34,363 bases of DNA from positions 1-34,363 of the forward strand of contig ONPU01000017.1 in the NCBI GenBank assembly GCA_900319795.1. The letters are read 5' to 3'. The stretch is from an uncultured Eubacteriales bacterium (GTDB lineage: Bacteria > Bacillota > Clostridia > Lachnospirales > Lachnospiraceae). The first letter of the stretch is position 1, and each line of letters begins with the position of its first letter. Below, in pieces: positions 1 through 34,363 of the stretch. Under the pieces are notes generated by a model, which did no database searches, was not told where the DNA came from, and worked only from the letters and a program-made list of their open reading frames with translations. A program made the position numbers and the translations under genes.

Positions 1-454
1 TGGTTGAGCGTTGGCATCACCAGAGGCAAGATGCTCCTCCATCAGATGGTAAATCTTATCTATATCAGCAAAGAACAGTCTTATGCCTCGCTTATGGAGC
101 GTCAGGTTGTTGTGAAGGTTAGAGATGATCGTTTTAGCCGTACCTTCATGGAGAGTCAACGGCTGTCCCTGAGAAGTATGAATGTGGTCGAAGTAATCTG
201 CGGTTACAGGGAAGGCGTTTTGAATAAGAAAGGCGACCATATTTCTTTACTTGTTTCTCATAAATGTCCTGAAACTTGGCATAGCGTGAAGAAACGGGGA
301 TCATCCAAAAGATAGCGCTGTTTTTGGGATCCTTGACAGCCAAGAAGTGAGGACGATAGTGACCGTTCTCATGATTAGACATAAGTGTGTCATCGGCAGC
401 AAGTTGAAAAAATGAGTCACTGATATGATAGAAGTAACCTTCAGAAATAAGCAT
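1..454 (-). pseudogene. Type III toxin-antitoxin toxin, CptN/ToxN-like endoribonuclease, frameshifted and cut by window edge
   Basis: The minus strand starts at ATG 454, six bases after a good AGGAGA site, and opens with MLISEGYFYHISDSFFQ. It continues through PVSSRYAKFQDIYEKQVKKYG and leaves frame near 234. The protein resumes in another frame with AFLIQNAFPVTADYF from 234 down to position 1, open to the edge. The KF..IY..KVKKYG block followed by FLIQN matches my recollection of CptN toxins (ToxN/AbiQ superfamily), which cleave RNA and are neutralised by a repeat RNA. In intact relatives a short block (roughly 15 residues) lies between KKYG and AFLIQN. Its absence plus the frame change suggests a small deletion, so the toxin is probably dead. 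The upstream repeat RNA and terminator strongly support the assignment. A sequencing error cannot be excluded. Confidence 0.72.
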
Positions 455-470
455 TGACTGTCTCCTATGT

Positions 471-500
471 AAAAGCCCCACCTCCACAAGGGAGATGGGG
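471..500 (-). terminator. Intrinsic terminator between antitoxin RNA repeats and toxin
   Basis: Reading the minus strand, CCCCATCTCC and GGAGGTGGGG form a 10-bp stem (one G-T pair) with a 5-base loop, followed by CTTTT. It lies after the 48-nt repeats and just before the toxin ribosome site. Type III toxin-antitoxin operons carry a leaky terminator at this place, so most transcripts give only antitoxin RNA. Confidence 0.85.
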
Positions 501-629
501 TAAACATTTTCGTACCGAATAATTTGTTCCTCGCGCCATCGGTAAGCGAGATCATTTTCGCATCGAATAATTTATATTCCGCACCATCGATAAGCGGAAA
601 CATTTTCATTTAACGAGACCTCTGTCTCT
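473..629 (-). ncRNA. Type III antitoxin RNA (CptI-like), two 48-nt tandem repeats
   Basis: Positions 505-552 and 553-600 are two imperfect 48-bp direct repeats, and 601-607 begins a third copy. On the minus strand each repeat starts AAAATG and contains CTTAYCGATGGYGCG and AAATTATTCGRTRCG (Y and R mark differences). The repeats sit between a strong promoter and an intrinsic terminator, upstream of a CptN/ToxN-like gene, which is the type III antitoxin layout. In that family the RNA is cut into repeat-sized units by its own toxin and holds it inactive. The RNA start near 629 is inferred from the promoter. Confidence 0.75.
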
Positions 630-635
630 GCTTAC

Positions 636-664
636 ATTATAGCTGTTATCCGAAAGAATGCAAA
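636..664 (-). promoter_or_regulatory. Promoter of the type III toxin-antitoxin operon
   Basis: The minus strand has TTTGCA (664-659), a 17-base spacer and a perfect TATAAT (641-636). It points at the antitoxin repeats. Confidence 0.75.
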
Positions 665-730
665 GCATTTTTGCGGGAGAATCTTATGGAGATGATCTGT
701 AACAAATACGGTGCGGTGATCCCAAAACCT

Positions 731-760
731 AAGACACAAGGGACTGTCCCCACTGTCTTA
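731..760. repeat. REP-like repeat locus 1, single unit
   Basis: One 30-bp unit with ends AAGACA and TGTCTTA and a GGGACTGTCCCC core. It lies between the divergent toxin-antitoxin locus and the agp-like gene. It is the same family as the paired palindromes further on. Confidence 0.9.
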
Positions 761-790
761 TTGGTGATTTAACTGGTCGAGAATTATGAT
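761..790 (+). promoter_or_regulatory. Possible promoter of the agp-like gene
   Basis: TTGGTG (761-766), an 18-base spacer and TATGAT (785-790) lie directly after repeat locus 1 and about 85 bases before the agp-like start. The hexamers are imperfect. Confidence 0.4.
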
Positions 791-873
791 ATAGTAAATA
801 TGACACGCGAGCACTCTTCGAAAGAAGCAGGAAAGTGTTACTATAAAATGTAGAGTGACAGGAGCAAAGAAAA

Positions 874-2226
874 ATGAAGATGATTATTTCAGGATTAAAG
901 AAAATGACTGCCGTTCTAATGGCCGTGTGTTTATTTTCAGTGCCGGCATTTTCTGCAGACAATGTGGTAAATATCAAATCGGCGGCAGCAGAAGAGGGGG
1001 ATTTTACCCTCGACAAAGTGGTGATTTTGAGCCGGCACAATATCCGGTCGCCGCTTTCGACAAAGGGGTCAGTGGTCGATGATCTCTGTGCCCATGAATG
1101 GTTCAAATGGACATCGAATCCCGGTGAACTGTCGCTTCGCGGGGCGATGCTGGAGACGACGATGGGGCAGTATTTCCGGCTCTGGCTCGAGAAGGAGGGG
1201 CTATTTCCGGAAAATTATATACCGGAGGAGGGTGCGGTCCGCTTTTACGCAAATGGACTGCAGCGTACGCAGGCGACGGCGCGGTATTTTTCGGCCGGGC
1301 TTTTGCCGGTGGCTCCGGTTCAGGTGGAGCGCAAAGTCGGATATGATGAGATGGACGACACATTTCTCCCGAAAATTTATTTTTTAAATGATGACTATGC
1401 CCGCGACGCACTTGCTGAAGTCTATGAAAAATGCGGCGGAGAGCATCTGGAAGGGCTCCGCGCTTCTCTTGATGAATCGTTTCAGCTGGTGGCGGATGTT
1501 ACGGATATGAAGGAGACGGAAGCATTTAAAAGTGGTCAGTACGGCAACTTTCTGGAGGACGAGTCTACCCTTTCTCTGGAGCTTCTGGCCGAGCCGAAGA
1601 TCAACGGGCCGTTCAGTAAGGCTGTTTCTTTGGCGGACGCGCTTGTGCTGCAGTATTATGAAGAGCCGGATGATGTTAAGGCAGCCTTTGGTCATGATCT
1701 TGACGAAGAGGACTGGAAGAAGATCGGCCTGATTCTGAAGGCGAACCTGAATATCCGATTCGGAACTCCGCTTCTGGCTTTAAACGAGTCCCATCTGATG
1801 CTCGAAGAGCTCCTGTCGGAAATGAACACCGAAGAGCGGAAATTTACATTTTTATGCGGACATGATTCCACGATCTCGAGTGTGCTCACGTCGCTTGGAG
1901 CAGAGGATTATACTTTGCCCGGAGCGATTGAACCTTTGACGCCTATTGGGGTGAAGCTGGTGTTTGAGCGGTGGGTAAATGCTGAGGATGAGGCATTTTA
2001 CAAGGTGAATCTGGTTTATCAGAGTGTGGATCAGCTTCGGACAATTCAGCCGCTGACGCTGGAGACGCCGCCGATGATTGTGCCGGTTCATTTTCAGGAT
2101 GCGGAAGCTGATGGGAACGAGATGATAGACGAGGAGGCGCTGCTTGGGCTCCTCACGGACAGGATCGCTTCGTATTATGAGCTGGAGGAGATTTACGGCG
2201 AAGTTCAGGCGGATGAGGCGGCTTGA
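874..2226 (+). CDS. agp: Secreted histidine acid phosphatase, glucose-1-phosphatase (Agp)-like
   Basis: The 450-residue protein has a signal peptide (about residues 1-28, ending PAFSA) and is therefore exported. SRHNIRSPL at 53-61 is the histidine acid phosphatase active site (His55 nucleophile, Arg54/Arg58), and GHDST at 329-333 is the HD proton-donor motif. RHN instead of the usual RHG, together with FYANGLQRTQATARYF and a YQSVDQLR stretch near the C-terminus, matches Escherichia coli Agp better than AppA phytase as I recall them. It should hydrolyse sugar phosphates such as glucose-1-phosphate, or possibly phytate. The start is preceded by an AGGAG site. The next feature is a repeat pair holding a terminator, so it is probably monocistronic. 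Agp is best known in Gram-negative periplasm, so a Bacillota copy is of some interest. Confidence 0.82.
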   Translation: MKMIISGLKKMTAVLMAVCLFSVPAFSADNVVNIKSAAAEEGDFTLDKVVILSRHNIRSPLSTKGSVVDDLCAHEWFKWTSNPGELSLRGAMLETTMGQYFRLWLEKEGLFPENYIPEEGAVRFYANGLQRTQATARYFSAGLLPVAPVQVERKVGYDEMDDTFLPKIYFLNDDYARDALAEVYEKCGGEHLEGLRASLDESFQLVADVTDMKETEAFKSGQYGNFLEDESTLSLELLAEPKINGPFSKAVSLADALVLQYYEEPDDVKAAFGHDLDEEDWKKIGLILKANLNIRFGTPLLALNESHLMLEELLSEMNTEERKFTFLCGHDSTISSVLTSLGAEDYTLPGAIEPLTPIGVKLVFERWVNAEDEAFYKVNLVYQSVDQLRTIQPLTLETPPMIVPVHFQDAEADGNEMIDEEALLGLLTDRIASYYELEEIYGEVQADEAA

Positions 2227-2227
2227 C

Positions 2228-2324
2228 AAGACAGTGGGGACAGTCCCTGGTGTCTGGTGCGAAAAGACGCCGAAAATTCGGCGTCTTTCACGACCAGACA
2301 CCAGGGACTGTCCCCACTGTCTTA
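2228..2324. repeat. REP-like repeat locus 2, inverted pair enclosing a terminator
   Basis: The left unit (2228-2255) and right unit (2296-2324) are inverted copies. Between them lies a 12-bp terminator-type stem, so the whole 97-bp block is almost one palindrome. It follows the agp-like stop codon by one base. Confidence 0.93.
2263..2288. terminator. Bidirectional intrinsic terminator nested in repeat locus 2
   Basis: AAAGACGCCGAA pairs with TTCGGCGTCTTT around a 2-base loop. A-run and T-run flanks allow it to work on either strand. It ends the agp-like transcript. A very similar stem is nested in repeat locus 11. Confidence 0.8.
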
Positions 2325-2332
2325 TGCGGCGG

Positions 2333-2361
2333 TTGACACAACCAACGCGGTTTGCTATAGT
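2333..2361 (+). promoter_or_regulatory. Strong promoter upstream of the MFS gene
   Basis: A perfect TTGACA (2333-2338), a 17-base spacer and TATAGT (2356-2361) start 8 bases after the end of repeat locus 2. Confidence 0.75.
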
Positions 2362-2367
2362 TCGAAA

Positions 2368-2592
2368 TGTAAGATCATTTTATGAAAGAGGCTTCAGAAT
2401 GTACTGGACAAATATCAACGTCCAACTGAAAAAAGGTTACATTGATCTCCCTTAGGGGGATAGTGCACCCATTTTTCAGGCTTATAGTACATGATCTGAA
2501 GCTATATGAGCTGAATAAGGAACACGGATCTCCCGAAAGTTTGAAGAGGTGTTTGAAAGACACTTAGAAGAACAACGAAGGGAGATTTTTTT
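2368..2592 (+). other. Long leader (about 225 nt) of the MFS gene, no clear gene
   Basis: The predicted transcript start leaves an unusually long leader. It holds a possible 15-codon peptide from ATG 2381 without a good ribosome site, and a short hairpin-capable stretch around 2446-2460 (ATCTCCCTTAGGGGGAT). I do not recognise a riboswitch class. A regulatory leader for a drug transporter is possible but unproven. Confidence 0.35.
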
Positions 2593-3681
2593 ATGTTGAA
2601 TTTAAAAAAGCAAATAAGAACTTTATATATCACCGGACTTCTGGGAAGCCTTTCGCTGACCGGCGCGTGGGTCGTCATTTTGGCGTCCAGGGGCTTCTCG
2701 CTTGTGCAGATCGGATTTGCTGAGACGGTGTTTCATTTTACAAGTCTGATAATGGAAATTCCTTCTGGAATGCTGGCCGATATGTATGGACGGAAGAAAA
2801 TGCTGGTTCTCGGCAATCTGATGCTCGTCATCGGCGATCTGATCATGTTTTTCTCGCGGGATTACTGGATGGTACTTTTGTCGATGCCGTTTCATGCGAT
2901 GTCGTACAATTTTGCCTCCGGATCGGGAGAGGCGCTGGCATACGATTCCATGAAAATGGAAAGCGCGCAGGAAGGCTACGAGAAATACACTTCGAATCAA
3001 TTCATTATTTACAGGATTGGAAGCGGAATATCTACGCTCGCAGCGGGGCTGGCGCTTTATCTGGGTTACAGGAAAGCATATTTGATCAGCGCCGCTATGG
3101 GGTGCGTTACGCTTTGCTTTACTCTGACGCTGTTTGAGATCAAGGGCAGTGAGGGGCGGAAGCATGCATCCGTTTTCAAGGAAATTATTTCATATTTTAC
3201 AGAATCCATAAGGTTCTTGGGGAAACACACGAAAGCTGCGGCGTGGATGTTTTTGAACTCATTTGTCGGCGCGGTGGATATTCTTCTGCTGTTCTTTTTG
3301 CAGAGCAAGCTGAAGACGGCGGGGATTTCGAACTCTCTTCTCGGGCCGGCGCTTTTTGTGATGGAACTTGGCGGAATAGTCGGAGCGAGGCTGATTCTGA
3401 AGGCGAAGAAGGCCCGGTATGGAGCCGTTTTTGCGGTATGCACGGCCGGCGTTCTTGCGGGAGTTTTGTTGGAGCATACCGGGATGGTGGCGCTGATGGT
3501 TCTGGGCGGATTTATTTCGGCCATGGCGGACGACGCGATTGAGATCAGAACCGAGGCGAAGCTCCAGGACATGTTTCCGTCGGAGCAGAGAGCGACGCTG
3601 GTGTCTTTGTCGTCGTTTACGTTTTCGGTGATTATGATTGTGCTGTCGCCGATGGCGGGATACTTTTTTTCGATTTGGTAA
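2593..3681 (+). CDS. MFS family transporter
   Basis: The 362-residue hydrophobic protein has about 10-12 membrane segments. The first half carries the MFS loop signature as EIPSGMLADMYGRKKML (about residues 55-72), where the D-x-x-GRK part between helices 2 and 3 is diagnostic. The second half shows AKLQDMFPSEQRATLVSL, typical of MFS exporters of the multidrug type found in Bacillota. It should move a small molecule by proton antiport. The substrate cannot be read from sequence. A GGGAG site lies 8 bases before the ATG. The gene has its own strong promoter and long leader, and runs convergently into the aldo/keto reductase gene across repeat locus 3. It is somewhat shorter than the usual 390-420 residues. 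Confidence 0.85.
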   Translation: MLNLKKQIRTLYITGLLGSLSLTGAWVVILASRGFSLVQIGFAETVFHFTSLIMEIPSGMLADMYGRKKMLVLGNLMLVIGDLIMFFSRDYWMVLLSMPFHAMSYNFASGSGEALAYDSMKMESAQEGYEKYTSNQFIIYRIGSGISTLAAGLALYLGYRKAYLISAAMGCVTLCFTLTLFEIKGSEGRKHASVFKEIISYFTESIRFLGKHTKAAAWMFLNSFVGAVDILLLFFLQSKLKTAGISNSLLGPALFVMELGGIVGARLILKAKKARYGAVFAVCTAGVLAGVLLEHTGMVALMVLGGFISAMADDAIEIRTEAKLQDMFPSEQRATLVSLSSFTFSVIMIVLSPMAGYFFSIW

Positions 3682-3691
3682 GACGGCGAGG

Positions 3692-3789
3692 CCAGACAGA
3701 GGGGACAGTCCCCGGTGTCTTATGCGAAAAAATGCCGGATTTCCGGCATTTTTCAAAACAAGACACCGGGGACTGTCCCCACTGTCTTA
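3692..3789. repeat. REP-like repeat locus 3, inverted pair enclosing a terminator
   Basis: The units at 3692-3722 and 3760-3789 are inverted and separated by a terminator stem. The block lies between two convergent genes. Its right end (tta, 3787-3789) is the stop codon of the minus-strand aldo/keto reductase. Confidence 0.93.
3728..3753. terminator. Bidirectional intrinsic terminator nested in repeat locus 3
   Basis: AAAAATGCCGGA pairs with TCCGGCATTTTT around a 2-base loop. A- and T-runs are on both sides, suitable for the convergent MFS and reductase genes. Its stem sequence differs from those in loci 2 and 11. Confidence 0.82.
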
Positions 3790-4932
3790 TTTGCCGAATA
3801 CAGCCGCCGCCCGCTCCATGTTCTCCCGGATCGAGACGCCGAAGGGGCAGCGCTTTTCGCAGGCGCCGCATTTTATGCATTCGCCGGCGTGGTGTGCGAG
3901 CGCGGCGTAGTGCTCGCGGACGGTTTCCGGGACCTGGGGCTGCGCCTCGGCGAGGTGCAGGAATTTGGTGACGGAAGCGATGTCGATGAATTGCGGACAT
4001 GGCTCGCAGTGGCTGCAGTACATGCAGTGGCCGACCCAGCTGACGCGCGGGAAGGAGGCGAGCGCAGTGGCGTAGTCCTTTTCTTCGGCGGCTGCGTCGC
4101 AGTATGCGGCGCTTTCCTCGAGCTGGCTCACTGAATGCGCGCCCGCAAGCACGACAGATACTGCCGGACGGGAAAGTGCATAGGAAATGCACTGATTCAC
4201 CGTGAGCGACACGCCTGCGATCTGGTTGCTGCCGAGCAGCTCTCCTCCGGCAAATGCCTTCATAACCGTAATCCCAACGCCCAGCCGCTGGCAGGTCTCG
4301 TAGAGCCTCTGTCTGTCCGGGTCCATATTTGTGAGCTGTTCTTTATAATTCTTGTCGGCCCACAGTTCCTCCACGTCCTCATTTGCGGGCTGGAGGTCGT
4401 AGCATGGATTGACCGAGAACATCAGCACCTCGATCCCGCCCTCGGTGACGGCGCGCTCGGCGACAAGCGGGTTGTGGCTCGACAGGCCGATGTGGCGGAT
4501 CCGACCCTCGGATTTGAGCTGGCGCGCGTAATCGAGGATGCCATTTTTCACGATCGCGTCCCAGTCGCTCATCGCGTCACAGTAGTGGATCATGCCGACG
4601 TCGAGGTAATCGGTGTCGAGGAGCTGCATCATTTCCTCAAAACCTGCCTTCACCTCTTCGAGGTTCCGCGTGCGCAGATATTGGCCATTTTTCCACACAG
4701 AGCAAATGTGCGACTGAATGTAAAATTTCTCACGCCTGCCCTTGAGCGCCCGCCCGACAGCGGCGCGCAGTTCCGGATCGGACGCGTAAAGATCAAAATA
4801 GTTAATTCCGAGTTCTTCCGCCCGGTCGAACATTTTTGCCGTCATGGCATAATTTTCTTCGGTCATGCCCTCGCAACCCATGCCGATTACGCTGGCCGTA
4901 AGGCCGGTATTTCCCAATTCTCTGTATTCCAT
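3787..4932 (-). CDS. Aldo/keto reductase with C-terminal two-cluster ferredoxin domain
   Basis: The 381-residue protein starts MEYRELGNTGLTASVIGMG, the usual aldo/keto reductase N-terminus, and forms a TIM barrel to about residue 290. Two 4Fe-4S binding groups follow: C303xxC306xxC309xxC312P and C352xxC355xxC358xxxC362P. This is the iron-sulfur AKR family common in anaerobes, presumably passing electrons between the clusters and a bound cofactor to reduce a carbonyl. The tetrad is poorly kept: the strand that normally carries the catalytic lysine reads FYIQSH, with Gln/Ser in its place, although an IHYCD histidine is present. Substrate unknown. A GAAAGG site precedes ATG 4932. Its stop codon is supplied by repeat locus 3. 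Confidence 0.85.
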   Translation of the reverse strand: MEYRELGNTGLTASVIGMGCEGMTEENYAMTAKMFDRAEELGINYFDLYASDPELRAAVGRALKGRREKFYIQSHICSVWKNGQYLRTRNLEEVKAGFEEMMQLLDTDYLDVGMIHYCDAMSDWDAIVKNGILDYARQLKSEGRIRHIGLSSHNPLVAERAVTEGGIEVLMFSVNPCYDLQPANEDVEELWADKNYKEQLTNMDPDRQRLYETCQRLGVGITVMKAFAGGELLGSNQIAGVSLTVNQCISYALSRPAVSVVLAGAHSVSQLEESAAYCDAAAEEKDYATALASFPRVSWVGHCMYCSHCEPCPQFIDIASVTKFLHLAEAQPQVPETVREHYAALAHHAGECIKCGACEKRCPFGVSIRENMERAAAVFGK

Positions 4933-5096
4933 ATTGTGCCTTTCTTTGGAAATGGATTCTCAAACAGAATTATTATAACATCATTTTTCGCATTTCCACA
5001 TGATGGACAGAAACGTGATAAAATGTTATTAAACAATCCGCAATCGGATAGGAAATAAAGTGTAACGGCGGAGGATTTTATTTGCCAAAGCCCGGT

Positions 5097-5350
5097 AAAG
5101 AAAGGAGCAAAATGCAAATCGTGCTGCATATGAAAAGTTAGGAAGGGAGGATCCGGCTATGTGTGATGCGCTACGGGATCTTATGAAAGAAGATTTTGTT
5201 AAGGAAAGAGCAGAAGGAAGAGCTGAAGGAAGAGCAGACCTGCTCGTCTCTTTAGTTGAAAAGGGGCGCATTTCCCCGGAAGAAGCTGCTGAAGAGCTGG
5301 GAATAACCACCGTGGAATTTAAGGAGAAATATTTGTCGTCGCTGGTGTGA
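5097..5350 (+). pseudogene. C-terminal remnant of an Rpn-family PD-(D/E)XK nuclease
   Basis: An open frame runs from just after a stop at 5096 to the TGA at 5348-5350. It reads AYEKLGREDPAMCDALRDLM, then an EGRAEGRA linker, then ISPEEAAEELGITTVEFKEK. This resembles the far C-terminus of Rpn (YhgA-like) recombination-promoting nucleases of Lachnospiraceae, with the EGRAEG coiled linker and a final helix-turn-helix-like tail. The N-terminal nuclease core is absent. A possible separate start is ATG 5159, preceded by GGAAGGGAGG, which would give a 63-residue protein. I think it is a remnant, but expression as a short protein is possible, since the internal start of rpn genes is reported to make a small regulatory product in some bacteria. 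Confidence 0.55.
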
Positions 5351-5411
5351 CGAGTGTGTCATTTGACAAAACATTTCCAAGATTATCAAAGTTGAAGGAG
5401 GGCCACAGAGA

Positions 5412-6002
5412 ATGAAAAGAAACAGCAGACGCATTTTGATTTTGATGTTAACCGTTATTGTCACGGCTCTTCTTGCCGCATTTCCCGTATCTGCTGCGAG
5501 TAAAGCGAAGAAGAACCAGGTGGCGGTAGCTCTTTATGAGAAGAAGGCCGGGAAGATCGTGAATCTGGAAGCCAGGAAGTACGTGGACATTACGGGGGAC
5601 GGGGTTAAGGAAGCGATCTTTTATTATCATCCGAAAAACAGCGGAAGCGGCCGTAAGTTGGTGATCTATACGTACAAGAAAGGGAAGATCAAGAAAATCC
5701 TGAGCGATGGGAATTACGGGTTGATCAAGCTGATTGTTTATAAAAAATCAAAGTCCTTCATTGCATATGGTGCGGGCCACGGAAATGAATGGTACCGCTA
5801 CTTCAAGATGAAGAACGGCAAATATAAGGAAGCGGCGATGAAGGCACGCACGGACCCGGCGTTCAGGAAGTCCGCGTGGTATCGGACGAAGATTACCAAC
5901 AGTCCCTATAAAGGCAGCCGGAAGGAGCTGACGGTGGCGGAGTTCAACGCGGCTGTTAAAGGAATCAAAAAAGGGAAGAAAAAGACGGTGAAGATGTTTT
6001 GA
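5412..6002 (+). CDS. Secreted protein of unknown function
   Basis: The 196-residue protein has a clear signal peptide (residues 1-29, positive N-terminus, long hydrophobic run, PVSAAS cleavage area). The mature part is rich in lysine and tyrosine. It contains YVDITGDGVKEAIFYY, reminiscent of the calcium-binding or FG-GAP-like DxTGDGxxE motif of VCBS-type secreted proteins. No catalytic motif is recognised. An AAGGAGG site lies 10 bases before the ATG. Its TGA overlaps the TTG start of the first chromate-transporter half by 4 bases, so the two are translationally coupled, an odd partnership. A TTGACA box at 5363-5368 may be part of its promoter. Confidence 0.75.
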   Translation: MKRNSRRILILMLTVIVTALLAAFPVSAASKAKKNQVAVALYEKKAGKIVNLEARKYVDITGDGVKEAIFYYHPKNSGSGRKLVIYTYKKGKIKKILSDGNYGLIKLIVYKKSKSFIAYGAGHGNEWYRYFKMKNGKYKEAAMKARTDPAFRKSAWYRTKITNSPYKGSRKELTVAEFNAAVKGIKKGKKKTVKMF

Positions 6003-6574
6003 CGATTTTATTAGATCTATTCCTGACCTTCGTGAAGATCGGGTTATTTACCTTCGGCGGCGGATACGCCATGATCTCACTTATAGAACACTATTGCGTA
6101 GAACAAAAGCAGTGGATCACGCATGATGAAATGATGAATGTCACGGTAATTGCCGAGTCCACCCCGGGACCGATTGCGATCAATTGTGCGACATTTGTCG
6201 GGTATAAGCAGAAGGGATTGATGGGAGCAGCAGCGGCGACGATCGGTGTGGTGCTCCCTTCGTTTTGTATCATTTTCCTGATCTCGAAGTTTTTGGATCA
6301 TTTTTTGGAAATAAGTTGGGTCGCCCACGCATTTATGGGCCTTAAGATCGGTGTCGGCATACTGATTCTGGATGCGGCGATCAGGATGATCAGGAAAATG
6401 CAGACAGGGCTGCTGCCAAATGCGATCTTGTGCAGCGCATTTCTTGCCATGCTGATCATCGATGTGTTTGCGCTGCGGGTATCGACGATCACACTGATGC
6501 TGATCGCGGCGGGGGTCAGCCTGGCGATTTATTTTGCAAAGCAAAATGCCGGGAAGGCAGGGCCTGCGCGATGA
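5999..6574 (+). CDS. Chromate transporter family protein, first half of a short CHR pair
   Basis: This 191-residue membrane protein is a single CHR (chromate_transp) domain. FVKIGLFTFGGGYAMISLIEH near the N-terminus and ESTPGPIAINCATFVGYK around residues 53-70 are the family hallmarks. In Bacillota two short CHR proteins encoded in tandem are thought to work as a heterodimer exporting chromate or a related oxyanion by proton-linked transport. The start is TTG at 5999, inside the stop of the preceding gene, and the stop overlaps the next gene (ATGA). Whether chromate is the real substrate in a gut anaerobe is open. Confidence 0.88.
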   Translation: MTILLDLFLTFVKIGLFTFGGGYAMISLIEHYCVEQKQWITHDEMMNVTVIAESTPGPIAINCATFVGYKQKGLMGAAAATIGVVLPSFCIIFLISKFLDHFLEISWVAHAFMGLKIGVGILILDAAIRMIRKMQTGLLPNAILCSAFLAMLIIDVFALRVSTITLMLIAAGVSLAIYFAKQNAGKAGPAR

Positions 6575-7134
6575 TATACCTTGATCTGTTTTTGGGCTTT
6601 TTGAAGGTCGGCCTGTTTGCCTTTGGAGGAGCATACGCGGCGATCCCTGTGATCAGGGAGGTGGTGCTTTCGTATGGCTGGATTGACGATGAAATGCTGA
6701 CATACATGATCGCGGTCAGTGAAAGCACGCCCGGGTCGATCATGGTGAATCTGGCGACCTATGTTGGCAGTTCGCAAGCGGGTTTCCCGGGGGCGCTGAT
6801 TGCGACGACGGCGGTTGTGCTGCCGGCGTTTGTCATTATTCTGCTCGTCATGATCGTTCTGAAAAAAATACTGAAGCATCCTTATGTACAGGCCATTCTG
6901 GGAGGGCTGAAGCCCTGTATTATCGGGATTATCTTTGCGACCGGCGCCGATATGATTCTTCGGAATTGTTTCGGAAGCGTCGGGGCTTTGGCGGTGAACG
7001 GACCTGCGGTGATGATGACGCTTATTCTGGGCGGCGTTTATTTCGGTTCACGAAAAGTAATGAAAAATGGAATCTCGCCGATCGGCCTCATTGGGCTGTC
7101 GGCTTTGGCGGGGATACTCGTGTATGGAGCATAA
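6571..7134 (+). CDS. Chromate transporter family protein, second half of a short CHR pair
   Basis: The 187-residue protein is homologous to the preceding one: GFLKVGLFAFGGAYAAIPV at the start and SESTPGSIMVNLATYVGSSQ near residue 50. It has about six membrane segments. I place the start at ATG 6571, which overlaps the previous stop by 4 bases, and not further upstream, because that position matches the N-terminus of its partner. The two halves probably form one antiparallel transporter. Its TAA stop (7132-7134) is the first three bases of repeat locus 4. Confidence 0.88.
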   Translation: MIYLDLFLGFLKVGLFAFGGAYAAIPVIREVVLSYGWIDDEMLTYMIAVSESTPGSIMVNLATYVGSSQAGFPGALIATTAVVLPAFVIILLVMIVLKKILKHPYVQAILGGLKPCIIGIIFATGADMILRNCFGSVGALAVNGPAVMMTLILGGVYFGSRKVMKNGISPIGLIGLSALAGILVYGA

Positions 7135-7191
7135 GACAGTGGGGACAGTCCCTGGTGTCTTATAAGACACCAGGGACTGTCCCCACTGTCT
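7132..7191. repeat. REP-like repeat locus 4, inverted pair
   Basis: Two inverted units with a TATA centre form a palindrome of about 60 bp between convergent genes. The left TAA is the stop of the chromate transporter. The inner TTATAA supplies the stop of the minus-strand helicase, which is translated into the repeat. Confidence 0.93.
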
Positions 7192-9064
7192 GGTTCAGGC
7201 GCCCGCGAATGTACTCGCGCATCCCCGGATCTGTGCAGTAGATGTAGCAGCCTTTCATTCCTCTTGTCATGAGCGTGCGGTATGTATTCTTGATGATCTC
7301 GTCCGCGCGCGCCATGGCCTCGGCCGGGTGCTCCTTATACATTTTCTTCAGGCCTTTGACCGACTGATCGGTCGAGGCCCTTTTTGTAAAATCCGTTACC
7401 ACGCGGCCGTTTTCGTAGCGGATGTCGTCGCCCATGATGACGCCGACGTAGTCAAATTCCAGGCCCTGCGTCGTGTGGATGCAGCCGGCTTCGTTGACGG
7501 AAGTGTCACTGAGCGCGTAGATTCCGTCGCCCAGATTCCAGCTCATTTCGAAGTCGCCGATTTTGATGTCGTGGTAGTTCGGGTCGTTCTTTTTGGCCTT
7601 TTCCCATTTCCAGCAGTAGCCGGCCAGGACGCGGGCGCGGTTAGCCGTTTTATTTTTCTCGAAAATGATGTCCCTGACCTCATTCGGATCGTCGCAGAGG
7701 CGCACGTCGTAGTCGAGGCCGTCGAGGGTGAAATTTGCCGTATCCCGGATCTCCAGGAGATCGTCGACCCAGGCAAGGTAGCCGTTGGAACCGTTGCATC
7801 TGAACTGGGAAATGAGTTCCATCTCGATCACCTCGGAGCCTTCTGCCGCGGCCCATTTTTTGATTTCGTCAATGGAGCCGATGTCGGCCATCGTCACCCG
7901 CTGGCTTTCGTCGATGAAAAAGACGGAGCAGGCCGCCGCGTGGATGATTTCCTTGATCTGGTTTTCATTTCCCGTATTTTTCGTGTACTGGCTTCGCTCC
8001 TCGAGCCGGTGGGCCTCGTCGACGATGAGCGTGTGCATCTGGTTGCGGCCGACGCCGACGTAGCAGGCGGAGCCTTTGAACATATTTTCCACGCCGGTGA
8101 GGTGCTTTGTGCCTTTCATTTTCTGCAGATATACCTGGCGGGGAGCAAGATTTTTCGAAACATACTGAACGAACTGGTCCCGCTGCGTGAGCTCCGCCAG
8201 GAGTTGGACGGCGATGACGCTTTTGCCGGTGCCCGGGCCGCCTTTGCAGATGATCGTGCGCTTTTTATGGTCCGTCTGGCACTGTTCGGACAGCTTCAGG
8301 ATTTCTTCGTAAACGACGCGCTGTTCGTCGATCATGGTAAATTCTTCATTTCCGGCCATCATGGAGGCGATGGCATTTTGGAGGCTTTTCGAGGGTTTTA
8401 TTTTCCCATGATCAACTAAATAGAGGACTTTTTTGCGGTCGCCCTTTTTGATCCATTTTTTGATAAATGATTTCAGCTCCCTCGTCTGCGTTCGCGTGAA
8501 TGCCGGCGCTTCGTTGGTGTACAATCTGTACTGCTGATCGTCGAGGGGATCGTTGTCGCGGCGGATGTAATTGTGCAGAAATGCGCACGGCGCGAGGCGG
8601 ATTTCCTGCTCCTGGACGGTGGAATTGTAGTCCTGGATCAGGCGGGCGTACGACCACGCCTGATAGGACGGGTGCACCACTCTTCTCATCGCGTGGCCGG
8701 TATAGGTTTCAACCAGCTCCACAACGGCGTCGGTTGCCTCGACTTTTTCCAGTTTCTGCCACTGCTTCAGCTCCACGATCACCATGCCGGGCTTTTCGTC
8801 TTCGCCGTAACCCGATATCATAAAATCCACCCGCTTGGCGGTCTGCGGGATATTGAACTCAATGGCGACTCCCGCGTCGGCGGGGATCTCGGGGTCATTC
8901 ATGACCATGTACATACGCAGCATGGAGTTTTCCCACGAATTAAATTCGCTTTCGGTGGTATGGCGGCCGAGCTTCTCCAGAATGCTCTGCTCGATCTCAT
9001 AGGCGATCAGGCCGCCTTCAACACTTTGCATAAAATCACTTTTCAGGCCTTCGTAGACTAGCAT
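7160..9064 (-). CDS. PD-(D/E)XK nuclease fused to DUF2075/Schlafen-group helicase
   Basis: The 634-residue protein has two parts. The N-terminal part carries Asp80 and Glu98-Leu-Lys100 (RVDFMISGY, then VIVELKQW), the spacing of a PD-(D/E)XK nuclease core. The C-terminal part is a superfamily 1 type helicase of the DUF2075 group: Walker A GGPGTGKS at 275-282, Walker B LIVDEAH, FFIDESQ, SQFRCNGS, and a late motif HTTQGLEFDYVGVI. Such proteins are presumed to process DNA or RNA, and relatives occur in antiphage loci. The start at 9064 follows a GAAAGG site. The last 11 codons or so (QTVGTVPGVL) and the stop lie inside repeat locus 4, so the natural C-terminus may be around GRLN. Repeat locus 5 forms a large hairpin in its 5' leader. 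Confidence 0.85.
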   Translation of the reverse strand: MLVYEGLKSDFMQSVEGGLIAYEIEQSILEKLGRHTTESEFNSWENSMLRMYMVMNDPEIPADAGVAIEFNIPQTAKRVDFMISGYGEDEKPGMVIVELKQWQKLEKVEATDAVVELVETYTGHAMRRVVHPSYQAWSYARLIQDYNSTVQEQEIRLAPCAFLHNYIRRDNDPLDDQQYRLYTNEAPAFTRTQTRELKSFIKKWIKKGDRKKVLYLVDHGKIKPSKSLQNAIASMMAGNEEFTMIDEQRVVYEEILKLSEQCQTDHKKRTIICKGGPGTGKSVIAVQLLAELTQRDQFVQYVSKNLAPRQVYLQKMKGTKHLTGVENMFKGSACYVGVGRNQMHTLIVDEAHRLEERSQYTKNTGNENQIKEIIHAAACSVFFIDESQRVTMADIGSIDEIKKWAAAEGSEVIEMELISQFRCNGSNGYLAWVDDLLEIRDTANFTLDGLDYDVRLCDDPNEVRDIIFEKNKTANRARVLAGYCWKWEKAKKNDPNYHDIKIGDFEMSWNLGDGIYALSDTSVNEAGCIHTTQGLEFDYVGVIMGDDIRYENGRVVTDFTKRASTDQSVKGLKKMYKEHPAEAMARADEIIKNTYRTLMTRGMKGCYIYCTDPGMREYIRGRLNQTVGTVPGVL

Positions 9065-9087
9065 GGTTGGTCACCTTTCGGGGGAGA

Positions 9088-9149
9088 TAAGACAGTGGGG
9101 ACAGTCCCTGGTGTCTGGCCAGACACCAGGGACTGTCCCCACTGTCTTA
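9088..9149. repeat. REP-like repeat locus 5, perfect 62-bp palindrome upstream of the RAYT gene
   Basis: Each 31-bp half starts TAAGACAGTGGGGACAGTCC and ends TGTCTGG at the centre. The two halves are exact reverse complements. It lies between the divergent helicase and RAYT genes, downstream of the minus-strand promoter, so it is transcribed as part of the helicase leader, 23 bases before its start codon. Confidence 0.97.
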
Positions 9150-9167
9150 TTATCAGACTATTCTAAC

Positions 9168-9196
9168 ATTTTAATGGCAAGGATGAATTTATGCAA
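9168..9196 (-). promoter_or_regulatory. Promoter of the nuclease-helicase gene
   Basis: The minus strand has TTGCAT (9196-9191), a 17-base spacer and TAAAAT (9173-9168). It mirrors the plus-strand promoter of the RAYT gene about a centre at 9199/9200. Confidence 0.65.
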
Positions 9197-9208
9197 CATC
9201 GGTTGCAT
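9191..9208. promoter_or_regulatory. Inverted repeat joining two divergent -35 boxes, possible shared operator
   Basis: ATGCAAC and GTTGCAT are perfect inverted copies separated by ATCG. The two outward -35 hexamers lie inside them, so a dimeric regulator bound here could control both genes. Confidence 0.5.
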
Positions 9209-9231
9209 TCGAAGCGATCTGGTGTTAAAAT
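9203..9231 (+). promoter_or_regulatory. Promoter of the RAYT transposase gene
   Basis: TTGCAT (9203-9208), a 17-base spacer and TAAAAT (9226-9231) lie about 85 bases before the RAYT start. The hexamers are identical to the divergent helicase promoter. Confidence 0.65.
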
Positions 9232-9314
9232 CTTGGACTAGCAGATTTCCTTTTATCATTCTATTACTACTTAAATCCTTTGTGTCAATCTTACTAATAG
9301 AAAAGGAGGAAATC

Positions 9315-10061
9315 ATGCCTAGAAATGCAAGAAGAAAGAGCTTTACCGGCTATTACCATATTATTGTCCGCGGCGTAGGCAAGCAGGTTATCTTTGAAAA
9401 AAAGATGGACTATCTGGTATTTCTTAAGAAAATGCGCCGATATATACCGGAAGAGAACATTGTTCTTATCGCCTATTGTCTTATGGAGAATCACGTCCAT
9501 TTTCTGCTGCGCGATCCCGAAGATCATATCGCTTCCTTTATGCATAAACTCTGCGGCTCATACGCAATGTATTTCAATAAGAAATATGAACGCTGCGGTC
9601 ATCTCTTCGACGAGCGCTATAAGAGCGAGTGTATCGAGGATGAACGCTACCTTCTGGCTGCATTCCGTTATATTCTTCAAAATCCAGAAAAGGCAGGCAT
9701 TGCCAGAACCGATCAGTACCGCTGGAACAGCTATGCTGAACATGCATATGAAAATGCGTTGACTGACACTTCGCTGATCGATCACCTGATCGGCGGAAAG
9801 GATCAGTTTGAGTCCTTTGTGAAAAAGCCCGTGCCTGAAATAGAACGTGATTTTTGCGACAGAGAAGCGCTGAATGACCGGAACAACCGCATCATTGAGA
9901 CGGTTCTTGGCACTACAGACGCGACCATTGTTAATCGTCTTCCGATTCAGGAACGCGACAGGGTGATCCGGGATTTGCGCAGGAATAATATGTCGATCAG
10001 GACAATTGCTCGGAAAACCGGTATAAGTAAGAATATTGTTGAACGAGTTTGTAAGGGATAA
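9315..10061 (+). CDS. REP-associated tyrosine transposase (RAYT), Y1/HUH family
   Basis: The 248-residue protein opens with RKSFTGYYHIIVRGV, the RAYT N-terminal strand. The HUH metal motif is His60-Val-His62 (MENHVHFLL), and the catalytic tyrosine is probably Tyr119 in RYILQNPEKAG. GHLFDERYKS (95-104) is another conserved RAYT block. The C-terminus (about 200-248) is a helix-turn-helix with SIRTIARKTGISKNIVERV. Family members nick single-stranded REP palindromes and are single-copy, domesticated relatives of IS200/IS605 TnpA. The start is ATG 9315 after AAAGGAGG. The gene has repeat locus 5 on its left and locus 6 at its stop codon, whose TAA belongs to the repeat. No second open frame (TnpB) accompanies it. 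Confidence 0.93.
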   Translation: MPRNARRKSFTGYYHIIVRGVGKQVIFEKKMDYLVFLKKMRRYIPEENIVLIAYCLMENHVHFLLRDPEDHIASFMHKLCGSYAMYFNKKYERCGHLFDERYKSECIEDERYLLAAFRYILQNPEKAGIARTDQYRWNSYAEHAYENALTDTSLIDHLIGGKDQFESFVKKPVPEIERDFCDREALNDRNNRIIETVLGTTDATIVNRLPIQERDRVIRDLRRNNMSIRTIARKTGISKNIVERVCKG

Positions 10062-10090
10062 GACAGTGGGGACAGTCCCTACTGTCTTAT
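10059..10090. repeat. REP-like repeat locus 6, single unit at the RAYT stop
   Basis: One 31-bp unit with perfect 9-base inverted ends (TAAGACAGT and ACTGTCTTA). Its first TAA is the RAYT stop codon. It separates the RAYT gene from the YdjM-like gene by only about 55 bases. Confidence 0.93.
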
Positions 10091-10114
10091 CCCAAGCGGG
10101 AGCAAGTTAACGAT

Positions 10115-10702
10115 ATGATGTCCAAAACGCACATAGTGGTCGGTATGGCAGCAGCACTGACGGTGCTTGCGCCACCCGACTTGAAAACGGCGCTGCCTGT
10201 GATCGCAGGCAGTGCTGTTGGCAGCCTGATCTGTGATCTGGACTGCAGGTCGCAGCCATCTGTGAAGGACGCGTTTACCGGCCGTTTGATCGTGGGCGGT
10301 ATTATTTTGCTGACTATCATTCTGGATTACTTTTGGGGAACGGGTATCTGGATGTATCTGCTGAATAAAAATAAGGAGAGGCAGATCGTTGGGATACTGT
10401 TGTTTCTGATCCTCTGCACATTTGTCAGGAACTCCGGGCACAGGGGCTTTTCACATTCACTTCTGGCGCTCTTGCTGGAGGCGTCAGTATTAATGCTGGT
10501 GGTGAGAGAAGTGGTTCCGGCGTTCGCGGTGGCATTTCTTTCGCATATCATCCTGGATTTGCTGAACAAGAGGCCGATTCAGGTTTTCTTTCCATGGAGG
10601 AAGGGATTTTGCAGCCGGCTGTTTTATGCGGACAGGACAGCTGATAAAATTATTCTGGGAATCGGAAGCGCATGGTTGGTGGCGGCGTTGGCTGCGATAT
10701 AA
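10115..10702 (+). CDS. YdjM-like membrane-bound metal-dependent hydrolase (DUF457)
   Basis: The 195-residue membrane protein starts MMSKTHIVVGMAAALTVL and contains NSGHRGFSHSLLALLLEA (about residues 109-126) and LSHIILDLLNKRPIQVFFPW. These histidine and aspartate blocks mark the YdjM family (PF04307), membrane proteins thought to be metal-dependent hydrolases. The E. coli member is SOS-induced. About five hydrophobic segments are visible. The ribosome site is modest (GGGAG, 12 bases upstream of 10115, or 15 bases upstream of ATG 10118). The TAA stop (10700-10702) is the first three bases of repeat locus 7. Substrate unknown. Confidence 0.83.
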   Translation: MMSKTHIVVGMAAALTVLAPPDLKTALPVIAGSAVGSLICDLDCRSQPSVKDAFTGRLIVGGIILLTIILDYFWGTGIWMYLLNKNKERQIVGILLFLILCTFVRNSGHRGFSHSLLALLLEASVLMLVVREVVPAFAVAFLSHIILDLLNKRPIQVFFPWRKGFCSRLFYADRTADKIILGIGSAWLVAALAAI

Positions 10703-10761
10703 GACAGTGGGGACAGTCCCCGGTGTCTGGCCAGACACCAGGGACTGTCCCCACTGTCTTA
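10700..10761. repeat. REP-like repeat locus 7, 62-bp inverted pair
   Basis: The palindrome is perfect except for one mismatch (CCCCGG versus CCAGGG). Its left TAA is the stop of the YdjM-like gene. Its right end is 4 bases before the AAGGAG site of the acetyltransferase. Confidence 0.95.
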
Positions 10762-10780
10762 TCAAAGGAGAAGAGATCTC

Positions 10781-11287
10781 ATGAAAATCAGACATTCCAC
10801 TGAACGGGACCTTGAACGGATCATGGAAATCTATGGCTGCGCCAGAAAGTTCATGGCGGAGCACGGCAATCCCAACCAATGGGGGCCTACGAACTGGCCT
10901 CCTAAGGAACTGATCCGGAGCGACATCTTCAATGGCAACAGCTACGTGTGCGTCAATGACGATGGCGCGATCATCGGTACATTTTACTTTATCCATGGAA
11001 ATGACATAGAGCCGACCTATCGGAACATCACAGACGGCGCGTGGCTGGATGAAAGCCCGTATGGTGTGGTGCATCGCATCGCTGCGGATGGGTCCGAACG
11101 GGGGATTGGGGCTTTTTGCATTAACTGGGCTATTGAGCAGTGCGGCCATTTGCGGATTGATACTCACGGTGACAACATTGTCATGCAAAATCTACTTAAA
11201 AAGCTTGGCTTTACGCACTGCGGGACCATTTATGTGGAGGAGGATCATTATCCACGCCTGGCTTTCGAGAGAACAATAAGACAGTAG
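10781..11287 (+). CDS. GNAT family N-acetyltransferase
   Basis: The 168-residue protein starts MKIRHSTERDLERIMEIYGCAR, a typical GNAT N-terminus. The acetyl-CoA region appears as VVHRIAADGSERGIGAFCINWAIE (about 98-120), a degenerate Q/RxxGxG/A loop, followed by LRIDTHGDNIVMQNLLKKLGF, the GNAT motif that packs on CoA. It should transfer an acetyl group to a small-molecule or peptide amine. The substrate is not predictable. AAAGGAG lies 9 bases upstream of ATG 10781. The reading frame misses the repeat TAA and ends at a TAG inside repeat locus 8 (11285-11287). That TAG exists only because this copy has CAGTAGGG instead of CAGTGGGG, so the last three or four residues come from the repeat. Confidence 0.88.
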   Translation: MKIRHSTERDLERIMEIYGCARKFMAEHGNPNQWGPTNWPPKELIRSDIFNGNSYVCVNDDGAIIGTFYFIHGNDIEPTYRNITDGAWLDESPYGVVHRIAADGSERGIGAFCINWAIEQCGHLRIDTHGDNIVMQNLLKKLGFTHCGTIYVEEDHYPRLAFERTIRQ

Positions 11288-11338
11288 GGACTGTCCCCAG
11301 TGTCTGGCCAGACACCAGGGACTGTCCCCACTGTCTTA
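11277..11338. repeat. REP-like repeat locus 8, 62-bp inverted pair
   Basis: Palindromic pair between convergent genes, with a few differences in the left unit. The right end (tta, 11336-11338) is the stop codon of the minus-strand GH5 gene. The left unit supplies the TAG of the acetyltransferase. Confidence 0.95.
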
Positions 11339-12430
11339 CATCCAACGCTCCTGCCAGCAGCGGCGCAGGTCCCAGCTGTCTTTCCACTCTTCGTCCATGT
11401 GGAGGGAGAGGTCCCGTCTTAACTGGTAGTTCCAGTAGATGTAGCCTGCGCTGACGGACCAGGCTTTCTTCTGGATGCCTGCCAGCCAACGGAAGCGGCG
11501 GGTCTTTTCTTTTTCGGTGTCCGCGGCGAGGGCGAATTTGTTGGAAATGCACCATTCGCCTACGATCACCGGCGTGTAGCGGGCCGCCTTTTGGACGAGC
11601 CTGCGCTGGGAATTGATGTAGAGCCGATAGACCCATTGCTTGTGGATCGGTACGAAATTTTCCATCGCGAAGACGTAGATGTGGGTGTCCAGCGCGACAT
11701 TTTCCATGCCTTCTTTGACGAAGAAGTCCTTCCAGGCGCCCAGGCGGAAGCCGTCGTGGAAGACGATCACTTTTTCCTTCGGCAGAATTGCGCGGAGGCG
11801 GCGATAAGCGTCCCGGTAGAACTGCTTGAGGAACGGCATGGGCACGTGCCCGGAGCCTTTGGCTTCCTCTTTGTCCGCCGCCTTGCCGGTGGACGGGGCG
11901 CTGATGTAGACGAGCCAGCTGATGGGCTCGTTGAGAACCTCAATTCCGTAAAGGCCGGGGCGATCGCCGTAGCGCTCGGCGAGGCGCTCGAGGACGGTAA
12001 GCTCGAATTCCACTTCTTTCGGATTTTTGCACCATTTGCATACGCCGGTCAGGCCGCCGTTGTCGTAGCCGTTCTGGCTGCCGGGACAGGTGTGCAGGTC
12101 GATCATGATCTGAATGCCGTATTTTTCCGCCCAGTCAAATGCCTTGTCCAGATATTCCGCACAGCCAATGAAAGGCGGGCGGTCTCCGAAAATGAAGTAC
12201 GGCACCGGAATTCTCGCCAGATTGATCCCGTGGGCCGCCAGTTCCGCAAAGTCCTCCTCGGTGACGTAGGTGTCACGGTGCTGCTTCATGCGGGCCGCGA
12301 GCGCGTCGGGATCCATTTTGCGGACAAGCCACGTTTCATCCTCCACGCCGATATCCTCAAAGAGGTCCGGCTCCATCCATTTTTCAAGTACCAGCCAGTT
12401 GCCGAGATTGGCGCCCTTAATTTTTTCCAT
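11336..12430 (-). CDS. Intracellular glycoside hydrolase family 5 (exo-beta-1,3-glucanase-like)
   Basis: The 364-residue enzyme starts MEKIKGANLGNWLVLEKWMEP, typical of the GH5 subfamily that includes exo-1,3-beta-glucanases. The catalytic acid is Glu168 in VLNEPIS and the nucleophile Glu292 in VIVGEWC. HGINLARIPVPYFIF and IMIDLHTCPGSQNG are further family blocks. No signal peptide is present, so it probably acts in the cytoplasm on imported oligosaccharides (beta-glucans). GGAGG lies 7 bases before the ATG. The stop is TAA at the edge of repeat locus 8. No transporter or sugar regulator gene is next to it. Confidence 0.88.
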   Translation of the reverse strand: MEKIKGANLGNWLVLEKWMEPDLFEDIGVEDETWLVRKMDPDALAARMKQHRDTYVTEEDFAELAAHGINLARIPVPYFIFGDRPPFIGCAEYLDKAFDWAEKYGIQIMIDLHTCPGSQNGYDNGGLTGVCKWCKNPKEVEFELTVLERLAERYGDRPGLYGIEVLNEPISWLVYISAPSTGKAADKEEAKGSGHVPMPFLKQFYRDAYRRLRAILPKEKVIVFHDGFRLGAWKDFFVKEGMENVALDTHIYVFAMENFVPIHKQWVYRLYINSQRRLVQKAARYTPVIVGEWCISNKFALAADTEKEKTRRFRWLAGIQKKAWSVSAGYIYWNYQLRRDLSLHMDEEWKDSWDLRRCWQERWM

Positions 12431-12619
12431 CGGTTTCCTCCATCAAAAGTGCCTCAAAAAGTTGTCATTTTTTTATTGGGGAAATGCTCTTGAATTCAGT
12501 ATAAAATAATCCAAAACTCACGGCAATTACGGATACGGCAAAACTTGACGAACCGGGCCGAAAGTAGGAGGATAGGGGAGCGATAATAAAACATTTTGCT
12601 TAAGGAAAAATGATCAAAA

Positions 12620-13360
12620 ATGGCGAAAAAAAAGAGACTGATATGGATTATTCCCATTTGCGTAATAGCGGTTTTTATAGGCTGCTTTTTTATCTACACC
12701 AGCCGGTATTATCACGCGGACGCGACCGCGCTTTCCGCTTTGGAAAATGACGCGGCCGTCACTGTCACGCAGACCGATTACGGCTGGCTCTTCGACGGGC
12801 CCTCCGAAAGCGACGCGCTCATTTTTTACCCCGGTGCCAAGGTCGAGGAAACGGCATACGCGCCTCTCATGCACCTTCTTGCCAGTGAAAACATGGACGT
12901 TCTGCTTGTGAAAATGCCTTTTCATCTTGCCATTTTCGGGGCAAATCGGGCAAATGACCTGATCGCGCGGCACGACTACGCCAACTGGTATATTGGAGGC
13001 CATTCTCTCGGCGGCGCCATGGCGGCAAATTTCGCGTCAAAGCATCCGGAACATCTGACCGGATTGATCCTTCTGGCCGCCTACCCGACCGGTAAAATAG
13101 ACGACACTGTAAAAGTGCTCACAATCTACGGTTCTGAGGACGGCGTGCTGAATATGAAAAATATGGAAGAGGGGAGAAAATACCTTCCGGATCATGCGGA
13201 AGAATATGTGATCGAAGGCGGAAATCACGCGCAGTTCGGAAATTACGGCGAACAAAAGGGAGATGGAATTGCATCCATCTCCCATTCGGAGCAACAGAAT
13301 CTGACGAAAGAATTTATTTTACAACAAAATATACCGGGAAAATATCCTTCCCTTTTTTGA
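12620..13360 (+). CDS. Membrane-anchored alpha/beta hydrolase
   Basis: The 246-residue protein has an N-terminal membrane anchor (residues 6-26) and then an alpha/beta-hydrolase fold of the PF12695 type. The nucleophile elbow is GGHSLGG with Ser129, the acid is Asp174 (YGSEDGV) and the base His203 (GGNHAQFG), so the triad is complete. It is likely an extracytoplasmic esterase or lipase of unknown substrate. The ribosome site is weak (AAGGA, about 13 bases upstream). The last 47 bases overlap the 3' end of the convergent secreted-protein gene, so the C-terminal residues after about FILQ may be dispensable. Confidence 0.83.
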   Translation: MAKKKRLIWIIPICVIAVFIGCFFIYTSRYYHADATALSALENDAAVTVTQTDYGWLFDGPSESDALIFYPGAKVEETAYAPLMHLLASENMDVLLVKMPFHLAIFGANRANDLIARHDYANWYIGGHSLGGAMAANFASKHPEHLTGLILLAAYPTGKIDDTVKVLTIYGSEDGVLNMKNMEEGRKYLPDHAEEYVIEGGNHAQFGNYGEQKGDGIASISHSEQQNLTKEFILQQNIPGKYPSLF

Positions 13361-13982
13361 CCATAAACTCGATCATGTCGCCTTTGTAGAATTTCTGTTT
13401 AAAACCGTTTTTGCGGGTTCTTGGATTTCCTTTGGAGTAGGTCCAGATCTGAGCCAGTTTATAGCCTTTTTTAAGTTTAATTTTGATTTTCTTTTTGCTG
13501 ATCGATTTTTTCTTGATGGTGGCGCCGGAGTCTTTTTTGAACTTATTTTTATACTCTTTGGAACCGATCTTGAGTGACTTGACGGGGTTGACCCATTTCT
13601 TGGCTTTGTAAGTATCTTTTGCATAAATGGTTTCGCCGGACGCCGTTTTATAATTATAAGAAATGGTTGCTGTTCCGGCTTTTTTAAACCTGATCGAAAT
13701 CACTGCTTTGCTGTAATCGGCGTTTTCTTCGTCCAAGGCTTTTGTCGTGTTCCGGACGCTTACCGTGGCGACTTTTGTATTGGAACTCTTCAGGTCTTTC
13801 ACATCCGCCGCGCTTTGGAATGATTCATCAAGGTAGAAGTCAAAGCCGTATTTCTTGAAGTAGCTGTCAAGGTAGAATGAAGTACTGCTGTCGCGAGTTT
13901 CCGCCAGAACCGGCACAGCCATCAGAACGGTCAGCATCAGCGTAGTCAGTACAATTGTCAGTTTTGTGCCTGCTTTTTTCAT
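13314..13982 (-). CDS. Secreted lysine-rich protein with Ig-like fold
   Basis: The 222-residue protein has a signal peptide (about 1-27, ending PVLAE). The mature part has an Ig-like (Big_2-type) pattern: SSNTKVATVSV, then KAGTATISYNY. A lysine-rich C-terminal region follows with KLKKGYKLAQIWTYSKGNPRTRKNG. The last block resembles the C-terminal part of the secreted protein at 14613-15251, so the two are distant paralogues. The role is probably cell-surface attachment or matrix, but no anchor motif is seen. AAGGAGG precedes the ATG by 5 bases. Confidence 0.75.
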   Translation of the reverse strand: MKKAGTKLTIVLTTLMLTVLMAVPVLAETRDSSTSFYLDSYFKKYGFDFYLDESFQSAADVKDLKSSNTKVATVSVRNTTKALDEENADYSKAVISIRFKKAGTATISYNYKTASGETIYAKDTYKAKKWVNPVKSLKIGSKEYKNKFKKDSGATIKKKSISKKKIKIKLKKGYKLAQIWTYSKGNPRTRKNGFKQKFYKGDMIEFMVKKGKDIFPVYFVVK

Positions 13983-14038
13983 GGAATCCTCCTTTTCTAT
14001 TAGAACAGATATAAAATCTTGTTGGACTGCTAATATCT

Positions 14039-14067
14039 ATTATACCTTTTCCAGACGGTTAGAACAA
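14039..14067 (-). promoter_or_regulatory. Promoter of the secreted Ig-like gene (minus strand)
   Basis: TTGTTC (14067-14062), a 17-base spacer and a perfect TATAAT (14044-14039), about 57 bases before the start codon. Confidence 0.7.
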
Positions 14068-14139
14068 TAATGAGTTGCCGGTTCCGTATCCGGCTGAATG
14101 CATGATAAAATGAAAAAAAATTTATGAAAGGAGTTCGCC

Positions 14140-14418
14140 ATGGTAGTTGTAATTAATGATGACAGGGTAACGGATGTGGAGGCGTATCTTCCGATCGCAA
14201 AGGGATTCGCGGAGGATTCGGTTCAGAATGAAGAGGGCTGCATCAGCATGGAGGTGCTGGTGGATCCGAAGGTGCCGGGAAGAGTGCTGTATTTGTCGCA
14301 TTTTGAAAGTGAAGAGGCATTCATTAAGAGTACGTCCGGCGAGATCTTCCACAAATGGCTTCCGAAGCTGGGGCAGTACTTCGTTTCGGCGGAGGACCAC
14401 ATCTTCGAAGTGAAATAA
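14140..14418 (+). CDS. Antibiotic biosynthesis monooxygenase (ABM) family protein
   Basis: This 92-residue protein matches the small ABM/YgiN fold: a first strand with MVVVINDDRV, a helix with FAEDSVQNEEGCISMEVLVD, then RVLYLSHFESEEAFIKSTSGEIFHKWLPKL. ABM proteins are dimeric ferredoxin-like folds. Several oxidise quinols without a cofactor, and others are heme-degrading or of unknown role. An AAGGAG site lies 8 bases before the ATG. The TAA stop (14416-14418) is the first three bases of repeat locus 9. Confidence 0.8.
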   Translation: MVVVINDDRVTDVEAYLPIAKGFAEDSVQNEEGCISMEVLVDPKVPGRVLYLSHFESEEAFIKSTSGEIFHKWLPKLGQYFVSAEDHIFEVK

Positions 14419-14477
14419 GACAGTGGGGACAGTCCCTGGTGTCTGGCCAGACACCAGGGACTGTCCCCACTGTCTTA
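14416..14477. repeat. REP-like repeat locus 9, perfect 62-bp palindrome
   Basis: Exact inverted pair, identical to locus 5. Its left TAA is the stop of the ABM gene. A T-rich run follows on the right, so the transcript could also terminate here. Confidence 0.97.
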
Positions 14478-14503
14478 TTTTTGATGCGAGCATCCCCCGC
14501 AGA

Positions 14504-14512
14504 TGGTATAAT
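14504..14512 (+). promoter_or_regulatory. Extended -10 promoter for the secreted protein / sortase operon
   Basis: TGGTATAAT (14504-14512) is an extended -10 element (TGnTATAAT) with no good -35. It lies about 100 bases before the start at 14613. Confidence 0.5.
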
Positions 14513-14612
14513 GAGTTCATCCCACAAAGTACTTCTGAAGAGCATGGTTTATTCAATGGCCTCGGAGTGTGCTTTAGAAAATGCATCGTAATGAAAAACT
14601 TGGAGGTGTAGC

Positions 14613-15251
14613 ATGAAACAGGAAAAGCAGAGCATTATCAAAACAGTATTGACGATCACGTGTATCCTCATCACAACGCTGCTTGTATCAGTATCTGCAA
14701 GCGCCGCGGCAGCTCCAACACTGTCAAGTACAAAGGAAACAGTCAATGTTTGCACGAACCACTGGTATGGAACGGCTGTCTTTTCAGAAGAAAAGGGAAA
14801 AATCGTAAGTGTAAAGTCCAGCAAACCGTCTGTCGTTATAGTTGAAGACAGAGAAGATAATTTCTATAACTGGTCAGCCGCGAAAAAAGGAAAAGCGGTT
14901 ATTACCGTGAAATATAAAGTTGGCTCAAAGACATATACGCTGAAGCAGACAGTCACCGTAAAGAAAGTCAAACCGTTTTCCTACATCAAATACAACGGAA
15001 AGAATATCTATAAAGGCCATGAATTTGAGTCATATTTTGTGAAGCTTAAGAGCGGCAAAAAGATCACCTGGAAACTCAAAAAGGGTTATAAGCTTGTGAG
15101 CGCGACGACTCATTATGAAATGAAAGGTAATAAAAAGCTGAAGAAGAACGCCAAGCTCACGATTAAGAAGAACCTCAATAGCTGGATCAATTTCACTGTG
15201 AAGGATTCTAAGGGCAATGTATTTGAATACAGGATCATTGCTACTAAATAA
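14613..15251 (+). CDS. Secreted lysine-rich protein with Ig-like domain
   Basis: The 212-residue protein has a signal peptide (about 1-32, SVSASAAAA). It then has a Big_2-like pattern (SVKSSKPSVVIVEDRE, AAKKGKAVITVKYKVGSKTYTLKQTVTV). A C-terminal region with LKKGYKLVSATTHYEMKGNKKLKKNAKL resembles the protein encoded at 13314-13982. No LPxTG motif is present. Only 35 bases separate it from the first sortase gene and no terminator is visible, so the three may be one operon. That makes a surface-assembly role plausible. Confidence 0.75.
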   Translation: MKQEKQSIIKTVLTITCILITTLLVSVSASAAAAPTLSSTKETVNVCTNHWYGTAVFSEEKGKIVSVKSSKPSVVIVEDREDNFYNWSAAKKGKAVITVKYKVGSKTYTLKQTVTVKKVKPFSYIKYNGKNIYKGHEFESYFVKLKSGKKITWKLKKGYKLVSATTHYEMKGNKKLKKNAKLTIKKNLNSWINFTVKDSKGNVFEYRIIATK

Positions 15252-15286
15252 GAATTAAGCAGGATTTTGCAGAACAGGAGAACAGC

Positions 15287-16030
15287 TTGCTAAAGAAAAG
15301 GAATATTTCCACAATTGTCATCGCCGGGATATTTCTCCTCGGAGTCGGGATCATCATCTACCCCTGGCTGAGCGACTATGTCAATAAGCTCCACGCCAGC
15401 CGGGCGATCGCGGGCTACTCCGACGCGGTATCCAACATCGATCCGGAGGAAATTCAAAGGATGTGGAAAGAAGCGGTGGACTACAATAAGAGCCTTCTGG
15501 AGCGACCGAACCGGCTGAAGCTGTCGAAAGAAGAGGAAGAAGAATACAACAAGATCCTGAATGTGACCGGCACGGGCGTGATGTCTTACGTGGAGATCCC
15601 GAAGATTCACACGAACATGCCTATTTATCACGGGACCGACGAGGCGGTCCTGCAGGTCGCGATCGGGCATCTGGAAGGGACGTCGGTTCCGGTAGGCGGT
15701 GAGTCGACCCATGTGTTTATAACCGGTCACCGGGGCCTTCCGAGCGCGAAGCTCTTCACCGACATCGACAGGCTGGAAAAGGGCGACCGCTTCTACATCG
15801 AAACCCTCGGCATCCGTCTGACCTACGAAGTGGATCAGATCAAGACCATTCTTCCGACTGAGCTGAGCAATGTGAGAATCGACAAAGGAAAAGATTACGT
15901 GACCCTGGTCACCTGCACACCGTACGGAATCAATACCCACCGGCTCCTGGTGCGCGGAAAACGGATTCATGAGGATGGGGAAATAACCCCTCTCGACGAG
16001 GACTTCCTCACCTCCTTCGGAAAGAAATGA
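15287..16030 (+). CDS. Class C-like sortase, first of a tandem pair
   Basis: The 247-residue protein has an N-terminal membrane anchor (about 8-27) and a sortase catalytic domain. The triad is His148 in TGHRG, Cys210 in LVTCTPYG and Arg223 in HRLLVRG. The TPYG after the cysteine and the DEAVLQVAIGHLEGTSVPVGG block fit class C (pilus-assembly) sortases, which join pilin subunits through a lysine. The C-terminal membrane helix usual in that class is missing. The best start is TTG 15287, six bases after AGGAG. The stop overlaps the ATG of the second sortase. No pilin with an LPxTG motif lies in this window, so the substrates must be elsewhere. Confidence 0.88.
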   Translation: MLKKRNISTIVIAGIFLLGVGIIIYPWLSDYVNKLHASRAIAGYSDAVSNIDPEEIQRMWKEAVDYNKSLLERPNRLKLSKEEEEEYNKILNVTGTGVMSYVEIPKIHTNMPIYHGTDEAVLQVAIGHLEGTSVPVGGESTHVFITGHRGLPSAKLFTDIDRLEKGDRFYIETLGIRLTYEVDQIKTILPTELSNVRIDKGKDYVTLVTCTPYGINTHRLLVRGKRIHEDGEITPLDEDFLTSFGKK

Positions 16031-16833
16031 AAAAGAAGAAAAAGAGAGTCAGCATTTCCACGATCATACTGGTGGGTATTATGATCGTAGGAATCGGGGT
16101 CATGGCGTACCCCTGGATCAGCGACTACATCAACCGTCTCCACGCCAGCCGCGCCGTTGCGGGCTACACGGAAGCGGTTTCCGGAATGGATCCCGAGGAA
16201 ATCGTCCGCCTGTGGAAACAGGCCTCCGATTACAACAAGAGCCTGCTGAAAAAGCAGGACCGCTTCACCCTGACCAAAAAGGAGGAGCAGGAATACAACG
16301 ACATCCTCAACATCAACGGGCCGGGCATCATGGCCTACATCGAGATTCCGAAGATTGACGTCACGCTGCCCATTTACCACGGGACGGACGAGGCGGTGCT
16401 GCAGATCGCGATCGGGCATTTTATGGGAAGCACCATGCCGGTCGGCGGGCCGAACACCCATATGATCATCACCGGCCACCGCGGCCTCCCGAGCGCGAAG
16501 CTCTTCACGGATCTCGACAAAATGGAAAAGGGCGACCGCTTCTACATCCAGACCCTGACCATCCGCCTGACCTATGAGGTGGACCAGATCACCACGGTTC
16601 TGCCGGACCAGGTCACTTCTTTGGAAATAGAGAAAGACCAGGACTACGTCACCATGGTCACGTGCACGCCCTACGGCATCAACACGCACCGCCTCCTCGT
16701 CCGCGGCAAACGGATCCGCGAACCCGGTGAAATCATGCCCGACGAAGAAGGCTTCGTGGAATACATGAAGGCAAAAGAGAAAGAAAAGGCTGAGCAGGCG
16801 GCTGAGCAGGCGGCCGCCGACAGTGAGCAGTAG
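16027..16833 (+). CDS. Class C-like sortase, second of a tandem pair
   Basis: The 268-residue protein is a close paralogue of the preceding gene, with a near-identical layout: an N-terminal anchor, DYINRLHASRAVAGYTEAVS, His151 in TGHRG, Cys213 in MVTCTPYG and Arg226 in HRLLVRG. It starts within the stop of its neighbour (ATGA overlap), the mark of a local duplication kept as one operon. The C-terminus ends in an Ala/Glu/Gln-rich tail (EQAAEQAAADSEQ) rather than a membrane helix. Differences in the residues around the active site could give the two enzymes different substrates, for example one polymerising and one anchoring. Confidence 0.88.
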   Translation: MKKKKKRVSISTIILVGIMIVGIGVMAYPWISDYINRLHASRAVAGYTEAVSGMDPEEIVRLWKQASDYNKSLLKKQDRFTLTKKEEQEYNDILNINGPGIMAYIEIPKIDVTLPIYHGTDEAVLQIAIGHFMGSTMPVGGPNTHMIITGHRGLPSAKLFTDLDKMEKGDRFYIQTLTIRLTYEVDQITTVLPDQVTSLEIEKDQDYVTMVTCTPYGINTHRLLVRGKRIREPGEIMPDEEGFVEYMKAKEKEKAEQAAEQAAADSEQ

Positions 16834-16840
16834 AAAATAG

Positions 16841-16866
16841 AATATGCAATAATTACATTGCATATT
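16841..16866. repeat. Perfect 10-bp inverted repeat after the sortase genes
   Basis: AATATGCAAT and ATTGCATATT are exact reverse complements with a 6-base spacer. The stem is too AT-rich and lacks a T-run for a good terminator, so an operator for the small gene at 16918 is an alternative. TTGCAT within it followed by TACAAT (16883-16888) is a weak promoter with a 19-base spacer. Confidence 0.6.
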
Positions 16867-16917
16867 CATTCCCCGGTTGTGTTACAATCTCCCTCATGAA
16901 AGGGGGTGTAGCACACT

Positions 16918-17145
16918 ATGGACCGGGACGATTTTGACGTGCTTCTGAACAAATTTGTTCAGATCAGCTATGATCTTCAATGTCTCCTTCAATGTCAGAG
17001 CGTACTGGAACGGAATGAAACAGAGGGTGAGATTCCGCTGCATATCAGTAATATCGTTCTGAAAAACTGTATTGAGAGAATAGACGATGCCACGGATCAG
17101 CTGGACTCAGGCATCAGAGGACTGGTCAAAGCGGGCTCCCTGTAA
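16918..17145 (+). CDS. Small acidic protein of unknown function
   Basis: The 75-residue protein (MDRDDFDVLLNKFVQISYDLQ at the start) is predicted mostly alpha-helical, with three cysteines, two of them in LQCLLQCQS. It has no signal peptide or recognised domain. The strong AAAGGGGGTG ribosome site, 9 bases before the ATG, and a clean reading frame support it as real. It stands alone between the sortases and the lipoprotein gene. Confidence 0.65.
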   Translation: MDRDDFDVLLNKFVQISYDLQCLLQCQSVLERNETEGEIPLHISNIVLKNCIERIDDATDQLDSGIRGLVKAGSL

Positions 17146-17305
17146 AAGGGGCCCTCTTGCTGGATAGAACTATGCGCTGCCGGCAAGAACGCTGTACAGT
17201 GAGCGGAGTGACAAAACTGTGATTTTGAAAATGTTACACTTACGCCATCAGAAACGACACACTCACATCATTGTTGAAAATAAATGATCTAAGGAGGATT
17301 TGAAA

Positions 17306-18076
17306 ATGAAGAACAAATTCATGGCACTGATGCTCGCAGGAGTAATGGTAATGACAGCCGTCGGATGCGGAAGCGCAGCGAAGCAGCCGGCAGAAAATAC
17401 GGAAAATGCAGCGACAGAGGCAGCTGCTGAAACAGTAGAAGAAGCGACAGCAGAGGCAGACGCGACTGCAGAGGCTGCTGAAGAAGCAGCAACAGATGCT
17501 GCAGACGAAACAGAAGCTGCTGCGGCTGAAGCGACAACTGAAACCGCTGCAGAAACAGCAAACGACGCTGCCGGCCTGGGCTACAAAACCCTGGGTGATG
17601 CATTTGTAAATGATGAATACGCGCACTCTTTCACCGACACGAAATTCGTCTACGCATTTGAAAAAGACGGATCCGTCTACCGGGTCGCCGCGGATATTAC
17701 CCCCGAACTTTCGGAAAAGCTTTTCGCTTTGGACTTTGGCCTGGAAGATTATGATGAGCAGATGAAAGCCCTGGCGGTCGACTGCGAGATCACGGAAACG
17801 GAAAACCTGACGGCAAACACTCCGGACCAGGCCGAAATTGACAAGAATATCGGCAGAACAGGCGCGGAGCTTCTCGAGGAAGGATGGTACGTGTCAGCGG
17901 CCTATGCCGAGGGCAATGAGTACACGATGGGATATGGTCCGTATGAGTACAATATTACATTTGAGGGCGACGCGGACAAGACCTTCGCATTCGATGAAGA
18001 CGGATACTTCGCTCCTATGAAAGTTGCATCCATTACTTTTAACGGAATCGGAGACGCGGCTTACAGCGGAATGTAA
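17306..18076 (+). CDS. Putative lipoprotein with Ala/Glu/Thr-rich linker
   Basis: The 256-residue protein starts at ATG 17306, eight bases after AAGGAGG. Residues 1-21 form a lipoprotein signal with the lipobox TAVGC, so it should be lipid-anchored outside the membrane. Residues from about 27 to 90 are a low-complexity stretch of Ala, Glu and Thr, probably an extended stalk. The remaining domain (from about GLGYKTLGDAFVNDEYAHSF) is unrecognised. The codons of the stalk are biased to GCA/GCT/GAA/ACA, partly repetitive DNA. A perfect repeat palindrome (locus 10) follows 15 bases after the stop. Confidence 0.75.
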   Translation: MKNKFMALMLAGVMVMTAVGCGSAAKQPAENTENAATEAAAETVEEATAEADATAEAAEEAATDAADETEAAAAEATTETAAETANDAAGLGYKTLGDAFVNDEYAHSFTDTKFVYAFEKDGSVYRVAADITPELSEKLFALDFGLEDYDEQMKALAVDCEITETENLTANTPDQAEIDKNIGRTGAELLEEGWYVSAAYAEGNEYTMGYGPYEYNITFEGDADKTFAFDEDGYFAPMKVASITFNGIGDAAYSGM

Positions 18077-18086
18077 CACATTCTTA

Positions 18087-18158
18087 ACAAATAAGACAGT
18101 GGGGACAGTCCCTGGTGTCTGGCCAGACACCAGGGACTGTCCCCACTGTCTTATTTGT
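18087..18158. repeat. REP-like repeat locus 10, perfect palindrome extended to 72 bp
   Basis: The 62-bp core (18092-18153) is identical to locus 5. The flanks ACAAA and TTTGT extend the symmetry to 72 bp. It follows the lipoprotein gene and could terminate it. The left flank TAACAAATAAGACAG is shared with locus 11. Confidence 0.97.
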
Positions 18159-18205
18159 GTTATGATCATAGTTGTATCTAATAACAGCTATAATCGGTAA
18201 GACAG

Positions 18206-21100
18206 ATGAAACCCTTTCTGCTTAGAAAATATATACCATTTTTTATAAGTTTGATGCTTCTTGCGGCGCTGATCCCGCCGTTTACCATTCATGCGAATGA
18301 TTCGTCGAAGACCGTTCGGGTCGGATGGTATGAATCGTCGTTCAATATGACGGATGAATACGGGCGGCGCGCGGGTTACGGCTATGAATATCAGATGAAA
18401 GTGGCATCCTATTCCGGCTGGAAATACGAGTATATTACCGGAAGCTGGACGGATCTGATGGAAATGCTCGAGGACGGCGAGCTGGATCTCTTAAGCGACG
18501 TTTCCTATACGGAAGAGCGCAGCGAAAAAATGCTGTATCCGGAGCTCCCGATGGGAACGGAGGAGTATTATCTGTTCATTTCCCATAATAACAGGAATAT
18601 CGAGCCGACCGATCTGTCCACGCTGAGCGGCAAGAAAATCGGCGTGAACAAGAACAGCATTCAGCAGACGTTCTTCGAAGAGTGGGCAAAGGAAAACAGC
18701 GTCGAGCCCGAGATTGTGGAAATAACCTGCACCGAGGACGAATCCCTGACGATGCTCGAACAGGGAGAACTGGACGCATTTATCACGGTGGACTCCAACG
18801 TAAGTCCGGACCGCGCCCTGCCCGTCTGCAAGATCGGCTCTTCCGATTTCTATTTTGCGGTAAATAAAAACCGCCCCGATCTCCTTGAGGATCTAAATGA
18901 ATCCATGGACCGGATCCTGGACGAAGACCGCTATTTCAACGAGCGAATGTTTGAAAAATATATCAAAAGGGCCGGAGCGAACGCATTTTTGACGAGGGAC
19001 GAAGTCGAATGGCTCTCTTCGCGCAAGTCCATCCGGATCGGCTACGAGGACAATTATCTTTCATTTTGCGCAGCGGATGAAAATGGCGAACTGACCGGAA
19101 TCCTGAAGGATTTCCTGGACGCCGCCAGAGGTTCCGTGGCGAACGCGCGGCTCAATTTTGAGACCATCGCCTATCCGACCGCGGAGGACGCGCTGAACGC
19201 TTTGAAAAATGGCGAAGTGGACTGTGTGTTCCCGGCGAATCTCAGTACTTTTGACGGCGAGGAAATGGGACTCCTGATGACGCCGCCGCTCATCAGTACG
19301 GACATTTACGCGGTCATTCGGGAGTCCGAGCAGAAATATTTTGCGGGAAAAGAGCACGTAATTGTTGCCGTCGGAAAGGGCAATCCGAATTACGAGGCTG
19401 TGCTTCGCAGCAACTTCCCGCACTGGAGAAAGGTCTTTTTTGAGGATAACGAGGCCTGCTTAAAAGCGGTCAGCGAGGGCGTGGCGGACTGCGTGCTGAT
19501 CAGCAATTACCGCTACAACAATATCGCCAGGCAGGCGGACCGGCTGCACCTGACGTCGCTCACCACCGGCTTTAACGTCGATTTCTGCTTCGCGGTTTTG
19601 AACGGGGAGAAAGAGGTGTATTCCATCATGACGAAAGCGATCGGCCTCATTCCCGAGGCGATGATCAACGGCGCATTGTCCTATTATCTGGTCGAGGATT
19701 CGCGGGTCAGTTTTATGGATTTCGTCGTGGATCATTTGTCCGCTACGATGCTTCTGGTCGGTTCCGTCATCGTGCTGATCCTGTTCCTGATGATCCGCAG
19801 TATGAATGCTGAACGAATCGCGAAAAAACTCATTTCCGAAACGGAAATTGACGACCTGACAGGCCTTTACAACCGCGATTTCTTCTTCCAGTACGCGAAC
19901 AGAATGTTCCACGATCATCCGGATGTCCCGATGGACGCGATCGTGCTGAACATCGAGCAGTTCCATTCGGTCAACGCGCTGAACGGCAGGGATTTCGGAA
20001 ATGAGGTCCTTCGCGTCCTCGGAAATGAACTCCACAATATCGCGCTTGAAACCCGCGGCATCGCCGGCAGATTCGAGGCGGACCGCTTTGACCTCTACTG
20101 CCGGCAGATAAATGATTACCGTGGTATCTTCGACCGCCTGCAGAAAAAGCTGGACGACCTGTCCCCCAATACCAGCATCCGCTTGAGGATGGGCGTGATG
20201 CCCTGGCAGGAAAAGCTCGAACCGGTGCAGATGTTCGACCGGGCCAATGTGGCCTGCTCGATGGCGCGCGGCCACTATAACGAGCATCTCATTGTCTTCG
20301 ACGAGGACGTCCGCGACCGCGAAATCTATGAACAGCTTCTTTTAAATGACCTGCGCCGCGCACTGGACCAGTTTGAATTCGAGGTCTATTATCAGCCCAA
20401 ATTCAACATCCAGACCACCCCTTCGAAGCTTGTGAGCGCGGAGGCGCTCATCCGCTGGCAGCATCCGGACCGGGGCATGATCCCGCCGGACGATTTCATT
20501 CCGCTTTTTGAGAAAAACGGCAGGATCAGTGAACTCGACCGCTATGTCTGGGAGGAAGCGGCGAAACAGATCGTCCGCTGGCGCGACCAGTACGGCGTGC
20601 TGATTCCCGTGTCTGTCAATCTGTCGAGGGTCGATGTCTTCGATCCCGATCTGGAGGACACGCTGGAAAAGATCCTTCGGATCAACAACCTGGGCTATGA
20701 CGCCCTGAAGCTGGAAGTGACGGAATCCGCCTATACGGAGAACGCGGATCAGGTGATCCGGGTCGTGGAAGGACTGCGCCGGAAAGGCTTTGAGGTGGAA
20801 ATGGACGACTTCGGAACCGGCTATTCCTCGCTGAACATGCTTTCGGCCATGCCCGTAGACGTTCTGAAAATGGACCGCGGCTTCATCCGCAATATCGACA
20901 ACAGCGAAAAAGATGTACAGCTGGTCGCGCTGATCCTCGGAATCGCCAGAAACCTGAAGATTCCGGTCATTGCCGAGGGCGTGGAGACACTGGAACAGCT
21001 GAAGATTTTGAGGGACCTCGGATGCGAGATGGTTCAGGGATATTATTTCTCGCGCCCGCTTCGGGCTTCTGAGTTCGAGCTCCATTACGTGAAAGGATAA
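18206..21100 (+). CDS. c-di-GMP phosphodiesterase: two SBP domains, degenerate GGDEF, active EAL
   Basis: The 964-residue protein has a signal anchor (about 8-30) and two tandem periplasmic-type solute-binding domains (about 35-265 and 270-500, SBP_bac_3 style). A membrane helix lies near 510-530, followed by a GGDEF domain (about 545-700) and an EAL domain (about 710-955). The cyclase motif is degraded to RFEADRF (622-628), so it should not make c-di-GMP. The EAL domain keeps EALIRW (746-), a MDDFGTGYSSLN loop and VIAEGVET, so it should hydrolyse it. Amino-acid-like ligands probably control it. There is no clear ribosome site. A TATAAT at 18189-18194 would put the RNA start only about 5 bases before ATG 18206. 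It forms an operon with the next cyclase gene 6 bases downstream. Confidence 0.9.
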   Translation: MKPFLLRKYIPFFISLMLLAALIPPFTIHANDSSKTVRVGWYESSFNMTDEYGRRAGYGYEYQMKVASYSGWKYEYITGSWTDLMEMLEDGELDLLSDVSYTEERSEKMLYPELPMGTEEYYLFISHNNRNIEPTDLSTLSGKKIGVNKNSIQQTFFEEWAKENSVEPEIVEITCTEDESLTMLEQGELDAFITVDSNVSPDRALPVCKIGSSDFYFAVNKNRPDLLEDLNESMDRILDEDRYFNERMFEKYIKRAGANAFLTRDEVEWLSSRKSIRIGYEDNYLSFCAADENGELTGILKDFLDAARGSVANARLNFETIAYPTAEDALNALKNGEVDCVFPANLSTFDGEEMGLLMTPPLISTDIYAVIRESEQKYFAGKEHVIVAVGKGNPNYEAVLRSNFPHWRKVFFEDNEACLKAVSEGVADCVLISNYRYNNIARQADRLHLTSLTTGFNVDFCFAVLNGEKEVYSIMTKAIGLIPEAMINGALSYYLVEDSRVSFMDFVVDHLSATMLLVGSVIVLILFLMIRSMNAERIAKKLISETEIDDLTGLYNRDFFFQYANRMFHDHPDVPMDAIVLNIEQFHSVNALNGRDFGNEVLRVLGNELHNIALETRGIAGRFEADRFDLYCRQINDYRGIFDRLQKKLDDLSPNTSIRLRMGVMPWQEKLEPVQMFDRANVACSMARGHYNEHLIVFDEDVRDREIYEQLLLNDLRRALDQFEFEVYYQPKFNIQTTPSKLVSAEALIRWQHPDRGMIPPDDFIPLFEKNGRISELDRYVWEEAAKQIVRWRDQYGVLIPVSVNLSRVDVFDPDLEDTLEKILRINNLGYDALKLEVTESAYTENADQVIRVVEGLRRKGFEVEMDDFGTGYSSLNMLSAMPVDVLKMDRGFIRNIDNSEKDVQLVALILGIARNLKIPVIAEGVETLEQLKILRDLGCEMVQGYYFSRPLRASEFELHYVKG

Positions 21101-21106
21101 ACATTT

Positions 21107-22732
21107 ATGCGCTCACTGCGAACAAGAATTACAGTTCTTACGCTCTGCGCCGTGATCATCAGCCTGACGATCGCGTCGGCTTTCAGCGTCCTGTTTATCC
21201 GAAACAGCGAACGGCGGGAAGCCAGGCAGCTTTTGCTTTTGCTCTGCGAAACCGGCGAACGGAATCTGGACTATTTTTTCAACAATGCACAGGAAACGGT
21301 CGAACAGGTTTCCCGATATACCGAAAAGGACCTGGACGGACTTGAGGAAGAGCAGCTGCAATTGCATGTCGGCCGCGTGAGAAGTTATTTTGAAAAAATG
21401 GCCTACAAAATGGACGGTCTGCTGACCTATTATTACAGGATTGATCCCGAGATTTCCGATACCGTGAAGGGGTTCTGGTATACCAATCTTGACGGAAATG
21501 CATTTTTAGAGCATGACGTGACGGATATCACGCTTTACGATACGGAGGATACGTCGAGTATCGTCTGGTTTACCGTGCCGAAGAAGACCGGGAAGGCGAC
21601 CTGGCTGCCGCCTTATATTACGGAGAATCTGAGCAGGCGCGTCATTTCCTACAATATTCCGATTTACTGGAAGGGAACATTTGTCGGGGTAATCGGAATT
21701 GAGGTCGACTACAGTGAAATGGCGGAGCAGGTTGAGAGTATCCGGCTCTACAGAGACGGGTACGCATTTGTGACGGATGAGGAGGGAAGGCTGTTCTTCC
21801 ATCCGCATATTGACGTGGCTCATTTGACGGAAGATACTCTGCCGGAGGTGCCGGAAGGGCTGACCGACCGGAATACATTTATCAGATATACCTATAACGG
21901 GGTTGAGAAACAGGGCGCGTGGCTGCCGCTGACCAACGGAATGCGCCTCAATGTCGTGATTCCGACAAGCGAGACGGAAGGCGACTGGACCGCGTTGATC
22001 AGGGAACTCATCCTTGTATCATTTCTCGTGCTTCTGATCATGAGCCTTTTGATCATGATTTATACGAGGCGCATCACGAAACCGCTGGAAGACCTGACGG
22101 AAGCCGCGGAGCAGCTGGACAGAGGCAATTACAACGTCAGCCTCGACTACGCGAGGGACGACGAGGTCGGCCGGCTGACCAGCACATTTAAGCGGCTGGC
22201 GCAGCATACGAAGGAGCATATCAGCGACCTCAACAAACGCGCATTCGTCGATGCGCTGACTTCGGTGAAAAATAAGGGCGCTTTCAATTCGGCTGTAGAG
22301 GAACTGCAGCAGCAGGTCGATGTCAACAGGCACGCGGCGAACTTCGCGATCGGGATCTTTGACTGCGACAACCTGAAAAAGATCAACGACTCTTACGGCC
22401 ACGACAAGGGCGACGTTTACCTCAAAACGGCCTGCCGCCTGATCTGCCGGGTGTTCCAGCACAGTCCGGTATTCCGCATCGGCGGGGACGAGTTTGCCGT
22501 GATCCTTAAGAATGACGACTTTCAAAGGCGGGATAAGCTCGTCCGGCAGTTCGAGGAGGAAAGCGCCATCATCGACGCGGAAAATGAAACCGAATGGAAG
22601 CAGGTTCAGGTCGCGATGGGGATCGCAGTGTATGATCCGCGGACGGATGTTTATGTGATTGATACGGTGAAGCGGGCGGATCAGTCGATGTATGCGAATA
22701 AGCAGGAGCGGAAGAAGGCCGCGGGGCGGTGA
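21107..22732 (+). CDS. Diguanylate cyclase with dCache sensor, HAMP and GGDEF
   Basis: The 541-residue protein has a membrane helix at about 8-30 and an extracellular double-Cache region (about 35-300) with WFTVPKKTGKATWLPPYI and VIGIEVDYSEM. A second helix (about 303-325), a HAMP linker (TRRITKPLEDLTEAAEQLDRG) and a GGDEF domain with intact FRIGGDEF (459-463) follow. It should make c-di-GMP from GTP. The inhibitory RxxD site expected just before GGDEF reads FQHS, so product inhibition is probably lost. It follows the phosphodiesterase by 6 bases, placing opposing enzymes with different sensors under one transcript. Confidence 0.92.
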   Translation: MRSLRTRITVLTLCAVIISLTIASAFSVLFIRNSERREARQLLLLLCETGERNLDYFFNNAQETVEQVSRYTEKDLDGLEEEQLQLHVGRVRSYFEKMAYKMDGLLTYYYRIDPEISDTVKGFWYTNLDGNAFLEHDVTDITLYDTEDTSSIVWFTVPKKTGKATWLPPYITENLSRRVISYNIPIYWKGTFVGVIGIEVDYSEMAEQVESIRLYRDGYAFVTDEEGRLFFHPHIDVAHLTEDTLPEVPEGLTDRNTFIRYTYNGVEKQGAWLPLTNGMRLNVVIPTSETEGDWTALIRELILVSFLVLLIMSLLIMIYTRRITKPLEDLTEAAEQLDRGNYNVSLDYARDDEVGRLTSTFKRLAQHTKEHISDLNKRAFVDALTSVKNKGAFNSAVEELQQQVDVNRHAANFAIGIFDCDNLKKINDSYGHDKGDVYLKTACRLICRVFQHSPVFRIGGDEFAVILKNDDFQRRDKLVRQFEEESAIIDAENETEWKQVQVAMGIAVYDPRTDVYVIDTVKRADQSMYANKQERKKAAGR

Positions 22733-22753
22733 GAGGCTGGAGGGGGTGTTTCT

Positions 22754-23725
22754 ATGAATGCCAAAATATCTGTTCACTCAGTAAAGAAGGTTTTTGTAGG
22801 CATCATTTCACTGATATTCCTGGTCAGCGAGACGATGCTCTTATTTGGTGTGCGCGCCGAAGCTGCTGTGACTGCGGGTGCGGCTGGCAGTGCGAGCGCA
22901 AGCGCGGCAGGCAGTGTGAGCGCAGGTGCGGCAGGCAGTGCAAGCGCAAGCGCGGCTGGTAACGCAAGCGTAAGCTCAAAAGGAAGTGCGAGCGCAAGCG
23001 CCACTGTAAAACAGACCGGCAAATGGGTCAGAAAAAACGGCTATTATTACTATTACCGGAACAAGAAAAAACTGAAAAACGGCATTTTCCGGATCGGTCA
23101 AAAAAAGTACTGTTTTGACAAAAAAGGGAGGCAGCGGACCGGCTGGCGGAAAATCGGAAAGTACAGATATTATTTCAGTATCCGCAACGGAAAAAACGGC
23201 TATATGCTCGCGGGCAGGAAGGTGGATGGCATTTCCCTGAAAAAGAACGGGCGCGCGGCGCCGAAGGGGGAGAGAGCGCGGAAAAAGCTGCCGATTCTGA
23301 TCAAGGTCCAGCAAATGACTGACAAAATCGTCAAGCCCACCATGTCGAAGTCGAAAAAGCTGAAAATTTGCTTTGAATATGTCAAAAACCATTTCAGCGG
23401 ATATGACATTCATGACCTGGGTCACATGCGGCAGAACTGGGAACTGGAGTACGCGGCATTTATGCTGAATAACGGGTTCGGGGACTGTTACTGCTATGCG
23501 GCGACATTTGCCTATTTTGCAAATGCGATTGGCTATTCGCACGTGATGTCGGTCAATTCCGGCGGGCATGGCTGGACCGAAATTAACGGGAAATTTTACG
23601 ACCCCAATTGGGCCAATGTCATCGGAACGGACAAATGCTACGCGGTCCCGGCCTCCCTGTCCGGCGTCGCGGGGCGGCCGAAGTGGGGAAGCTACGGGCT
23701 GTATTATGCGGATTGTGATAAGTGA
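22754..23725 (+). CDS. Secreted transglutaminase-like protein with cell-wall-binding-type repeats
   Basis: The 323-residue protein has a signal peptide (about 1-38). Residues 44-83 are five 8-residue Ala/Ser/Gly repeats, then a choline-binding-like region (GKWVRKNGYYYYYRN, TGWRKIGKYRYYF). The C-terminal transglutaminase/protease core has Cys245 in FGDCYCYAATFAYFANAIGY, a His in GGHGWTEI and an Asp in FYDPNW, so a complete Cys-His-Asp triad. Such proteins cross-link or cleave surface peptides. A GGAGGGGGTG site precedes ATG 22754. It sits 21 bases after the cyclase gene, suggesting c-di-GMP genes and a surface enzyme share a transcript. Confidence 0.82.
   Translation: MNAKISVHSVKKVFVGIISLIFLVSETMLLFGVRAEAAVTAGAAGSASASAAGSVSAGAAGSASASAAGNASVSSKGSASASATVKQTGKWVRKNGYYYYYRNKKKLKNGIFRIGQKKYCFDKKGRQRTGWRKIGKYRYYFSIRNGKNGYMLAGRKVDGISLKKNGRAAPKGERARKKLPILIKVQQMTDKIVKPTMSKSKKLKICFEYVKNHFSGYDIHDLGHMRQNWELEYAAFMLNNGFGDCYCYAATFAYFANAIGYSHVMSVNSGGHGWTEINGKFYDPNWANVIGTDKCYAVPASLSGVAGRPKWGSYGLYYADCDK
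22883..23002 (+). repeat. Five tandem 24-bp coding repeats
   Basis: Five 24-bp units (8 codons, pattern xGSxSxSA) encode the Ala/Ser/Gly stalk of the transglutaminase-like protein. The DNA units are near-identical, so the stalk length may vary between strains by slippage. Confidence 0.8.
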
Positions 23726-23737
23726 AAGGTAAGGATT

Positions 23738-24130
23738 ATGGGACATTTTTTGGACAGGGCGAAGGAACTTCGCGCGAACACGGAAATTCACTATAATTGC
23801 GCGCAGGCGGTGCTGATTCCATTTGCCGAAATATGCGGCATTTCGGAGGAGGCTGCGGAGCGGCTCGGGGCCAATTTCGGCGGCGGCATGAAAATGGGTT
23901 CCGTATGCGGCGTCGTGACGAGCGGCCTCATGGTGCTCGGCCTTGCCGGTGTGGACGATGTGAAGACGGCGAATGCATTTTGCAGAAAGATCCGGAAAAA
24001 TCACGAAGGAACGCTGATGTGCGCGGACCTTCTGCGGATGAACGCGGAGCGGGGCGGGGAGAAGAAGCCGCACTGCGACGCGATGGTGTTCGAGGCTGTG
24101 GGGCTTTTGGAGGATATTCTCGGGCAGTGA
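23738..24130 (+). CDS. C_GCAxxG_C_C family redox protein
   Basis: The 130-residue protein has the cysteine pattern of the C_GCAxxG_C_C family: YNCAQAVL (about 19-26), an FGGGMKMGSVCGVVTSGLMVLG block and later single cysteines (FCRKIR, MCADLL, PHCDAM). Members are thought to be redox or metal-binding proteins, often near oxidoreductases. Their function is unknown. It starts 12 bases after the transglutaminase-like gene with an AAGG site, as the last gene of the operon. Confidence 0.85.
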   Translation: MGHFLDRAKELRANTEIHYNCAQAVLIPFAEICGISEEAAERLGANFGGGMKMGSVCGVVTSGLMVLGLAGVDDVKTANAFCRKIRKNHEGTLMCADLLRMNAERGGEKKPHCDAMVFEAVGLLEDILGQ

Positions 24131-24247
24131 TTTTTTTGGGCGGGCCGGAGGATGAGGAAAAGAGGATGAGCTGCATTTTCCCACCAGGGCAGGGGTAACA
24201 GTTCACAAAAAAAGCACAATTTTATTATCTGCTTGTGACAAAAGGCT

Positions 24248-24275
24248 TTTACATTACGATTTTATGTGCTATACT
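24248..24275 (+). promoter_or_regulatory. Promoter of a candidate small RNA
   Basis: TTTACA (24248-24253), a 16-base spacer and TATACT (24270-24275), with no gene start within 300 bases downstream. Confidence 0.6.
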
Positions 24276-24281
24276 GTTAGA

Positions 24282-24400
24282 GGTGCGTCGGTAGGTGCGA
24301 AATTTTACTGATGCAGGGCCGGGGGCGCGTGTCAATTGAATATCTGATAGAAACTGAGCTGCGGGAGTCGCTTGAGGGGTGACGCCGCGGCTCTTATTTT
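24282..24400 (+). ncRNA. Candidate small RNA or leader, unidentified
   Basis: The region 24131-24590 has no convincing open frame. It holds a promoter (24248-24275) and, about 75 bases after the predicted start, a terminator hairpin. A transcript of about 115 nt would result. I compared it mentally with SRP RNA, 6S, T-box, c-di-GMP-I and cobalamin elements and do not recognise it. Confidence 0.4.
24356..24400 (+). terminator. Intrinsic terminator of the candidate small RNA
   Basis: GAGCTGCGG (24356-24364) pairs with CCGCGGCTC (24385-24393), 9 bp with one G-T, followed by TTATTTT. A GTC/GAC pair can extend the stem inside. Confidence 0.65.
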
Positions 24401-24463
24401 GCGCGGGAAATTTCCCTGGCAGGTGACTTCACTGGCGAGTGACATCACCGGCGGCGTGAAGAA

Positions 24464-24494
24464 GTGCACCAAAGGTGCCAGACCCCTGTGGTGC
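24464..24494. repeat. Second repeat family, intergenic copy
   Basis: A 31-bp unit with ends TGCACCA and TGGTGCA around GGTGCCAGACCCCT. The other copy is at 28580-28611 inside a gene. It has the same design as the main family (31 bp, 7-base inverted ends) but unrelated sequence. Confidence 0.75.
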
Positions 24495-24590
24495 AGTTCA
24501 CGAAAAATACAGATCTTTTTATGCAAAAATCGGATATAATGGAAGTGGTAGCGTTAACTCTTGTTAAATAAGGATCGGGAGGATTTACGA

Positions 24591-25586
24591 ATGAGAAAAT
24601 CAATTGCAATTCTTACAGCTGCGGTGATGACGTTTTGCCTTGCTGCGCCGGCATTTGCTGCCGAGGACACGATCACAACAAAGAGAAACGGAGAGGAAAT
24701 CGTTCTGACAGCCGCGGAAGACACGGACAAGACGAAAGAAGAAGTCGAGGCGATGGCGAAGGAAGCCGCGGATAAGATGGACACCTATACGTTCAGTATG
24801 GTGATGAATATGGATGTCAACATGTCCGCGAAAACCGAGATGGGCGACATGTCAATCGATATGGTTATGAACATCGACGCTCTTGATAACAAGAACGTGG
24901 ACAAGGAATACAAAATCCAGAAGACGACAGGGGAGATGTTCGGAACGGAGATGAACTCGGAGGAAGAGGAGTACATTTTCAAAAATTCGAGCGGGAAAAA
25001 TGTATCCGTGAAAAGGACGACGGATAATACTTCGGATGATCCGGACAACGGAAAATGGACGGTTGAAGAAGTTGAAGCGGACGATGACGACGATTCGGAT
25101 GAGCCGATCGCGGACGAAATAGCGGAAGACGTTGCGGAAGATGCAGCGGAAGGTGATTCCGAGGCGGAAGCGGCAGAAGATGTGGCGGACGATCTGGAAG
25201 AGGAAGTGGATTCCGCGAACACCCTCAGCAACGTTGCCTCCGATGAGATGTTTGATTCGTTCGAGCTGCTCGACAAGATGTATACCGACGGAACCAACAA
25301 GTATTATGTTTTTAAGGGAAAAGCGGGCGAAATCCTCAACAGCGGTTTCAGTGATGTCGCCGGTTCCCTCGGAGAAATCGAATCCGATAAGGACTGCTAC
25401 ATGCTGCTTCGTGAAGACGGCAGGATTGACAGCCTCGATATGGATTTAGGCGGTCTTGCTCCGCAGATCGATGAAGTGAACAATGTAACCACAACGATTT
25501 CGAAGCTGAATATTTCCCTGACGGTTGATGAGCCGACTGATTTTGAGGTTCCGGCTGAGGTTCTGGAAATAGCTGATACGATCTGA
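24591..25586 (+). CDS. Secreted protein with acidic low-complexity insert
   Basis: The 331-residue protein starts at ATG 24591, 6 bases after GGGAGG, with a signal peptide (about 1-24, AAPAFAAE). The mature N-terminal part (EVEAMAKEAADKMDTYTFSM, then MDVNMSAKTEMGDMSIDM) looks like the LolA/LppX-type curved sheet seen in DUF6612-like secreted proteins, but this is weak. Residues about 162-210 are an Asp/Glu/Ala-rich linker. No catalytic motif is seen. A TATAAT at 24535-24540 is a likely -10 box. Repeat locus 11 follows 39 bases after the stop. Confidence 0.72.
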   Translation: MRKSIAILTAAVMTFCLAAPAFAAEDTITTKRNGEEIVLTAAEDTDKTKEEVEAMAKEAADKMDTYTFSMVMNMDVNMSAKTEMGDMSIDMVMNIDALDNKNVDKEYKIQKTTGEMFGTEMNSEEEEYIFKNSSGKNVSVKRTTDNTSDDPDNGKWTVEEVEADDDDDSDEPIADEIAEDVAEDAAEGDSEAEAAEDVADDLEEEVDSANTLSNVASDEMFDSFELLDKMYTDGTNKYYVFKGKAGEILNSGFSDVAGSLGEIESDKDCYMLLREDGRIDSLDMDLGGLAPQIDEVNNVTTTISKLNISLTVDEPTDFEVPAEVLEIADTI

Positions 25587-25625
25587 TACCGGCTGATGGT
25601 GCGGATGTAATAATTTTGTAACAAA

Positions 25626-25723
25626 TAAGACAGTGGGGACAGTCCCTTGTGTCTTATCGCGAAAGACGCCGATAATTCGGCGTCTTTTCGCGTAAGACAA
25701 CGGGGACTGTCCCCACTGTCTTA
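25626..25723. repeat. REP-like repeat locus 11, inverted pair enclosing a terminator
   Basis: The left unit (25626-25656) and right unit (25693-25723) flank a terminator stem almost identical to the one in locus 2. It lies between convergent genes. Its right tta is the stop codon of the minus-strand membrane-protein gene. Confidence 0.94.
25658..25692. terminator. Bidirectional intrinsic terminator nested in repeat locus 11
   Basis: CGCGAAAGACGCCGA pairs with TCGGCGTCTTTTCGCG (one bulged base), with A- and T-runs on opposite sides. It serves both convergent genes. Confidence 0.82.
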
Positions 25724-26482
25724 TTTAATGAAGGAAAGCAGGCTTTTTCTTGCGCTTTCCATGCTTTCGTTCTTGTCTTTGAAGTTGGAGACGCGCCGGA
25801 GCGTTCCGTGGAAGTAGCCGCCCATGGATTCGAAGCGCTTCTTCAGCGAATGTTTGGTCTCGCCGATGTCGGTCTTGAGCTGGCTTGTCCGCCTTACGGT
25901 GCCCTCGACGATGGACGACATGTTGTGGTTGAATTCGTCCTGAGCTTCGATGACGAACTGGTCGAAATGGTGCAGCACCGTGACCGTCAGGGTCAGGTCC
26001 GCTATCAGGAGGGACAGGAGGATCAGGGAGAAGAGTTCGATCATAAGCGGCTGGAACTGGTTCACCTGGCTTTCGACAAATGGCGCGATGACGTACACCA
26101 CCAGAAGTCCGCCGAATCCGAAGCCGAGGCTTGTGAAGAGGCTGATTCTTCCCTGAAGATTAAACGGCAAATTGCTGTAATCCCACCAGACAGCGTGGAA
26201 CAATTTTTCCAGAATCCAGGAAGTAGCGAATTCCAGAATGGCGCTGCCGATGACGGAAATGACAAAAACCTGCCACGTTTTCATCTCGACTCCGTTGCTG
26301 TGAACGAGATACAGTACGGCGGACATCGCGATGGCGCCGATGCCGTAGATCGGGCAGACCGGGCCGAACAGGAAGCCGCGGTTTTTCCATTGGCCGTTTG
26401 TGATGGTGCAGTAGGTGGTTTCGTAAATCCACCCGAGCAGGCCGTAGATAATAAACAGGACTACGATTTTGCTTATAATCAT
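25721..26482 (-). CDS. Putative ABC transporter permease-like membrane protein (CmpB family, PF06541)
   Basis: The 253-residue protein starts MIISKIVVLFIIYGLLGWIYETTY, and has about five membrane segments. NRGFLFGPVCPIYGIGAIAM (about 34-53) and LEFATSWILEKLFHAVWWDYS are hallmarks of the CmpB family. The C-terminal third is a charged cytoplasmic tail. Its function is not established, and the ABC-permease label comes only from family naming. I place the start at 26482, where its ATG overlaps the stop of the HD gene (ATGA). A longer frame upstream lies inside that gene. The TAA stop is the edge of repeat locus 11. Confidence 0.82.
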   Translation of the reverse strand: MIISKIVVLFIIYGLLGWIYETTYCTITNGQWKNRGFLFGPVCPIYGIGAIAMSAVLYLVHSNGVEMKTWQVFVISVIGSAILEFATSWILEKLFHAVWWDYSNLPFNLQGRISLFTSLGFGFGGLLVVYVIAPFVESQVNQFQPLMIELFSLILLSLLIADLTLTVTVLHHFDQFVIEAQDEFNHNMSSIVEGTVRRTSQLKTDIGETKHSLKKRFESMGGYFHGTLRRVSNFKDKNESMESARKSLLSFIK

Positions 26483-26955
26483 TTCTTTCGTTTCCTCCGG
26501 AACAGGGTTTCGTGCAGGGAGCAGCATTTGTCCGCGACACAGACGATCCAGGCCTCCTTTGAGTCGGGGAGCTTTGTCAGGTTCAGCGGCCACATGTGGC
26601 TTCGGATGACCTTTGATGTTTCCTCATCAACATGAAAATATTTTTTCGCGTTCTCCTCCGCCTTCTCCGCGTGGGCGAAACCGTGAAGCTCCTTTGAGCC
26701 GTTGCCTTTGTGCCAGTCGTAGAGGTAAAAATCGTGCAGCATCGCGCCTTTCAAAAGAGTGTTGAGATCTGATTTGAGTGAAAGGGCTTTGTCAATGTTG
26801 TAGCTCATTTTCGCGACATTTTCGCAGTGCTCGTAGGTGGAGACGTCGCCGTGCTGGACGAAGTTTTTCATTTCCTGAACGCGCTCATCCGACCGGATGT
26901 CGGCAAGGATGTCATTTACTTCTTTATAGTCTTTTTTTTCAGTCTTTTTTTTCAT
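26479..26955 (-). CDS. HD-domain phosphohydrolase
   Basis: The 158-residue protein carries the HD metal motif: His in STYEHCENVAKMSYNID (about 40-55), the pair HD in GAMLHDFYLYDWH (about 71-83) and further His residues in HGFAHAEKAEENA. HD proteins hydrolyse phosphates of nucleotides or related molecules, and this small type is common in Bacillota without known substrate. The long start (ATG 26955) has no good ribosome site. ATG 26871 (MKNFVQHGD) after CAGGAA is an alternative. It overlaps the CmpB-like gene by 4 bases, so the two are co-translated. Confidence 0.83.
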   Translation of the reverse strand: MKKKTEKKDYKEVNDILADIRSDERVQEMKNFVQHGDVSTYEHCENVAKMSYNIDKALSLKSDLNTLLKGAMLHDFYLYDWHKGNGSKELHGFAHAEKAEENAKKYFHVDEETSKVIRSHMWPLNLTKLPDSKEAWIVCVADKCCSLHETLFRRKRKK

Positions 26956-27012
26956 GTTATTTTAAAAATGTAACGAAGTCAGCTGCCTTGTGTCTTGCAA
27001 CAGTAATTGTTT

Positions 27013-27021
27013 ATTATAGCA
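27013..27021 (-). promoter_or_regulatory. Extended -10 promoter of the HD/CmpB operon
   Basis: The minus strand has TGCTATAAT, an extended -10, about 55-60 bases before ATG 26955. No clear -35. Confidence 0.55.
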
Positions 27022-27095
27022 CATTCTTTTTGTGACGCCATTAATATTTGAAGGCAAAAATTTGTCAAAATAAGACGCGAAATGAACCACTTCTG

Positions 27096-27125
27096 TTGCT
27101 GTACTTTAGCACATGATGGTATGAT
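27096..27125 (+). promoter_or_regulatory. Promoter of the secreted protein at 27183
   Basis: TTGCTG (27096-27101), an 18-base spacer and TATGAT (27120-27125), about 57 bases before the start codon. Confidence 0.5.
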
Positions 27126-27182
27126 AAAAGCAACAGTTTTTATACAACCTGTAGTGCATTTCAACAGGAGAAGGAGGCGGAA

Positions 27183-28097
27183 ATGAAAGAGCGCTGTAAG
27201 AAGGTTTTGACGTGCTTGGCTGCGGTGTTGATGACACTTCTGATTTCGGCAGTGGGAGTACAGGCCGCGACCGTGAAGACGGTTCAGTGGTCGGATGAGC
27301 CTGCAGTGAAGGTGGGAGGAGCGTGGTATCGTTCCGTATATAATTACAATGAAGAGACGGGTGAGAGCGGCATTACGATTGACAGATCGACGGTTTCCGC
27401 GACAACCGGGTTTAAAACGATCATTTCCGAAAAGGATTTAGGCGGCGGATTTGCCGTTGACGGAAAAAAGGTCTATTTTCTTCAGAAAAATGTTCTGAAG
27501 GCGTACACGATTAAAACCGGAAAGATTACAACCATAAAGACACTGAAGGCCGGAAATGATGTCTATTACAATTTCAACGGCTATTATAACAAAAAGATCT
27601 GGCTGCTCGGAAGAGTAGAAAAATACGGTGTACAGACCCTTTTGAGCCTCAATCCGAAAAACGGAAAAGTGAAAACAGAAAAGAAGAAATTCCTCTGCTT
27701 CAATCCTGCGGCGCCGACACGCTATCTGGTCATCAGCGAAGGAAGGACGAAGCTGAGCACAAAAACCGGAGCGACTTATAAGCTGAAGGTTTATGACAAG
27801 AAGACCGGAAAGACGAAAACCATTTGCAAAAAAGCGCGTCCGTGGTGGTGGGCTTCAGGCGGCGGCTATGACACCATGAGCAAATTAACCATCTATGGCG
27901 AATACAATAAGAAAAAGAAAATCTGGGAAATCAAGGAATACAAATTCAGCAAGAAAAAGACTTATGTCCTGAAGAAACTGAAGAAGGGTGAAAAACTTTC
28001 TTATCTTATGTACACGGGGAACGGTGCCCTTTACGGACTGAGTACCGATTCGCAGACCGGTGTCTGGGATGACAGCCGGATTGTGAAGGCGAAGTAA
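27183..28097 (+). CDS. Secreted beta-rich protein, possible beta-propeller
   Basis: The 304-residue protein has a signal peptide (about 1-29, GVQAAT) and a mature part of repeated short strands: KKVYFLQKNVLKAYTIKTGK, KKIWLLGRVEKYGVQTLLSL, TYKLKVYDKKTGKTKTICKK, KKIWEIKEYKFSKKKTYVLK. The alternation is like the blades of a beta-propeller of the DUF5050/kelch-like secreted type common in Clostridia. It is strongly lysine-rich. No active site is recognised. AAGGAGG lies 6 bases before the ATG, and a strong terminator follows. Confidence 0.72.
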   Translation: MKERCKKVLTCLAAVLMTLLISAVGVQAATVKTVQWSDEPAVKVGGAWYRSVYNYNEETGESGITIDRSTVSATTGFKTIISEKDLGGGFAVDGKKVYFLQKNVLKAYTIKTGKITTIKTLKAGNDVYYNFNGYYNKKIWLLGRVEKYGVQTLLSLNPKNGKVKTEKKKFLCFNPAAPTRYLVISEGRTKLSTKTGATYKLKVYDKKTGKTKTICKKARPWWWASGGGYDTMSKLTIYGEYNKKKKIWEIKEYKFSKKKTYVLKKLKKGEKLSYLMYTGNGALYGLSTDSQTGVWDDSRIVKAK

Positions 28098-28112
28098 AGA
28101 GGATTTGTCAAA

Positions 28113-28149
28113 AACGCAGAGGCTTGGAGACGGGCCTCTGCGTTATGTT
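28113..28149 (+). terminator. Intrinsic terminator
   Basis: AACGCAGAGGC (28113-28123) and GCCTCTGCGTT (28134-28144) form a perfect 11-bp stem followed by ATGTTTTTG. It ends the transcript of the secreted protein gene. It is one of the few plain terminators in the window not tied to a repeat. Confidence 0.88.
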
Positions 28150-28212
28150 TTTGTCAAATATGGATGTTACGAAATCCTCCTTTGGGATTTTGTGCCGGGA
28201 CGGCCGTTATTT

Positions 28213-28242
28213 TTGCAATGATTCGCGGTGCTATGGTAAAAT
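28213..28242 (+). promoter_or_regulatory. Promoter of the SUV3-like helicase gene
   Basis: TTGCAA (28213-28218), an 18-base spacer and TAAAAT (28237-28242), 43 bases before ATG 28285. Confidence 0.6.
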
Positions 28243-28284
28243 AATATCATATTTCAGGCAGAGACAGCACATTTTCAAAAGGCA

Positions 28285-30747
28285 ATGAACGATAAACAGA
28301 CAAATCTTATAAAGGAATTTCACAGAATCCGGGCGCAGGCGGATGCGATCAGCGTGCCGGCTGTGGATGAGGCGAAAATTCGGGCGGACCTGATCGCGCG
28401 GATGAAAAAGGATGCCGAAAAAGCGTCCGAAAACGAGGCGATCAAGGGCTGCTTTAAGAACGGGCAGCGGCCGAAGAAGATTGTGATCGACCGCTATAAG
28501 CAGACGGACGAGTACAGGGCCCGCTATGAGGAGCTGCTCCACAATGACAGCAATTACGCGATGATTCTGGAGTGGGAAAGTGCACCACAGGTGCCAGACC
28601 CCTCTGGTGCATTCGGGGAGATGTTGGCGAAGAAGGTGCGGGCGGCGCAGCTGCAGGCGCGGAGGAATGCGAGGAAGGGCGCGGCGGCGAATATGCGGCG
28701 CGTGGCGCAGCAGTATCTGGGGAGCGTGTCGGTGTCGAAGTATTTTCGGCAGAACCGGGCGAAGGTGTTTCGGAAGGCGCAGGAGGCGATCGAGGATTTT
28801 ATACGGGAGGATCTGACGAGCCTCGTGATTCCGGTGGCGAAGGACGACCGGATGATCTTCGGGTATGAGCCGCTGAGCGCGGAAAACTGGGATTTTGCGT
28901 TTGACGCGGGATTTACATTTATATTGGAGGAAATATCGACGCAGCTTGGGCGCGCGGGGATCGGGATTCCGTACGCGCTGGTGGTGTCGGTGGCGACGGA
29001 TGATCCGTTTATTGCGGAATTGATGGCGTCGGAGGACACCGGCGATTTTACGGCGGACCGGCTGCACCGGCTCGCCGAGGGGGTCACGCATGACCAGAAT
29101 GAGCTGCAGTTCCTCGGCAAGAGATTTACGCGGCGCAGGGTGCAGGAGCTGCTGGCGGAGAATCCTCATTTTGCGGATCTGATTGCGTGGGTGCGCGAGA
29201 CACAGGCGCGGCGGGAGCATATCAGGAGCGGCATTTTGGAGGAAATTCCGGCGCATTATCCGGATCTGTTTCCGCTTGCTCGGGAAATGAAACGCCGCTT
29301 CATTATCCATATAGGACCGACCAATTCGGGCAAGACTTACGACGCGATCGAGGCGCTGAAAAATGCGGAGAGCGGGGTCTATCTCGCGCCGCTGAGGCTG
29401 CTTGCCTACGAACAATACGAAAATCTGAACCGGGCCGGCGCGGTCTGCACGCTGGTTACGGGCGAAGAGCGGCGTGTGGTGCCCGGGGCATGGATCCGGA
29501 GTTCGACCATTGAGATGCTGGATTTCAAGCAATGGTACGACGTCGCGGTCATTGACGAAGCCCAGATGATGACGGACCTGAGCCGCGGCGGGGCCTGGAC
29601 TGCGGCACTGATGGGCGTGCGCGCGGAGGAGATTCACGTGTGTGCCGCGCCGTCCGCGAAAAATCTGCTGATCCGGCTGATCGGCGAGTGCGGGGATACA
29701 TTTTCCGTGCAGTATCATGAGAGGAAGACGCCGCTCATTTTCGAGAAGAAGGAATTTCATTTTCCGAAAAGTGTGCGGCCGGGCGACGCGCTGATTGTAT
29801 TTTCCAGAAAAGACGTGCACGCTGTTGCGGCCGAACTGCAGCGCGAGGGCCGAAAATGTTCGATTATCTACGGCGCTTTGCCGTACGACGTGCGGTACGA
29901 GGAGGCCGGGAAATTCCGTGAGGGGGAAAATGACATCGTCGTCGCGACGGACGCGATCGGCATGGGCCTTAATATGCCGGTGCGAAGGATTGTATTTTTA
30001 CAGGAAGAAAAATTTGACGGCCGCGAGAAGAGGCCGCTGCTTGCCGGCGAGATCCAGCAGATTGCGGGGCGCGCGGGGCGGTTCGGCATTTACGATGAGG
30101 GCTATGTCAACGCGCTCTACGACCGGGACGAGATCGAGGACGCGCTGTACCGGACGCTGCCGGACGATGAGGAGGCGGTGATTGCATTTCCGGAGGAACT
30201 GCTGCGGATCGACGCGCCGTTGAGCGAAATTATGAAGCAGTGGGCGTCGATGGAGGTGATCGAGGGCTTCCGGCGGGACCTGTCGGAGACCGAGATTATG
30301 CTGGCGCAGCAGCTGGAGGAAATTTCCGACGATAAATATCTGATTTATCGGTTTGTGACGATGGCATTTGACGAGGGAAATGCGGAGCTGCTCGCGATCT
30401 GGCGCGAAATGTTCGAGTACGAAAGCGGGATGCTGACATTTCCGTACGAGCAGTACCTGCCCGTGAAGATTCCGTCTTCGGGGAGCGCCGACGACCTGCC
30501 GAAGCTCGAGGCGGCGTTCCACGTGTGCGACCTGCTTTACGCGTACATGGACCGGTTCGACCACCCGGACGGCATCCAGGATGTGCTGAACTGCAAGCAG
30601 AATCTGTCCGAGGCAATCATGAAGATCCTCGACAAGCAGGAGCTCGGGAGCCGGAAATGCCGCGAGTGCGGGCGGCCGCTTCCGTGGATTTATCCGTACG
30701 GGATTTGTGACCATTGCTTCAGGAGGAAGCAGAGGAGACGGAGATAA
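28285..30747 (+). CDS. SUV3-like DExH ATP-dependent RNA helicase with zinc ribbon tail
   Basis: The 820-residue protein has an N-terminal region (to about 330) without known domain. A helicase core follows: motif I GPTNSGKT (344-351), motif II DEAQM (424-), LIVFSRKDVHAVAAELQ, an IVVATDAIGMGLNMPV motif V and QIAGRAGRFG motif VI. GPTNSGKT and DEAQM are the signature of SUV3, the mitochondrial RNA-degradosome helicase. Bacterial members exist in some Clostridia. The C-terminus ends in a four-cysteine zinc site (Cys792, 795, 808, 811). It should unwind RNA (or RNA/DNA) for decay. The start has only a weak AAAGG. Residues about 99-109 are encoded by a copy of the second repeat family. The TAA stop is the first three bases of repeat locus 12. 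Confidence 0.88.
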   Translation: MNDKQTNLIKEFHRIRAQADAISVPAVDEAKIRADLIARMKKDAEKASENEAIKGCFKNGQRPKKIVIDRYKQTDEYRARYEELLHNDSNYAMILEWESAPQVPDPSGAFGEMLAKKVRAAQLQARRNARKGAAANMRRVAQQYLGSVSVSKYFRQNRAKVFRKAQEAIEDFIREDLTSLVIPVAKDDRMIFGYEPLSAENWDFAFDAGFTFILEEISTQLGRAGIGIPYALVVSVATDDPFIAELMASEDTGDFTADRLHRLAEGVTHDQNELQFLGKRFTRRRVQELLAENPHFADLIAWVRETQARREHIRSGILEEIPAHYPDLFPLAREMKRRFIIHIGPTNSGKTYDAIEALKNAESGVYLAPLRLLAYEQYENLNRAGAVCTLVTGEERRVVPGAWIRSSTIEMLDFKQWYDVAVIDEAQMMTDLSRGGAWTAALMGVRAEEIHVCAAPSAKNLLIRLIGECGDTFSVQYHERKTPLIFEKKEFHFPKSVRPGDALIVFSRKDVHAVAAELQREGRKCSIIYGALPYDVRYEEAGKFREGENDIVVATDAIGMGLNMPVRRIVFLQEEKFDGREKRPLLAGEIQQIAGRAGRFGIYDEGYVNALYDRDEIEDALYRTLPDDEEAVIAFPEELLRIDAPLSEIMKQWASMEVIEGFRRDLSETEIMLAQQLEEISDDKYLIYRFVTMAFDEGNAELLAIWREMFEYESGMLTFPYEQYLPVKIPSSGSADDLPKLEAAFHVCDLLYAYMDRFDHPDGIQDVLNCKQNLSEAIMKILDKQELGSRKCRECGRPLPWIYPYGICDHCFRRKQRRRR
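28580..28611. repeat. Second repeat family, copy inside the helicase coding sequence
   Basis: The ends TGCACCA/TGGTGCA and the centre GGTGCCAGACCCCT match the copy at 24464-24494 with only two differences visible. It is read through in frame as SAPQVPDPSGA. Confidence 0.78.
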
Positions 30748-30806
30748 GACAGTGGGGACAGTCCCCGGTGTCTTATAAGACAGTGGGGACAGTCCCTGCT
30801 GTCTTA
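30745..30806. repeat. REP-like repeat locus 12, two units in direct tandem
   Basis: Unlike the other loci, the two 31-bp units are head-to-tail (both starting TAAGACAGTGGGG). The first TAA is the stop of the SUV3-like gene. The block abuts the AAGGAG site of the MATE gene, so the MATE gene has no separate promoter region. Confidence 0.95.
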
Positions 30807-30827
30807 TAAGAAGGAGACTACAAACGA

Positions 30828-32171
30828 ATGGCGAAAGAACAAAACAAACAAGATCGATATAAGATGCTGACCGAGACGCCGGTGCCGCAGCTGATCTGCA
30901 GGCTGGCGGTCCCGACGATCATTACGATGCTGATCACCGGCCTGTATAATTCGGTGGACACGTATTTCGTCGGGCAGATCTCGACGCAGGCGACGGCAGC
31001 TGTGGGGCTGGCGTTTTCGGTGATGTCGGTTATTCAGGCGCTGGGGTTCTTCTGCGGGCAGGGCTCCGGGAACTACCTCTCGCGGATGCTCGGCGCGGGC
31101 AGGAAAAAAGAGGCCTGCGATATGGCGGCGACGAGTCTTGCGCTGGCATTTATCATTGGAATTGTGATGGCGGTTTTGGGAAATATTTTCATTGAGCCGA
31201 TCTCCGCATTTCTCGGCGCGTCGGAGACGACAATGGCGGACACCATTTCCTATATGAAAATTATCCTGATCGGAGCGCCGTTTGTAATGGCGCAGTTCGT
31301 GATCAACAACCAGCTGCGGTTCCAGGGCGCGGCGGTGTACGCGATGTACGGCGTGCTTTCGGGCGCGCTGCTCAATATTGTGCTCGACCCGCTGCTGATT
31401 TTCGGCCTTCACATGGGCGTCGCGGGCGCGGCCTGGGCCACGATTATCGGGCAGTTTATCGGGTTTATTGTGCTCCTGATCGGCAGTTTCCGCGGGGAAA
31501 ATATCCGCCTCAGTCCGGCGAATATCCATTTTAACGTCCATAACATGATCGAGCTGGTAAATGGCGGCGCGCCCTCGCTTTTCAGGCAGGGAATGGCGTC
31601 CGTCGCGGCGATCCTCCTCAACCGCGCGGCGGGGCAGTACGGCGGCGACGCGGCGATCGCGGGCATGTCGGTGACGACCCGCGTGATGATGCTGATGATG
31701 TCGGCGCTGATCGGCTTCGGCCAGGGTTACCAGCCCGTGTGCTCGTTCAATTACGGCGCGGGGCTTAAGAAGCGCGTGAAGGAAGGGTTTTATTTCTGCC
31801 TGAAAGTTTCGATCGTGTTTCTTACGGTCGTCGGCGCGGTGTTCTTTGTGTTTGCGCCGCAGGTGATTTCATTTTTCAGAAATGATCCGGAAGTGATCGC
31901 CATCGGGGCCGTCGCGCTGCGGTACCAGACCGCGGTGCTGCCGCTCATGGGGGTCGTCGTGATGTCAAATATGATGCTTCAGTCGACGGGCATGGGTTTA
32001 AAGGCCACGATTACGTCGTCTGCGCGAAACGGGATCTTCTTTATCCCGCTGATTCTGATCCTGCCGCCCCTTTTCGGGCTTTTCGGGGTCGAAATCACGC
32101 AGAGCGTGGCCGATATTTTCAGCTTCGCGCTGGCGCTGCCGCTGGCGATGTCGGAGCTGCGGAAGATGTGA
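30828..32171 (+). CDS. MATE family multidrug efflux transporter
   Basis: The 447-residue protein has 12 membrane segments and the MATE pattern: LICRLAVPTIITMLITGLYNSVDTYFVG near the N-terminus, ALGFFCGQGSGNYLSRMLGAGRK, and in the second half LIGFGQGYQPVCSFNYGAG. It exports cationic drugs or metabolites by Na+ or H+ antiport. Its substrate is unknown. AAGGAG lies 11 bases before the ATG. Only repeat locus 12 (about 60 bp) separates it from the SUV3-like gene, so it is either co-transcribed through the repeat or uses a promoter I cannot see. Repeat locus 13 follows directly. Confidence 0.92.
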   Translation: MAKEQNKQDRYKMLTETPVPQLICRLAVPTIITMLITGLYNSVDTYFVGQISTQATAAVGLAFSVMSVIQALGFFCGQGSGNYLSRMLGAGRKKEACDMAATSLALAFIIGIVMAVLGNIFIEPISAFLGASETTMADTISYMKIILIGAPFVMAQFVINNQLRFQGAAVYAMYGVLSGALLNIVLDPLLIFGLHMGVAGAAWATIIGQFIGFIVLLIGSFRGENIRLSPANIHFNVHNMIELVNGGAPSLFRQGMASVAAILLNRAAGQYGGDAAIAGMSVTTRVMMLMMSALIGFGQGYQPVCSFNYGAGLKKRVKEGFYFCLKVSIVFLTVVGAVFFVFAPQVISFFRNDPEVIAIGAVALRYQTAVLPLMGVVVMSNMMLQSTGMGLKATITSSARNGIFFIPLILILPPLFGLFGVEITQSVADIFSFALALPLAMSELRKM

Positions 32172-32173
32172 AA

Positions 32174-32297
32174 CCAGACAGTGGGGACAGTCCCTTGTGT
32201 CTGGGCAGACACCGGGGACTGTCCCTACTGTCTTATAAGACACCGGGGACTGTCCCTACTGTCTTATAAGACACCGGGGACTGTCCCCACTGTCTTA
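32174..32297. repeat. REP-like repeat locus 13, four-unit array
   Basis: Four units: one in forward orientation, then three in the opposite orientation as direct tandems with nearly identical TAAGACACCGGGGACTGTCC starts. It begins 3 bases after the MATE stop and ends 24 bases before the next start codon. Confidence 0.95.
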
Positions 32298-32321
32298 TCA
32301 ATAGCAAAGGAGGGCACCGCG

Positions 32322-34253
32322 ATGAAACTACTGAAACGAAGCAACACGAAAACAATAGTATGGATGGGGATGCTGCTGGCGGCGTTGGTACTTCTGGCCT
32401 TCGGCGGGACGGCGCGGCCGGTCTTTGCCGGAGGTGGGATGGCAGACTGCGGGCCTAATTTGAGTACCGTATATGGCGGTGATCCGATGGAGCTTATAAT
32501 TGAAAAGAAGAGCGCAAGCGGGTCCGGCAGTATGTACAACTATAGTGGCAAGCTGTCTGATATGCCGTGGAACTCGAGCAGAGACGAGATCGACATTATC
32601 GTGATCGGCAACGGAGTCGAAGATATATGCGTTAATGCGTTCAAAGACATGACGGACCTGGAGACCGTGTTCCTTCCGAAGAGCCTCAAAACTATCGGGG
32701 CGGGCGCGTTCGACGGGTGCACAAATCTCAAGAAGGTCTATTATTTCGGGACGCAGGCGGAGATGATGTCATTTTTGACACCTGAAAAAATAGGCGAAGG
32801 CAATAACCTTATGATTGCAAAGACTGTGGCCTGCAATAAAGGCGAACAAGTGGTGAATCTCACCGCAGACGACGGCATGCCGCAGACTGCGAGCTGGAGC
32901 AAGCGCTTCACGACGCTGTACAATACGTTTGTTATTTTGAAAAATGAAAACCAGATCAAATGGACCAACGAGAGCGGCCTTGCTTTCGCTCTGGACCTCG
33001 ATAAGAATGGAAATGACGACCTTCACGCGAACTTTTTCCCGGCAAGCACTCTGATTGAGTCCGATCAGAAATCAAATCTCCTCGGCAAGTCTCACATTAT
33101 GAAAATCGCTGCTGTAGATCCTGCCAAATTAGGCGGGTTGGAAGAGGATTATTCCTATTTCAGTGCGGTGACATTTAAATTACCGAAAAAATTCAACGGC
33201 GATAAGGGTAAATATGCGATCGATCTGACCGGCGGCAGCGCAACGATCAAGGACTATAAAGAGCGGATGGCGTTGGATGAGACATTTTCAGGAGCTTATA
33301 ATGTGGAGCATTCCATAAAAGCCCTCGCATTTACCGCTACAGGCGTCAACTATGACATTGATTTGGACGGCAAGGCGGACGTGCATTTTGAATATACCGC
33401 CAGCGGGGTGACCATCACGAAACTGAGCACCTGCTCGCTTAAAACCGACACCACCATTGCGCTGAAGTCGGCGACTAAAGACAGTATGAATGCCGTTTTG
33501 TATGAATACTACGGAACGGTTACATTGAAAATAGCTGCTCCCAAGCCGACCGCAAAACCGACTCCCGCGCTCGCGCCGGACGGAACTGCTTTCGGGAAAG
33601 GTGCTTCCCTCGCTGCGGCCGAAGCTTCTATCGCAATTATGCCGAACGACGACGACCCGAAGGGCAGCACCTACGCGCCGATCCGCGCCCGGTCGACGAA
33701 GCAGACGACTAAGGCCATTTATCTGACGTGGAAGAAGGCGTCGGGGGCTAAGAAGTACGTCATTTACGGAAGCCTCTGTGGCAAGAAATATAAAATGGTG
33801 AAGGTCGCGGAGACCTCGAAGAAGAAATATACCGTCAAGAAAATCGCCAAAAAGAAACTCAAAAAAGGCAAATATTACAAGTTCATGATCGTCGCCGTCG
33901 ACGGCGCCGGCAAGGTGGTCAGCACTTCAAAGATCGTCCATGCGGCCACGGACGGTGCCAAATACGGCAACTATAAAGCGATCACGACCAAGGCCGAAAA
34001 GCTCGAAGACAAGAACGAACTCGACCTCGAGGTGGGCAAAAAGTTTAAGCTCAAGGGCAAGGGTGTCAAGGATCCCGTGAGAACAAAGCTCAAGAAGCAC
34101 CGCGGCATCTGTTATGAATCCACGAACCCGAATGTCGCCACGGTGAGCAAGAACGGCGTGGTGAAGGGCATTTCGGAAGGGAAGTGCTACGTCTATGTCT
34201 ACGCGCAGAACGGAATCTGCGTAAGAATCAAGGTGGAGGTCGACGAGGCGTGA
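32322..34253 (+). CDS. Large secreted surface protein with LRR_5, Fn3-like and Big_2 domains
   Basis: The 643-residue protein starts at ATG 32322, 8 bases after AAAGGAGGG. The frame stays open upstream through repeat locus 13, but that part is repeat-derived and lacks a signal. Residues 1-38 are a signal peptide (GGTARPVFAGG). Residues about 85-135 contain BspA-type leucine-rich repeats (VEDICVNAFKDMTDLETVFL, KTIGAGAFDGCTNL). A central unknown region follows, then a Pro/Thr linker (PKPTAKPTPALAPD). A fibronectin-III-like domain (AIYLTWKKASGAKKYVIYGS) and a Big_2-type Ig domain (NPNVATVSKNGVVKGISEGK) close the protein. No LPxTG signal is present. It is likely a surface adhesin or binding protein. 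Confidence 0.85.
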   Translation: MKLLKRSNTKTIVWMGMLLAALVLLAFGGTARPVFAGGGMADCGPNLSTVYGGDPMELIIEKKSASGSGSMYNYSGKLSDMPWNSSRDEIDIIVIGNGVEDICVNAFKDMTDLETVFLPKSLKTIGAGAFDGCTNLKKVYYFGTQAEMMSFLTPEKIGEGNNLMIAKTVACNKGEQVVNLTADDGMPQTASWSKRFTTLYNTFVILKNENQIKWTNESGLAFALDLDKNGNDDLHANFFPASTLIESDQKSNLLGKSHIMKIAAVDPAKLGGLEEDYSYFSAVTFKLPKKFNGDKGKYAIDLTGGSATIKDYKERMALDETFSGAYNVEHSIKALAFTATGVNYDIDLDGKADVHFEYTASGVTITKLSTCSLKTDTTIALKSATKDSMNAVLYEYYGTVTLKIAAPKPTAKPTPALAPDGTAFGKGASLAAAEASIAIMPNDDDPKGSTYAPIRARSTKQTTKAIYLTWKKASGAKKYVIYGSLCGKKYKMVKVAETSKKKYTVKKIAKKKLKKGKYYKFMIVAVDGAGKVVSTSKIVHAATDGAKYGNYKAITTKAEKLEDKNELDLEVGKKFKLKGKGVKDPVRTKLKKHRGICYESTNPNVATVSKNGVVKGISEGKCYVYVYAQNGICVRIKVEVDEA

Positions 34254-34278
34254 GACCAGACACTGGGGACTGTCCCTT
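34254..34278. repeat. REP-like repeat locus 14, degenerate partial unit
   Basis: GACCAGACACTGGGGACTGT followed by CCCTT, starting directly after the TGA of the surface-protein gene. It is the left half of a unit, the right end being lost. Confidence 0.75.
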
Positions 34279-34285
34279 CCTATCA

Positions 34286-34323
34286 TGTCAAGCCCTAAAT
34301 CCATGTTTTATACGGGTTTGACA
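34286..34323. repeat. Inverted repeat at the right edge
   Basis: TGTCAAGCCC and GGGTTTGACA pair 9 of 10 bases around an AT-rich loop of about 18 bases. A TTGACA at 34318-34323 could be a promoter box for a gene beyond the edge. It is not part of either repeat family. Confidence 0.4.
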
Positions 34324-34363
34324 AACTCCTATACCTCTTAAAACAGAGCCAGATGGGTATGGA

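Follow-up and report, generated by a model that had tools for sequence, protein, structure and literature searches.

Why should the end of a repeat so often be the stop codon of the gene beside it? The question is raised by a 34,363-nt stretch of DNA from an uncultured Eubacteriales bacterium (contig ONPU01000017.1; hereafter the window), in which the initial annotation had reported eight genes ending exactly on the outer TAA of one repeat, more often than chance would allow. In this study, the repeat family, its distances from gene ends across the genome and the orthologues of the affected genes in relatives without the repeat were analysed.

Repeat unit and RAYT gene

The repeat unit is a 31-nt palindrome starting with (A)TAAGACA, and because it is palindromic an inward-reading TAA is possible at both outer ends of an element. 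The sequence TAAGACAG occurs in 25 copies in the window against 0.56 expected. In the commonest form, two inverted units make up a hairpin of 62 or 98 nt, the arrangement by which REPIN/REP families are recognised; tandem rows of units at 31-nt spacing are also formed. The exact pattern was matched by 111 units in the 2.0 Mb genome, and these are short palindromes, dispersed and mostly outside genes, likewise as in REPIN/REP families. The window and 27 further stretches, taken around places among the matches listed (163 and 122 matches counted), contained 60 elements with 115 cores; units diverging beyond the search patterns may be missed. Of 120 element ends, 115 read TA, CC, CA or TC and then AGAC; the remaining five, cut by a foreign end, were dropped. 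The GTAG tetranucleotide carried at one end by the GTAG-tagged REP superfamily was not found across the ends examined. One near-identical locus holds one unit in genome G004 against three in G000.

The RAYT gene at 9315..10061(+), encoding a 248-aa Y1_Tnp protein with the N-H-V-H motif, was the sole Y1_Tnp match detected in the genome. As is characteristic of a cognate RAYT gene, it is flanked by repeats, namely a 62-nt element upstream (9088..9149) and a single unit downstream (10059..10089), whose TAA at 10059-10061 is the RAYT stop codon. The repeat is a REPIN-like family around this single RAYT gene, by which it is probably mobilised.

Stop codons at repeat ends

All eight genes were confirmed to end on the outer TAA of the repeat. 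On the forward strand, in addition to the RAYT gene, 62-nt elements supply the stop codons of the chromate transporter gene 6430-7134 (TAA 7132-7134, element 7132..7193), the YdjM-like gene 10115-10702 (TAA 10700-10702, element 10700..10761), the ABM gene 14140-14418 (TAA 14416-14418, element 14416..14477) and the SUV3-like helicase gene 28285-30747 (TAA 30745-30747, element 30745..30806). On the reverse strand, the aldo/keto reductase gene 3787-4932 stops at 3787-3789, the right end of a 98-nt element (3692..3789); the GH5 gene 11336-12430 stops at 11336-11338, on a 62-nt element between converging genes (11277..11338); and the CmpB-like gene 25721-26593 stops at 25721-25723, on a 98-nt element (25626..25723). 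Pfam matches were obtained for 8/8 of the proteins, and the RAYT and YdjM genes, not called by the gene caller, were added by hand on these matches.

Other elements of the window are placed differently. The TGA of the upstream gene directly adjoins a 98-nt element whose two inverted units enclose an inner hairpin (2227..2324; offset -3, where offset 0 denotes a stop codon shared with the repeat end). A 62-nt element (18092..18153) starts 15 nt past the end of gene 17300-18076(+), at offset -18. Offset -5 was found for gene 30828-32171 before four units in a row (32174..32297; TGAAA followed by CCAGAC) and for the gene upstream of a truncated unit, in which a foreign, insertion-sequence-like end follows on GGGACTGTCCC (34256..34276; TGAGA followed by CCAGAC). 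A single 31-nt unit lies at 730..760. Two genes ending inside a repeat had been absent from the initial annotation's list: the GNAT gene 10781-11287(+), whose TAG lies 8 nt inside element 11277..11338, and a 634-aa gene, 7160-9064(-), which enters element 7132..7193 by 31 nt and stops on the TAA of the inner unit.

Among 17 gene-facing ends in the window, 8 coincide exactly with a stop codon, 2 have the stop inside the repeat and 7 have it before the repeat (offsets -3, -5, -5, -13, -18, -42 and -147, the last belonging to a weakly scored 83-aa ORF). Outside the window, among the matches listed, 18 of 44 gene-facing ends were exact, 19 had the stop at most 20 nt upstream, 2 further away and 5 inside. 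In total, the 61 gene-facing ends of the window and the stretches, among the matches listed, comprise 26 at offset 0, 24 at -3 to -18, 4 further and 7 inside; the other 54 of the 115 ends, towards which no gene was called, were left aside.

Frequent repeats in a compact genome could strike stop codons accidentally, and nearness to genes is indeed expected, the median same-strand gap being 23 nt (91 element-free gaps). Because the genome is compact, closeness to a stop is unremarkable; sharing the stop is remarkable. When real TAA-ended elements were inserted in simulation near 120 element-free gene ends, with an A at position -1, offset 0 arose in 10-18% of cases, depending on the range. Outside the window, among the matches listed, 29 TAA-type ends had their stop in the range from -20 to inside the repeat, and 18 of these were at offset 0 (binomial 1e-9 at 13.1%; 1.5e-7 at 17.8%). 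Furthermore, of the 29 TAA-type ends that enter a gene among the matches listed, 26 are in frame (binomial 4.5e-10 against 1/3). Accident is therefore a highly implausible explanation. The claim that stop sharing exceeds chance was borne out, the repeat-to-stop distances outside the window not being flat, and stop sharing by repeat ends is a genuine tendency throughout the genome.

Orthologues and the origin of the shared stops

The unit pattern (up to one mismatch) was not found in 39 of 41 other genomes of the genus, so that orthologues from relatives without the repeat can serve as empty sites. An identity of at least 55% was required for length comparison, from which the near-identical G004 contig was omitted, and 4 unlinked genes were the only length controls. 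Under this threshold, the loci compared contained no orthologue for 17 of the 26 offset-0 genes, and for the 9 usable genes the best orthologue was equal in length in 5, longer in 4 and shorter in none. Genes outside the nine for low identity were GH5 (length differences of +3 to +8), CmpB (+14 to +23), the L062 gene (+12), the 210-aa gene of L083 (+7) and the 364-aa (0 and -1) and 304-aa (+8 and -3) genes of L084; the aldo/keto reductase matches, at 24-26% identity, are other proteins, and the 234-aa ORF of L085 (-8 to +1) does not belong to the 26. In alignments of 11 genes, homology reaches to, or near, the gene end. The offset-0 genes thus end at or near their natural C-terminus, with a trimming of mostly 0 to a few codons, although several are 2-15 codons shorter than their orthologues. 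Among 50 orthologue rows (two more, with length differences above 15 residues, were dropped), 2 were shorter than the own protein, each by 1 residue, a point against the reading preferred below. Their stop codons were 32 TGA, 16 TAA and 1 TAG, one row being cut by a contig end. Neither TAA (16/50 against 52/130) nor TAAGA (4/50 against 6/120) was enriched at these stops relative to element-free genes of the genome itself.

Near-native C-termini, together with the lack of TAA or TAAGA enrichment in orthologue stops, favour insertion at gene 3' ends, where the repeat provides the stop or overlaps it. Our preferred reading, which is probably correct, is that REPIN-like elements insert at gene 3' ends, that frame-compatible copies survive, and that their TAA replaces or coincides with the native stop. 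The elements would insert into the narrow gaps at gene 3' ends, at most about 20 nt past the stop, or into the final codons. Where a copy has hit these codons or the stop itself, it would be retained if its TAA falls in frame, since the protein loses few residues only and still stops cleanly; copies out of frame would add a repeat-encoded tail and mostly be lost. Stop sharing would then be mainly the product of insertion near gene ends and selection on frame, with selection, rather than target choice, as the probable cause. The basis of this reading is the positions, the frame bias, the near-native C-termini and the near absence of the repeat from relatives. The initial annotation had proposed, as one option, that repeats replacing 3' ends are kept for the stop they carry; this part fits the lengths of the nine genes and the 26 of 29 ends in frame better than TAA targeting does.

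According to the other option, the mobilising enzyme targets TAA stops, or a TAAGA-like site at gene ends, and the TAA was present before insertion. Such targeting appears unlikely. It agrees with the unchanged length of 5 of the 9 genes, and with the excess of offset 0 over downstream copies, which is larger than in every simulation (26:24 counting every end type, 26:10 counting TAA ends alone, against simulated ratios of 0.22-0.87); this excess counts against pure selection unless insertions up to some 45-60 nt inside genes are tolerated. However, the orthologue stops lend it no support, an intact native stop stands just ahead of 24 elements, several genes are shortened, and the A at -1 is present at every kind of end. 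Single sites remain compatible with it: the homologous stop reads TAAGAG in chromate-transporter and ABM orthologues and TAAGAT in 1 of 7 orthologues of the 201-aa gene of L083, so the native stop is a possible target there. TRARA directly precedes 12 of the 115 ends, compared with 0-2 when the position is shifted, but 6 of the 12 are themselves stops at -5, so that part of the motif is a stop followed by A. Ten of the 12 lie behind a called gene. TRARA was rejected as a general target motif and may be a hint of a target. A TA target-site duplication was ruled out because the CC...GG ends are complementary rather than direct copies; equal ends in 34 of 55 cases, against 28.5 after shuffling, are a weak signal. 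Pairing of the flanks beyond the unit, considered on account of the elements at 10059 and 18092, showed no excess over shuffled flank pairs.

Retention because the hairpin acts as a terminator, protects the 3' end of the mRNA or stalls ribosomes (the last as reported for E. coli REPs near stop codons), with stop sharing as a by-product, is possible, if doubtful. The hairpins are very stable: RNA folds of four window elements gave -29 to -84 kcal/mol with no shuffle equally stable, one 62-nt element gave -63 kcal/mol, and element 14416..14477 with its flanking bases folds as an unbroken 32-bp hairpin. Moreover, 24 of 61 gene ends lie less than 20 nt ahead of an element, and REPs of E. coli that lie at most 15 nt from the stop are described as influencing translation (PMC12306157); yet compact spacing by itself brings elements near stops. 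An intrinsic terminator also calls for a U run after the G+C-rich hairpin, and whereas the hairpin was found in 4/4 folded elements, a U-rich stretch follows only 15 of 115 ends, which leaves the suggestion of a terminator-like hairpin as the reason for retention weak.

Comparison with known repeat systems

Bertels and Rainey reportedly described REPINs with RAYTs in 2011. The present family resembles these in its inverted pairs of one unit, its many dispersed copies and a RAYT gene flanked by units; it differs in lacking the GTAG tag, in a unit that is itself nearly palindromic and in the tandem rows. Nunvar et al. 2010 (PMC2817692) note that REPs directly follow the rayt stop codon or lie at a very short distance from it. 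The GTAG-tagged REPs of Di Nocera et al. 2013 (PMC3733652) are short palindromes that, as here, occur both alone and in dimers near the 3' ends of genes, and in two species most conv-REPs lie less than 20 bp from both genes. Similar stop sharing is described there for these related repeats, and the present family, whose end is TAAGACA (TAA) and not a GTAG tag, is a new, TAA-ended case; a frame bias and an empty-site comparison are added here. In E. coli, REPs at most 15 nt from a stop codon likewise place a hairpin close behind the stop, but are described as downstream of it, stop sharing being unmentioned in that description (PMC12306157). A literature search on RAYTs of Gram-positives returned almost nothing useful, and absence from print is not claimed.

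Among RAYT relatives, 47 of 80 loci were examined (L242 to L291 without L273, L282 and L288), and another genome, G058, contributed a small sample with partly duplicated rows. One G058 family (a) has a stop-less end (CCAAAATC), for which only distances are informative, there being no stop to share: among 17 gene stops, 4 lay at most 20 nt before it, 2 belonged to genes reading in and the other 11 lay at 64-289 nt. In a G058 family with GATGACA ends, the TGA of the end is the stop of three distinct genes; family b includes duplicate rows (L249 overlaps L359) and both inner and outer ends.

The family analysed here provides a countable case in which mobile palindromes, by bringing a stop codon at their edge, become tolerated in a compact genome, and part of an annotated C-terminus beside such a repeat can derive from the repeat. 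Tentatively, RAYT-mobilised families may have independently evolved stop-codon ends (TAG for GTAG REPs, TAA for the present family, TGA for relatives with TGACAG and TGAGTC ends) through which they become established at gene termini; alternatively, insertion may be physically steered to gene 3' ends. How far a repeat family lies from genes is thereby linked, in a testable way, to the sequence of its ends.

Repeat family and its RAYT gene

The window contained 14 elements of one repeat family, the unit of which is 31 nt long and nearly palindromic (YM-AGACA-nnn-GGGACWGTCCC-nnn-TGTCT-KR; for example, TAAGACAGTGGGGACAGTCCCTGGTGTCTTA) and occurs singly, as an inverted pair (62 nt), as a pair around an inner hairpin (98 nt; hairpin of the type GACGCCG...CGGCGTC) or in rows spaced 31 nt. 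A and T runs flank the inner hairpin in the 98-nt elements at 2227-2324, 3692-3789 and 25626-25723, resembling a two-way terminator (one was folded). In the genome containing the window (the own genome, a draft of 2.0 Mb that is 82% complete), 111 units matched the pattern exactly. Twenty-seven stretches of this genome around listed pattern matches were analysed together with the window, yielding 60 elements with 115 cores. The single Y1_Tnp gene in the draft is the RAYT of the window (9315-10061, forward strand), which is flanked by two elements. Its start at 9315 follows AAAGGAGG, and an N-H-V-H motif can be read from the DNA; a histidine-hydrophobic-histidine motif is among the RAYT features described in PMC2817692. 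RAYT relatives reached 38-46% identity in the better matches, mostly in Lachnospiraceae and other Clostridia MAGs.

A foreign end (TTCCTATCATGTCAAGCCC...) at 34277-34363, the window's end, cuts a repeat unit right after GGGACWGTCCC. The identical end TTCCTATCATGTCAAGCCC interrupts units at four contig ends of the own genome (L062, L066, L071 and L079), and in relatives similar ends adjoin other sequence (L226, L240 and L241). The foreign end appears to belong to a multi-copy insertion sequence that targets the repeat. A second small repeat with the ends GTGCACCA...TGGTGCA has two copies in the window (24453-24495 and 28569-28611), two 300-nt stretches (15292-15591 and 16041-16340; 68% alike, spaced 749 nt) are perhaps a tandem gene duplication, and a 24-nt tandem repeat lies at 22854-22973 within ORF 22754-23725.

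Stop codons at repeat ends

Genes were predicted in the window and the 27 stretches using a simple codon-score gene caller, with RAYT and YdjM added by hand, and the stop position was expressed as an offset from the repeat end (0, stop on the outer TAA; negative, stop before the repeat). The initial annotation had assigned the repeat's TAA as the stop of eight genes (aldo/keto reductase, chromate transporter half 2, RAYT, YdjM-like, GH5, ABM, CmpB-like and SUV3-like); the position was exact in all eight, and each had a Pfam match. A gene ran towards 61 of the 115 ends, with 26 stops at offset 0, which were all TAA ends by necessity, 24 stops 3 to 18 nt before the end, 4 further away and 7 inside the element. 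Outside the window, there were 44 gene-facing ends (18 at offset 0, 19 shortly before, 2 further and 5 inside). Among the 24 upstream stops, offsets -3 (n = 8) and -5 (n = 6) were common; all six -5 stops faced a CC-type end, four with the junction TGAAA-CCAGAC. The genes at 7160-9064 (reverse strand) and 10781-11287 (forward strand) extend into the repeat, where they stop after 31 and 8 nt, and their C-termini thereby acquire residues encoded by the repeat.

In a genome this compact, nearness of an element to a stop is ordinary: same-strand gaps that lack an element had a median of 23 nt (n = 91), and among 13 converging gene pairs holding an element, subtracting it left 11 with at most 7 nt between the genes, in most cases an overlap. 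Stop sharing, unlike nearness, is beyond ordinary chance. In simulations that placed real TAA-ended elements near 120 gene ends free of elements, at positions preceded by A (-1), offset 0 arose in 10 to 18% of trials, depending on the range. Among the TAA ends whose stop lay anywhere from -20 to inside the element, it was observed in 26 of 39 overall and in 18 of 29 outside the window (binomial 1.5e-7 at 17.8% for the latter). The reading frame entering a TAA end was in frame at 26 of 29.

Empty sites and palindromes in relatives

The unit pattern (at most one mismatch) was missing from 39 of the 41 other genomes of the genus. The main genus matches were about 65-82% alike in DNA. The two genomes with the unit pattern were G004, on one contig, and G054, with a one-mismatch variant. 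The G004 contig is 98-99% alike to the own DNA and probably represents the same species within that bin; a single unit there corresponds to three in tandem in the own genome (locus L089, G004:C202, versus L073, G000:C7:35015), a 62-nt copy-number difference. The GGGACAGTCCC core also occurred in other palindromes, carried by the relatives G024, G054 and G036.

Of the 26 genes stopping at offset 0, nine had orthologues with at least 55% protein identity. Compared with the best of these, the own protein was equal in length in five, shorter in four (by 2, 3, 8 and 29 residues) and longer in none; the 29-residue value is an outlier, as other orthologues of that gene gave -1, +1, +9 and +2. Across 50 orthologue rows it was longer in two, by one residue each, the length control being small (4 unlinked genes with usable orthologues). 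Alignments indicated normal C-termini trimmed by zero to a few residues, and by about 15 in the CmpB-like protein (orthologues 48-50% identical).

If elements targeted TAA, the codon should precede insertion. TAAGAG lay exactly at the site in two orthologues (chromate transporter and ABM). The 50 rows ended in TGA (32), TAA (16) or TAG (1), the remaining row being truncated at a contig end. TAAGA stood at the stop in 4 of 50 versus 6 of 120 element-free own genes, in which TAA stops made up 52 of 130. These counts thus gave no sign of TAA regularly preceding insertion among the 50 rows, although these orthologues are distant and stop codons drift.

Of 80 loci of RAYT relatives, 47 were examined; other palindromes were recognised in 27, and the RAYT stop lay between -4 and +6 of the palindrome arm in 15 of these. 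The arm itself contained five of those stops, of which one was TAA and four were TGA (TGAGTCA, TGACAG); at L248, assigned to a later unit, TGACAG was seen at the RAYT stop by eye. Genome G058 (L352-L383) carried at least two palindromic families with a common GGGACGGTTCT core and unlike ends, CCAAAATC versus GATGACA. The CCAAAATC end contains no stop. Of the 17 gene-facing ends in this family, 11 had the stop 64-289 nt away and 4 had it within 20 nt, and at 2 the gene read in as far as +31. Three distinct genes ended on the TGA of the GATGACA family and another four within 8 nt of it; inner ends or duplicates account for many of the family's other rows. Only distances are informative in this small sample, because a stop-less end cannot share a stop.

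Proposed insertion at gene ends and known RAYT systems

In the proposed reading, insertions concentrate at gene 3' ends; those behind a stop leave it alone, and those in the last codons would be retained if their own TAA matches the reading frame. The ratio of offset-0 to downstream copies was 0.22 to 0.87 when simulated with selection alone and 26:24 observed (all end types), and there may be an additional physical preference for gene ends. TRARA stood directly before 12 of 115 ends versus 0-2 at shifted positions and could be a trace of a target, but half of the 12 are the -5 stops themselves. The present RAYT system is probably clostridial, as suggested by the RAYT relatives. Nunvar et al. 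(2010, PMC2817692) reported REPs that directly follow the stop codon of rayt genes, and the present repeat has the same habit as REPs described in Di Nocera et al. (PMC3733652), here with TAA.
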